A stretch of DNA of 64,000 bases from Bryum argenteum. Its lineage: Eukaryota > Streptophyta > Bryopsida > Bryales > Bryaceae. Each line of letters begins with the position of its first letter. Positions within the stretch are counted from its first letter, which is position 1. Position numbers and translations under genes: made by a program. The notes under the pieces were generated by a model. It saw nothing but the letters and a program-made list of their open reading frames with translations. It ran no database searches and was not told where the DNA came from. Below, piece after piece: positions 1 through 64,000 of the stretch. The stretch spans positions 17,209,495-17,273,494 of the forward strand of contig CM073328.1 in NCBI GenBank assembly GCA_037043015.1, written 5' to 3'.

Positions 1-1284
1 ATAGGGATCAACGCTTCATCTTTATCTTTTTCAATTCTTTCCTTTTCTTTTGTTGCATTGCAGCTATGTCTCTGGCTTCTGTCGAATTTCGCTAAAAAAG
101 AAGCGGTGGGCTTGCAGGGAACGCAGTAAAGGGTAATAAACTTTATACATTGTAGTAGATTGACTAAGTCTGTTTTACTTTCTTCCCGACTGAATAAAAA
201 ATATTAGAAATGTCTGCGGGCCAACTGTATTAACTTCCGAAGGGTCATGTGGAGGAAATCACGGCGCTCCTGCTGCAGGTACACTACCAATGAGAGCCAA
301 CAAAACTGTGATCCTTTAGGAAAATTTATAAAATATGCGAGTGTACCACTGCTGCATACTAAAGTTGGTGGCTGTGTATCCAACATTCCAACTGTTATGG
401 CGCTAGATCTAAGGGGCGCTGACAGGGACTACAGATATCAGGTGACACGCGCCAGGAGCGTCCCCCATTCGCGCTGCGTGTACCGAACTAGCACTTTTAC
501 CTCGAACCCGCCTCCAGGTAGCCGGGTCCGCAAGGCATTTATTGGTTTGAATCCATTGCCTTGGTATTCGTAACGGTTTCTGACTGTTATTTTGGATGGT
601 GTGGGGTTTATAATAATATTGTAAATCTGGAATGTAATGAATATTTTGTTCCTACTATTTATAATTTTTGTTTTGGGTTTGGGTTTGGGTTTGAATTTGA
701 ATAGTAACTACATTTTCACAAGGGGAGGCTAGGGAATGTCCCTCAAGGGTTTACACTATGGTGAAGAGGGTTCATTATCAATGCCGCAAACTCACTTTTA
801 GCCAACTGGTAAATGAAGACCTTTGCCAAACTCGCTTCGAGCCAATTTGTAAACGAAGACCTTTGCTGATCAATCAAACTTTTGAGGACCTTTGTAACTT
901 CGTAACTGCTTCACTCGAAACCAGTCTTGGAGAGGTCATGCCCTCTAGAGTTCTCTCATGTTGACAAAAAGTTGACGGCTTTTGTTTACCACTTGTATCT
1001 TTCATCAATATAACTCGGACTTACCATGACTATTGTGAAAATGGCATTCCAACCATAGGTGTCTTGAATTGTATCATGGTGGAGAAGGCACTTCCATCAT
1101 TGGCATCACGACCTTCGAGTGTACATGCAAGGATATGATAGGTTGAACAAGGGGAATATAGATTTGAAGAAAGTTAATAGGTGAGAAAGTGTTAACTTTT
1201 TCAACCAATCTCATTTGAGGAGTCCCCTTCCAACCAATCACATCTTCCTACATTTCTAGACAACCGGTCGTGTCCACCATAGAA
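1..1284. other. Intergenic DNA, no gene recognised
   Basis: I see no supportable coding region on either strand. There is a short G-rich run of GGGTTT units near 676-695. Frames are short and resemble no family I know. Confidence 0.5.
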
Positions 1285-1742
1285 TTAACCCCTAATCCGG
1301 TCATTTGGGGTCTGGTCAGCCCCATATTTACTATATTTAACTCGTACGAGATTGAAACCTTTTGCAGTTGAAGAGTTTTTCAATAGCTTTCTGAAAAGTC
1401 ATTTGCGTAGGCACATTCCTATTTCACTTAGGAATAGGAATTTGAAGAGCCTCAGTTCAAACTTACTCTTAAAATTGCTTTTCTCGGTTCACAAAAAACT
1501 TCAAACCCATTTTGCAACAAGGGAAAAAAACTTTTTTTCAATTTTGAATGTTATGATCTCACATTTGGTATGGAATTTGGAACTAAGTTTTGGTACACAC
1601 ATACATGGACAAGTTAAGTATATAATCTTACAATTACGTACTTGAGATTATGTCAAAAGTTGAAATTTTTCATCTTGCATTAAAAAGAGGGTGGTTTTGA
1701 GGAGTTCTAACAGTTTTGGGGGCTTTCGACTTTAGGGGTTAA
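1285..1742. mobile_element. Non-autonomous TIR element with TTAACCCCTAA ends
   Basis: The segment begins TTAACCCCTAA and ends TTTAGGGGTTAA, so its termini are inverted copies. The same ends bound longer elements at 6352-7285, 48186-49126 and 58456-59390. The interior is AT-rich and shows no transposase. Its middle resembles the 36.7-37.5 kb segment, for example in a GAAACCTTTTGCAGTTGAAG-like stretch and a TTTGAAGAGCCTCA-like stretch. It is probably a short deletion derivative moved by a relative elsewhere. Confidence 0.5.
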
Positions 1743-3404
1743 TTGCCCCGACTGAGTCCCTTGCTTTTCTATAGGCCACTTCTCAGAACTGTAATATCCT
1801 TGCACTGACTATAAATCAAGGTCAAGAATAAGCATAAGGATGCATTCATTAGACAGCATTGATTAATCAGGCACGAGAGAATGTCCTGCCCAATCTTCAA
1901 GTACATGATGATGATAGGATGAAAAGTTCAGTTGACAAAGGTGGTTGTCAGACAGCAGAGGACGTGGAAATGATTTGTGCCCCTAGTTATGATAGTACAT
2001 AGAATTTTGTACTTATGAAAAAGGTTTTCCGTTATGAAGGACAGACTCTAACCGTACTTCACATACCGTGAATTGATTGTAAGAATTTCGAGTTCCAACT
2101 TCCAAAATAATCTCCAAGTAAAAAAACTTAAATCTTGTAGTATGAGTAATGGACTGAGATTTATAGAACAAAATATATTCTGGCACTAAGTTAGAGCATC
2201 TCCAACGGAGACTCTGGGAGGCAAGAAACCCGCTGTCAAACTCAGAAAACAAAATCGCACCGTCAACTCTGCAACGGTAGCGTGGAAGTCAGGCTCGGCC
2301 AAGGAGGCCCAGGGCACGGCCACATCGCAGGATATAGAGAGCTCTGTACAGAGCACTTGGGAGGTGGGCAACGCGAATATTCGTGTATTGTGCTGCGAAG
2401 TTGCCCTATGACACAGGATAAGACGGGATAATCACTATCAGAGTCCAGCTTGCGGCACACGTTGAGGAAATTAGGTCTGTAGGTCTGTACAGACACTCGC
2501 TCGCCCAGCAATTGCCTTCCTCTTTGCAGGAAATTGCGTGAGAACGAGTTGATGGCGTGTCGTCGCTCTCTTCGCTCTCAAGTCGGCCGAATTTCATTTC
2601 CCTGCTAATATTTGCAATAGCAACGCGCAAGGGGACTGGAAATGTCGCCACACTTTCCTTAGCAGGCCACGTCCCAGCGATCAAGCGCTCTGAGCTCGGA
2701 CGGAGGTAACGACGGGAAAGTGCGGAGTATCCAGGTATTTGAGTCTCACAGAGATTTAGGGTTCAGGGTTTGCAAGGATGGTGAGGTTAATTTTCTCGCG
2801 AGTTTCTTGGTAGTTTCCATGGCCAAGGCCGGAGTATCGGATTTTCGTGTCTCGCCATGTCCGTTACAGATCTTTCGAGCTACAGGAGGATAATCAGTTA
2901 CGGCGAGAGCCGGATAGGGCGAATGCTCGAAAATCTCGTGAGTTTTAAGGTCTATTCTCTCGCACTTTTTTTGGTAATTTCTACGGTCGTGGCTGGAGCA
3001 TTGGTATTTTGTGTTTGGCTATATCCCTGAGAGATCTTGAGGCAACGGGGAGTCAAAATGGCTTGCACACTCCGAATAGATACGACAGACACTAAAATTG
3101 GACTTGGTAGCAATCGTTTGGACACGATGTCCGAAACACAAAGGTTGTTATATCTGAATAATAACTGTGTTATGAATGGAACGGCAGTTGTTACGTCTTT
3201 GCTCTTTTTTTGAATGCCAAACCACAGAAAAAGTAGCAAACAGGCAGTGGATCTTCGTATTCGGAAATTGTATTTATTAGAAAACAATGTTCTCGCAGCA
3301 CGATGATCAATCTGTATACAACCGTGATTGTGTAGCACTATGATTACATGGCTGCTTCTTTTTGACAACAATCGGCTTCTGAAATAGACATTGACTGGTC
3401 TAGT
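1743..3404. other. Intergenic DNA with a small local duplication
   Basis: No recognisable gene. The stretches at about 2785-2850 and 2940-3005 are related (TTCTCGCGAGTTTCTTGGTAG versus TTCTCTCGCACTTTTTTTGG, each followed by a GGCCGGAGTAT or GGCTGGAGCAT block), so a local duplication is present. GC content is higher around 2200-2900 than in the flanks, but no long frame is open. Confidence 0.4.
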
Positions 3405-3752
3405 TCACCGAAATGGCAATTGAGGAAGGCAATTGGCACACGGAGAGAGAGCACTAAGCATCCTGTTAGGGAGCTCGTATCCGTTCCTGGAAACTAATGA
3501 ATGACACTTTTGATCTACAAAGAGGAGAGACAGCTTCCTCATAGTCTGGCAGTACCTTGATTGACTAATCTTTGCACTGCCCGCTTTATAGATTTTCTTG
3601 AAGTCGGGATGTCCTGTATCGCCCTCCGCAGCAATGTACATGGACATCACACTTGGTAGAATTCTGCTCACAGGTGCACGTGGCTCTATCTGCGTGCGGA
3701 TCAAGCTCGTGAAACTTCGACAATAAACGAGCCCGTACGCATGGATGTCCAT
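3405..3752 (-). CDS. Possible 115-aa ORF downstream of a micropeptide gene
   Basis: This frame starts with ATGGACATCCATGCG, 7 nt after the stop of the micropeptide ORF at 3760-3855. The same spacing and a similar ATGGATGTCGATGCG stretch follow the last micropeptide in arrays A-D. A short R-x-x-x-SLI segment here (RSFTSLI) lies in the same frame as RHPKSLI or RHSKSLI in the arrays, and an EGDTG/EGDGK match follows. It matches no family I know. It may be a decayed 3' untranslated block that happens to stay open. Low confidence. Confidence 0.28.
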   Translation of the reverse strand: MDIHAYGLVYCRSFTSLIRTQIEPRAPVSRILPSVMSMYIAAEGDTGHPDFKKIYKAGSAKISQSRYCQTMRKLSLLFVDQKCHSLVSRNGYELPNRMLSALSPCANCLPQLPFR

Positions 3753-3759
3753 CTCTCGT

Positions 3760-3855
3760 TCAGTGACGGACAGTATAGATAGGGCGGTCAGGCCAAGAGA
3801 CCGGCCTCGGTTGCGGGTTGTAGATGCTGGATGCTGAGTTGTCCTCGGGATTCAT
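3760..3855 (-). CDS. Micropeptide, family 1 class III, diverged solitary copy (31 aa)
   Basis: A 31-codon ORF that starts MNPEDNSASS and continues IYNPQPRPVSWPDRPIYT before a short tail and TGA. It shares the Y-N/H-P-x-PRPVSWP-x-x-RP-x-[YH]T pattern with the last ORF of arrays B and C (TYHPRPVSWPVGRP). The surrounding DNA is far more diverged from those arrays than the arrays are from each other, which argues for selection on the peptide. It has no signal peptide or membrane segment, is Pro-rich and carries net charge near zero. No class I or II ORF lies upstream. Function unknown. Confidence 0.6.
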   Translation of the reverse strand: MNPEDNSASSIYNPQPRPVSWPDRPIYTVRH

Positions 3856-4190
3856 CTCTTCTGCGAATCTCTATGAACCTCCCACAAGCAGCAGCTATCG
3901 TTATGTCCTTCCTGCACACGAATTCCTCGCGAGCGCACTTGAACAACTACTCTCACAGGCTTGGTACTCACACTTACGCCCTTTCCTGCACAAAATCTTC
4001 ACTGCGCAGAGCTTCTCTCACAGGCTTGATTCTCACACTCACAACAAGAGAATGCTGACCATAACTCAAATGCTCGATGAATTTGCTTCTATCGAAGTCT
4101 TATGTAGATGAGCGAGTCTCACTGGCACTCTGACAAAGCACCCCATCAACTTCCTTTTGACCGGGATGGGGTTATCAATCGTAGTAAGTC

Positions 4191-4246
4191 TGCAAATGTC
4201 TGTATTTACTCCCACCCCTGCAAATGTCTGTATCTACTCCCACCCC
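4191..4246. repeat. 28-bp unit, two tandem copies
   Basis: Two adjacent 28-bp units begin TGCAAATGTCTGTAT and end ACTCCCACCCC, differing at about one position. They lie roughly 340 bp upstream of the minus-strand micropeptide ORF. They contain TGTCTG, a motif that also recurs near the other micropeptide promoters. Confidence 0.6.
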
Positions 4247-4309
4247 GACTGCTATAAAAAAAACATGTCTGCACACTCGGTTTCAACGAGTGTTAGGCAA
4301 AGGGTTTAG

Positions 4310-5370
4310 CAAGTATCGCAATATACAAGACTTGATATACCCTTACCTGCCACAGGATATCTCGAATCTAGTTTAATGCTGAATTTGAGGTACCCTTGCT
4401 GATACCCTCCCTCCCAACACTGATTTTCGCCTCCGGAGCGGCGATAGTGCGCACCTTCTAGGTCATGATCAAGGACGATGGGAGCAGTAATTAATTTTCC
4501 TTTTATTTTGACGCATATGAAAGTTACTTTCATCGGGGAGCAGCAACTTTGGCCAGCCAATCACAAGCTGCGAATACCGCGTGCACCCGCCAGCGTAATC
4601 ATCCTCGAAGCTCGTCTCAAGGTACTGTTCTGTTGCCGCATATCCTTTGTCTGTAACAGTTCCGACTTCCGATCGGTAATTTTGTCGGCACTGTTGAGAT
4701 AAGTCACAGATATGCCTCGGTGCTTGCTCAAGAGATGAAGCACGAGTCTGTTCTGAGTGAGTACTTTTTTGTTGAAATCTCAACAAGAAAATTAATTTTA
4801 ACTATCAATCAGGAATGGCTCGTCACTTAAAATCTCCCAAACTTCTTCCTACATATTTGATGATGTTTCTGCCAAATCCTAATGTTTTTTAAGAGTGTCT
4901 GCAAAGTGGAAGGCAAGGATATCGCACTGTCCTAGTTTGAGATATCCTTACTCGTCCCCACTGATATCTCAAATCTAGGACCACGTTAGATATCTTGGCT
5001 GATACCATCCCAGTACTGGTTTCAACCTCCGAAATCAATCACGCTGCTTCACTCGGTGCCAACAAATACGAGTTTTCGGTGAAAGATTTTTTTCTAAATT
5101 TAGAAGGACGGTGAGATCGGAGTCAGTAATTCTTCCTGTAATTTTATTTTTCTTTCGTTACTTTCATTCAATAATACATTGACTGTTTTGGAGAGTAAAA
5201 CAAGTTACTTTCATCGAGGCGCAGTAACTTTGGCCAGCCGCCAATGCCGCGTGCAGGTACTATTCCTCGAAGCTCATCTCAAGGTTATCTGTTTCTCAGG
5301 ACACCCATTCGTCTGCAGAGTGCAGACATTCTTAACGGTTCCGACCGGTATCATCGTTGAGATCCGGGGT
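4310..5370. repeat. Two degenerate copies of the array upstream module
   Basis: Stretches around 4325-4410 and 4915-5010 carry TTTGAGGTACCCTT-like and CTAGTTTGAGATATCCTTAC-like sequence. It matches the module found about 0.6-0.9 kb before the micropeptide ORFs in arrays B, C and D (26216, 32386, 38719). Each copy is followed by a related block with GTTACTTTCATCG and AACTTTGGCCAGCC (4520-4560 and 5206-5240). So this kilobase is an internal duplication of array-type flanking DNA. No coding frame is convincing. Confidence 0.45.
4708..4742 (-). pseudogene. Fragment of the RGLG-type E3 ligase exon
   Basis: About 33 bp here match the RGLG exon at 45421-45453 with only two differences (GATATGCCTCGG then a variable GC/TG step, then CTCAAGAGATGAAGC). 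On the minus strand it would read LHLLSKHRGIS against LHLLSRRRGIS in the intact gene. Flanking sequence does not match the gene, so this is a small captured or filler fragment inside array-type DNA rather than a gene. Confidence 0.55.
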
Positions 5371-6351
5371 TGAATTTTTCACTTTTTTTGGGTCCTTGTA
5401 CCGGATTTTATTTTTATTTGATTTTTTGTTGTTCAATTTCCAGGTTTTTAAACTGGAGCCAATATTTTCGATGGAGGGGTAGCTATATAGTATACTGAGA
5501 TTTTTTTAATTTTTTTTTTTTAACAGTTAATGTATGAAAGTATATGGAGGGGGGAGGAATGTAACAATTTCAATGCTGGGTGGTCACTCATTATTACAAG
5601 AAGAGTCAATGCTAAATTTGTGAATGTGTATTCAAATGCTCAGGAGACACTAGCACGGTTCAGTCCGTCTTGTCTATGTCTAGTCCGGTTCTTCACTAGG
5701 TCTTGCCCTGGCCGGTTACCGGCTGGGGATCAACTTGTTCCTTTTATTTTTGCAATTGAAGCCTCTTCAATTTGTTCCAATATATATATGCTCAGGAGAC
5801 AAAATCAACGTCAGTTATCATTTCAGTGAAAATTTGGGTTGCTTAGGAATGCAGGTCATTTACTGCACTCCCAAATTTGGGTTGCTTAGGAATGCAGGCA
5901 GTACCCCCTTGCCCTAGCCTGGGCTGAATCTTAGCATCGAAATTCAATTCGCTCCAATTGAATAATCAATATAAAAACCGTAATGGGAGAACATATTTTC
6001 AATCCATTTTAGATTTAATTTATGTACAAAATTTGAAAATCAGTTCTGAGACGATGATCTTGATTATGTAGCTATGTAAACAAAATGACCTAGCCTCATG
6101 GATGTTACACGGGAGAGGAATATTTTTTATCCTGTTTCCTTCAAAAAAAATTCAATAGAGTAGAGTGCTCTATAATGGAGTAGGTCTAATAATGGAGTTC
6201 TAGTAATCTTCACTTAGCGGTATGTTGTAGCTTCTCAATTCAAGAATACAATGTACTAAGAGCAAACATTAAATGATGTCATTCGTGGTCCACGTAATGA
6301 ATTTGTGCGACCTCACAAAATTGAAAGTAAATCTGTTTCATTCTTCCATTC
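5371..6351. other. AT-rich intergenic DNA
   Basis: No gene recognised. A short direct repeat of AATTTGGGTTGCTTAGGAATG occurs at about 5830 and 5875, flanking a 45-bp step. Otherwise there is nothing I can support. Confidence 0.4.
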
Positions 6352-7285
6352 TTAACCCCTAAAAATTCAAGGAAACCGATTTGGTTTTTTGAGATTTCGG
6401 GCAGCTCATTTTAAGAAGATAAATTGATATTTTTGCCTAAGATTTTTACTGGGTGCTCCTTATACTATAATGTGTATGTGGTAAAATTCGCAAAGCCAAC
6501 TTTTAATTTTATAACCTTCATCTAGATATTTTAGGTTTCAAGTCCAAAATGGGCATTTTAAAATTAGCTTCTTTGAAGTATTCTTTTTTGAAAATATGTT
6601 CATTACCAAATTATTATTCAAATTCCAAAGTGTCCGAAGTCAAAAAGTTTACCAATCTTACAAGGACAGCCTCCAAAAGTTTCAAAAACATACTTCACAA
6701 TTTCTAGTAATTTTACAATTTTTTCTTTCAAAAATTGCCAAAATTTGAGAAATTGAATTTTTCCCAAGATTTATTTTTTCAAAATTCACATACTCATAAA
6801 GGCACCTACTCACCATCCAAATTTTTCTTAAACTTAATACATCATATGTGGTGCTTGTTTTACTATATTGTTTTTTTAGACCTTTGTTCATAAAATAATG
6901 TACATTAAGGTCAAAAAGTGGAATGAGTCTCTAAACTTTTGCATGAGCGTACCCGACTTGATTACGTACATGGAAAAAAATGAGGGGAGAATGTTTGGAG
7001 TAACAATCATCAAGTTGCCCTTGGCACCATTTAGACAATGCCTCGCAGACAGCGGCAAAAAAAAGTGTTAGACAAACTTTGATTGTTACTATCTCACAAA
7101 TGACAAACATCCAACGGTTGAAATTTTGGCCAGTCCTTTGTATACAAGTTAGGTACAAGATCTTATGGTTCAAAGTCTAAAACCAGAACAAAAAGTTTCT
7201 CCATTTTCCCATTTCCCGATAGAGGGGAAAAAGGGCAGTTTTTGGTTTTGGAGGTTGAGGAAACGCTTGGATTTTTAGGGGTTAA
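6352..7285. mobile_element. TTAACCCC-ended element, about 0.93 kb
   Basis: The left end TTAACCCCTAAAAATTCAAGG and the right end (CTTGGATTTTTAGGGGTTAA) are inverted copies. The whole element aligns in inverted orientation with 58456-59390. Shared internal landmarks are the GGGCAGCTCATTTTAA block, TTTTTGCCTAAGATTTTTACTGGG, and the ACAATCATCAAGTTGCCC stretch. It contains no transposase frame, so it is non-autonomous. The TTTAGGG at the ends resembles the plant telomere repeat, which may be coincidence. Confidence 0.65.
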
Positions 7286-8245
7286 CTCTCATTCACATGT
7301 TCGAGAAATGACCATAGTCAATTTGATTCAGCATTCATGTCTTAGTAGCAAATGAATAATGAATAAATGATACTTTTACACAAAAGTGTGAGGAATGTAG
7401 AACATAAGGGATAACCTGTTAAATTTCCTGCACCAAGGATGTCAATTTTTTTTTTACCTAAAGTCCCAAGTCCCAACATAACCCCTAGGAGCTCAATCAG
7501 CCATTTTATGGTTGATCCTGATTTCGAGAAGGTTTACCTAGATAAAATTGAATCACAACAAGCCTTCAAAAACAAACACGGCAAGGTTTTCTTGGTGTGA
7601 GAAAACTTACTATTTAGGGAAACTAATGAGGTTCCTCATAGGTTATTAGTGGCCTCCTTCCATTTTATAGTATAAAATATGATTTTTGCCAATCATATCA
7701 ATTTCCGATAACTAATAATAAAAAGTACATTTTGTATTGAATTTCACAGGTTTAGTCTTTTTAATTCATTATAAAAAAAATATTTCCTATCTTAGGAGAT
7801 TGAACTGTATTGATCTTAATTAGGATTCAAGGCTTTATACTATTTTTGGAGCACTACATCACAAGAGTTATGGAGTTCATATTTTATAACACATCTAAGT
7901 TTTTCTTCAAACCCTTTGAGCCTTTGTGGATTAAGGATTTTCCCCATGCGTGCAAAGGTGGACAGACCCCTCTACGCCGTTTCCAAAATCAACTCCTACA
8001 TAAACACCATGTTTATCAAATTGGGAAAACTTCCAGTCACACGAAGTACCTGGGGTTCTCGTTGATCTCATGTGAATCCAGATTGATGTGGTAATCTTGG
8101 ATAAATCAAAAACTTGGTATCTTGTAGTCTAAGATGCATAAATACCTTATTAATATTTTTTTGGAGATTTTAATGGAATTTTCTATGGATTTTCTTTTTT
8201 TGAATTCTTACATTATCATAGATATCAGCTGAAATATGATTACAT
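7286..8245. other. AT-rich intergenic DNA
   Basis: I see no gene, RNA or repeat that I can support here. Confidence 0.4.
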
Positions 8246-8548
8246 AAGAGTTGTTAATTAGTATTACCGACGTTGATCGCAAACCGTAACACTAAATGTG
8301 ACACATCACCATAGTGTTACAACACTAATTGTCAAACCATGACACTAAATGTGAGAGCATGCACACTTTCTTGCAAGTGGAAAAATATTTTGGAAGGGGT
8401 GCAATTGGTGGCTTGAAGAAAAGACAATGGACACTGATTGCAATGGTCGCCCAAAGTGAACAATAATCTTAAGTGAGCTGGGAAATAGTGTTCTTTACCA
8501 AAAGTTACTTGTTACACTAATCTCCACGTAACACTGTTTAACATCTAT
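8246..8548. mobile_element. MITE with AAGAGTTGTTAATTAGT ends, worn copy
   Basis: It begins AAGAGTTGTTAATTAGTATTA and aligns along its length with the better-preserved element at 42549-42869. Shared landmarks are CGTAACACTAAAT, GAGCATGCACACTTTCTTGCAAGTGG and CTCCACGTAACA. The right terminus has decayed (TTTAACATCTAT instead of ATTAACAACTCTT). It is non-coding. Confidence 0.65.
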
Positions 8549-9639
8549 ATGTAGTACAAATATGGTCCGAAAGGAATAGTAGAGGGTATAATAATTATTC
8601 GGAAGGTATATATGGTACCCGAAGAAAGTCAAACTTGTGAACATTGTTAGTAAATTCTTTGATCAAAAGTGAAAAGTCATAATGGTTATATATCAATTAG
8701 TGACAACACTAAATATAAATTCTAGTGTGGTGTTCGTGACAACCATTGAACTGCAATCCAGTAACAACTGTTCAGCGTTGGGGCAACCTTTAGCTAATTA
8801 GAGTAGCTAGTAAAATAGCAACGCACCAGATGATTGAGATGCGGGAGATTTTGCAATTGGAGTCAGAGATTGACTAGCTAATAATGATGAGTGGTGAGTG
8901 ATCGGTGATGAGTGGAGTGGTAGCCGGAGCGAGCTTGCATTGTCTTTCCCGCTCAGAGAGTGAGGCTGCACTCAGGCAGTAAGAGTACTATTGTCTGCAT
9001 GCGCGTAACAGTGCAAGGGGGAAAAATTGTTGGTACCGTAAATGCACCGTAAATGACTCGGATATCTCGCAATCGATAAAACTGAACTGTTGCCTCATTT
9101 GCCCAATTTCCGATTAAGCGATGCTAGGAAGCTCCGGTTTAAAGTGAACCCTGTGATCAAAGGATTACTGCACAATGGATTACTGCACTTCATGTGGAAA
9201 GGCTCCTCAGTGTATTTCTTGCTCATGAAATTGCATAATTATGAAAAAAATTGTTTCATGTAATCGTTGTGACCTGAAAAGAAGTGTGACTTAAGTTCAA
9301 ACGGAGAAAAGATATGAAAAAGCAACACTTTTATTCTATTCATGGAATTTAACAGTAAGTGAAAAACGATGTGCTACTTTCAGAAATCCCCACCATATTC
9401 AAATCATCAAGTTTGTGATTAATGCACAATATAAGAGAAGAAGAAAATCACTATTTAAATATTTCATTTATTATAGCCCAATTCTTATAAGCCACTGATG
9501 TTTATTAATAAAACTTACCTGAAGGTTAGAAGTAAAATTACAAGGAACCGGCTACCACTTTTTACCATCCATTATGAAGATATTTGTTGAACATATCGAA
9601 GAAATACAATTTATTTTAATATTGCACCCCAGACTTTAA
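8549..9639. other. Intergenic DNA with a MITE-like scrap
   Basis: Around 8640-8740 the sequence (GATCAAAAGTGAAAAGTCAT, then GTGACAACACTAAATATAA) resembles the interior and right end of the 57000-57142 MITE. The rest holds no recognisable gene. Confidence 0.4.
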
Positions 9640-9984
9640 ACTCGTGCTTACCGGCCAGCCAGCCCCGCTGCCTCCGTCTTCGTAACGGGGCCACGATGGT
9701 TCAATACCGGTGCTTGACGTGCCAAATTGGACGTTTCGGTAAGATCCAGGCAAGCTCTAACGGAGTTTACAGCCTGTCTGATTGAACAACTTCCATCGCA
9801 GCACAAATTACGCCACTGTAAAAAGCACCGTGACATTAGCCAGCCTTGCAAATTAGGAATCATACGGTGGGTGTTCGCACTTTATGCCAGCTGCTTGCGT
9901 ATGTTGCTGATATTGCTCATGGTCTTTCATACAGACTTCAGTAATGTCTGTATAGATTGGTCAGCTTGCACATTTTCAGCGGGC

Positions 9985-10036
9985 AGCGACAGACTTTTGG
10001 TATGTGAGCCACCCGAGGCATTGTCTGGCTATATAT
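9985..10036 (+). promoter_or_regulatory. Array A promoter
   Basis: ACAGACTTTTGGTATGTGAG sits just upstream of a TATATAT box at 10030-10036. Arrays B, C and D have the same arrangement (CAGACATTTGGGTATGTGAG, then TATAAAT). The first ATG lies about 140 nt downstream of the TATA box. Confidence 0.55.
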
Positions 10037-10171
10037 CTCTGTACTCAGCCATTCTCCAGCCATCTTCATTCCGAGCGCATTCAATTGATGCAATTCCTGC
10101 ACTCAGCGTACCTCGGTCCAGTGTTGTAGTGAGCTTTCAGGCGTCATTATCTTAGCTTCTCTTCTAAAGAC

Positions 10172-10258
10172 ATGGATTCGGATGGTGTTTACGAAGACAA
10201 TTCGAAGAGCAATGTCTATGTAGGAACGACAACCATCAGTCCAATTCTGAGTGCGTAG
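10172..10258 (+). CDS. Micropeptide A1, family 1 class I (28 aa)
   Basis: The ORF starts in AAGACATGG context and begins MDSDGVYEDNSKSNVYVG, followed by a short TTTI-containing tail. It is nearly identical at its N terminus to A3 (MDSDGTCEDNSKNNVYVG) and similar to B2, C2 and D2 (MDSDGN..SDGSKTNTYNPP). The YNPP of the other copies is replaced by YVGT. It is hydrophilic and has no signal peptide. It is the first ORF behind the array A promoter. Function unknown. Confidence 0.5.
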   Translation: MDSDGVYEDNSKSNVYVGTTTISPILSA

Positions 10259-10398
10259 TGGAGGTTTTGTAGTTGTTGGAGCTCGTAAGTTTCCTGTTGT
10301 GAAGTTTTCTGCAGTGCGCTTGCATACTCTGCAATTGCAAGTGCCTTTGAGTCGTAGCGTTTACTATCTGTAACATATCAAGTAGTAGTTGTGTAGAC

Positions 10399-10497
10399 AT
10401 GGGTGAAGACGCGCCCAAGACTGACACTTTCAACCCTCCGCCGAGTCCGCCGCCTGTATGCACCGATGATCTTCCTGTGGATACCGCCCTGGACTGA
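10399..10497 (+). CDS. Micropeptide A2, family 1 class III-like (32 aa)
   Basis: It starts MGEDAPKTDTFNPPPSPPPV. The TDTFNP core matches class II/III ORFs elsewhere, but the WPVGRPV tail is replaced by a CTDDLPVDTALD ending, so it is a diverged member. It lies 140 nt after A1 on the same strand, in GACATGG context. The partner ORF A4 has the same N-terminal layout (E-D-A-P-K-[ST]-D-T) and keeps the tail. Function unknown. Confidence 0.45.
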   Translation: MGEDAPKTDTFNPPPSPPPVCTDDLPVDTALD

Positions 10498-10648
10498 GCA
10501 TGTGTGTCGATGCGGAGATCGTGGGGCCAGGATTCTTCGAAGCGCATTCAATTGTTGCAATTCCCCCTCTCAGCAGTTTCCGGTTCTGAGTGGTTCAGTG
10601 TTGTAGTGATCTTTCCGGCGTCATTACCTTAGTTTCTCTTATAGAGTC

Positions 10649-10726
10649 ATGGATTCCGATGGCACCTGCGAAGACAATTCGAAGAACAACGTTTATGTAG
10701 GAACGACAACCATCATTTGTAAGTGA
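10649..10726 (+). CDS. Micropeptide A3, family 1 class I (25 aa)
   Basis: It begins MDSDGTCEDNSKNNVYVG and ends after TTTIICK. It is the paralogue of A1 created by the internal doubling of array A. Base differences between A1 and A3 leave the frame open, although the two stop at different codons. The start context is GAGTCATGG. No targeting signal is visible. Function unknown. Confidence 0.5.
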   Translation: MDSDGTCEDNSKNNVYVGTTTIICK

Positions 10727-10858
10727 GTAGTGAAGGTCCTGTAGTTGTTGGAGCTCGTGAGTCCCTGTTGTGAGGTTTTCTGCAGTTTTAGCATACTCTA
10801 GAATTTTGAGTCGTAGCGTTCTTTTTCTGCAACATATCAAGTTAGAAGTAGTGCAGTG

Positions 10859-10966
10859 ATGGATCCTGAAGACGCGCCTAAAAGCGACACTTACAACCCT
10901 CAGCCGAGGCCGCCGCCGCCTGTCGCATGGCCCGTCGGTCGTCCTGTGAGTACCGCTCATGGGTGA
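10859..10966 (+). CDS. Micropeptide A4, family 1 class III (35 aa)
   Basis: It begins MDPEDAPKSDTYNPQPRP, then has a short polyproline run, then VAWPVGRPVSTAHG and a stop. The SDTYNP core and the WPVGRPV-x-TAHG tail are shared with B4 and C4, and in altered form with D4. It is the last ORF of array A. The GTGAGT inside GRPVS is a good 5' splice-site match, but B4 and C4 lack it, so I read it as coding. Confidence 0.58.
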   Translation: MDPEDAPKSDTYNPQPRPPPPVAWPVGRPVSTAHG

Positions 10967-11400
10967 GCATGTGTCATGTTGGATGTCAATGCGGAGATGG
11001 CATCGTCGTCGGGGTCCCAAGAGCCTGATTGGCATGGAACTGCCATGCTATGGAGCCTTATCTTCTCGATGCCGCATGCGAGTGACCTTCTCCTTCGATG
11101 ATGGTGACCGTGTGTATCTACATTGTCGAGGAGATGACTTGCAAGGGACGCATCCACTGGGAAAGACGAGCATCTCTCAAGGATCTTGTAATTGCGGGAG
11201 TATTGGACGTCATGGCGGTCTGCATCCTCCCGGGGACATTGAAACAGAAAGGGGCATTCCCCATTCTATCGCCATGTGACATCCTCCATTTGCCAGTGTG
11301 GAAGTATTTTCCACATTCGCGCACCATTGTAGGCTTAATTAAGCCGCCGACTCCATCAACTACGACGTGAGGAGGCGATACATACCATTAGCTGCATACC
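10967..11400 (+). other. Conserved 3' block of the micropeptide array, coding status unclear
   Basis: This block follows the last micropeptide in every array copy. In one frame it reads WHRRRGPKSLIGME here and RRRHPKSLI-x-M/L in copies B-D. A second frame reads IKPPTPSTT here and IKPPTLSTT in copy B. The frames are offset between copies by small indels, so one protein does not explain all of them. It may be a 3' UTR with residual coding ancestry. Confidence 0.3.
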
Positions 11401-11824
11401 AATTCGGTATACACAAATATATCACTATACTGTAGAGATATTGTTAACTCGACAGATACTATTTAGCTATCGCAGTACACAGAAGACAGTCTCTGTCGCA
11501 TCCTGTAGAATTCTCCCATACCATACAGGGCAGATCAATTTTTGACCCCTCAAACCGGCAGATACTATAGGATAGTCTCTATGTTTCTTTGTTTCTAAAA
11601 ATCATACAAAGTTCGTCCTGATTGACATTGTGTACAACACCTCCATCGATGATCTCCAGGCCAAATTGCTCTGGTTCTTAATGTATTTCTCAAGCGTTTG
11701 ATACATTGATTGGTTGAAAAAGAAGAAGATACCTTCCGAACAGGCCTTTCTAAGTAACTAATCGGAGAATCAAAGTCTGATCCACATTGTCGCTGGCCAT
11801 AGCCACATTGAAAAACTCTGTTAC

Positions 11825-12115
11825 GGTCCGCCCTAACAAATCATTCTCAGCCATAGCTATGCAAATGCGACGATCTTAATTTGAATAAACTTAGTGTCCT
11901 CGCAAAGAAATAATTAATTGGCAAACCCTGCGATTATCCTCCCTTATATTGTTAGCTGCGCCCTGCATTGGCTCCGCCCTAATAACTCAATCTCAGCCAT
12001 AGCTATGTCAGTGCGACGAACTTAATTTGAATAAACTGAGTGTCCTTGCAAAGCAATAATTATCTGGCAAACCCTGCGATTATTCTCTCCGTAATTGTTT
12101 ACTGCGCCCTGCATT
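11825..12115. repeat. 145-bp unit, two tandem copies
   Basis: Units at 11825-11969 and 11970-12115 both run from TCCGCCCTAA through TCTCAGCCATAGCTATG, TTAATTTGAATAAACT and CAAACCCTGCGATTAT to GCGCCCTGCATTG. The AGCCATAGC phrase also occurs once, downstream of the other array copies (28677, 34940, 41150). The duplication is therefore specific to copy A. Confidence 0.75.
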
Positions 12116-12403
12116 GAGCGGAAACCCCTGCCCAGACCACGAACCCTAAGAGGAAACTGCTGCTGCACGTAGCAACGTAGCCTTGGCCACATTGACGACT
12201 CCACTTTCAGCGCTCCTACGGTCTAATCTCCGCGACACTTGCCCGTCAACAGCAATCAATGTTACCATCGGCCGACGCGAGTTACGGACACGCAAGGTCT
12301 GCGAGCGCTGCTGCAGACATGATCGAAATGTCTGTCAAGGAAACTTGCGAAGCTGGCAAGCTCGTTACCGGATGTGAAGAGACCAGGCGACGAAGCTTTT
12401 ATC

Positions 12404-12977
12404 CGATGGTGGATGATAATAGATGGATGATAGTAGAGAGATGATGATAATAGATTGATGATAGTAGATGGATGATAATAGATGCATGATAGTGAGTATC
12501 AATATGCATGATAGTCGATGGATGATAATAGATGGGTGATAGTAGATGCATGATAGTTGATGGATGATAATCGATGGATGATAGTAGATGGATGATCGTA
12601 GGATAGATGATATTTGGTGGATGGTTGTAGATAGATGATAGTTGATCGTTGATCGTAGAAGAATGCTAATCGATGGATGATCATAGAGGAATGATAGTCT
12701 ATGGATGATGGTAGATGGATGACAGTATATGGATGATGGTAGATGGATGACAGTATATGGATGATGGTAGATGGATGACAATATATAGATGATGGTAGAT
12801 GGATGACAGTATATGGATGATGGTAGATGGATGACAATATATGGATGATGGTAGATGGTTGACAGTCGGTATATGGATGATGGTAGATGGATGATGGTAG
12901 ATGGATGATGGTAGATGGATGATGGTAGATGGATGATGGTAGATGGATGACGATCGATGAATAATAATCGTTGGATG
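12404..12977. repeat. GATG-rich minisatellite, core unit 14 bp
   Basis: A long run of GATGGATGATAGTA-type units. Between about 12883 and 12947 it is a clean 14-bp repeat, ATGGATGATGGTAG. Because the unit lacks stop codons on the minus strand in any frame, long minus-strand frames rich in Ile, His, Ser and Tyr stay open. I read these as artefacts of the repeat, not genes. Confidence 0.85.
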
Positions 12978-14589
12978 GTGTTTTGTTAGTATTTTTATGA
13001 TCGACCCCATTTGAGAGTGACATCAAATTTTGTCCTGTGAGAGGGTAGCTTTTGCTTTATATTGTTTCCTTCTCTTTTTTCAAAGAAAAAAAAACAAACC
13101 CAATTGTAACCTTTGAGATCTATTGTGTAAACCATGCACAAAGACAAATGTAATTTGATGAAGTTTTTGTACACTCTAGTTAAATATGATACTTTTGGGT
13201 CAGATAGAAAGAAACAATCTCCCCAAGAGGACATTATTAAGTGTATTACGAACAAGGACTTGAACACCAAGATTAAAATATTACATTATGATTAAATGTG
13301 GGTTCTTATATAACCACACTAATAAGAGTTCAGTGCTTGCATCATTAAATGCAAACCATAAAAATCATTATCAAAACATATTTTCAAGATTCCAGTCGCT
13401 TGATCCAATACATATTAGATGCACATGTTGAGTATACTCAGCTACGAACTATAGAATAGTTTTCCATGCCTTGGGTTTTAGGCTTCGACTAATATGAGCT
13501 TCAAAACATAGCTAAATTTGTTCTCAAGTGAGTTCCATAGATACATATTCTTGACCAAGTGATCGGAATTGGATATGCATGCCTATATTTTCATGTTGTA
13601 TGATACTGAGTTGTATATTATTATTATATAGAAACCCTTTAAGTTGCATATATTTCAAAACAATAAGAGTCGCTTTACACTATGAACTATGAAGATTGAC
13701 CATGGCCTTTTTTAAAATTTGTAATTGGAAAATAAAATGCTCTTGGTCCCATTTGGCCTTATATTACCTTGAAAGAAGAAAAAGGGCCATTAACTTTGAG
13801 GTTCTTAAAATATGCTAAATTTTCCATAGTGAATATTGTTTTCATGGTCTCGTTGAATATGGTTGAGTCTAAGCAAATGCCTCGACACAACTACAATCAA
13901 GAAGACCATGAGACTCAAAAATCATTCATTGGCTAGTGTTCAATTAATAAAAACTAATAAAGAAAAGTGGGAGGGTATCAGAGAGAATGATGAGGATTTC
14001 TATTAAAAAATTGTGTCAACCCTTGAACCCCCAAGGGAGGTTTAGAGCATAGAAATAAAACTTTTTGCAAAGTTTCATAAATGAAAATGAAGGAAGCTAT
14101 TTAAATATCAATCGTACAATCTTGTGGTATACTTGTTGTAAGCCATGTGGATCAAATATGGTATCATGAAGCCTTCAACTATAGATTACGAGATCGTAAC
14201 AAATTGGTACTAAAAAATCACAAAACTTCAGCATTTTCAGTTTGAAGTGAAAGTGCTGTTAACAAACATATTGCAATGAAAAATATTTAGAATGCAAGTT
14301 TGTCCAACCTCATCTCAACAACACTCTTGTACAGAAAAAATCCATCAAAGAATAACATGGCTAAAATAATAGCCTGACAAGGGTGAAAATTGCCAAAATA
14401 TTCAGAAGGAAAAAGGGTCCAAATCTACACACATTGCACTCAAATTCTTGCCTAATCATCAAAACACATTCAGCTAGGTTAAAGTCTTTACCACTTAAAC
14501 TAGAATCTTTATATGGAACCTATCCCAAAAAACAAAGTTGAAATCCAAAACTGAATGAAGGAGATAAAGCTCAGTCATGACCTCCCCGC
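12978..14589. other. AT-rich intergenic DNA
   Basis: No gene recognised on either strand. The stretch ends where the subterminal repeats of the large transposon begin. Confidence 0.4.
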
Positions 14590-14870
14590 AATTGTGGTAG
14601 TCTTGCCGCAGTACAGTTACAGTAATGCGGCCAACAATTAACAGTATAGTACACACATTGTACTGTTGCAGTATTGCGGCTAGTACGTTAATCACAGTGT
14701 AAGTGCAATGGTGATGTTTATCCAAATTTCGTATAGTATTGTGCGCTGTAATTGTACTGCTACGATATTGTCATTGTATTGATAGTATATCATTGCAGTA
14801 ATATTCAGCAACAATTAATTTAAACTGTTTTTGAAGTGATGCAGTATTGAGGCAACATTGAAACAAGTAA
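14590..14870. repeat. Left subterminal repeat region of the transposon
   Basis: It contains GTACTGTTGCAGTATTGCGG, GATGCAGTATTGAGGC and related GCAGTA motifs in a 280-bp stretch. The same words occur inverted at 23.84-24.09 kb. Confidence 0.6.
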
Positions 14871-16880
14871 ATAGAATGTCCAAAATAATGGATTGAATAA
14901 TATCTAAAATGACCTTCTGAATAGATTCTGGACAATTTGAAAAGTTTTTATGCATTAGATTTTGACATCATTCACATGTGTCAAATAAATACATTTCACA
15001 TAACTCAAATTGTGTCACAAACAATACATTTGATGGTATTTCAAATGAGTACAAATTTCTTTTAATACCAGTTGAACTTTTTTGCATTGGCTCTTGCACT
15101 CAATCGCCATTTATCCTTAGAGAATTTGCACAAGTCCATATCAAATAAGGAGGCTCTAATCCTGCTGCGTCCTCTACTAAGTAATCTCACACTTGACTAG
15201 CGAAGGCTTCATATCATCATCGTGCTTTGCTCTTGGATAGTTTTTGGTGTACTCTCTGTAAACACAACAACCGGATGAGAACCCACAAAATAACATAGTC
15301 ACTTCAAATGAACCGACATCCGATATAAGAGCCCACATCCACTAGAACAACTAATGCTATTGTTCAAGTTAACAGATCTAAACTCAAAAAATCATCTCAT
15401 TTACTGTGAATATCCCAAAGAATTTTGTTGGTGGTTAAATCATCCGCAAGAGCAGCAAATTTTTGCAAGATACTAAAGCCTGACCTTTCATGTAAGTACG
15501 TGAACTGATTGACATGACAACACAAAAAATTTGTATTTTACTTACAAATGCATCTCAAAATATATGCGGGCTTAAAGCAATTCTGAGTTGCTGATAAATT
15601 AAAACCTCCTATTACATATGAGAAATATCAAAGCTACATGAATGACTGTGTACCTTCTCCTACTTCATCCTTAGCCCTCCTTTCCATTGCCATCCTTGCT
15701 TTATCTTCGTCTTTTTCCTGGAGACAACAACAATAAAAATGGTAAGACCAAAATTTAATATAACTCATGTTCAAGATGCAGTTAAGAAAACTTTAAGAAA
15801 AAACTAAGAATCTATTATTCAAATTAGGAAAATAATTTCAAGAAAAACACAACTCCTCTTATCGATTCGCCTATTGAAAATACACTTAACATAACTCAAA
15901 AAAATTCACTTATTCTTCATCTTCATCACCCAAGACCTCATTGTATATGCCTTAGAAATCTCTTTCAGTTACAAGTTCAATTTTTCTTGACGTACTCTTG
16001 ATTGTTCATAATGAATTCTGCACACCTCGCCATTTCTAGTATATGAAATCCTTTGTTTTTCAAGTTTAAACCGCCATGCATTGCAAGATCTAATACATAG
16101 GTAGACCAGGCTAATTAAGATGTCAAAAGTCTTAATGTCGTTGTCGAAATAGAGAATTTTATTCCAAATTTCACACAACCAATAGCATCGCAGAAAGCGT
16201 CAGACTGAAAAGAATCATCTCCTTCACGCTGCCAACCGCAATCTTCGTACCAACTGTTGTCATGCTCTCCTTCTACATGGCAATCTCGTTGAGAGTGCTA
16301 TTGATTGACTTCGGAATGTCTAGAAGCCGCTACAAGGCATTGCGCGCTGTTGTTGAAAACCGCCCCGACGATTGTTTCTGCTAAGTAAGACCCGCTTCTT
16401 TAAGCCTACTGTCCAAGCCCTGTCAAAATGCTTTCGAGTAATGACATCGTCCTCGCCAATGTCAAAAGCACTGAAAATGCTTCCTTTCATCAACTCCTCA
16501 GATAAATACATACTATTTCTCTCATTTTGTAGACCAAGCATTAACTGTTTTGCAATCCTCCTCATATGTGAACAAATACAAGTCCATGTACAAACGTTAA
16601 GTTGAAAGTTGAGTTATTATTGATGAACAAGGACCTGCAACAACTTCTTGTAGGCCATCAGGTTTTGCACTTGCTGTTGGAGCTTCCTCACCATAGTTTG
16701 TATATTGTTGAGTGAAGTCCGGTGACCCGTGTTACGATTGCCACCGCCTCCATTACCATTGCCAATATTAAGATCTCGTGCTGGGATATCCGTGGTTTTA
16801 GTGACTGCACCTCTGGCTCCGCATACATGCATGCCTTCAACCATACTTGGAGCTGCAGTTATGCCTCCTACAATCATGAC
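14871..16880 (-). other. Minus-strand exon-like segments inside the transposon, unrecognised
   Basis: Several open stretches lie here. One at 16617-16877 encodes a Gly/Asn-rich piece followed by a heptad-like tail (NIQTMVRKLQQQVQNLMAY). One at 16320-16565 contains FSAFDIGEDDVITRKHFDRA. One near 15660-15715 reads KDEDKARMAMERRAKDEVGE before a GTACAC step. I do not recognise their sources. Given the LKR/SDH and ENR exons next door, they may be further captured exons. Confidence 0.3.
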
Positions 16881-16936
16881 ACAATCTCACATGATGTTAT
16901 AATTCGTTATGCTAGAAAATCCATTTACTTTCAAGC

Positions 16937-17103
16937 TTAAGCTGCAACATTGGTTGTCTTGGGAGCAGCTGTTGTTTTAGCAAGACATGGGTTTTCGACG
17001 TCAAATCCCATCGCATGTATTCGGTTATCGACATAGATCAATAATCCCCTTATCAAACTCGCCAGTGGTAATGACAAAAATGCAACTGTGTCGCCGACAT
17101 CAT
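16937..17103 (-). pseudogene. Captured 3' exon of plastid enoyl-ACP reductase
   Basis: After a consensus acceptor (TATCTGCAG) the frame reads DDVGDTVAFLSLPLASLI, then RGLLIYVDNRIHAMGFDVENP and a stop. This is the C-terminal region of plant NADH-dependent enoyl-ACP reductase (FabI/MOD1 type), whose family sequence is D-[ED]-VG-N-x-AAFL-x-SPLAS-x-I-x-G, then a VDNGL-x-AMG stretch. The catalytic Tyr/Lys region lies in earlier exons and is absent. The exon keeps its acceptor and stop codon, so it could serve as a terminal exon of a chimeric transcript, but alone it cannot be an enzyme. Confidence 0.75.
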
Positions 17104-17339
17104 CTGCAGATACCAAAAAAATCATGTGAATTTATCCCTCCGAATTGTCCTATCAGAAATCATTGTGCATTTTTTATTTTGAGAACTTCAAATGTAGGAT
17201 CTTGTTTAAATATATCCAATTAGTCTACCTCGCGAGTTCTACTGAATTTGTTTGCACAAATAGTAAGATATCTTCAGTCAAAGTTTCACTTTCTGTGAAA
17301 ACGGTAATTCTGTTTTACAGAGCTATATATAAGTATTGA

Positions 17340-18160
17340 GGAAGTGCCGAGCTCTTAAGCTCCTCTCCAGCAGCAAGAACAGCCTGCTTAGCAACACAGA
17401 AGCTCGTGTACATGTAAGCCAAGCCGATGGAAAGGAACGGAGTAGAATAACTCTGACTCAGTAAACCTACAAACCTAATTATGATCAACCACACGGATCT
17501 AACACCTTAAAAACAAATATTGTCCACCTTCAATTATCAAAGTAACATATTACTGAAAAAAACACCGTCAAATTACTAAGGTTGAGGTCTTTGATCACAT
17601 TCACCCAAGCCACGAAGGGCATCAATCATGCATGCGTATCCCGCAAATTGCCCATAATGTACACACCTCCCATTGCCATCTTTAATGAGTTCATAATCGA
17701 ACAAGGTTATACTCCTCTCAATCACCAAGACGTGAAACTAATGTTCGAATTGGTAACAAAATCCACATTATCCTGAACAACATCAGATAATAAAAGATGA
17801 ATCTAACGCTTATTAAAAATGAAAGATGAAGAGGAAAACCTTGTCAAGCAAAGACATGTCCTCGGGTTGTACTTTGTGAGTGTGAGAAAAGAAAACATAG
17901 GACATGTTCGTTAACAGGGTATCAAGCTGCATCACATTACCATGCCACTATATTAAAGCTTTGCTGAAGCTAAGACAATATCCACCGCTATCTACCCATA
18001 AGCTAATACTGAGAACTACAGGATGGTTCTCGCTCTTTAGATTGTTTGACTCTAAGAATCAGACCACAATCTGAGAGCTGGTGTACCGGCGTACTGAATG
18101 CTTGTGTCATCTCCATTATTAGCCACACTACCTTTCTTAACATAGGAGCAGATCGGCAAT
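17340..18160 (-). pseudogene. Captured 5' exons of lysine-ketoglutarate reductase/saccharopine dehydrogenase
   Basis: Four exon-like blocks in the right order match the LKR half of plant LKR/SDH, the bifunctional first enzyme of lysine catabolism. They are QLSDCGLILRVKQ (about 18039-18077), MSYVFFSHTHKVQPEDMSLL ending at 17840 before GT, RSITLFDYELIKDGNG with YGQFAGYACMIDALRGLG ending at 17605 before GT, and SYSTPFLSIGLAYMYTSF with AVLAAGEELKSSALP from 17466. GT/AG sites fit at 17604 and 17467 and restore phase. In-frame stops and loss of everything after the GEE-LP segment mark it as a truncated copy. The SDH half is missing. Confidence 0.75.
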
Positions 18161-19967
18161 GTATAAAAGAACGAGTGATGTCCCTCGCGCTTGTGAGTGG
18201 CAAGTACATGCCCACTGCACCTGAGCTTCAAGGCATTCGAGGTGGCTCGCGCAGTAATTGGAGAGCGCTAAATTTGCTAATCTTCCAGTTCGTAATCAGA
18301 CATAATCGCAAAGTAGTCCGTGCCTATCGTGTGTTACTCGCTTCTGCGTGCACTGGCTTTGCTCTTTACGACAACGATGTCACTTGGCTCCCCTCTGTGA
18401 ACTAACTCATTCTCCATTCTAAAGTAGACATTTCATAAGAGCAAGATGAGCTGCACTCGTACACAATCTGATCCTTACTGCTAGAACATAGCGTGATGAT
18501 CTGTTGTTTGTCGTTGCCCTATGTTTCTTGCTAAATTCGACCCCTGTTTGTCTGGAAGCCATAGCCCCAAGTCATATGCAATCTGAAATTGTCGGAAAAC
18601 ACTAAAACCTCCGTGAGCTCAACATGTAAAAATCAAAATAAAAATGAACTTTATACCTTGAGATTTATGGTTATGAAGTGAGACCGAATTTGAATGTCTT
18701 TGAGTTTGTGCAGGTGAGTGATAGGGATGCGGCCGATATTCAGAAAGATGTGCGCCGCCAGCAGTTCCTTCTTCTTGAGTTGCCATAATTTCAAGTACTT
18801 GCAAATTAAGATGATTGACAAGTGTTTAGGGTAGGAGTGAAAGGAGAGACGAGTGCTCGTTCGGCCAAGTCTCAAAGTCGGGAAAACCTGAAAGCGGGAT
18901 TAAATGGGAGAGGGACTCCCAAGTTGTGAGTTTAAAGGGACGGAACCTTCTACACCCAAGGGTGACGATACGGTGAAGCAAGGAGAGTCGGGGACACTTG
19001 TGCCCGGAGCGGCAGAAGGTGGGCGGATTATTTATTCAGACAGTCAGGGAGTGCCCGAGTATCGGAACAGTTTGGAAGTTGCCGAGTATTGGGATAGTCG
19101 GATGCCGGGACTTTTGCCACTCTGGGATTTAGCCTCAAGAGTACTCGTCCGCATGAGCAATCAAGATAAGGTTGAACACTACAGAAGGCACTCTTGGAAA
19201 ATCAATCTACAATATAGATTATGTGTACATAGTAATGGAAACGTATTTTCTAACCTAGTAGAATAGAAATTAATTTTGTTTATTTTTATGAAATCACATG
19301 CTTTTCGTACGCTCAAATAATATCAAATGTTTTTGTGAAGATTTGAAATTATGGTGAGTTTTTCAAAAAGAAAATGACTTTTTGGTAGCTAATAATATTA
19401 TTATTTTTACATTTTGAATATTTTTTGAATAAGAGATACTTTTGGAGTGTCATTGAAATAAGTTATTTTGAAAAAGATTCTTAAATAGAATCTTCAAAAA
19501 ACCTTTCTACTGGCTTACAAAATTCTATTTTTTGTGCCAGTGGGTGTGGTTCAAATAAATTTAAACCACCAAAGCTTCAAGGCTTTCTATTAGCTTGCCT
19601 ACTATAGCTTCATTTTTTCAAAGTTTAAATGAATTTTTGAATTTTTGATTCATGTAAAAAATCTAAAAATAGAAACAAAAGTTCAACTTCTTCATTATGA
19701 ATTTTAAAAAAAACTCAAGTGTTTAACTTAAAAAATAGATTTCACTTCATCTTAGGTATTTTTAAGCTCAAAATAATCACATGTATATTAGAAATCATAG
19801 GTGGCATATATTTATGTGATTTTTCAGTAATGATTTTTTCAATAATCAAATATATGTTCAAAATTTTCTTTTCTTTTCTTTTATTTTTTCATTTAATTTT
19901 TTATTTTTTCAATTTGTCATTATGAACACTAATATGTGTAACATATATCGTTGTTTTTATAGTTCCA
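18161..19967. other. Transposon interior between captured exons and transposase
   Basis: Possible upstream sequence of the LKR/SDH capture lies at 18.2-18.9 kb (minus), but I cannot align it. 18904-19266 has an open plus-strand frame with no recognised family. 19.27-19.96 kb is very AT-rich. Confidence 0.35.
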
Positions 19968-22900
19968 GGAGAGCTCTTGCCACACAAAGAGCTACTTGTT
20001 TATGAGAAGATATTCCACGTGCAAGATCTTTTGCGAGTCAAAGAAATATTGCAAAAACAAGGCTTGGTACACCAAGTTTCTTCAATTCAGAAGAAGTTCA
20101 TTTATCGAGTGAACATTCTGTGCCTACTCAACCTTTAAGTTTTCCATTGGATGAAATAAATATTGATGATATAAGTGATTGTTTTGATGAAAACCTTTCT
20201 GAACTATCTATACTCAATCATCTACTGATGCTTATAATTCAACTTATAGTCTTGTATAATGGATTAGAATGGTTAAAAATACAACTGGTTTGACTAACAG
20301 TGATATAGACAAGTTGTTCAGAAATGTATTATTTCATCCCTAATTCAAAATGGAAAATGTTACCGTAAAATCCGCTGTAGACGTTCAAAACCATGAAAAA
20401 TCGTACGACCGCAAGGATGATGGATGACAATCTCAAGAAATTCAATGCTATAAGTTACATGATCGCAATTCACTTGTAACTTTGAAAACTTTGTTTTCAT
20501 CACTCATGAATGCTGAGAATTTTGATATCAAGTCTGTTACCAAACATGATGCAAGTTGAGGAGTTATATATTCCACACCTGCAACAGGAAAGTGGTGGCA
20601 TTTCATGCAAGTAAGTGTTTAAGTTTTGTTTGTATTTGTTAGGACATTATTATCGGATAATTTTCTATTTATTTCATTTTATTTACTAAGTTATAAATAT
20701 TTATGTGTTTTTTTTCATATGACCATGTGAATTTTGAATATGGTAATGGACTTGTAACACCATTAATTCTTTATAGTCACCAAACATCAGTCTTCGAAAA
20801 TGGAAAAGTTAGTGGGCATCCTATATACTTATCGCTTGCAAATATAGCTTGTGAACAAAGACACCAACCAGAAGGTTATTGTCTTCTTGCTGTACTGCCT
20901 AATTTTTCAACTCAAAATTTAAACTCTGTACAAAAATTGGAAGCATTTCAAAGATGTCTTGAACATGTCTAGAAGTCATTCAAAGAAGCCGTTACAGGTA
21001 AGTTTATTGTGTTCTTAAATTCTTAATATTTATTTTTGTTCTTTTCTTGTTGAAAAAAACCAAGCAACTTCTTGAAGATCTTGTACAAGAATTTCTCTTT
21101 AAATTTATCTTTGCGTAGACACCCTATCTATTATTTTGTGTTTTGTGTTTTGAAATTTCATATTTATACATGATTATTAACTCCACTTATATTATAAGCA
21201 CATGTTAATTATAGGTTTTTAATTCTTTTCTTATTTTTTAGTGTATTCGTTACATCGGTTAAAATCTTATGGATCCTTTCGGCAATGGTCACAAGGTTTA
21301 TATGAGGTTATACTCCTATGTGATTGATCATCCAAAAGGTTGTAGGGTAATTAAAATATTAAATTTCAGATAATTTACCTTATTGGTTTATTTATTTACT
21401 TCATTTAGGTTATATGTTTATTTATTGATTAAAAATGTAAAGATAAAGTTAATTTTTCTTCCACAGGTCACATGTACATTTGACATCAATAAATCACAAT
21501 ATCCTTGTAGTACTTGTATGGTGCCTACAAATGAGTTGGCAAATGTTGAGAGGATGGTAAATATCGGTCTGAACCTTCAATAAAGGAAATTTATGAAGAC
21601 CTAATTAGACCACAAGGCACAACTAGAGTTATATTGTCCAAAAGTCATTCTCTACATCTGGTTAAGGTAAATAATTCATCTTAAAGTGCCAATATTGTAT
21701 ATTACTAGGAATTTTTTTTTATTTCAACTTAAATATCTACAAGAAAAATAAAAAGTTATATATTTTTAAAAATAACATCTTTTGAAGACATTATTGTATT
21801 TTGTTGCGTAGTGTGTGTTGTGAGATTTTGTTGGATGGTGAACGAACTTTGGAAATCCCTATCTTGCTATCAATTACTCCATCAAGCAGATCTTGGAATT
21901 TTTAAGACACTTGTGAACATTGTGATCGGTGTCTCTAAAGAGCTTAGAGAAGATCTTCTTCCAATCTTAGACAAAAGACTTGCTACAATTAAGCTTTGTA
22001 GCCAATTTTTTAAATTTCGAGTGCCAGGCAGAGACAAGGGTGGATATTTTTGCTCGAATACAAACTTTGCCGCCTTCGAGCACAATTCTATTATGCAGGT
22101 ATGTTTTTTCAACATAGTAATACACTAATACCTATTAAAAGAATCATAACTTTGTTCATTATTTTCCCGGAAAAAATTAAAATGGGATCAAGTATTCAAA
22201 ATATGAAATGATAAAAGATAATTGTAAGATTTTTACTGACAAATATCCATTTTTCATGTGATAGTGTATTCTTTAGAGAGATTATTGCCAACCTTCATAA
22301 TCGAAACCATTGTGAATTTTTTACAATGGAATGAAATTGCATGTTGTTTTTAGGAATTCATTGAGTACATTTTAAATGTAACAGATGAATTAATTAAAAG
22401 GTATGTCTTGTGAACTTCACATCTTATATATAATAGAGTTGATTTTAGCAATTTGTTCATTCTTAATCTGAAAGATTGCAAAGTCGAGGATAAATTACTT
22501 CTTTATTTTATGTTTTTTTTTTTACACGGCGTACGTTAATTTACAACAAATTTGCATAGGTTGCAGAAGTCTTGTTTTAAGATTATCAAGGTTCACAATA
22601 TGATACATTATTTGACTTCAATTTGTCGCTCTGGAGCTCCCGTGGAATATAACTTTAATATGTACGAACATCTTCATATAGCGCTAATGAAAATTTCATA
22701 TCGCGCTAGCAATAAAAGTATATAAATTACATCATAAAACACAACACATGATTGGAAGTTTTAAGATGCAATGTTGTGGAGATGGATGGATTTTTGCCTC
22801 CTATTGGAAATAATAAAGCATTGGACAAGGTAGGTTTATTTAACTATCTATAACGTTGATTTTGTATGGATAAGCAAGTAGAAGTACTTTTTATCATTCA

Positions 22901-23418
22901 GAATGTAATTGTCAAAATAATCTTTTGCTTTCCTTTAATTAACATATTTTGGAAAGTGGAACTCATATCTTTGCTACGTTCCAAGGAAGTTAATCTACAA
23001 AAGTTTTAAATACTCAATTTAATGTGAGTAATTTTTGAATAAACCAAAGTTACATATTATCCTAACGATCAAAGAAGATATCTTTTTTCATTTAAAGGAG
23101 TGCTAATATATTTATACAAATCAACATGGATTGGAGGAAGCTCAGGTATGTTTACAATACCCAAAACTATTCTCATAGTTTTTTTTATAAATAAATTAAT
23201 ATTTTTAAAGGGTTTTTAATTTGTGATTGCAGACTATGCAAATTTTTGGGTTTTTAGCATTATGTCCAGGTATAGTTCCAAATTATAGAGATATCCCTAT
23301 GTTCACACGTGCAACGCCAAACTTTTTAGGGAGAGAATGGTTTGCTAGTGTTTCCATTCAAAGTGAATATTACGGACAACTCCTCCTCCTCTTAAGATGC
23401 AACATAGTAGAATCTTGA
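19968..23418 (+). pseudogene. Decayed Plavaka-like transposase
   Basis: Spliced-looking, stop-containing blocks follow the order of Plavaka-type transposases (CMC superfamily). They are WIRMVKNTTGLTNSDIDKLF (about 20.26 kb); then GHPIYLSLANIACEQRHQPE at 20.8 kb, in the position of the family's PVY-[LI]-TIGNI motif; then MRLYSYVIDHPKG (21.3 kb). These are followed by YPCSTCMVPTNEL (21.5 kb, a Cys pair as in the family), a region at 21.85-22.1 kb ending in RVPGRDKGGYFCSNTNFAAF, KVHNMIHYLTSICRSGAPV with a following EHLHIALMKISYRASNK (22.6-22.7 kb), and NYRDIPMFTRATPNFLGREW (23.3 kb). Stop codons inside several blocks mean it is inactive unless unusually spliced. It would cut and paste the element by binding its subterminal repeats. 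Confidence 0.65.
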
Positions 23419-23837
23419 ACATGACAAAACTTCAAGGAAAGACTTGTATTTGATGTGTTTATACGAGCATGTTCAATCTCATAGGTTATTAAATAGGTAA
23501 GAACTAAAATGGCGTGGAAATAACAATGCTTCATATGTTGTTGTAGAGATAGGTTGAATTTTAAAGGTTGTTCAAATTTTGCTAAATTTTCAGAGAAATG
23601 ATAATTTCTTGTAAATGCTTATAAATTTTAAAACAAACATATTCATTCTGCACCTTTGTAATCGATCACACAATAGTAGGAATGAGCGGAATGACAAAAA
23701 TTAAAAACGATTGAAGAATATTTATTAAGCACCATTGTATTCAAAGAACATTATAAAATATCAATTACATAAATAATAGTGATTAAAACAATTTCTTGAA
23801 AAAATAATATATTAATAACACAATACTAATTGAAACA

Positions 23838-24095
23838 ATACTGCATCCCTTGCAATTATAACAATACTGCAACATTAGCATTTAAATCAATACTGCTGCA
23901 GTATTCTATATGACTTTGATATTGCAACAATATCAGTAACTGAAACAGTACTGCGGTTTATTAAACTGCGCCAGGTACCGCTGCAGATTCGTGATATATG
24001 GTACGCTGTAGGACCCTTGCAATACCGCCTACGCACTAAACTGTTTATTACTAGCAGAAATACCGTTGCAGTACTGTCGCAACTAAAATCCATTC
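23838..24095. repeat. Right subterminal repeat region of the transposon
   Basis: CAATACTGCATC, CAATACTGCAAC, AATACTGCTGCAGTATT and CAGTACTGCGG recur within 260 bp. They are the inverse of the left-end motifs. Confidence 0.6.
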
Positions 24096-24774
24096 TTTTG
24101 AGGTCCTCAAAAATCATCCATTTTTTCACTATTTTCATTGTAAAAACATCATTGAAAATCCGATACCAAAAGTATTTGGATCAATAAAAATTCAATTACA
24201 TAGTTGTTAGATTTTATCTTAAGATCATGATTATGTAAAAGAAATTCATGAAAAAATATTTTTGGTTTTGCATGTAAGCTTGCAATGGTAAAACATGCCA
24301 AATGTTTGAAAATCTAAATACAAGAGGTGCGTTCATTAAAATGCATGCCATTGTTACATACTTTATTTTATAAACCTGCAGATTTTACCACAAAAACTAG
24401 ACTTGATTTGGGACCCAACTCAAGTGATTTCGTCCAAATCATTGTGCACATGAAGAAGCTATGGCTCTTCAAAGATTCTGCCTTTCATCCAAAATGTTGT
24501 TTTTTAACATCTTGGGCGTTTAAGGGTTAAACTTGTCTTGGTCCAAATCCAATTTACACTACATGAGTGACCAAGTCACTCAAAACTATATTTTTGAATT
24601 ATCATGTTCACAGCTCTTGATCAAGAGCCATGACCATGAGCCATGAGTCAATAAAATAATTTTACTTTTCTTGGGCATGACTCTTAATCCATACTGTAGT
24701 ACAGTACAAGGACCCTAAGTTACCCTCAACTGTAACCTTTGTTCCAGCAAGTAATTTTTTTCTTTCTGCAGAAA
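24096..24774. other. AT-rich intergenic DNA
   Basis: No gene recognised. TTTAAGGGTTAA near 24521-24532 resembles a worn end of the TTAACCCC elements. Confidence 0.35.
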
Positions 24775-25033
24775 CTTGAAAGACGTACTTCACATGACCT
24801 CCAGCACTTGCCCCTGACCTTCTTGCCCCTAACCTGCCCCCTTCAAATCTTAGAAAGACAGACATTTGGGCCTCAAACTTGCCCCTGTTGTGCCCCCATG
24901 ATTTCAATGTACACTCAAAATCCTCTATTATACAATGAAGTTTCTCTCTGTTGGGGAAGAAGGAAAGTTCTTAAGAAAATCATGACATGTGGACTAAAAT
25001 CTGAATATCCAATATGGATGGGTGTAATGTAAA

Positions 25034-25094
25034 GGGAGAGGCCTCGGTAGGAGGGTCTCCCGTGACGGGAGACCCGCCTGCTGAGGCCTCTCCC
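25034..25094. other. GC-rich near-perfect inverted repeat
   Basis: GGGAGAGGCCTC at 25034-25045 pairs with GAGGCCTCTCCC at 25083-25094. Inside it GGTCTCCCGT pairs with ACGGGAGACC around a one-base gap. The GC-rich stretch to about 25300 has no counterpart in copies C or D, so it is a private insertion of unknown origin. Confidence 0.75.
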
Positions 25095-25734
25095 GGCGTA
25101 AAGCCCCATGATGCGCGGGCACGGGCAGCTAATTCCCTGTAAGATATCCTCACCCGGGAATTCCCGCGGGAGGTCACCTCCCAAAAATAAATTCGAGTTG
25201 GTAGGGCCTCTCGTAAAGGGAGGAACCGTCCAAGTGAATGGCGTCAAAGCATGAGCGGGCCTTACGAGGTCGAGGACCCTCGAACACTTTCCAAGCGACA
25301 CATTTTTGTTTCACTAGGAGATTATTTGGCACTAGGGTAAGTACACCTATGTTCGGACCCTTAAGCCATTCACCATACTTGGAGTAATGGCACGTGTGTT
25401 TTACTATTTTTCAATGATTGGCAAATGAAAAGGACAAAAGATTTCTATTTTTGTGGTATTTTTAAGCACTTACATATTTAACCACAAATCTTAGAGGTGA
25501 TTCATATACGTAAATCTATAGTCGATCACCCTACTGCATGTACATACAAGGAACATACTATCCATGAAAATCTTCATTCCATGCCAAGGAACTCTTCATT
25601 CTTAGTTGTCCGATTATGGGGGCGTCTGGATTTAGACGTACTTACCCTAGCAAAATAGTAGCAAAACCCGGCCTCTCAGATGTCTCTAAATATCGAAAAT
25701 GAAAACGCTTCTCTCTCAATGTTGAAAAATTGAA

Positions 25735-25935
25735 TGGATAGTTGGGAGGATAATTGGAAGAATAATTAGTTGGATAATTGGAAGGATAATCAGATGGATA
25801 ATTAGATGATTAGATGGATAATTGGATGAAAGGTTTACGGATGGTTGATGGAGAGATGGATGAGAATTTGGATGGATGATCGATGAACAAGTGATGATAG
25901 ATCAACATTTGGATGATAAATTGGATGGATGGTGA
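25735..25935. repeat. GGATAATT/GATGGATG degenerate simple repeat
   Basis: Repeated GGATAATTGGA, GGATAATTAGATG and GATGGATGATGGA words. It is similar in style to the satellite after copy A and lies at the left edge of the GGGGCGGAG module of copy B. Confidence 0.65.
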
Positions 25936-26970
25936 GACGAATACGGCAAGGGTGGCAAGAGACGGACATCATTTGGCGCAGTGGCGGAGAGGGGCCGGAG
26001 CAGAACCAACTTCTGCAGGTCAATCAGCGTGGGTCTCAAGCTTGTTTGTGATACATTTGTGTCTCGAAGTTTTGCAGAAAGTGTCTCTGATGCCGTTTGC
26101 AGGTGTGGCGGACATTTCCTCCGCCACCACCGCGGCCGACTTCCTGCTCTCTCCGCCAAGTTCGAGGTAATGATCACCATTGTGCAAGGATACTCTGGAT
26201 CTAATAGGGTACTAGATTTGAGGTACCCTTACCCGCTCCAAGGACATATCTAGATAGTCAATTGTTCAATTTTTCGATATCCTTGGTCGATAGTGAGGAT
26301 AATGATAGGTTATGGGGCTTACTGATTTGCCTGAATGTTTACTTACTTGAACTCAGATTTTCAATAAACAAATAATGTCTGCGACGTGCGTCACCTGTCT
26401 ACCCTTTGAAATTATAATGACGGAACTTCGACACGATAAGAATGAAATCATAGAGTTCATTTTACTTAATGAATTTCAACGAGTACATCAGTTTTGTACT
26501 GAACAACAATCCGGTGACAGTAATGACCTTCATGGTAATTTTCAATCCGAAGATTGACAAGTAAGTTAGTCAAGCTGCTGATAATTTGGCGGTGGAAGAC
26601 CAGTTGTCAATTGCAGCAGCGGAGCTTTTGGTAATGGTCCCCTGATGTTAGTAATGTACCCCATGTTTCAATACCGGAACGAATGCTGTTGCTGAGCACG
26701 GATGCTGTTGCTGAGCACTCCGAATTTCACCCGCCGTGTCCATGAATGTGGTCGGCTTCAAACTTGACAGCACTTGTTCCGTTTCAAAGCCAATTACCAA
26801 CTATCTCACGTCTCAGTTCCAAAATATCCACGAAACAGCCTTTGATGATTTAAAATTTTGGGCCCCGGCAAGTTGCCAGTTCAGAAAGCGCGATTATGTC
26901 GACGTAATATGTTAAGAATTTCATGTCTGTCTTGGGTGGGTGCTGGGAAAGGCCATTTGTCTGAGTGGTC

Positions 26971-27019
26971 AGTGCACAGGCATTTGGGTATGTGAGTCAA
27001 TCGAGGTCGCTTATAAATA
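26971..27019 (+). promoter_or_regulatory. Array B promoter
   Basis: GCATTTGGGTATGTGAGTCA followed by ATCGAGG leads to TATAAATA at 27012-27019. Copies C and D are almost identical, and A keeps the core. The first ATG is 141 nt downstream of the TATA start. Confidence 0.65.
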
Positions 27020-27152
27020 GACCCATTCCACAACAACATTCATCATTCAAGCTCCGCTCTCAAAATTCCGTTGGCAGTGTTCCCCTGCAGTTTTTAGTGT
27101 TCTTTTAAGCCTTGTGTACACACGAAATTCGCTTTCTTTCTGCTCTAGAGAC

Positions 27153-27206
27153 ATGGAGAGAGACGGATCCAAAAACAGCATCTACAATCCGAAAGAAACA
27201 AAGTGA
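27153..27206 (+). CDS. Micropeptide B1, family 1 short class I (17 aa)
   Basis: It encodes MERDGSKNSIYNPKETK and stops. The start context is TCTAGAGACATGG. The D1 peptide differs by one residue (K for R), and C1 by V for I plus a three-residue extension. It is the first ORF after the array promoter. The DGSK and YNP elements are shared with B2. It is basic, hydrophilic and has no targeting signal. Function unknown. Confidence 0.55.
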   Translation: MERDGSKNSIYNPKETK

Positions 27207-27333
27207 CCTTGTAGTTATCTTCCGCAGCCTGATCACTCGTGAGTTTTTGTTATTCTCATAATTATAGCGCCTCGGCAGATAGTCACTAGTGTTCTGCGAC
27301 CTGCGACCTGTGCACATGTTTGTTGCTAAAAAC

Positions 27334-27405
27334 ATGGATTCGGATGGCAACTGCGAATCTGACGGATCTAAAACCAACACTTACAACCCTCCGAAAGGGA
27401 AGTAG
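27334..27405 (+). CDS. Micropeptide B2, family 1 class I (23 aa)
   Basis: It begins MDSDGNCESDGSKTNTY and ends NPPKGK. An in-frame ATG 18 nt upstream (27316) would add MFVAKN, and copies C and D keep that upstream ATG in the same frame, so the true start is uncertain. C2 and D2 differ by substitutions and by in-frame codon losses, which fits selection on the frame. Function unknown. Confidence 0.58.
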   Translation: MDSDGNCESDGSKTNTYNPPKGK

Positions 27406-27550
27406 ACCAGTGGTTTTAGTAAAGTGGATGTCTTGCTCGTGAACTTTCTGCATTGCCTTTCATTAGTATTACTCGTATATTCTGTACTTCCCAGTTCCTC
27501 TTAATCATTGAGCATATAGCATATCAAGGTGAAGCAGTGCCTCTAGAACC

Positions 27551-27610
27551 ATGGACTCATATGAAGACAAGCCGGTGACTGACACTTTTAACCCTCGGAA
27601 AGGGAAGTAG
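27551..27610 (+). CDS. Micropeptide B3, family 1 class II (19 aa)
   Basis: It encodes MDSYEDKPVTDTFNPRKGK. C3 differs by a single residue (A for V). The TDTFNP core links it to B4, while the KGK end links it to B2, so it looks like an intermediate or recombinant form. Array D has lost it. The start context is TCTAGAACCATGG. Function unknown. Confidence 0.57.
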   Translation: MDSYEDKPVTDTFNPRKGK

Positions 27611-27766
27611 ACCATCAGTTTGAAGTGAGAAGTGGGTGTCTTGCTTGTGAGTTTCCTGTTGTGAGATTTTCTGCAGTTTCATAACTGCTGCTCGCATACT
27701 CTGTAATTTCCAGTCATAGCGGTTACTTCATCTAGCATACTAAGGTGAAGTAGTGCCTCTAGAGAC

Positions 27767-27862
27767 ATGGACTACTCTGAAGACAAGCCGGTGACTGACA
27801 CTTACCACCCTCGACCTGTCTCATGGCCCGTTGGTCGTCCTGTGCATACTGCTCATGGCTGA
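27767..27862 (+). CDS. Micropeptide B4, family 1 class III (31 aa)
   Basis: It begins MDYSEDKPVTDTYHPRPVS and continues WPVGRPVHTAHG. The tail is shared with A4 and C4 and partly with the solitary 3.8-kb gene. The start context is TCTAGAGACATGG. It is the last ORF of array B. Pro and basic residues dominate the C-terminal half, which looks more like a short linear binding peptide than a folded domain. Function unknown. Confidence 0.6.
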   Translation: MDYSEDKPVTDTYHPRPVSWPVGRPVHTAHG

Positions 27863-28290
27863 GCCTCTGATCATGATGGATGTCGATGCGGAGGCTCTCC
27901 TCCTGGCGTCGTCGTCGACATCCTAAGAGCTTGATCAACATGGAAGCACCATCCTATCTAGCTCCATCTTATCGATGCCACATGCGTCTCGAACTGAAGG
28001 TCGGCCTTCTCAATGTTGGTGACCGTGGAGGAGACGAGTCCTCCACTTGAAAGCGATGGGAAGAGGAGCTCGTAATCCTCTCAAAGACATTGATACAAAA
28101 AGGGGCATTCCCTTACTACTTCTGTACAGCATTAATTCTTCATTTGTAATTATTTGTGTCGGTGTGGAAATGTTCACCACTGTAGGCTCCATTAAGCCGC
28201 CGACTCTATCAACTACACGCAGCAGTGAGGAGATGATACTGCCTCAAGTGCCGCATAGATCTGAAGCTCCCTGCTACCGAGCATAGCTGC
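27863..28290 (+). other. Conserved 3' block of array B
   Basis: It corresponds to 10967-11400. One frame keeps RRRHPKSLINMEAPSY then stops. A second frame (28047-28286) reads ARNPLKDIDTKRGIP and IKPPTLSTT. The frames do not join without a shift. It is probably 3' UTR. Confidence 0.3.
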
Positions 28291-29164
28291 GTACACAAAT
28301 TTATCATTACACTGTACAGATATTTGTTTTCTCAATTTCATTGAGATCAGAAGACAGCCTCTGTAGCATAGAGTAGAGTACTTCCATATTGGAACAATTC
28401 GGGGCTGATCAATTTATTTCTTGAATCGACAGCTACTGTTACACATACTGTGATATACTCAATGTTACTAAATTTGTTTCTAAGAAAATAAAGAGTACAA
28501 AATTTCTGTAGAAGCCACTGTTAAACTGAAGCACAATCTCTCCATCTACTTAACCCTGAACCTTCACTTTACAACCATTTAATCACCGAGTCGATCCTAT
28601 TACAGTCTACAGGTAATTGAAGAAATACCCAATCTTATCCAAATTGGCGCGCTGTCACCTAAATGGCCGCACCTCAGCCATAGCCACTCTGTTCACCGAC
28701 AAGTTATCGCTCGTGGCTCATCGAAAACCTAACTGCGACTTCTATATGAAATAATGTTGCAACTGTCAAATCAGCAATTGATGTCTACACTTTCCTAGCT
28801 GCGTACGACCTGCAATGAACGCCGAAACCCTAAACACCGAGAGGAGGTGCGAATAGCTTTTTCGAAACGGCGCCATCGATGTGCTCGTGCACCCTAATTA
28901 ATCCGCTACGGATTACGGAGCTCCTGTGGTGCTCGCCTATTAACAAAGATTAAAGCATCGGATTGATCGGAGGTAGCGACACAGGGGGTCAATTACTGCG
29001 TCTTCCTAGATGCTGCTTCCGTACGCCATACCTTAGCTGGTGCAGACATTATGCGAAACGGTTGTCCAGGAAAGTTGGCGCAGCTGGAGACAGACAGAGC
29101 TCGGTATCAGAGAATCCTGCTGCAGTTCGTCTCTGAAGCAATGTGGAACACATTTAGGGTGGGT

Positions 29165-29470
29165 TATGGTATGCACACCTATTATCGTGCACTTAAGGAA
29201 AATTGAGGGAATCTATATACTTGGAAAGAGAAATGAGTGGGTTACTATTTTTCAGGGATGAGGAATAGGAAAAGACTCACTTTCCCTATTTTTGTGGTTT
29301 TAAAAAAAAAACACATAATTAAATACAATTTTTAGAAGTAGTAGCCAAAAGGCGGACACCCTAATTATGTCCGCATGAGGTACATGCAAGGGAGGTTAGA
29401 TCTACATGTAAGAAAGAATCTTGGGTGTACGCCTTTAGGTAGGTGCCCGCATGTAGGTGTCCATACCATA
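29165..29470. mobile_element. MITE with TATGGTATG-x-ACACCTA inverted ends
   Basis: The ends TATGGTATGCACACCTA and TAGGTGTCCATACCATA are inverted copies with one mismatch. The 306-bp interior aligns with 37750-38054 (shared TGCACTTAAGGAAAATTGAGG, GAAATGAGTGGGTTAC and GCATGAGGTACATGCAAGGG). It is non-coding. Confidence 0.75.
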
Positions 29471-30769
29471 CACCATGGTTACCAGGTACCCTACCTCGTG
29501 GTCAATTTCGACATAAATCAATTCAAACCAAGAATGTTGAATGTTTTGGAAAGTTATATGTTGGGATTTGTTGAAAGTGGAGAAATTATGAAACCTCAAT
29601 GCTTGATTTTTGAAAAATTTAGAATTGTTTGAATTTGCAAAATTTCAAAGATTGGAGTGGAAAAATTAAAAATTTGAGATATAGAAAAAAAAAAAATTGC
29701 TTTGAATTAAAAATACAACTCATACTCAAACTTGTTCTTCTCTACTTATTGGCTTCACAAATTCAATTAGCAAAACTTGATTAGGAGCCATTGCACAAAA
29801 AATGAAACAAAAGAAATTCCCTAAATTCTAACTATACAATCCTCTCGGCATTCTTGAGAGACTTTAGAGTTTAGACTCACTTCTCTCTTCCTAAACTTGC
29901 AAAAAAAAATTGGTAAGATTTGCTTCAAAGCTTTACAATTGCACCTCCTTGCTCTCTTACGCACAACACATACAAAATCAAGAGCTTTGCCCAAGGTTAT
30001 ATGCAATAGTCTACTTGACAACCAATGCAAGTGTAGATACTAGTAGAAGAAGACATCCCACCCCAAGCTACAAACATGGGCAATGATCATTCTTTAAAAA
30101 ATAAAAAATAAAAAAATAAATAAAATAAAAAATTGTGGTGAATTGAAAGTGTAGTGCATGTGATGAAGCGTTCTCTTGTCACTCTCGATATGGTGACCAT
30201 TTCCCCACTATTAGTAGTGACCCCACAAAATGCCGAAAGGGCAAAATGAACATACTAGCCCAGTTCAAAAGTCCACAATATTTTTATTTCTCTTGCTGAA
30301 AGCATTGTACAGTTTACATTAATTCATTTCGTCCCTCGTGTGTTGAAACTGACCACAACGTACAGTACGTTGTACAAGTACATATTTACAGGCATGTTAC
30401 AAATGTACAGTGTTCCAGTAACTGATGGAAAACCATCATTATATCCAAAATCAATGCTTCTAGGGGTCAAGGCCATTTTTGGGGTTGGGACCATCTTACC
30501 AAGCTCCCTCATTGGTTTAGGAGTTAAGGCCAACTTCATTTGGATTAGAGTAAGAGTGGAGGCCAATATTATTACAATAAATCCTTTGTACATCATTTTA
30601 CTGAAGTAATATATTTGCATGTAAGAGGCCATAACATGGCCTCAAGGTTTCTTTCTTTGAGGCCATGTCAGGACAATAAATGCTCTTGCTTTAACTCCTA
30701 GAGATCTAAGAGAACTAAATTTTGGCATTTGCCATTTTGGAAAACCTAGATAAAAGGATTATAAGTGAT
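29471..30769. other. Intergenic DNA, no gene recognised
   Basis: AT-rich sequence. 30450-30580 has a slightly more balanced open region, but no family is recognisable. Confidence 0.4.
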
Positions 30770-31040
30770 ATTGCCTAAATATTTCAGTAGGTGCTCTTTA
30801 TAATATAAAGTGTATGTGGTAGAATTTGCAAAACCAAATACCAATTTTTGATCAAGTATTCTATGATATTCTGACATTTTTTGGGTTGCAAGCCAAAATG
30901 GAGCAATTTAAATTAGATATTTTTTAAAAAAATTGAAAATATGTTCATAACCAAATTAGTACTTACGTTTCAAAATTATTCAAGTCAAAAAAATTAACAA
31001 TATTACAAAAACAATCTTCACAATGCCCAAAAAAACTTGG
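30770..31040. mobile_element. Internal fragment of a TTAACCCC-type element
   Basis: ATATTGCCTAAATATTTCAG, TAAAGTGTATGTGGTAGAATTTGC and the following stretch match the interior of 6420-6640. Both terminal repeats are missing. Confidence 0.5.
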
Positions 31041-31497
31041 GAGAGAATTTTTTGATGTTATGATTCTTCAAATGGTAAACATACAAGTGTCAATTGTTGG
31101 AACAATAATAGAAAATTAGTCTTAGGTACAGAATCTTGCGATTAGAAATCTTAGAAGTTCTACCAATCAATCCACGCCGTTCCTTCTACCTGTAACAAGT
31201 GTTTATAGTGAAGAAGTGGTTTGCGCCACTATTCCCACACCTTCTTTGTTTAGTTAATTGTTAGTATTGTTTGGTATGTTTCTATTTTTCTTTTGTGTAA
31301 AATAATTGGACCGGCATGTTGATTCCCAATAGTGTTTATTTCTTTGAATGTTTGTTTGATGCTTGTTTCATTGAGGGAACACCTCGAAAATATTTTATTG
31401 TGAACAAATAAAAAGCATGTAATGTAATTGACATAACAAATTGGCCTCATGGCCTTGTGAATTGGGTGGACTATGGTGGTCGACTTAATTTACGTCA
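31041..31497. other. Intergenic DNA
   Basis: I see no supportable feature here. Confidence 0.4.
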
Positions 31498-33194
31498 TAT
31501 GACCTCCAGCACTTGCCCCTAACCTGCCCACAAGTAACCTCTAGCATTTGCTACTAACCTGCCCCCTTCAAATTTTAGTTAGGCCGACATTTGGGCCCTA
31601 AACCTTGCCCCTGTTCTGCCCCCATGGTTTCGATGTACATTCAATTCTCATGTACACGATGTAGTTTCTCTCAGGTGGGGGAGAAGGAAAATTCTTAAGA
31701 AAAGCGTGACTTGTGAATTCATACTTGAACATCAAATGAAGGAAGGATGCACACGTATGTAATGCATGATGTCAAATATACTCCTACAATATCCAAATCA
31801 GACCATTTTTTTGATGCATCAGAAGTTTTTACACTTCTCCACAAGAGTAGAAAATACAAATAGCAGGATATAGTAGTAGCAACCTCACCATTTCAAGAGT
31901 CTCTACCTGTACATGTCAATCAAGCCTTGTGATAATTGTTAAAAACAAAAACACTCGTCCCTCAAAGTTGGATATTGGATGGAATACTGCAAGTGGATAC
32001 TAACAGGATCCGGAGATGATGGTGACAATAGACGGATGAATCCTCGACGTAAGACGAATGAGAGTTGGGCGAGAGGGGCGGAGTGGGGGGCGGACGCGCC
32101 GAAGCTCAACCAAACTCTGCAGGTCGGCAGCGTGGGTACCAAGCTTTCCGTGTCTGTACACAGACACCGATCTGTCTGCGCCACATTTGCGTCTGGAGTA
32201 TGTAGAAAGTGGATCTTAAGCCGTCTCCGCCACCACCGCGGGCAAGTTCCTGCTGATGACGACTCCGCCGCTGGGTCCTCGATAGGACGACAATCAAGCG
32301 TCCTGAGTCTGTGTCATAAAGCTCAAGCTCGAGGTTACGAGCAGTGTTGTGCAAGGGTATCTTGAATGTAATAAAGAACTGGATATGAGATACCCTTACC
32401 CGCTCCATGGATATTTCAGATCTACTCAACTGTTCAATTTTTCGTATCCTTGGTCGATGGTGAGGATAAGGTAAGGTAAAGGGACTTACCCTATGGTGAA
32501 CTTGCCTGAATGTCTGCTACTTACTTGAACTTGGACTTTCAATTAAATGTCTGCGCCATGCGTCATCTGCCCCCCCCCCCCCACTTGAAATTATGACGAC
32601 GGAGCTTCGATGACGATAAATATATATTAACGCATATTAAGGTTAATTCCATGTAATGCAAGTGATGCAATTGCACGCGAGTTTCAGCAAAGACATCAGT
32701 ACTGCACAACAAACACGTTGAAAATAATGAACTTCCTAGTAATTTTCGACCGGAAAGATTGACAGAGTAGCCAAGCTGCTGATGAATTGGCGGTGGGAGA
32801 CCATTTGTCAATTGCAGCAGCGGGGCTTTTCCTGGAAGCTCCTCTCCGCTTTTCGGTAACGGTCCCTCTATGTTTGGACAGCATTCTCCATGTTTTGATG
32901 CCGGAACGGATGCTGTTGCTGCTCGGAATTCAGCCCGCCATGTCCATGAATGTGGTCGGATTCAAACGGAGGGTTCAAGCTTGACAGCCCTTGTTCCGTT
33001 TCATGGCGAATCACCAACTACTTCACGTCTCAGTTCCAAAATATCTGCGAAACTGTTTTCAAAGTAACATATTTTGGGCTCCAGCTAGTTGCCAGTTCAG
33101 AAGCTCCGAATATGTCGTCTTAATATGTTAAATTTTTCCTGTCTGCCTTAGGTGGGTGCCGGGAAAGGCCAATCAGTAATTTGTCTGAGTGGTC

Positions 33195-33249
33195 AATGCA
33201 CAGACATTTGGGTATGTGAGTTGATCGAGGTCGATCGTCACTATAAATT
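33195..33249 (+). promoter_or_regulatory. Array C promoter
   Basis: CAATGCACAGACATTTGGG followed by TATGTGAGTTGATCGAGG leads to TATAAATT at 33242-33249. The first ATG is about 163 nt downstream of the TATA start. Confidence 0.65.
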
Positions 33250-33404
33250 CTAGACCCATTCCACGACATCATTCATCAAGCTTTGCTCTTAGACTTCCGT
33301 TGTGAGGCTTTCAGTGTTCCTCTCTGCAGTCTAAGCGTTGTTTTTTAGGCGATCTTCTCATACTTAGGATTTCTGTACACACGCATTGTTTCTGCTCTAG
33401 AGAC

Positions 33405-33467
33405 ATGGAGAGAGACGGATCTAAAAACAGCGTCTACAATCCGAAAGAAACAAAGTCCACCAAGTGA
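33405..33467 (+). CDS. Micropeptide C1, family 1 short class I (20 aa)
   Basis: It encodes MERDGSKNSVYNPKETK followed by STK. The extension arises because the stop of B1 and D1 is displaced by a nine-base in-frame difference. The start context is TCTAGAGACATGG. Keeping the frame through an indel of a multiple of three supports translation. Function unknown. Confidence 0.57.
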   Translation: MERDGSKNSVYNPKETKSTK

Positions 33468-33585
33468 TCTTGTAGTGATCTTGTTGTCTTCACCCGCTAG
33501 AAACTTGAGTGAATACTATCAGTAGTTATCCTCATATAGCGCCACTAGCGTCCTGCGACCTGTGCACATGTTTGTTGCTAAAAAT

Positions 33586-33654
33586 ATGGATGCGGATAGC
33601 AGCTGCGAAGACGGATCCAAAACCAACACTTACAACCCTCCGAAAGGGAAGTAG
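33586..33654 (+). CDS. Micropeptide C2, family 1 class I (22 aa)
   Basis: It begins MDADSSCEDGSKTNTY and ends NPPKGK. It is one codon shorter than B2 and two-residue changes cluster at the N terminus, while SKTNTYNPPKGK is unchanged. The upstream in-frame ATG (33568, adding MFVAKN) is conserved. Function unknown. Confidence 0.58.
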   Translation: MDADSSCEDGSKTNTYNPPKGK

Positions 33655-33816
33655 ACAATCGGTTTGAATTGAGAAGTGGGTGTCTTGCTCGTGAGCTTCC
33701 TGTTGTGAAGTTTTCTGCAGTGGGCTTCCATTAGTATCTGCTCGCTACTTCTGTAACTCCCAGTTCCTCTAAGTCATAGCGTTTACATCATACAGCACAT
33801 GATTGTCTCTAGAAAC

Positions 33817-33876
33817 ATGGACTCTTATGAAGACAAGCCGGCGACTGACACTTTCAACCCTCGGAAAGGCAAGTAG
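33817..33876 (+). CDS. Micropeptide C3, family 1 class II (19 aa)
   Basis: It encodes MDSYEDKPATDTFNPRKGK, one residue different from B3. The start context is TCTAGAAACATGG. It lies between class I and class III ORFs as in array B. Function unknown. Confidence 0.57.
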   Translation: MDSYEDKPATDTFNPRKGK

Positions 33877-34021
33877 ACCATCATTTTGGAGTGAGAAGTG
33901 GATGTCTTGCTCGTGAGCATCCTGTGGTGAGGTTTTCTGCAGTACTCTGTATACTCTATACTTTCCAGTCATAGCGTTTACATCATACAGCATATTAGAG
34001 AGAAGTAGTGTCTCTAGAAAC

Positions 34022-34117
34022 ATGGAGTCGTACGAGGACAAGCCGGTGACTGGCACTTACCACCCTCGACCTGTCTCATGGCCCGTTGGTCGTCCTGTGT
34101 ATACTGCTCATGGCTGA
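34022..34117 (+). CDS. Micropeptide C4, family 1 class III (31 aa)
   Basis: It begins MESYEDKPVTGTYHPRPVS and continues WPVGRPVYTAHG. It has the same length as B4, with substitutions D/E, YS/SY, D/G and H/Y. The start context is TCTAGAAACATGG. It is the last ORF of array C. Function unknown. Confidence 0.6.
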   Translation: MESYEDKPVTGTYHPRPVSWPVGRPVYTAHG

Positions 34118-34500
34118 GCCTCTGATGGTCTCTGATGGATGTCAAAACGAAGCCGCTCTCCTCCTGGCATCGTCGTCGACATTCCAAGAGCTTGATCGAC
34201 ATGGAAGTACCATCCTATCGAGCTACATCTAATCGACGCAACACGCGTCTCGAATTAAAAATCGACCTACTTGATGTTGGTGACCGTGGAGAAGATGAGC
34301 CTCCAATTGAAGGCGATGGGAAGAGGAGCTCGTCATCCTCTCAAATACATTGATACAAAAGGGGCATCTATAGATTCCCTTTCTACTTCTATATGGCATT
34401 CTTCAATTTGTAATCTTTTGTGTCAGTGTGGAAGTGTTCACCACTGCAGGCTCCATTCAGCCGCTGACTCTATCAACTACGACGCAGCCGTGTGAGGAGG
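34118..34500 (+). other. Conserved 3' block of array C
   Basis: The frame beginning at ATG 34138 stays open for 71 codons (RRRHSKSLIDMEVPSYRA, then EDEPPIEGDGKRSS). In copies B and D the same ATG leads to early stops. Coding status is doubtful. Confidence 0.3.
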
Positions 34501-35410
34501 TGATACTGCTTCAAGTGCCGCATAGACCTGAAGCTCTATGCTTCCGAGCGTGGCTCTGTACACATATTTATCACTACACTGTACAGATATTGTTTCCTCG
34601 ATAGCACATAGAACAGAAGACAGCCTTTGTAGCATAGTGTAGAGTGCTTCCACATTGGAACAATACAGGGCTGATCAATTTTCATTCCTTGAACCGACAG
34701 CTATTGTTGGACATATTGTGATATACTCTATGTTTCTCCATTATTTTGTTACTAAAGAAGTAAAGAGTAAAAAAATTCTGTGTAAGCGACTGATTGACAC
34801 AATCCCTCCATCAACCATGCAGTTAACCCTAAACCGACCATTTGATCACCGATTGAATCCTACTTGAGTCTACAGGTAATCTAAAAAACGCCCAATCCAG
34901 TCCAGATTGACGCGCTGTCATCTAAATGTCCGCACCTCAGCCATAACCACTCTGTTCACCGACAAGTTATCGCTCGTGGCTCACCGACAACCTAACTGCG
35001 ACTTTTGTGTAAAATAGTGTTGCAACTGTCCAATGTGCAATTGATGTTTACACTCTCCTCTTAATCGCTGGCTACGACCTGCAACGGACGCCGAAACCCT
35101 AAGCACCGAGAGGAAGTGGCCTCTGCAAAACGGTGCCATCGCTGTGCTCACAATGCTCGTGCAACCTAATAATCTGCTACGGGCGACGGAGCTCCCCCGG
35201 TGCAGGCTCCGCAGCAGCAATGAAACCATCGGAGTTTGCGCCACAGGGGGTGATTGAATGTATCTTAGATGCTGCTTCCGCGCGCCATAGATGGTGCAGA
35301 CTGCAGACACTAGCGAAACGGTTGTCCAGGAAAGTTGGCGCAGCTCGTTATCGGAAGTGGGAGAAAATTCCGCTGCAGTTCATCCCTGTGGACAAGACAA
35401 TGTTTAGATA

Positions 35411-35835
35411 ATAGTTGAACCATAACCGGTTGCTGTCGTTGTCAATGCTTACGTGGCTTCATCCCATTGCGCAACCCGTCCCATCACCATCACAAATTAC
35501 AACTCATAACCTTCTCTCCTATCAACTTGTATCCTACACCCTTGGATCATGAAGATCAAGGGTTGTGATTAAAGAGTGCACAACCGGTTATGAACGATAA
35601 CCGACTCGCCGCTACGCGGCTCGACCGGTTATCTAATCCATCATGGTATCATAGATAGGAGACGAGAAACTCGAACCTCTTTAGAGGTCAGCGTGAATAG
35701 AGTGTTCGAACTAAAAACATGAGGCATGTTTGACCATTGCAAACCAATTATGTGAAATCTAATTTGGTTATTGTGACTTTGTGTATAAGTAAGATTTCAA
35801 GATGAAAATCTCTAATTTTTTGGTTGGAATATTCT
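35411..35835. other. Intergenic DNA with a possible retroelement scrap
   Basis: ATCATGGTATCATAGATAGG near 35639 resembles the initiator-Met tRNA primer-binding site of plant Copia elements, and AACCGGTTAT phrases flank a 200-bp segment. No retroelement coding region is present, so the call is weak. Confidence 0.25.
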
Positions 35836-35910
35836 TGTTTTGAATAGCTAAGGTTTTGAATAGCTAAGGTTTTGAATAGCTAAGGTTTTGAATAGCTAAG
35901 GTTTTGAATA
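35836..35910. repeat. 16-bp tandem repeat, about 4.7 copies
   Basis: The unit TTTTGAATAGCTAAGG repeats head to tail and ends in a variant TTTTGAATATCTAA. Confidence 0.9.
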
Positions 35911-36650
35911 TCTAATAGATTTGCAATGATGTTTCTATGTTGAAAAAATTAATAAAATACACGATTTTGAGAAGTTTCTCATTCATATAGTAGATTTCAA
36001 TTTTGTTTGTTAGGTTGGATTTCAATTTGAATCTTTTTCTTATAGTAGAAACCTTAATTCCATCCAACATGTGAGGAAGATATGGCATGCATTTTTGTGC
36101 AAGGGGTTTAGTTTTGGACAAATTTTCTTTTATAGAATTTGAAGTAGTTTTCGCAAGGCCATTGTTTGCACAAAGGAATTATTCTCAAGGTTTTTTACTC
36201 TTCATGGGTTTTATTTAGATGAAGGTGACCATCTTTGTAGTTGGTAATTTTTTCATTGTTGTAATTCTATTGGTAGAATTTTCAATTCAAAGTAAGAATG
36301 TTGAAATTTTGTGATCTTTTTGAGGCCTCATGACTAAAAAATTGAATCATATGATGTAAAATATGTCTGCTACAAGATCGTACACATGAGATTGGAAAAC
36401 TTATATTTGTATCTATTTATGACACTTTTTAAATATTTTTAGCTACAAATGAGCCAAACCATTTATGGATTACTATAAATATAATTTATTGAAAAATTGG
36501 CTTCAACTACCATGTAAAGCCATTTGAGGCTTTGAGCTAATTACAAAAATTGGACAAATCACATGAGAGGATTTCTCCATGAATTGGCCTACCAATGGCT
36601 TGACTTCTTGTCTAAAGCGACCTTGGTTGTACTAACCTTATATTTTCAAG
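35911..36650. other. AT-rich intergenic DNA
   Basis: No gene or clear repeat recognised. Confidence 0.4.
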
Positions 36651-37526
36651 ATGTACAACTTAACCCTTGAAGCTTCAAGAGGTTGGATAGGTTTCCCTTT
36701 GGTAAGGCCTTTGTGTTCTCAAATTCTCAAGCATGAAGTTGGAACCTTTTGTAGGTTGTAAAGTTTACCCATACCATTCCAAATAGACCTTTTGTGCTTC
36801 AAAATTTCTCGCATAGTAAGAGTTGTTGACGGCCAAAGGTTGAAATTACTATTAGGGCATGGTGAAATGAGCCCAAATTCAATTAAATTGCATTAACTTC
36901 AAAATTTCACCAAACATTGAGATTTTAATTTATGTCAAATTTTGTTTATTGTACATGTAGAAGAGGTACCAAGGCATGATCTCACCATTTGGATTTTCAA
37001 TTCAATAATTTTGCATTTTTCTATTGTTTAAAATAGGCCTTACTTTTGATTTCCGCATACCTCCATGTAAAGAATCAAGCATTTCTTTTGGTTTTTAGGG
37101 TTTATAAGAGTTAGAAGCTAATTTCTAAATCACTTAGGATAAGTATTTGAAGAGCATCATGTCACAATTGGTTTTGTAGGTTTCATGAGGGTTAAAATTT
37201 AATTTCTAGATCACATAGGAATAAGTATTTTAAGAGCCTCATGTCAAAAGTTCTACCATGTTGGATATTTCGGACCTCTAACCAAAATATACCCTTTTTA
37301 CAACAAGCAAAAAGAACTTCATTTTCTACTTTCATCATTATGATATGAGGATCGGTATGGAATTTGAATCTAAAATTTGATATGCATATACATATACAAG
37401 TTAGATACTAGATCCTACTATTACATACTTCATAAAGTAGTGTAAAATGAAACTTCTTCCCGACGCATTGAAAGAGGATAGTTTTGAAGGTAATACATGC
37501 AATTTGTGCCTTAAAACCTTATGGGT
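36651..37526. mobile_element. Worn TTAACCC-ended element
   Basis: It starts near TTAACCCTTGAAG and ends near TTATGGGTTAA. The interior resembles the 1285-1742 element (GGAACCTTTTGTAGGTTG, TTTTAAGAGCCTCATGTC). The ends carry mismatches, so boundaries are approximate. Confidence 0.4.
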
Positions 37527-37749
37527 TAATGTGTGTACCACTAGATAGGAACACTTTTAACTGCATATTTTTCAATGGAAAAAACAAGTTATTTTCAATT
37601 ACTGTATAACCTTCATATCAGCAAGTAATTATTCTCTTTCTGCCAGAAACTTGACAGACACTACACATGACCTCCAGCACTTTCCTCTAACCTGCCCCTA
37701 CGTAGCCCCTGACCTTTTTGCCCCTAACCTGCCCCCTTCAAATCTTCGA

Positions 37750-38054
37750 TATGGTGAAACCACCTATCGTCGTGCACTTAAGGAAAATTGAGGGAATCTT
37801 TATACTTGGAAAGAGAAATGAGTGGGTTACTATTTTTCAGGGATGAGGAATAGGAAAAGACTCACTTTCCTTATTTTTGTGATTTTTAAAAAACACACAT
37901 AATTAAATACAATTTTTAGAAGCAGTAGCCTAAAGACGGGCACCCTAATTATGTTTGCATGAGGTACATGCAAGGGAGGTTGGATCTTTATGAAAAAAAG
38001 AATCTTGTGTGCACGCCTTTAGGTAGGTGCCCGTTTATAGGTGGTTTCACCATA
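37750..38054. mobile_element. MITE inserted in array copy D
   Basis: The ends TATGGTGAAACCACCTAT and its inverse ATAGGTGGTTTCACCATA match perfectly over 17 bp. The interior matches 29165-29470. The flanking block is continuous in copy B (CTTCAAATCTTAGAAAGACAG at 24841) and copy C, so those are empty sites. Confidence 0.8.
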
Positions 38055-39647
38055 GACAGACATTTGGGCCCTCAAACTTGCCCCTGTTGTGCCCCCATGA
38101 TTTCAATATAAACTCAAAATCCTCTTTTATACAATCTCTGGTAGGGGAGAAGGAAAGTTCGTATGTTGGATGAGAAATTGGATGGAGTATTGCAAGGTTG
38201 GCAAAACATGGATGAATTGGTGACGCGTTCCGTGGATGATGGTGACAGCAGACGGACGTCAGGCCTCCAGTGTGACGTGGTGGATGAATCCTCGTCACGA
38301 GATAGTGGATGAAATCTCGTCTTGAGACTGTGGATGAACGATCGTCATCGAACGGTGGTCATGAGACTGGTGACAGTCGTTTGAGGGGCGGAGAGGGGGC
38401 CGAACTGCCGAAGCGCCGGAGCTCAACCAAGTTCTGCAGGTCGGCAGCGTGGGACTCAAGCTTTCTATGTCTGTACGCAGACACCCGTTTGTCTGCGGCG
38501 CATTTGCGTCCCGAAGTAGGTGGAAAGTGGATGTGAAGCCGTTTGCAGGTGTCGGCTATTAATACTCTCGTCGCCACCACCGCTGGTCAACTCCTACTCT
38601 CTGGCGATGACTCCATTACTGGGTACTCACTTATAAAATCTCAAGAACTACCAAACGCCCAGTTCGACGTAAGTGCAGCGTAGTCCAAGGATATTACGGA
38701 TCTGATAGGGTACTAGATTTGAGATACCCTTTCCCCGTTCCACGGACATATCTAGTCAATTGTTGTATTTTTCGATATCCTTGGTCGATAGTGAGGATAA
38801 GGTAAGGTAATGGGACTTACTGTATGGATGTCTGTTACTTACTTGAACTCAGACTTTTTATTGTAAAAGATTGTCTGCGTCATGAGTCATTTGCACAGTC
38901 GTCATGATGACGGAGTTTCGACGACGATAAAAGTCAAAACATAAGGTTCAAATCACTTAATGCAAGTGCGGCAATTGCAATCGACTTTCAGCAAAGAGAT
39001 CAGTACTGCACAACAAACACGTTGATGATGATGAACTTCGTGGTAATTTACGACTCGATAAAGATCGACAAGTAAGCCAAGCTGCTGAGAAACTGGCGGT
39101 GGAGGACCAGTTGTCAAGTGCAGCAGCGGAGCTTTTCCTGGAAGCCCATCTCCTTTGGATATCATTCTCCATATTTTGATACCGGGACGGATGCTATTGC
39201 AGCTCCGAATCTCGCCCGCCCCCGTATCTCGCCCGCTCTAGGAGAACTTGGTGCTGCAATGGAGTGCTTGCAACTTGGAAGGGTAGCTACCCCAATGGCG
39301 ATCCATGGAGTCCTCATTATTTTAGAATTATGTCCCTTCTTGTAAGGGTTCCTACACTCTTTTTTTCTTTTTCTTTTTAGCTCGGGTAATTGCCTAGCTC
39401 CACCGGACATGACGGAGAAAGTTCAAGCTTGACAGCACTTGTTCCGTTTCATGGCAATTCACCAACTACCTTGCGTCTCACTGTCTCAGTACCAAAAAAG
39501 CTACAAAACAGCCTTTGATATAATATTATTTGGGCTCCAGCTAGTTGCCAGTTCAGAAGCCGCGAATGTCGTCGTAATATGTTAAATTTCTCATGTCTGT
39601 CGAGAGTGGGTGCCTGGAAAGGCCATTCGGTAATTTGTCTGAGTGGT

Positions 39648-39698
39648 CAATGCACAGACATTTGGGTATGTGAGTCAATCGAGAGAGTCCTATAAATT
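39648..39698 (+). promoter_or_regulatory. Array D promoter
   Basis: TGCACAGACATTTGGGTATG followed by TGAGTCAATCGAG leads to TATAAATT at 39691-39698. The first ATG is 154 nt downstream of the TATA start. Confidence 0.65.
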
Positions 39699-39844
39699 CT
39701 TGACCCATTCCACAACATCATCCATCAAGCTCCACTCTCAGAATTCCGCTGTGAGGCTTACAGTCTTCCATTCTGCAGTTCTTAGTGTTTGTTTTAAGCG
39801 ATCTTGTGTACAGACGCAATTAGCATTCTTTCTGCTCTAGAGAC

Positions 39845-39898
39845 ATGGAGAAAGACGGATCCAAAAACAGCATCTACAATCCGAAAGAAACAAAGTGA
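39845..39898 (+). CDS. Micropeptide D1, family 1 short class I (17 aa)
   Basis: It encodes MEKDGSKNSIYNPKETK, one conservative change (K for R) from B1. The start context is TCTAGAGACATGG. It is the first ORF after the array promoter. Function unknown. Confidence 0.55.
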   Translation: MEKDGSKNSIYNPKETK

Positions 39899-39992
39899 CC
39901 TTCTAGTTATCTTCAGCAGCTTGAAACATATAGCGCCTCGGTTCATAGCCACTAGTGTTCTGCGACCAATGCACATGTTTGTTGCAAAAAAC

Positions 39993-40058
39993 ATGGATTC
40001 GGATAGCAACTACGAATCTGACGGATCTAAAACCAACACTTACAACCCTCCGAAGTAG
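39993..40058 (+). CDS. Micropeptide D2, family 1 class I (21 aa)
   Basis: It begins MDSDSNYESDGSKTNTYNPP and ends with K. It has lost the two codons GK of B2/C2 without leaving the frame. In-frame upstream ATGs at 39975 (MFVAKN) and 39969 could extend it. Function unknown. Confidence 0.57.
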   Translation: MDSDSNYESDGSKTNTYNPPK

Positions 40059-40218
40059 ACCATCGGTTTGGAGTGAGAAGTGGATGTCTTGCTCGTGAGC
40101 TTTCTGTTGTGAGGTTTTCTGCAGTCGGCTTTCGATAGTATTGCTGGTATACTCTGTCATTTCCAGTCATAGCGTTTACTCATATAGCATATTAAGTCGA
40201 ATTAGTATCTCTAGAAAC

Positions 40219-40320
40219 ATGGACTCCTACGAAGACAAACCGGGGACCGACACTTACCGCCCTCCACCGCCGCCTGTCCCATGGCCTGTTGGTCGTCCTG
40301 TGAGTACCGGTCGTGGCTGA
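40219..40320 (+). CDS. Micropeptide D4, family 1 class III (33 aa)
   Basis: It begins MDSYEDKPGTDTYRP, then a short proline run, then VPWPVGRPVSTGRG. It is intermediate between B4/C4 (same N terminus) and A4 (polyproline linker), so the linker length varies in whole codons. The start context is TCTAGAAACATGG. The spacer before it still has the GTTTTCTGCAG and CTCTAG motifs of the others. Function unknown. Confidence 0.6.
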   Translation: MDSYEDKPGTDTYRPPPPPVPWPVGRPVSTGRG

Positions 40321-40720
40321 GCCTGTATCACGATGGATGTCGATGTGGAGAAACTCTCCCCTGGCATCGTCGTCGACATCCCAAGAGCTTGATCGACTTG
40401 AAAGTACCATTCTATCGAGCTCCATCTAATCGATGTCATATGCATCTCGGACTAGAAATCGACCTTCTCGATGTTGGTGACCGTGGAGGAGATGAGGCTC
40501 CACTTGAAGGCGATGGGAAGAGGAGCTCGTGCTCGGGCAGCCTCCTCTCAAAGACATTGATACAAAAACGGGCATTCCCTTACTACTTCTGTACAGCATT
40601 AGTTCTTCAATTGAGATTTTTGTGTCGGTGTGGAAGTGTTCACCACTGTAGGCTCCATTAGGCCGCCGACTCTATCATCTACGACGCAGCCGTGTGAGGA
40701 GATGATACTGCCTCAAGTGC
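40321..40720 (+). other. Conserved 3' block of array D
   Basis: A 126-codon frame (40281-40661) overlaps D4 in another frame and includes RRRHPKSLIDLKVPFYRA and GGDEAPLEGDGKRSS. The equivalent frame is broken in B, so I do not call it a gene with confidence. Confidence 0.3.
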
Positions 40721-41640
40721 CTCAGACCTGAAGCTCTATGCTTCCGAGCATAGCTGCGTATACAAACTTATCATCACACTGTACAGATATTGTTTCCTCA
40801 ATAGCATTTACAACAGAAGACAGCCTCTGTAGCATACTAAAGAGTACTTCCATATTGGAACAATACGGGGTTGATCAATTCTTTCACTTCTTGAACCGAC
40901 AGCTACTGTTGGACATACTGTAATATTTCTCCATTCAATTGTAAGGAAATAAAGTGTGAAAAATTTCTGTAGAAGTGACTGATTGACATGGAACGCAATC
41001 CCTCCATCAACCATTTGTAGTAAACCCGAAACCATCCACTTTAAGACCATTTGATCACCGAGTCAATCCTGTTAGAGTCTACAGGTTATCGAAGAAACAC
41101 TAAATGTAATCTAGATTGACGCGCTCTCACCGAAATGGCCGCACGTCGGCCATAGCCACTCTGTTCACCGACAAGTTATTGCTCGTGGCTCACCGACAAC
41201 CTAACTGCGACTTTTGTGTAAAATAGTGTTGCAACTGTCCAATGTGCAATTGATGTTTACACTCTCCTCTTGATCGCTGGCTAAGACCTGCAATGGACGC
41301 CGAAACCCTAAGCACCGAGAGGAAATGGCCTCTGCAAAACGGAGCCATCGATCGATGTGCTCACAATGCTCGTGCAACCTAAATAATCTGCTACGGGTGA
41401 CGGAGCTCGCGCGGTGCATGCTCCGCAGCAGCAATGAAACCATCGGAGTAAGCGACACAGGGGGTGATTGAATGTTTCTAAGTTGCTGCTTTCGCACGCC
41501 ATAGATGGTGCAGACATTAGCGAATCGGTTGTCCAGGAAAGTTGGCGCAGCTGGTGACAGACAGAGCTCGTTATCGGATGTGGGAGAGAATCCCGCAGCG
41601 GTTCTTCCTGTGGACAAGACAATGTTTGACCCAAAAAAAG

Positions 41641-42548
41641 AGAAGCTTTAGACTGACCCTCCATGCGTAGCTTGACTACTCATGTAAAGCATTCTTGATT
41701 CAAAGTTTCAGTTTCAATATAAACATCGCATCTATTCAGAGCAAGTTGATCCGATTGAGGCTTCTATTTCTTTTAGGGGTTAACATCTAGATTGTAGTTG
41801 AACCATCGTGGTATCATTGGTACTGTTGTGGAGCTAAATTGCTCGGAAAGATGGAGGAATTAAGGAACATTTTATACGGGGAGTCAAGGCTAACAAATCT
41901 CCAAGCCAATTTACTCACATTTTGAGCCCAATTGACTCAATGAATTGCTTGAAGGACACATTGAAAAATTAGTAGAGTATGGACCAATTCCCCCCTGTAT
42001 AATGCTCGTAAAAGAAAAAAGAAGGTCATGGGGCCAATTCACAAGGTCGTGAGGCCAATTTGTATCATGAGTTTCATTCCATGCTTTTTGATGTATCCAT
42101 AATAAAATACTTGAGTTAAATGACAAGTATGTAATGAAATTAAGGAATGGCCCAAGGCCATGAATTGGTTTTTTAAATTTTTTTATCTCTCAATTTTTGG
42201 AGGGGGGTGTATAATAACTTGTTTCCCACTCATTAAATATAATTTTAGAGCATTGGCTTTTACCCTTGTAAAAAACTTCCGAGTTAACTCTTCAGAAATG
42301 AACCAATCACATGAGAAGATATTTATACGAATTGGCCCATCAATGACTTGACCCCTCGAGTAAGGCAGTCCTTGAATGTACCGATCTCATGTTTTCATGA
42401 AATGTATATAAATATGATACTGGATAGAAACACTATAAGCTGCATGTTTTAAAACAAAGAACAAGTTCTTCAACGATGACCTACTACACCCGTGGTGGCA
42501 AGCTCGGGTGTAATTGTGGGGTGTAGATGGATCATGTTTCCAATACAC
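41641..42548. other. AT-rich intergenic DNA
   Basis: TTTTAGGGGTTAA near 41773 is a lone end of the TTAACCCC family. No gene is recognised. Confidence 0.4.
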
Positions 42549-42869
42549 AAGAGTTGTTAATTAGTGTTACAGACGTTAATTATGTTAATTGCAAACCGTA
42601 ACACTAAATATGTTACACGTCACCATCATCATAGTGTAACAACACTAATTGTTAAACCATAATACTAAATGTGAGAGCATGCACACTTTCTTGCAAGTGG
42701 AAGAATTTATTGGAAATGGTGCTATTGGTGACTTGAAGAAAAGACAAGGAACCTTGATTGCAATGGCAGCCAAAAGTGACCACTAATCTTCAGAGAGTAG
42801 AGAAATAGTGTTATTTACAGAGAGTTACCCATTACACTAATCTCCACGTAACATTAATTAACAACTCTT
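42549..42869. mobile_element. MITE with AAGAGTTGTTAATTAGTGTTA ends
   Basis: The left end AAGAGTTGTTAATTAGTGTT and the right end (AACATTAATTAACAACTCTT) are inverted copies with one mismatch. It is 321 bp and non-coding. A worn relative lies at 8246-8548. Confidence 0.8.
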
Positions 42870-43485
42870 ATATAATGGTATTATTTACATGTAAATACTA
42901 ATTATGTTATGAGGTAATATTCACATATGGTGCATAGAATTTTTTTGCACTCGCCTTCAAGAATATCTGAAAATCCAAATAATAGAATGCAGGTGCTCGC
43001 CATTTCAGGTGCTCTACTTTACATGTCATCGAAGCCTTGCGCTAATTGTTAAAACAAAAACACTCGTCCGGATCACTGTATTTCCGTGCTACGAGCATTT
43101 TTTGGGGCAAGGGAGGGGATGGGTAAAGAGCCCCTTAATTTTTTGATGTCTAGGCATTAGATGTCAAGAAGTAAGTCTGAAGGATTCAAATTTGAATTCA
43201 AAATCATCAAAAACGGCCATCCGGAGGTCCAAATGGAAAATACCAGGGATTTTGAAGAAAAAATCCCATTGGCTGATGGGGGCTCCAAGAAACGCTAGTA
43301 GCACTGAAATACGAGCGCCCCACTCGTCCCTCAATGTTGGGATATTGGACGAGAAGTAGGATGAAATACTGCAAGGGCGGGGAGAGATGGATGAAGAGAT
43401 GACGCATTTCAGAGATGATGATGCTGACAGTCACACCTCCAGTCCAACGTGGTGGATGAATTCTTGTCTTAAGACGGATGATAGT
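42870..43485 (+). repeat. Left half of split array copy E
   Basis: GAAGCCTTGCGCTAATTG, AAAACAAAAACACTCGTCC and TCCAACGTGGTGGATGAATT with AGACGGATGATAGTTGGGCG match the start of copies C (31920-32080) and D (38265 onward). The copy then stops matching at the GC-rich stretch that leads into the SVIP-like gene. Confidence 0.55.
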
Positions 43486-43550
43486 TGGGCGAGGGGGCGG
43501 GGGCGGAGGAGGGGGCGGGGTCGGGGGCCGGGGAGGCGGGAGAGGAGGCC
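43486..43550 (+). other. G-rich tract, possible G-quadruplex
   Basis: Runs of three to five G recur (GGGGGCGGGGGCGGAGGAGG and onward) within 60 bp, about 100 bp upstream of the SVIP-like start codon. Copies C and D have a shorter GGGGCGGAG stretch at the equivalent place. It may be part of the core promoter or leader. Confidence 0.5.
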
Positions 43551-43635
43551 AATTTCTGTCGGTCCCCAATACGCAAAGGGGGCCTAGTGACGAGGTGTGC
43601 TGCGTCGCATGGATGTTCTGGCAATTAGGGTTTGA

Positions 43636-43971
43636 ATGGGGGGAGTGTGTGCGGGTCGTTTCCGGTCCACGGATCAGGAGGAGCAAAAGTATTACGCTGA
43701 ATCGCTACAGTACGGTCAAGCGCCGCGAAAAGCTGCTGCCGCTCCTGCGAAGCCCCAGCGCCCTCAAGCTCAACAGGTGAGCAGCGAGCAAGCCCGTGCT
43801 CGATCTGATGAAGCCCGTGCAAATGCCGCCATCGCCGCCCAAAAACGAGCCGAAGATTTTGAGAAGTCTGCGGTAGGAAGAGCTGCGAAGAAAGCCGTAG
43901 TTGCTGCGAAGGCCCCTCCTCCCCCTCGAGGTAACCGAGACGAGCCTGGTCTTAAGTGGACCATGGGATGA
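43636..43971 (+). CDS. SVIP-like small VCP/p97-interacting protein (111 aa)
   Basis: SVIP proteins inhibit ER-associated degradation in animals by binding the AAA ATPase p97/VCP (CDC48 in plants) through a VCP-interacting motif, R-x5-A-A-x2-R. Here residues 61-71 read RANAAIAAQKR, an exact fit. The N terminus MGGVC has Gly2 for myristoylation and a nearby Cys for palmitoylation, as in animal SVIP (MGLC), so membrane attachment is likely. The C terminus EPGLKWTMG resembles the family ending GGLRWTVS. At 111 aa it is longer than the roughly 77-aa animal protein because of an Ala/Pro/Gln-rich insert (residues 28-50). It is a single exon. It lies between the two halves of array copy E. AATAAATAAATAAG at 44189 may serve polyadenylation. 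Confidence 0.7.
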   Translation: MGGVCAGRFRSTDQEEQKYYAESLQYGQAPRKAAAAPAKPQRPQAQQVSSEQARARSDEARANAAIAAQKRAEDFEKSAVGRAAKKAVVAAKAPPPPRGNRDEPGLKWTMG

Positions 43972-44204
43972 TGCAGCTTCGGCAGCCGATCTAATAGCAT
44001 CCGTTTTAGATTAGTCGTTTGCCTTCGTAGTCCGGTGTATTGTAGGATTTCAGTTGGATCCTTAGTTCAAGCTCTGTTGAAGGGCAAAAAACTTCGATTG
44101 CATCCTACTACCGCTTCTCTGTTGTAGCAATTTTGCTCGGACTGGGGGGAGCATTTTATAGAATGTTCACTTGTTTTTTATTGAAAACAAATAAATAAAT
44201 AAGT

Positions 44205-44620
44205 AAATTCTGAAAGGCAATGGGAAGAGGAGCTTGTCATCCTCTCAAAGACGATTCAGGAAGGGGTATCCCCTTACCACTTCTATAAGGCATTCTTCAA
44301 TTTGTAATTCTTTGTGTTGGTGCGGAAGTGTTCACCACTGCAGGCTCCATGAAGCCGCCGACTCTATCAACTACGACGCAGCCGTGTGAGGAGGTGATAC
44401 TGCCTCAAGTGCCGCAGACCTGAAGCTCTATGCTTCTGAGCATACCTGCGTATACAAATTTATCATTACGTGTAAAAGTTGTTTCCTCGATAGCCTTTTG
44501 TGTAAATCACATGGAACAGAAGGCAGTCTCTGTAGCATACTGTAGATTACCACTATACAAACAATACTGGGCTGATCCATTACTTAATTCTTGAACCGAC
44601 AGCTCTAAGATCTGGGAAGA
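44205..44620 (+). repeat. Right half of split array copy E
   Basis: GGCAATGGGAAGAGGAGCT, GGCTCCATGAAGCCGCCGAC and GTGATACTGCCTCAAGTGCC match the 3' blocks of copies B-D. No micropeptide ORF remains; the promoter and ORF section of this copy is absent and the SVIP-like gene occupies its place. Confidence 0.65.
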
Positions 44621-45107
44621 TCAGCGCCTTGTTCTTTTATTGCATACATTGACGAACACAAACATGAACTTCTATTCAGATTATCACATTGGACCTGTAA
44701 TAGTTAGTGATGATGATACTATTTACAAAGAATCCATACAGAGAATTTCAGGGAGATTTTAAGTGGAGCAATTACTGATTGATAAGTGAGATGAACTTTT
44801 CTTGTTGTGGTTCCATCAAAATTGTATGAAGCACCGGACTCAAACCGAGCAAACAGTTACTGCCAAATCACAGAGAGGTTTTATTGACAAGAATTCGAGG
44901 GATATTATACAACCGATCACAGAACCGGCATAAATGGAATCATCATCACTTTATTTTACTCTGAAAATAACCCCACTCTCTCATAACTCCAAAATGGAAG
45001 CAGTCCTGTCCAAAATGAATAAGCTACAAGCATAAACAGTAACCTTGAAGCCATGAGCATATGAACAAGCGCTTCAAAAGAATCACTATACAGAATCAGA
45101 TGTTACT
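44621..45107. other. Intergenic, probable RGLG 3' UTR side
   Basis: No other gene is visible. The sequence is a plausible 3' flank of the minus-strand RGLG gene. Confidence 0.4.
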
Positions 45108-46653
45108 TTAGCTAAAGAGGCGTATCCTTGTCGCGATGGCTGCCCTGCAAATCGGACAATGAGTTAGGCTATCGGCACAGCTTCGGCAAGTCTGATGGCC
45201 ACAATTGAATGCCATGTCCTTCCTGTTTGTCATACAAACGGGGCATTCGAGCACAGCCACATCAGGAACCAGAGGAGGAGGTGGGGCAGCAGGAGGGTAG
45301 TAATCTGGGATGTAAGGGAAAGCAGTGTTGGGTGGAGGAGCTGGAGCAGAGGGCATGTTGAATGGAGCTCGTGGAGCTTGCGAAACCATGAATGGTGGAG
45401 GACGAGGCACAACTCCAGGTGATATGCCTCGGCGCCTGCTCAAGAGATGAAGCTCTGCCGTTGCCTTATATTGCATAGGAATCTCCATGAGCGCAGCAAG
45501 AGCAAACCGTGCCTCCTTCTGTTGTGGAGGAAGGTTGCTCGCCATGATCTGCGTGAAGTTGATGAACTGGAAGTTGTCGAAGTTGCGTGAAGGTAAATTG
45601 TCGTCGAACGCTTGCATCTTGTCCCATGGCCCGTCTCCTACTCCTACCAAGACTATTGATAGTGGGTAATTGCTTGCATTTACTAGTGCGTCCACTGTCG
45701 CCCTCTCTTGCGGCCCGTCTATCTGCCCATCTGCAAGCCCACATCACAACATTTACACTAAATTCAGATGTTGTCGGTATGTGACTGTACAAAACTGCAT
45801 CCCATCAGTCTATACCCTCCCGTTTGAAACAAAAAGTCCAGTTCATCTTTTTGCAATGAAGTCTACGGATCAGTTTGAATCTCATATTTTTTGATATTAA
45901 GGATTTTCTTGCTCGCTGCGATCGGGTGGTTAGCAACAAGTATGGTTCAAAGGTTGGCAGGAAAGGAGATCGTACCAATAGAGCTTCCTCCTTTTTCCGA
46001 CATGCAAGATACAAACTGATAAGAGCGAGGAGGAATTCGCACTAAGAAATGCAAAAGGTGAAACCCTAAGAGATAAAGGAATTTGCTTTACCGGCAATGA
46101 TAACGAGGACGTGGTACTGGCCGCTACTGCTCTCAACGATGTCGACAGCGGCGTTGATGAGGGGCGCGAACGAAGTAGGGCCGGAGAGACGAACACAAGG
46201 GACAATTTCTCGGTATCGAGCCAAAGCCTCCTCGAAACCATGACAAGGGCGGTGATCAGGGTAAAAGCTAAACACATGCTTGTCATGCGTGGTGGAGTCG
46301 CCAAAGCCGAAGCAAGGAATCAGGTTATCTTCGTCGAATGGCGACAACGTCCTGCCGATGATACTCAGCCCTTGCTCGTACGGGTTCCGCTCGTGACTGA
46401 TCGCGTGCAAGCTTCGTCCCGCGAACGAGCACTGCCCCGTCCATTGGTTGCTCTTTGTAAAATCAATCCCCACGATGAGGTTGGAGGATTCCAAACCGGC
46501 GTTCACCAAAGCCCTCTGCACCTCCTCCACCGAACCGTAATTGTCTGGAATCACTTGGAACCTCGTCAGATTGTTCATTGCGGATCTTCGCTCCGGCGGC
46601 CGCGCGGGCGGAGGCTCGTAACTATAGGGAGGAGACGACGATGAATTTCCCAT
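45108..46653 (-). CDS. RGLG: RGLG-type RING E3 ubiquitin ligase with copine/vWA domain (394 aa)
   Basis: Two exons, 46653-46092 and 45730-45108, with a GT-AG intron between. Joining them creates VLVIIADGQIDGPQERATVD, the RGLG family signature. The product begins MGNSSSS, a myristoylation site as in RGLG1/2, so it should sit at the plasma membrane. Residues about 58-310 form the vWA/copine domain with metal-site residues D64-x-T66-x-S68. A Pro-rich linker follows. The last 46 residues hold a C3HC4 RING finger: C350, C353, C364, H366, C369, C372, C379, C382. Plant RGLGs ubiquitinate targets in ABA, drought and auxin signalling and work with UBC13-type E2s. The length is close to the family norm. 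The gene has no array homology apart from the short scrap at 4.7 kb. Confidence 0.93.
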
Positions 46654-48021
46654 TCGCTTGAACGCTCGGCTCTCAGAGAAGTACTACAAACGCTCCGAAG
46701 AACTCGGAAGATTTACTCGTTCGAGTTGAGAGATTTCAAACGATGTCAGACGTTGCAGACATATTCGTAGCCTCCAGAATTTACAAAATCCGACTAGATC
46801 TAAAACCTCCCGACTTTATATCCCGACTAAAAGCGGAAGCGGATGTTCCGAGGCAGCATCATCGAGTTTCTCGACCGAATGAAGTACAGTAGGCGTTACG
46901 CAACTGCCTTGGAAGTTGCGTAGGGGTCAAGGCATGTCAGCAAAGCACAGAGTTGAATGGCAGCAGCAATTACCATAATAGAAAACAAGCGTGCACAATC
47001 TACATTACTACATGCATGTACATTGGGTAACATAATTAATAATGGAGCTAAATGTAGACAAGCAAGTTCCTTGAGTGGTGGTCAATGCAAATTTTGGAGG
47101 AGAATGTGCAAAGTTTGTGGGAGATAAGCGATGAAAGGATCTTACATTTTGGAGTCACTAAAAACATGGTAGACTTTTGGAGCTCTACCGCCACTAGAAT
47201 GCCATAAAAGTTGATTTGGGAAGAGTCACGTTGGTGTTTTAGGACTTTTGAGGAGTAATTCATGCTTTTTATGTAATGAGCTATAATATCTTAATGAACT
47301 AGATTTATTTAGCTGAGGCTTTGGTGGTGTTAGAGTTGTTAGCAGATCTCTCTCAAACTTGTCTGTGTGGGCTTTGCATTGGTTTATTTCGTTTTAATAG
47401 TACTCAAAAAGAAAGAGATCTTAACAACACGTTTGAGGAATAGCCCAAGAGTGGCCTCACTCTCAATTCTTTTTGTTAACATGAACTCAATCTCCATTTA
47501 CAACTTATTGTATGCAACGCATAGTTCAAATGGACATTATTATTGTTCAGTAGAGTAATGCACTTGATCAGGTATAGCTATGTAATTTTTTTGAATGAAT
47601 AACCGTTCAAATATGTTGCTATGAGGCCATCTAAAAGGTAGATTTCCTTTATATTGTCGAGATGTTAAACACTTGGATATCCAAGGGTTAAAACTATTTT
47701 GTGCTTTGAATACTTTTGGCCCTTACAAATAGAGAGTTTCTCAAGAATAATGTAAATTTACGGACTCATAATTGAAAATCATATTTAGTGAAGCACATAT
47801 ACGAAACACATAACGCCAACTTTCAAATTGGAACAAATAAGAATAGACCTTCCTCGAATCTCACAAAAGAGGATCCATTCTGGTGGAATTCAACAGAGAG
47901 AGGAGCCCACTCTATCCATGTGGGTTTACAAGTTCTGATTAAGAAGTAATTGTTGACAATGTAAGGAGCTGGCCTCATTGTAATATTATATTATTCCATT
48001 GTGTTGCTTGGTAAATAATTA

Positions 48022-48063
<42 letters not shown>

Positions 48064-48185
48064 ATCAAAGAAGTGAGAAATGCACAATATATGTCATCAT
48101 ATTTGGGTGACCCCCACGTGTGACTTACTGTTTTCACTGATTAGGAAATAGAAAAAGACAAAGTTTTCTTATTTTTGTGGTACTT
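46654..48185. other. Intergenic, RGLG promoter side
   Basis: TTGCAGACAT at 46754 lies about 100 nt upstream of the RGLG start. A run of 31 T lies at 48024-48054. No further gene is recognised. Confidence 0.4.
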
Positions 48186-48411
48186 TTAACCCCTAAACTA
48201 GCAAGGCCTCCGATTAGGAGATTTGCAACTTTGGGCAGCCAAAGTGAAGATGTTAAAAGTAATATTTTTGCCTAAGATTTTTACAGGATGTTCCCTACAC
48301 AACAAGGTGTATGTGGGAAAATTTGCAAAGTCAAACTCCACCTTTGGAGCTTTTAAATGCAAATTTTAGTTTTTAGCCTTGGGGCGGGCAGAAAAAAACC
48401 TTTTTTTATTA

Positions 48412-48442
<31 letters not shown>

Positions 48443-49126
48443 GAAATATTTTCTTGATTGATTTTGTACTTAGGTTTCCAACTGACCCAAGTTGAAACTT
48501 TTACCAATCCTGCAAGGGCACCCTTCAAAATTACAAGAGCTAGATTCAAAGTTTTCTTTGATATTACAATTTTTTCTTTCAAAAATCACCAAAATTTGAG
48601 ATTTTAGAATTTCTTGAATTTCTTTTTTCTTGAATATCAAAAACTCAAGAAGGTATATACTCGCGTTCATTTTTCCCCTACACCATATACAATAAACGTG
48701 GTGCATGTTTTACCAAATCCTTGATTTCTACCTTCTTCTAGTAAATAATTTGCATAAGGTTCAAAAAGCAAAATAATTGTCTAAAATTTTGCATGGGCAT
48801 GCTCAACTTAGTTACATACATGGAATAAAAAATATGAGCTGGATGTTTAAGGTAATAAGCATCACGTTATCCTTCGCACAAAGTGGACTATGTTTGCTGA
48901 AAAAAAGATTGCATCAACTTTGAATGTTATGATCTTACACATGGCTATGATCCAATGGTTGAAATTTTAGCCGCTACCTCTAATGATAGTTCTCTTCAAG
49001 ATCGTACGGTTGAAAGTCTCAAAAAAGTGTAAAAAATATTCTCACACTCCAAAGTTTACAAGGTGGTATGGAATTGCAATTTTGGAGTTTGGAGCTTACA
49101 AAACACCATGGTCGTTTAGGGGTTAA
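48186..49126. mobile_element. TTAACCCC-ended element, about 0.94 kb
   Basis: It begins TTAACCCCTAAAC and ends TTTAGGGGTTAA. The interior aligns in direct orientation with 6352-7285 (TTTTTGCCTAAGATTTTTAC, then GTGTATGTGGGAAAATTTGC). A run of 28 T (48415-48442) lies inside. No coding capacity. Confidence 0.65.
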
Positions 49127-49257
49127 GCACTTACATATTTAATATACTAGAATAGAATTTTAGAAGTGATTAATTTAGATACATTTATGGTCGTCCACCC
49201 TATTGCATGTACATATGAGGAACATACTATCCAAGAAAGTCTTTAGTTCATCCCATA

Positions 49258-49403
49258 GAAATCTTCATTCCACCCCAAGGAAATCTTCATTCCATCCCAA
49301 GCAAATTTTCATTCCATCCCAAGGAAATCTTCATTCCATCCCAAGGAAATCTTCATTTCATCCCAAAGAAATCTTCATTTCATCCCAAGGAAATCTTCAT
49401 TCC
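49258..49403. repeat. 22-bp tandem repeat, about 6.6 copies
   Basis: The unit AAATCTTCATTCCATCCCAAGG repeats with few changes. A single-copy version of the same region exists at 25560-25625, in a block that otherwise matches 49100-49440, so the repeat expanded locally. Confidence 0.9.
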
Positions 49404-50521
49404 GGGTTGTCTTGTTATGGGGGCCCACCCAAATTTAGGTTCCCTTATTCTAACTATGTAGACTTTTCAAAAAACAACTCAAAGTCGCACCAAAAATTGT
49501 AAATATTGTAAATATCATTCTATTGTTGAAGAATATAATGATTCAATCTTTATTTTATTTTATTTATTTATTTGATTTTTATTCCCGTTTGTTGTGTATT
49601 TTAGTTTGTTGCTTCTCTTCACTGGTTAGATCTAGATGCTCATATATGCAATTAATATGTTCTTGGTTCAAATTTTTAAAAGTTCTATAAACATGTGAAT
49701 GAATTACATTTAAAAATAAATAAATTTATAGACATGTTTCAAATCAACTATTACAAATGATTTCACAAATTCACCAATATTTTTAACGTACTTTTATACT
49801 CCCTTTGTCCCATACTAATCGTATAAAAGTTTTCCTCAAATCTACCTTGAGAGGTAGATTTAAGAGAACCTATCAGACAATTATAACGGGACAGAGGGAG
49901 TATCAATTACCTTCTGTATCAACTACAGGGTTGAATCCCCCAACTTCCTTGAAAAATCTCTACAATTTATTTTCTTGTTGTGTGAGCAATTCATGTGCAT
50001 GACAAAGTAAGTAGTAGATTGTACCTACTTGAATCATCAATTTTACACCCTTCTAAAATTTATTATGAATCTTAAATTTTAAATTTGTAAAATTTTCTAA
50101 ACAAGCACAGTCTAGAATGTTCACTTTGAGTACATCTAAGACTGCTCTTATGTACCTACTGCAGAGTTCACCACTTCACCTCAGTGTGCCATTATCTACC
50201 GAGCAGTCTACCATACAGCCTTATAGCACGGAAGCGAACTCTAAAATGTTCAGCCTCCATAGATTCCAGCACTCAGCTAAGTAAGGGTGAAGAGTTCGAC
50301 GAGAAGTCGAAGTGGAAAGCGAAGGCTGGATCAGGAAGAAGGCTCTCATGCGGTTTTTGTGGTGAGTGGCGGATCAAGGGAGCGATGTTGGAGATTCCGA
50401 GCTGAAGCGATTTCAGTAGGCTTTGGAACAAGATCCTACTGAGCTTCTGAGGTTATAGATCGGGGGGAATGGTTAGGGCGAGGGGTTGAACAGAGGATTT
50501 GAGGGTAAGAGGTCGCGGGAA
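49404..50521. other. Intergenic and COG3 5' region
   Basis: 49.4-50.1 kb is AT-rich without genes. From about 50160 the composition becomes balanced and is likely the COG3 leader. A TTG at 50486 is in frame with COG3, but the first ATG is at 50522. Confidence 0.45.
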
Positions 50522-53047
50522 ATGGCTACACCTCCGGGGATGGATCGGAGAGGATCGGCGAAGCCTGCAGTGTCGTCCGGGTACAAGTTTGCGACGGAGT
50601 GGGAGAAGAATGCGCCGTTGTCAGAGAAGCAGCTAGAGGCCATTGCCGCGGTAGCTCAATGCTGCGGGGAGAGGCCAATGCCGCCTCACGTTGCCGCATC
50701 GGCGCAGCCTAGTGCGCGACCGCCGGTGGCGCCAGTGCCAGAGGCGACGGCGAGCGAGCAGGTGGAGCTTAATAGCCAGCACCAGTTTTACAAGTGGTAC
50801 ACGGATCTGGAGTCGGCGATGAAATCCGAGACGGAGGAGAAGTATAAACAGTACGTGAACACACTCACGGCGCATTTGGAGACGTGCGATGAAATTCTAG
50901 AGTATCTGGACCAAACCCTAGCGCGGTTCGATGACTTGCAAGCACAGCATCAGGCCGTGGCGACGAAGACAAAGATGCTGCACGATGCTTGCGAGCGCCT
51001 GGTGATGGAGAAGGAGCGGTTGATCGAGTTTGCGGATGCGCTGCGAACGAAGCTTAATTACTTCGACGAGCTGGAAAATATTTCCACTCAATTCCATGCA
51101 CCAACAATGAGTGTTGGAAGCAGCCACTTCCTTCCTTTATTGAAGCGCCTGGATGAATGCATTTCATATGTGACGAATAATCCTCAGTATGCCGACTCCA
51201 GTGTCTACCTTGTTAAATTTAAGCAGTTGCAGTCGCGTGCTTTGGGCATGGTTAGGACGCATGTGCTCACTGTATTGAGGAACGCATCGGCACAGGTGCA
51301 GGCAGCCGTGAAAGAAAATTCCACTTTGGGAGGGAGTGGGAAAAGTGCTATTACCGAGGGTGCTGAGACTTCAGTGCTGTATGTGAGGTTTAAAGCGGCT
51401 GCGAGTGATCTGAAGACTCTGATGCAGGCGATCGAGGACAGGGCATCTCGGAAGGAGTATAGCCAGATCCTTGCGGACCTGACTGCGTTGTATTGCGAGC
51501 AACGCCTTGCTTTAGTCCAGGGTGTTGTCTCGGCCCGAATTGCTGACTATGCTAAAAAAGAGGCGCTGCCATCGTTAACAAGATCGGGGTGTGCGTATCT
51601 AGGTCAGGTATGTTTGCTCCGATCCGAGACTTGAATCATTTTGACGTGAAAAAGTCACCTCGGCATTGGTCGGAGTACTCAGACTGGTATATTGTTCAGT
51701 CAATGACGGATCATTCTCTACTGAGTGCTTTGTGATGTTCAGAAACATGATGTGGATATGGAGAGTTGATTGAATGCAACGCTATGATTCTTATTTCCTT
51801 GTCGCCTGCAGGTCTGTCAATTGGAGCATCAACTTTTTGACCACTTCTTTCCAGTCTCATCGATGGATCCCCTGAACCTGGCTCCTTTGCTGGATCCCTT
51901 GTGCACGACACTTTATGACACCTTACGGGCTCGCTTCATACATGTAGCAGATCTTGATCTGCTCTGTGAGCTCGTTGATATCTTAAAAGGGGAAGTGTTG
52001 GATGAGCAACTCGGGAGACGACGGGAGTCTGTCGCGGGGTTGCACCCTACAATTTTGAAAACATTGGCTGATGTACAAGAGAGGCTCACTTTCCGTGCAC
52101 AAACTCACATGCGAGACGAAATTGCCAACTATTTGCCGTCTTCCGAGGATTTAGATTTTCCAGCGAAGTTGGAGCAAGCAGCGGTAGCTGCTGTTGGAAG
52201 CGAAGATGAGGGCAGAGACTCCTATTCTAATTGGTATCCGCCTTTGGACAAGACACTATCCTGTCTTTCGAAGCTGTATCGGTGTTTAGAGCCTACAATT
52301 TTCACGGGCCTTGCTCAAGATGCAATCAACATGTGCTCTACCTCTATTCAAAGATCGGGCAAGTTGATAGAGAGGCGAGCTACCCAAATGGATGGACAGC
52401 TCTTTATAATCAAGCATCTTCTGATACTTCGTGAGCAGATAGCTCCGTTCGACATAGACTTTTCAGTAACGCACAAGGAGCTCGATTTTACTCATTTGCT
52501 GGAGCACCTGCGGCGAGTTTTGCGAGGGCAGGCTTCGCTTTGGAGCAGTCAATCCCTTGCCCGGACCTTCTCTCCTCGAGTTATGGATTACCAAGTCGAT
52601 GCGAAGAAAGAGCTGGAAAAGAATCTGAAGGTGACATGCGAGCAATTCATCATGTTAGTCACGAAGATCACCATTGAGCCTCTGTTGTCCTTCATGACTA
52701 AGGTCACAGCTGTGAAGGTGGCCACTCGGAGTCGTCCCAGCGATTCTGAGTTACCTAAAGCCCTGAAAGAGCAAGCTTTTGCTACACCAGAGAAGTTGGC
52801 GGAAATGGTGGCTAATGTCGAAGAAGTTGTGAAGAATCAAGTACCGGAGATAGTATCAAAAATGGGTTTGTATCTACAGAACTCTTCGACTAGGTCGATC
52901 CTTTTCAAGCCCATCAAGTCCAACATCTTGGAAGCATATGGACAAGTGCTATCTCTTCTAGATTCTGATTACACTCCGGCTGAAGCTGCACAGGTCCCCA
53001 TTATGGATCTTTCCTATTTGCAATCATTTCTTGATGGCTTGTGTTGA
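50522..53047 (+). CDS. COG3: Conserved oligomeric Golgi complex subunit 3 (773 aa)
   Basis: COG3 (Sec34 family) is a lobe A subunit of the COG tethering complex, which captures retrograde vesicles at the Golgi and keeps glycosylation enzymes in place. Two exons, 50522-51607 and 51812-53047, flank a 204-bp GT-AG intron (GTATGT ... CTGCAG). The junction reads [18 protein letters not shown]. The N-terminal Sec34 helical region contains [20 protein letters not shown] and [12 protein letters not shown] (about residues 90-150); the rest is the all-helical tether body, ending [15 protein letters not shown]. The length is close to Arabidopsis COG3. I chose ATG 50522 ([11 protein letters not shown]) as the first in-frame ATG. 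The single intron is notable for a gene of this size. Confidence 0.93.
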
Positions 53048-54799
53048 GGTAGCCATTACTCTCTCTTGCAGTTATATTTTAGCCATCATTTGTGAAGATT
53101 CTTTGCTAGTCTTTTTGAGTAATATTTAGTACGCTAGTCTTTTTGTCATTCTTGATCTCTGGTGCGTTTGGCTCAGTTTCTGGCTTCAGCTCTACTTAAT
53201 ATTTGTATAGGACTGCTTTAGATCTGAGTTGAACAGGACATTTTTCGAGAGGGTGCCACTACTTTTCGAGATTAACAAAGATTCAGCATTCGATAGAGCA
53301 TGGATAACCGAGAGACTGACGGAAATACTTGGAAGTTGCAATTAAATCTCAGCAAGCAGAAGACTTAAACGGCGATGCCTGTTCATCTTGCCAGCATCAG
53401 GTTTGCAATGACTTCTGCTCAATTTGTTGCTGCAAACGTTTCCGCAGCATGCTCTTGTAATCCGGAGCATTATATCTTGCTACTTGTTGAGATTCTCTTT
53501 CATCAAGTCACTCGATATTAGAGATGTAGGCTGCCAACAGTGTGAATGATTCGTACCGAGTCGGGTGCAGGTTATTTGCTCGTTCACTTCCTTCATTACA
53601 ATATCTCAAAAATATCGACTAATCATTTTATATATTGTTTTGCTCCAAATAAAAACAAAATAAACCATTTTGCTATTACAGTAGACTCTTTTTTAAAGAT
53701 TTTTTCTCTCGTTTTCTTCTCTCAGCTCTATTTGGATAGAGCCTAAGAATTCATTATTCAGCACTTGTCGCCATTCTCAGTAATACCACTTTGAACCATG
53801 GTTTCTTTGTCCAGCTATGGCGATTGGACCAATCAAATTTTGTTTCATGAACATTTGATTTGAACGTAAGTGAAGCTAAGTGAAGTCCGGTGTTGCGTGA
53901 AGGACGAGGGGCTTGCCATCCCTACACGAACAACTGTTGTAAGTCATGTAATGAGAATGCGCACTCGGACTCATACAAAAACAGACATGTGTTATTGTAG
54001 CACAAACCTTTCTGTAACCCTATTCAAAACCGCCTTCCAATAATTGATTAATACATTAATCATTAGTTTCATAAAAAAAAAAGCCTTATCGAACTATAAC
54101 CATTGTACAAAACACTAGTTTTAACCGACACTTATGTAAAGTAAGGTGTTCAATAATTGCTCAATATTCAGCGTAGGAAATTTCTAGGAATCTTACGAGT
54201 GCAAGCATTTTTTGTCCATAGGAAAATTAGTGGAAAGATACATCAAGTGGAATCATCGCTTTTGGACTCTTCTGCAATGACTTATGAATTTTTGAACTTG
54301 GAAATATAAGTGTTTCTGAAATGGTGCCCTTGAATGGGGAAGTTATTTTGTACCTCTGAGTGAAGATTATTCTGCTACCGATGCGCTTCTGGACGAGCAT
54401 GTGACTTTCAAACCGGGTACAGTTCCGGATTTTGTGGAAGGCAGTTTAGTCGGAGGATGCCGGGACTCAATAATTCCACGGCTTCAGCCTTGCTTGATGC
54501 AGAAGCGAGCTCTGTCGTCTGCGATGAGATGCGGGGCAAAGGTGGTGGAGAACCAGGAAGTTTCGGCGAACCCCACGTCCTAATTACTGTTCATAATGTT
54601 GTCCAGAATGATGCAGTGAATTCCATGTCACTATATGTGGTCAGGTCATTCCTATGTACTAGAATCATGTTATTCTTAGTAATTTTACAATTAGGAATTC
54701 TGACACGTTTAGGTATTATGTTAAATTAGTAGTTCCTGGTTTCAACAAGAGTGCGTTCTTCCTCCACAAAGAAACATGATGAGATTTAATTACAAATAC
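53048..54799. other. COG3 3' flank and intergenic DNA
   Basis: The COG3 3' UTR probably runs to about 53.2-53.7 kb. At 54340-54600 a balanced-composition stretch has overlapping open frames, including DEHVTFKPGTVPDFVEGSL and GKGGGEPGSFGEPH. It could be a gene fragment, but I cannot assign it. Confidence 0.35.
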
Positions 54800-56040
54800 T
54801 GGAATGTGCCGACATTTCTAGAAAGTGGCCCGGCCGACTTTCGTTAACACCACAGTCGGCAGTTGCTCAGATCATCGCTCTTTCGTCACTGCAGACAAAA
54901 AGCAGGATGGAAACAATCACAGTCATCGACAACAATCAATCGTAACGACAACTCCAGTTGGTGATATTGAAAATCGAGGATGCTGATAGTTACTAACAGA
55001 TAGTCTGAGAGCTTCGTATGAGCTGGACCTCTACAAAAGACCTCATTATAACCTCATCGTGTTATGAGATAATGCAAACGAGATCTACCTGATTATCAAA
55101 CTGTACAATACGAGAATCAAAGATTGACATCAAAAAAAGCCTCCGTCGAAGAAGAACGTCCTCAATGTACATACGCAAAACTGCTGAGAAAGTTGAATAT
55201 TAGCGAGAGTGAGGCCCGAATTGGCATGGAGATATCTCCAATTGGCTCATGAGATTTGAATCAAGTGAAGAAACGAATTTTACTGAATGGATTGAACAGA
55301 ATATACAACAGGTGGTCATGATTGTGGAATCTAAAGCTAAAATGTACAAATTGATCTCCGACCAGTAGAGAAGAGAATGATCTGGTATGTGGGCATACAG
55401 AGGGCTTCCCACTGTCTTCTTCAAAATTCACATGGTTTATTTCGGAACTATGTACAACTTCTGCCTCCTTGGTTAGGAATGTCCGTTCCGGTGGATCAGT
55501 GAGGTCCGTTTCGATCAAACAGGCCCAATTCATCGAAGATTTCCGTGTGCTTGTTTAGTTGCGGTTGCGCTGTCCCCCATTCCGTGAACCAACGTAACTC
55601 CAGTTGAAGTAGGATGGTCCACCATCGCCTTCACCTCCGCTGCCCATCTTCGTCACTTCGACAAGGCTCTTGTCCAATCCTCGTAGCGCACATGAACCTG
55701 TCACAAGTTCGGTCTTGAGAATGTTCGATTAGACTCCGATCGTTAATTAAGCTGGCTTGGATGTCAGTGCTCAATTGAGTTGTAGGTACTGGAGGTCAGG
55801 AATGAGGAACAGATCGAGGACGAAATGATAGGGAGATCGAGGGTGATGATTTTGTAGCTGGGGGATTGCGGCCAGCAGGAGAGTAGACAGTGCCGGCATG
55901 GCCGACGTCGGCATGCAGACATTCTTGTTCGGAGGGTGGTGATTTGGCTGCTGCCGATTCATTTTTGTGAAGTTTCTGAGTTGGTGCGTGCCCAACTCCC
56001 GAGGATACTTAACTAAATTGTATCCCTTCAATTTTTTAAT
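54800..56040 (-). repeat. Tandem unit 1 of the single-micropeptide locus
   Basis: It aligns with 57185-58330 in the same orientation. Shared landmarks are GTGCCGACATTTCTA, the peptide ORF, CGATCGTTAA/CGATCGATCG, GCGGCC, GCATGCAGACATT and TTTTTGTGAAGTTTCTGAGTTGG. Each unit holds a leader of about 200 nt, one ORF, and a 3' region with GATCTCCGA and GTACATT. Confidence 0.75.
55555..55647 (-). CDS. Micropeptide Q1, family 2 (30 aa)
   Basis: It begins MGSGGEGDGGPSYFNWSYVG and continues SRNGGQRNRN. Its tandem paralogue Q2 differs by substitutions and one in-frame codon loss, while EGDGG, NWS and GGQRNR are kept. The core G-D-G-G-x-S-x-[YW] is shared with the 60.6-61.1 kb array. Start context GAAGATGG. 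No signal peptide; Gly2 in MGSGG could be myristoylated. Function unknown. Confidence 0.62.
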   Translation of the reverse strand: MGSGGEGDGGPSYFNWSYVGSRNGGQRNRN

Positions 56041-56999
56041 TTTTTCTAAGGATAAGTCATTTTAAATGCCGGTGAAAAAAATAGAGATGGTTGCATCAAC
56101 AAAGAAGGCACTGTCATGTCTAATAACTACCTTATCCTTGACCAATGGGGAAGTACTATCTCTATAGTTTTTGCGTGAACTGCAGTTATGTACTAGGTAA
56201 CTTAAACGGAGCCACTGGTTATGGAAAATAACTTAACTAATACCATAGTTATTCAGATAAAAAAATCTTCCAACTACATTTTAGGATCATGCATTTGTAA
56301 AGGAATCGTAAGAAAGATCATATTGGATTTCACATTTAGTTGGTTGTGTGATTATTCATGTCTCAGAAACAAATGCTGCCTGCACGAAAATGGAGGCTGT
56401 AAAATCATACCAACTTGATTGGGGTTGCAATTATACAACACAAACTTAACATGATTTGAAACCCAACTCTAATAATTTTGTAAAATATGAATGAAGAAGC
56501 CATGGCTCGTCTGAACATGGCTCTTGAAAGTTTTAACTTGTCATCTGGTATGTTGTATTTTGACATTTAGTGCACTTAGAGGTTAAATAAGTTTCTTTCA
56601 GGATTTCATGATTTGTGGTATATTTTATAGATAATAACCTTCATTCTTTCTCTGGAAACCTAGAATTTACAGAAAATAAATGGAAAGTACATTTCCAAAT
56701 CAATTACACATTCATATTACTTTTAGGAAGTTGTTAAAATTTCCTAGTCTTAGAATCGTTTTGTGAGATTAGCCATATTCAGAACATTTGATAGCATGGA
56801 TCATTAGAAGACCGAATGATGTAATTATATTCCTCCTTCAAATGATGGAATATACGATTTCACTAAGTTTTTATTCTAAGAATCTACTTCAATCAATTTA
56901 TTTCATACAACTCTCTGTAACTAGGTTACGGCACTCAGAAAACATCAAATAATCGAGAGGTTGAGAAGGTGACCTTCAATGTCTAGATATCTTCGACAA
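56041..56999. other. AT-rich intergenic DNA
   Basis: No supportable gene or repeat. Confidence 0.4.
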
Positions 57000-57142
57000 T
57001 GCTACACTAAAAATTATGTTTAGTGTAGCCATACTTTATAATTTGTGAACACAAAATCTTTTTGATCAAAAGTGAAAAATTATACCGATTTAATGTCAAA
57101 TAGTGTAGACAACACTAGATATTAAATAATTTTAGTGTAGCA
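57000..57142. mobile_element. Short MITE with TGCTACACTAAAA ends
   Basis: The left end TGCTACACTAAAAATTA and the right end TAATTTTAGTGTAGCA are inverted copies. It is 143 bp with no coding capacity. A scrap of a relative lies at 8640-8740. Confidence 0.75.
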
Positions 57143-57838
57143 AATTACAACTGAGGAAATTTTCTTCCTCCAGAAAATTTCATGAAGGACGTGCCGACAT
57201 TTCTATGAAGTGTCCCGATATGTGGTAACTCCACAATCGGCAGTTGCTCATATCATCGCACTTCGCGTTATTGCCAAAAACAAAAGCAGCATGTGATTTG
57301 TCACAGCCATCAACCGAAATCAATCATTAGGGTTCTAACGACAAGTGCAGTGGGTGATACTAAAAATCGACGGTGCTGATACCCACGTGAGGTCTACAAG
57401 ATTGTCGAACTTTACAATACCGACTTCAAATACTGCCATTGCCTGTTTCAAACAAAGCCTCGAAGGAATGGACCTACTTAAAACTGCAGAAAAAGTAGTG
57501 AGGCCCGGATTACCATGAGAATGTTTGCACACGGCCCACGATAATTAGAAATACGAGATGTATTAAATGGATCGAACAGAATGTACAACGCATAATCATG
57601 ATCACATAATCTAAATCTAAAATGTACAGTGTACAGATCGATCTCCGAGGGGTAAAGAAGAGATTTTCCGCTACTCAAATGTAGGCATACATACATAGCC
57701 CTTCGATCCCACATTTGACAATCTTCAATATATCGCTTTCGGAGGTATTTACAGCTTCATGCATGCATGCTTGCTTCCATTTCGGCGTCCGCTTCGATCA
57801 GATTGGAGGCCACTGATCAAAGATTTCAATGCGGTTGT

Positions 57839-57928
57839 TTAGCTACGGTTGCGCTGTCCACCATTCCTTCCAACCCAACTCCAGTTGTAGTTGGAAGACC
57901 CACCATCGCCTTCACCTCCACTGCCCAT
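57839..57928 (-). CDS. Micropeptide Q2, family 2 (29 aa)
   Basis: It begins MGSGGEGDGGSSNYNWSWVG and continues RNGGQRNRS. Substitutions relative to Q1 (PSYF to SSNY, Y to W, loss of one S codon, N to S) keep the frame and the EGDGG, NWS and GGQRNR blocks. Start context GAAGATGG. Function unknown. Confidence 0.64.
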   Translation of the reverse strand: MGSGGEGDGGSSNYNWSWVGRNGGQRNRS

Positions 57929-58153
57929 CTTCGTCACTTCGACTCTAACAAGGCTCTTGTCCGATCCTCGTAGCGCACTTGAACCAGTAACGATCGATCG
58001 AGTTCTGAGTTGGGCGAGAATGTTCGATCGACGAGATTCTGATCGTCTGGTTAGCTTGAATGGATATCAGTGCTGGATTGAATTGCAGGTACTGTTGGAA
58101 TGCTATGTGAGTGACTGATCGAGGATGGAATGATGGGGTGATCGAGGCAGATG

Positions 58154-58235
58154 TATTTGTAGCAAGGAGATTGCGGCCGATAAGAGAGAAGTGCCGGCAC
58201 GGCCGACATCTGCATGCAGACATTTGTGTTCAGGC
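58154..58235 (-). promoter_or_regulatory. Q2 promoter region
   Basis: On the minus strand, ATGTCTGCATGCAGATGTCGG lies about 40 bp upstream of a TACAAATA box (58154-58161). Q1 has the same ATGTCTGCATGC phrase, with a weaker TACAAAAT. TGTCTG and TGTCGG resemble auxin-response-factor half sites, but that reading is only suggestive. Confidence 0.4.
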
Positions 58236-58455
58236 TGCTGATTTGGCTGCTACCGATTATTGTTACCGATGAATTTTTGTGAAGTTTCTGAGTTGGTGCG
58301 CGCCGAGGTGACCCCCGACTGACGATAGTAACCAGCCATAGGGTAAGAAACTATTACCGGACACTTAAGCCATCCACCATACTTGGCACGTGGGATTTAT
58401 TATGTTTCAGTAATTAGGAATTAGAGAAACAATCTTTTCACATTTTTGTGATATT

Positions 58456-59390
58456 TTAACCCCTAAAAATCCAGGGGTTTCCTCGACCTCCATAACCAAA
58501 AACTGCCATTTTTCACCTTCGTTGAGAAATGGGGAAATGGAGAAACTTTTTTTTCCGGTTTTAGACTTTGAACCGTAAGATCTTGTACCTAACTTGTATA
58601 CAAAGGACTGGTCAAAATTTCAACCGTTGGATGTTTGTCATTTGTGAGATCATAACAATCAAAGTTTGACCAACACTTTTTTTTGCCTCTGCGTGAGAGG
58701 CATTGTCTAAATGGTGCCAAGGGCAACTTGATGATTGTTATTCCAAATATTTTTCCCTCATTTTTTTTCATGTAGGTAATCAAGTTGGGTATGCTCATGC
58801 AAAATTTTAGAGACCAATTCCACTTTTTGACCTTAATGTAAAATATTTTATGAAAGAAGGTCTAAATACAACCATATAGTAAAAGAAGCACCACGTATGA
58901 TATATTTAGTTTGAGAAAAATCTCGACGGTGAGAAGGTGCATTTATGATAATGTGAATTTTGAAAAAAAGAATCTTGGAAAAAATTCAAAATCTCGAATT
59001 TTGGCAATTTTTGAAAGAAAAAATTGTAAAATTACTAGAAATTGTGAAGATTGTTTTTGAAAGTTTTGGAGGCTGCCCTTGTAAAATTGGTAAACTTTTT
59101 GACTTCGGATACTTTGGAATTTGAATAGTAATTTGGTAATGAACATATTTATAAAAAAAAAAAAACTAAAAAAAATTATTTTAAACTGCCCGTTTAGGAC
59201 TTGAAACCTAAAATTTTTAGGTGAAGGTTATAAAATTAAAATTTGACTTTGAAAATTTTACCACATACACATTACTGTATGGGGAGCACCCAATAAAAAT
59301 CTTAGGCAAAAATATCATTTTAAATGCTTAAAATGAGCTGCCCGAAATCTCAGAAAACCGAATCGGTTTTCCTAGAATTTTAGGGGTTAA
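58456..59390. mobile_element. TTAACCCC-ended element, inverted relative to 6.4 kb copy
   Basis: It begins TTAACCCCTAAAAATCCAGG and ends AATTTTAGGGGTTAA. It aligns as the reverse complement of 6352-7285 over its whole length, including a GATGATTGTTATTCCAAATA stretch. It is non-autonomous. Confidence 0.7.
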
Positions 59391-60200
59391 AGCACTTAGA
59401 TAACTAAATAGAAATTTTATAAAAGCCTATTATGGTTTTACCTGTAACCGAACACTCTGTATAATTATGTGTGCATGGGATACACACAAGGGTCGGTAAA
59501 ATCTAAGAAACAAGTGAGAAAATCTTAAAAAGAGGCTGTCCAATTAGTGTGTGGCGTTTGGTTATGGATGCTTCTATACTATGTGAGTTCTTGTATGTTT
59601 GTTTGCTAACTTGTGATCACTCTATTGTTCTTTCACTATATTTGGGGATATATGTCCCAAAGTATATTTTATAGTATGTTGATTTTTATTTTAGATTTTC
59701 CTTCATTAGTTTTTAGAGGACTACGTGTGTTTCTCAACCTCCAAAAACCAAAAATTGCAATTTCCTGACCACTTGAGGCCCAAGTTCCAACTTGAACTCC
59801 CTTCCAATTCAGAATCACAAGTTCATATACAATTCAATGACTAAAACCAACACATGGACAGGTGTAAAATCTCCAATTGTATGAACACAATAGAATGATA
59901 CGAGAATAAAACAACTGGTATTCATTCACCAATAATCATTACAATGAAGCCATAAGTAGCACAATGCTGATCAATTAGAACAAGTTTGAACTTGAGATAA
60001 TTTATAAACGAAGATCATAGAGCCAGTTGCGCATGGAAGATCATAAAGCCAGTCGTGCATGGGGACGAAATTGTTGTTGCTCAATAATGGATCTCATCCT
60101 AGAATTTGATGGTCGTGAAAACATTTCATCAACCGAAATCTATATATACACACACATAGCACAAAATAAAGTTTGCAAACAATATGAATGATGGAAAACT

Positions 60201-60203
<3 letters not shown>
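59391..60203. other. AT-rich intergenic DNA
   Basis: A short duplication (AAGATCATAGAGCCAGTTGC and AAGATCATAAAGCCAGTCG) lies near 60015-60055. No gene. Confidence 0.4.

Positions 60204-60244
<41 letters not shown>
60204..60244. repeat. (AT)n microsatellite
   Basis: About 40 bp of uninterrupted AT dinucleotides. Confidence 0.95.
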
Positions 60245-60247
<3 letters not shown>

Positions 60248-60310
60248 ACAAATCTTTGTCACAACATCCTGTTATCAAGGAACTACTACTATAACTAGTA
60301 CATGTAATGG

Positions 60311-60420
60311 TACGAAGTGTATCTTTCTGTACAGGAAAATTGTGAGTCACTTCGAAGCTCATAACTACGAAGTGTGTCTTTCTGTACAGGAAAATTGTGA
60401 GTCACTTTGAAGCTCATAAC
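60311..60420. repeat. 55-bp unit, two tandem copies
   Basis: Units 60311-60365 and 60366-60420 share TACGAAGTGT, TTCTGTACAGGAAAATTGTG and GAAGCTCATAAC with two differences. They lie downstream (3' side) of the minus-strand micropeptide array. Confidence 0.9.
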
Positions 60421-60554
60421 TAATCTTGCTCACGAAGCGCAGTCCATTCTTCAGTTGACGAATCTACCGCCGTTGCAGATCGGTGTTGTTGATCGGATCT
60501 ATCAGTCCATAGTTTAGAACTATACTTTTTCTTGATGGGACTGGCAACAACCAA

Positions 60555-60647
60555 TCAATGAAGCTCCAGCACCAATTTCTCATCGTCGCCAACGTTGCTG
60601 CACCAATTGGAGTCACCACCATCGCCAGTGTTGCCTTGTCCAGCCAT
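60555..60647 (-). CDS. Micropeptide P4, family 2 (30 aa)
   Basis: It begins MAGQGNTGDGGDSNWCSNVG and continues DDEKLVLELH. The first 15 residues match P2 and P3 closely; the C terminus is longer and acidic-hydrophobic. It is the last ORF of the minus-strand array, 74 nt after P3. The start follows the CATCAGGCAATGG spacer phrase. Function unknown. Confidence 0.6.
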   Translation of the reverse strand: MAGQGNTGDGGDSNWCSNVGDDEKLVLELH

Positions 60648-60721
60648 TGCCTGATGATTGATCGATGGTGTACACTCAGAATAGACTTGCACTATCAATC
60701 AAGGGCTCTGCACTGTGGCAG

Positions 60722-60790
60722 TCACTTGCCACCGTTGCCAGTAGACCACTTCGAGTCACCACCATCGCCAGCGTTGCCTTGTCCAGCCAT
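60722..60790 (-). CDS. Micropeptide P3, family 2 (22 aa)
   Basis: It begins MAGQGNAGDGGDSKWSTG and ends NGGK. It is identical in protein to P2 although the spacers around the two differ. It is Gly-rich and hydrophilic. The start follows a CATCAGACG phrase. Function unknown. Confidence 0.62.
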   Translation of the reverse strand: MAGQGNAGDGGDSKWSTGNGGK

Positions 60791-60887
60791 CGTCTGATGA
60801 TCGATGGTGAACACTCAGTATAGACTTGTAGCTACAGGAAAACTTGCACTATCAATCATAGGCTTTGAATTGTGGTTCGAAAGTCAG

Positions 60888-60956
60888 TCACTTGCCACCA
60901 TTGCCAGTGGACCACTTCGAGTCACCACCATCGCCAGCGTTGCCTTGTCCAGCCAT
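60888..60956 (-). CDS. Micropeptide P2, family 2 (22 aa)
   Basis: Same protein as P3. Between the two ORFs I see only about two base changes, including a GTT/GGT-type difference near the C terminus (ACCATTGCC versus ACCGTTGCC), which is synonymous. It lies 90 nt after P1. Function unknown. Confidence 0.62.
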   Translation of the reverse strand: MAGQGNAGDGGDSKWSTGNGGK

Positions 60957-61046
60957 CGCCTGATGATCGATGGTATAGCTATATATGGCTACACAGGAAG
61001 ACTGTCTTGCCCTATCAATCAAAGGCTTTGAACTGTGGTTCGAAAG

Positions 61047-61109
61047 TTAGCACTTGCCGGTAGAACACTTTGAACTACCACCATCACCTTCGATGCTCAG
61101 TCCAACCAT
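61047..61109 (-). CDS. Micropeptide P1, family 2 (20 aa)
   Basis: It encodes MVGLSIEGDGGSSKCSTGKC. The EGDGG block matches Q1/Q2 and the SK-x-STG block matches P2/P3, so it bridges the two groups. It is the first ORF after the TATA box. Two Cys residues replace Trp and Gly of P2/P3. Function unknown. Confidence 0.6.
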   Translation of the reverse strand: MVGLSIEGDGGSSKCSTGKC

Positions 61110-61204
61110 AACACTATCAAACGATCTAGAATGAGCGAGTAATCTATGTCGATCAGGCTCTTGGAGGACCTAGCTTGAAGTTGAAGTGAGGAATGTGTTA
61201 GTGG

Positions 61205-61211
61205 ATTTATA
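61205..61211 (-). promoter_or_regulatory. TATA box of the minus-strand micropeptide array
   Basis: On the minus strand AGTATAAATCC lies about 100 nt upstream of the P1 start codon. No other TATA box is evident in the spacers between P1-P4, which favours one transcript for all four ORFs. Confidence 0.6.
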
Positions 61212-61213
61212 CT

Positions 61214-62860
61214 TCTCCAATCCTTGAATGTGCACATTCAATCGATGACTTTCGCGACCTCAATTTGGCCGACTTTTCAAAAAGAATTGGTGGTGACGAC
61301 GCCAACATAATTCAGGAGACGCTTCAGGGGCTGGCGACGCCCCCAGGGGCGAAGGGCACGCCCCTACCTGGCCCTTAATTTAGTTCGGGGCGCGCGGTCC
61401 TTACTCAACGAATGTTGCGGACGACAAAACTGTCGGGATTTTTATGCCGGTATCCGATAGGCATGCCCTTGGGTATGCGGACAAGATTTTTGCCGGAGTA
61501 GAAAATTTCTGTGCATGGGGCAACAACTTTCATCCTCAAATTCCATTCAGCGACTCTTTCTTACCATATGTAACATGATCTAGCATAGTTTCCCATCCTT
61601 TAGTGTAGAATCCTCCAGCTTCCCTTCTGTGTCATTTTGCATTTTCAACGAAGCCATTTTGCACCATGAAGCGCCTGCTGAAAGTTAAAGTGTTAACTCG
61701 ACGGAGAGATCATTGATCGTGAGAATGTGGGGGCAGTTTTGACTGGGACCGTCCTCGTCCTCGAATCTGGTGAAGGATACTGATTGCGGTATTCACGAGG
61801 TGGTTTTTCGCAGGATTAGGTCTCTAAACCATCGCGGTCAACAGGCACATTCTGCGAATGATTTTGAAATTCCTTCATCATGCAGTACGGCGGCGGCTTT
61901 CTGTGACGATTATCATTGGGTTGGATTCCAAATCATGACTGTCTAGTTTTTTATTGTGAAGATCTGGTTTTTACTGTGACAATCACATCCATCCAAGATC
62001 AATCGGAAGACTACAACGTTACAATGCACAGTTCATGGATATTGGTGGTTTATGCAAGAGTTACAGGGGCTTTCTTGCAAATGGGTACTTTCACCTTGTA
62101 TTCTTCAGATATTCATATGATTCTTTCATCCATGTGACATCAGCGAACGTGATGTGCGTGAAAGGAAGCTGAGGTTTGGGGTTTAGAGAGATTCTGCAAA
62201 TGTTCTACTTGTACTTGCTTCACCACAAGAAATATGATAATCATATATTAAAAAGTTCCCATCTGGTGCACTCATCATCGAAGTGAAGCCGTCGTACTCT
62301 ACAGCACAAACCATTCTTTACTCATACGTCATCAAACCAAGCATGTTGTATGTATGCCTGTTGAATATATGATTATAAAAATATTCAGCCTTCCATGTTT
62401 CTCACAAAACTCACTTGCAATACACTTTTAGGAAGCTTGTTCTGTTTTTCAGCCATCAAAATCACACAAAAGGGTGCATACCATCAGATACCACATACTT
62501 CACTAGTTGGCACATCTGAATCATTGGAACAATGTGCACAATGTCAATGAGATCTGTAAGAAATACTAGTGAACATGCAGACGAGGAGTGGTTTGAAGCA
62601 AACAGAATTTTTTGGTCAAAGATCAACAATGGGGTCCGATAAAAAAAGTACGCGGGATCTTTGTTACTATGGAAAGACGCAAAGAAACAATACAGAGAAA
62701 CCCACTGCACGTATCACTAGAATACAAAATAGGATACACTATCAACCGGATTATTATCACATGGGTTTCACATAAATAGTCTACACTAAACGATACATTA
62801 ACAGGCATCTCCTCACAAAAAAGGCGAGTCATGCTCTAGAAACTAAACATGCAGCACACT
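61214..62860. other. Intergenic DNA with a GC-rich stretch
   Basis: 61310-61500 is GC-rich and contains GGCGACGCCCCCAGGGGCG, a strong short hairpin. 61.66-62.15 kb has open stretches without recognised homology. No gene is supported. Confidence 0.4.
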
Positions 62861-64000
62861 CTAAGCAATGGGTGCAGCTTGGGCAGGCGGGACACCTTCA
62901 CTCTCAATCTCGTCTTTGAAAGCTCTCCAGCTATTGTCATCTGATTTCTTGACTTCGGGAGCATCTGTTTGCGGAGTGCTCTCAGCTACACCGCCTTCTG
63001 CAACTGGTGGAGCTTCAACCTGCTCCGCATTTGCAGTGTCCACCTTTGGTTCGTCCGACTGAGTAGCCTCGGAAATTACAGGAACTTCCGCAACAGGGAA
63101 AGCCACTTCCACTGGTCCAGATTCGGCTGGAAGAGACTGTTGCACATGCTCTGGAGCTTCGGAAGAACCAGTTTCTACGTGTAGCGAATCCGCTTTGGAA
63201 CTGTCATCCTCCACAATACCTGACTCTGCAGATTGGGTAGCCTCGGTGACGGCTGGAACCTCGGCGACAGGGGCAGCCACTTCCACAGCTGCAGACTCTA
63301 CTGGAAGAGATTCCTGGACATCGGAATCGCCTGGAGCTGCAGAGGGAGATTCGTCAACAGGAACTGAAATGTCCTCGGCGGCATCATCCTTTCTAACTTC
63401 TGGAGTCCCAGGAATATCGACATGCGAACTTGACTCTGTCGATGGTGTAGCCTCCGTGATCGCAGAAACCTCGGCAACAGGAGCAGCCACTTCCACGGGT
63501 TCAGACTCTACTGGAAGAGACTCCTGAACAGCCTCTTGGGATTCCGAGAATGCAGCGGGAACTTCTTCGACAGGAGCTGAAATCTCATCGGCAGGATGAT
63601 CAGCTGCTGAAGTCTCCGGAACATCCTTCTGTGTGGTCTCAGCCTGTACAGAACTTGCGGTTTCAACTGGTATAGCTTCTGTGATCGCAGGAACCTCGGC
63701 AACAGGAGAAGCCACTTCCACGGCTTCAGTCTCTACTGGAAGAGACTCCTGCACTTCTCGTGATTCCGCTGGAGCTGAAATCACCTCGGTTGGATCAGCC
63801 TCTTCAGCTCCTGGGGTCTCTGGAACATCCTTCTCTGCAGTCTCAGCCTGTACAGAGCTTGCATCGTCCGATGGCGTGGTTTCTGTGATCGCGGGATCCT
63901 CGGCAACAGGAGGAGCCACTTCCACAGCCTCAGACTCTACTGGAAGAGACTCCTGAACCTCCCGTGATTCCGAGAATGTATCGGGGACATCTGCAACTGG
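62861..64000 (-). CDS. Acidic Glu/Val/Pro/Ala-rich repeat protein, N terminus outside the window
   Basis: The frame is open from the right edge to a stop at 62861, giving 379 visible residues. Five repeats of roughly 27 residues follow the pattern VQESLPVES-x-x-VEVA-x-PVAEV then A-[IV]-TEAT, separated by variable linkers of 30-45 residues. Positive charges are scarce and no membrane segment or fold signature is visible, so the region should be disordered. The C terminus (NSWRAFKDEIESEGVPP) is not repetitive and may be a docking segment. I do not recognise the family. Introns upstream of the window edge are possible. Confidence 0.75.
   Translation of the reverse strand, partial: PVADVPDTFSESREVQESLPVESEAVEVAPPVAEDPAITETTPSDDASSVQAETAEKDVPETPGAEEADPTEVISAPAESREVQESLPVETEAVEVASPVAEVPAITEAIPVETASSVQAETTQKDVPETSAADHPADEISAPVEEVPAAFSESQEAVQESLPVESEPVEVAAPVAEVSAITEATPSTESSSHVDIPGTPEVRKDDAAEDISVPVDESPSAAPGDSDVQESLPVESAAVEVAAPVAEVPAVTEATQSAESGIVEDDSSKADSLHVETGSSEAPEHVQQSLPAESGPVEVAFPVAEVPVISEATQSDEPKVDTANAEQVEAPPVAEGGVAESTPQTDAPEVKKSDDNSWRAFKDEIESEGVPPAQAAPIA

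Follow-up and report, generated by a model that had tools for sequence, protein, structure and literature searches.

Four loci (A-D) on the plus strand of a 64,000-nt stretch of the moss Bryum argenteum genome (the window) are probably protein-coding genes in which three or four micropeptide ORFs are carried per mRNA, translated by reinitiation into trans-acting peptides, and derived from a single-ORF origin, as judged from sequence. The short ORFs, the constraint on them, the scarcity of AUG between them and the further members of the family are established. The original observation of the first-pass annotation, which described arrays of tiny ORFs encoding related peptides behind single promoters, is thus confirmed and is stronger than first stated; its interpretation is supported, in that the DNA is best read as shared transcripts encoding related micropeptides that are kept by purifying selection. 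The plant origin of the DNA is confirmed by its gene content. Marchantia polymorpha was set aside as the source, since 15 exon-level ARF hits fall at about eight places, compared to three ARFs in that liverwort. Among single-domain PDB entries, an LHCB protein of this genome is closest to chains 8htu and 7xqp, both from Physcomitrium patens; the two-domain chain 9vfj outscores them over the full sequence yet ranks below them per domain.

The arrays include four ORFs each in A, B and C and three in D, as originally counted, all on the plus strand. The encoded peptides are 17-35 aa long and mutually related within each array, and the ORFs are separated by spacers of 94-162 nt. Array A has two ORFs of an NVYVG type (ORF1, 10172..10258, 28 aa; ORF3, 10649..10726, 25 aa), one of a DTFNP type (ORF2, 10399..10497, 32 aa), and one with DTYNP and a WPVGRPV tail (ORF4, 10859..10966, 35 aa). 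A likeness of this tail to the Aux/IAA degron was considered and rejected, since the tail does not contain the GWPP core. Array B is composed of ORF1 (27153..27206, 17 aa), ORF2 (27334..27405, 23 aa, with a weak-context in-frame upstream AUG at 27316), ORF3 (27551..27610, 19 aa) and ORF4 (27767..27862, 31 aa). Array C has the same order, with ORF1 (33405..33467, 20 aa), ORF2 (33586..33654, 22 aa, in-frame upstream AUG at 33568), ORF3 (33817..33876, 19 aa, in-frame upstream AUG at 33799) and ORF4 (34022..34117, 31 aa). Array D retains ORF1 (39845..39898, 17 aa), an ORF2 in which the end of ORF2 is fused to the end of ORF3 by a deletion (39993..40058, 21 aa, in-frame upstream AUGs at 39969 and 39975) and an ORF4-type frame (40219..40320, 33 aa). 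A two-ORF array, F (F1 and F2), is located 3.7 Mb away in the same genome. In line with the start context that had been claimed, position -3 is a purine and position +4 is G in 17 of 17 main starts (15 from A-D and two from F, with AUG 39993 used for D ORF2).

The core initially proposed for the peptides, [ST][DN][TS][YF][NHR]P, is found in 9 of the 17 ORFs (9 of 15 in A-D) but is too narrow for the remainder, which carry NVYVG (A1, A3, F1 and F2), NS[IV]YNP (B1, C1 and D1) or TGTYHP (C4). A wider core matches 17 of 17, having been fitted post hoc to the very peptides it matches; as read from these peptides, the common core of the family is E-D-x-S/P-K...Y-N/H-P. Conservation resides in the peptide middle, and the C-termini vary (e.g., KGK, PPK, ETK and STK). 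ORF lengths change in whole codons among B, C and D, as had been noted; between A1, A3, F1 and F2, by contrast, the C-terminal tails are set apart by indels that are not multiples of three. No hydrophobic N-terminal stretch is seen by eye in the 17 peptides, which apparently have no signal peptide of the sort that marks precursors of secreted plant signalling peptides such as CLE and RALF. Pfam, scanned at E up to 10 with five of the 17 peptides and a single 3' ORF, gave 0 matches.

Purifying selection on the ORFs is indicated by several comparisons. In comparisons among B, C and D, identity is 92-98% for ORFs 1-3 versus 54-86% for the leader and spacers, and the dN/dS check across copies that had been suggested gives a pooled value of 0.31. 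Pairwise difference counts among these arrays, which are non-independent because B, C and D share ancestry, are 19 of 297 ORF sites versus 144 of 493 leader/spacer sites for B-C (Fisher p = 5e-16), with a weaker contrast for B-D (19 of 228 versus 52 of 336 sites, p = 0.014). ORF4 (83-92%) is conserved no better than the 3' region (82-92%). Codon-position bias within B/C/D alone is weak, with 17 of 35 variable columns (p = 0.07) and 31 of 67 pairwise differences (p = 0.03) at position 3; a different test, with the A/F core added, yields p = 0.0025. The 15-codon core of A1, A3, F1 and F2 has 19 synonymous versus 3 nonsynonymous pairwise differences (pS 0.317 versus pN 0.014). In neutral simulation, all four ORFs survive in 0.5% of runs with substitutions only; with indels allowed, the figure is 0 of 20,000 in both settings used. 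In a sliding pS/pN scan the ORFs do not stand out, as segments elsewhere equal or exceed the ORF1 score of 5.0 (10.8 at 28375-28449, minus strand; 8.3 at 29055-29129, minus; 6.8 at 34644-34718, plus).

The spacers had been described as changing freely, which is incorrect: they carry an array-specific 35-nt element and are AUG-poor. The element (one copy at 27643..27677, plus strand, by pattern match) has seven matches genome-wide when up to 3 mismatches are allowed, each of them immediately following an array ORF, and its reversed control pattern has none. RNA structure in 8 of the 12 spacers gives no consistent signal (z -2.3 to +1.3). The four leaders and 12 spacers together contain 8 ATG versus 54 CAT in 2,137 nt; the corresponding counts are 47 versus 77 in 2,475 nt of the 3' regions beyond the last stop and 47 versus 31 in 2,000 nt of upstream sequence. 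Across the 11 spacers of A-D, 7 ATG are observed versus 22.4 expected, and 0 of 1,000 shuffles are as low. The leaders alone show no significant AUG depletion (1 versus 3.8 expected, 7% of shuffles); depletion in the 3' regions is mild (47 versus 57.5 expected, 3% of shuffles). Array A has three AUGs within its leader and spacers. A scarcity of AUG in leaders and spacers that ends at the last stop is expected if ribosomes scan and reinitiate on one mRNA; this strand-specific pattern thus supports scanning along a single transcript.

TATA-like boxes precede all four arrays on the plus strand by pattern match (A, 10030..10035; B, 27012..27017; C, 33242..33247; D, 39691..39696). The single conserved TATA promoter of the first-pass annotation is upheld to this extent, but the promoter/leader block is common to B, C and D only, and a genome search with the D block for co-regulated genes matched B, C and D alone. 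An AATAAA read by eye as polyadenylation-like is located at 28487..28492 (plus strand) in B; by eye it is present in D too and absent in C. From TATA position and AUG scarcity, a single mRNA, probably unspliced, is predicted to bear all three or four ORFs of an array, with the B transcript starting 30 nt past the TATA box and running ~1.45 kb, as far as the AATAAA. Ribosomes would initiate at the first strong-context AUG, terminate after 17-35 codons, continue scanning across a spacer almost devoid of AUG and start again at the following strong-context AUG. The output would be several related peptides that share the common core and probably act in trans in the cytosol, where they are predicted to be ligands that bind a protein partner through short linear motifs.

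Alternative splicing, in which short spacer introns would be removed to leave mature mRNAs with one ORF or with several closer together, is an unlikely explanation of the arrays. The form proposed uses a GTRAG-like donor ~30 nt past the stop and a TAG/CAG acceptor right before the next AUG; in 8 of the 12 spacers a donor-like GT[AG]A[AG] does occur at a conserved position, with a TAG/CAG 100-154 nt away that lies no more than 4 nt from the next AUG, whereas such a donor is lacking from spacers A2, B1, C1 and D1. The putative introns contain 1 ATG versus 33 CAT in 937 nt, yet removed sequence needs no AUG depletion, and ORF fusion is impossible by this route because the stops lie 26-36 nt upstream of the donors. 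Decay of tandem repeats, with open frames as chance leftovers of recent duplication, is very improbable. The arrays are tandem duplicates with partly similar spacer sequence, but spacer divergence reaches 46% with the ORFs still open and similar, the neutral simulations (0 of 20,000) argue against chance retention, and peptide similarity survives at two further loci, G and H, that were missed by the DNA searches.

Action in cis, whereby the ORFs would limit reinitiation or stall ribosomes as uORFs, or belong to a translated regulatory RNA, with peptides that have no function in trans, is improbable as well, if less so than decay. The well-conserved 3' region and a possible 3' hairpin favor it. 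This hairpin follows the last ORF of B (27878..27923, plus strand, 8-bp stem), has arms picked by eye from the fold and shows one double-sided change; the RNA-fold z after ORF4 is -3.1 in B, -1.3 in C and -1.0 in D. A copy of the 3' region only, with a DNA match but no array ORF, is located at 44211..44604 (plus strand). Rfam includes an ENOD40 model, and a scan of the 64-kb window at the gathering threshold returned 0 matches to any family, the ENOD40 structure among them. A plant RNA that combines short ORFs with RNA functions has a precedent in ENOD40 (PMC4683094). Against a cis role, no conserved long ORF is found downstream, and the 3' region of B/C/D gives no support for a longer coding frame: one frame is open for 46 codons in all three, yet has a pN/pS of 0.67 and first AUGs at non-matching places, and another has a pN/pS of 0.46 but is interrupted by stops. 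Arrest peptides differ from the array peptides in where conservation sits; a conserved middle with variable C-termini is unlike them. In addition, the single-ORF paralogues G and H are detected through their peptides, not their DNA. Related, trans-acting micropeptides read from shared transcripts remain the preferred explanation.

The wider family, whose further members the first-pass annotation did not list, includes array F and the single-ORF paralogues, of which G and H are well supported and a third, I, is tentative. F, G and H are recovered at the peptide level by a profile built from A-D alone; G (3760..3855, minus strand, 31 aa) is matched with E = 4.6e-10 among 1,780 ORFs and has one AUG in its assumed leader. 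DNA searches missed both G and H. Since the family has single-ORF members, the arrays probably grew from a single-ORF ancestor: a gene of the G, H and probably I type would have duplicated its leader+ORF module, and whole arrays would then have been duplicated.

The known eukaryotic mRNAs with several related micropeptides are represented mainly by one insect gene. A plant family whose single- and multi-ORF members coexist in one genome would reveal the way in which such genes originate. It would also offer a natural set for the study of efficient reinitiation in terms of spacer length, AUG clearing and the conserved spacer element. Gene prediction that disregards very short ORFs would not detect these arrays; thus, similar genes may be overlooked elsewhere. 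Gene replacement is routine in mosses, where the family would be directly testable.

The parallel drawn earlier with tarsal-less/polished rice (pri) holds for layout, in that both have tandem related micropeptide ORFs, but not for the peptides, which are unrelated. According to PMC8435736, pri is a 1.5 kb mRNA, intronless in Drosophila, with four ORFs of 11-32 aa and a common core motif LDPTGQY, compared to the predicted ~1.45 kb and four ORFs of 17-31 aa of array B. The pri core so described bears no resemblance to the moss core, and LDPTG is in none of the 17 array peptides (A-D and F). The mechanism of pri involves the Ubr3 E3 ubiquitin ligase. Among plants, uORFs with conserved peptides are likewise short, AUG-initiated, constrained and read by scanning ribosomes; however, this class needs a longer conserved main ORF downstream, which the arrays do not have. 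The two peptides of ENOD40 are mutually unrelated, and its two ORFs differ from the array of related repeats of the moss genes. ENOD40 is described as a plant transcript with no long ORF, two short peptides and a functional RNA structure (PMC4683094) and is termed polycistronic (PMC10638237), and tobacco lncRNAs with small peptides are the topic of PMC9538394. No plant gene of this layout is named among the literature matches listed, which comprise titles and opening abstracts and cover few subscription papers or preprints, and no paper matched six family peptide strings searched in the literature. By contrast to the insect gene, the moss family is of a plant and has several paralogous arrays as well as single-ORF paralogues in one genome. 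It is, on balance, somewhat probable that these nuclear polycistronic micropeptide genes form the first such family in plants, an operon-like eukaryotic arrangement that evolved independently of insect pri, in which single-ORF genes (G, H and probably I) gave rise stepwise to 2-4-ORF mRNAs by duplication of the leader+ORF module, with selection clearing AUGs from the spacers.

An ORF listing bears out four plus-strand arrays of short ORFs, as claimed in the first-pass annotation. Array A (10.17-10.97 kb) encodes peptides of 28, 32, 25 and 35 aa; array B (27.15-27.86 kb) 17, 23 (29 with an in-frame upstream AUG), 19 and 31 aa; array C (33.41-34.12 kb) 20, 22 (28), 19 (25) and 31 aa, bracketed lengths being from the upstream AUG; and array D (39.85-40.32 kb) 17, 21 (27 or 29 from upstream AUGs) and 33 aa. 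D lacks ORF3, a deletion having fused the ends of ORF2 and ORF3. A further copy, E (44211-44604), matches the array 3' region only; a small ORF without a Pfam match (43636-43968) closely precedes it. The strong start context and the 94-162 nt spacing previously described both hold: all 17 main starts, including two in F (a two-ORF array on the same contig, C8), have a purine at -3 and G at +4, and the stop-to-next-main-AUG distance is 94-162 nt, with 39993 taken as the main AUG of D ORF2. The in-frame upstream AUGs (27316, 33568, 33799, 39969 and 39975) all lack G at +4. One such weak-context AUG is conserved upstream of ORF2 in B, C and D (27316, 33568 and 39975), adds MFVAKN, and may be a second start reached via leaky scanning.

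The ORFs are better conserved among B, C and D than the leaders (the TATA-side stretch before ORF1) and spacers. Identity is 94-98% in ORF1, 92-96% in ORF2, 93% in ORF3 (B-C) and 83-92% in ORF4, versus 69-86% in leaders, 54-84% in spacer 1, 73% in spacer 2 (B-C) and 81-86% in spacer 3; the 3' regions are 82-92% identical. B and C differ at 19/297 ORF sites versus 144/493 leader/spacer sites (Fisher p = 5e-16), with a weaker contrast for B-D (19/228 versus 52/336, p = 0.014). Pooled dN/dS over B/C/D is 0.31, not near 1, with 31 synonymous differences per 152 sites and 38 nonsynonymous per 550 (Fisher p = 5e-6; the pairs are not independent). Codon-position bias in B/C/D alone is weak (third positions make up 17/35 variable columns; binomial p = 0.07). 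In the 15-codon core shared by ORFs A1, A3, F1 and F2, third positions account for 6/7 variable columns (pS/pN 0.317/0.014), and the two sets of columns combined give Fisher p = 0.0025. The proposal that ORF lengths change in whole codons stands for B/C/D, where codon-aligned indels are multiples of three and those of leaders and spacers have many sizes, but not for the C-terminal tails of A1, A3, F1 and F2, which carry non-triplet indels. A 3' frame is open for 46 codons in B (27904-28041), C (34165-34302) and D (40362-40499), the block of A running from 10998; at a pN/pS of 0.67, and lacking a start in corresponding positions, this frame is probably not coding.

AUG is scarce between the ORFs. 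Four leaders and 12 spacers (2,137 nt) hold 8 ATG versus 54 CAT, where transcripts are assumed to start ~30 nt past the TATA box and the in-frame AUGs 27316, 33568 and 39975 are scored as ORF2 starts and left out of the spacer count. By locus, ATG/CAT is 3/10 in A, 1/13 in B, 2/16 in C and 2/10 in D, figures that are not four independent tests given the common origin of B, C and D. Across the 11 A-D spacers there are 7 ATG versus 22.4 expected, and 0/1,000 dinucleotide shuffles reach so low a value; leaders alone have 1 versus 3.8, with 7% of shuffles equally low. Mild ATG poverty extends to the 3' regions (2,475 nt; 47 ATG versus 77 CAT; 57.5 ATG expected; 3% of shuffles), while 2,000 nt upstream hold 47 ATG versus 31 CAT and, in the comparison with expectation, 46 ATG versus 38.4. 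Spacers average 4.7 ATG per kb, and the stretch past the last ORF 19.0 per kb. Leader and spacer AUG scarcity is the imprint to be expected of scanning, reinitiating ribosomes on one putative mRNA with all the ORFs.

The main rival, that the spacers are introns removed by alternative splicing, is unlikely. Donor-like GT[AG]A[AG] occurs together with TAG or CAG ≤4 nt from the next AUG in 8/12 spacers; however, these putative introns hold 1 ATG versus 33 CAT in 937 nt, although introns need not be AUG-free, and the ORF stops precede the donor-like sites, so that such splicing cannot fuse the ORFs. That the arrays are decaying repeats is less probable still. In neutral simulations with leader/spacer divergence and indels, none of the 20,000 runs at either of two settings left all four ORFs intact (0.5% did with substitutions only). 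The ORFs do not stand out in a sliding pS/pN scan of B, C and D, in which several outside windows on both strands have equal or higher scores; because this counts against a coding reading, it slightly raises decay and slightly lowers the best explanation.

That explanation, considered quite likely, is one promoter and one mRNA translated by initiation and successive reinitiation into several related peptides. The single promoter would yield one mRNA (~1.45 kb in B), on which initiation would be followed by reinitiation at each later ORF. The predicted peptides, apparently without signal peptide, may act in trans as a short linear motif, which is favoured over nascent-chain stalling because the peptide core is constrained and the C-termini are variable. 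Expression and function of the arrays are read from sequence.

The genome searched comprises 258.8 Mb in 25 contigs (window at C8:17209495-17273494), and the regions fetched outside the window amount to 60 kb. A DNA search with A recovered F at C8:13.499 Mb, with two ORFs of the NVYVG type. F (L032:4497-6400 in the fetched region) lies directly 5' of a broken copy of a copine/RING gene, which we take to be RGLG-like, and the two are a rearranged segmental copy. The window's own copine/RING gene, a neighbour of the arrays along with COG3, is unlike this in position, on the other strand ~4-5 kb past the last array. Protein searches with A4 gave G (31 aa, window minus strand; E = 0.045) and, weakly, H on contig C3 (E = 2.2), a 37-aa AUG-to-stop ORF followed by DNA alignable to the A-D 3' block. 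A 19-peptide profile run against ORFs from the window and from the flanks fetched picked up I (28 aa; E = 0.0026), immediately to the left of the window. Against 1,780 ORFs, an A-D-only profile scores G at 4.6e-10, F at 6.5e-10 and 2.8e-8, and H at 2.2e-5, but I, at 0.52, is on a par with an unrelated ORF (0.54); membership of I is therefore tentative and relies on peptide and leader likeness to G. H and I have TATA boxes, and their leaders (142 and 214 nt, from 32 nt past TATA) hold 0 ATG and 4 CAT each; H has one ATG between TATA box and assumed transcript start. G shows no clear TATA box, and its assumed 213-nt leader holds 1 ATG and 3 CAT; all these counts are small. Protein, array-DNA and pattern searches of the genome found no further members among the best-scoring candidates and likewise missed I; the number of members is thus a minimum, since such searches score best candidates only and fetching beyond the window covered 60 kb.

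Genome-wide, a 35-nt element has 7 matches at <=3 mismatches (reversed control, 0): five in A-D spacers, one in the F spacer and one following ORF F2. Past the last ORF, a candidate hairpin with an 8-bp stem pairs at 8/8 in B, D and H, 7/8 in C and 6/8 in A, the arms being chosen by eye and pairs counted in these five loci. The H stem carries one double change (T-A to C-G) and fold z-scores are mixed, giving a possible 3' hairpin modest support at most. Elsewhere, a ~935-bp inverted repeat (6352-7285 versus 58456-59390, 89% identical) has a third copy at L032:7135-8073, 97% identical to that at 58456-59390, and is probably a mobile element. Gene content marks the genome as that of a land plant, most likely a moss. 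ARF transcription factors occupy about eight genomic places. Light-harvesting-domain matches number 90 genome-wide at exon level, several tightly clustered in tandem on C2, C5 and C6, and the best single-domain PDB matches of one LHCB protein are chains 8htu and 7xqp, presumably from the moss Physcomitrium patens.

In the full-text literature searched, where most subscription papers are outside scope, a plant gene of this layout was not found among the matches listed, and six array peptide strings do not occur. The nearest plant case found described is ENOD40 (PMC4683094 and PMC10638237). The insect gene tarsal-less/polished rice (pri) has, according to PMC8435736, an intronless 1.5-kb mRNA for four peptides (11-32 aa), which are ligands of the E3 ligase Ubr3. 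The parallel drawn earlier with tarsal-less does not extend to family membership, as the LDPTGQY motif of pri is absent from the array peptides, but holds for layout, in which pri, a multi-micropeptide mRNA like that predicted for the arrays, is the closest parallel.
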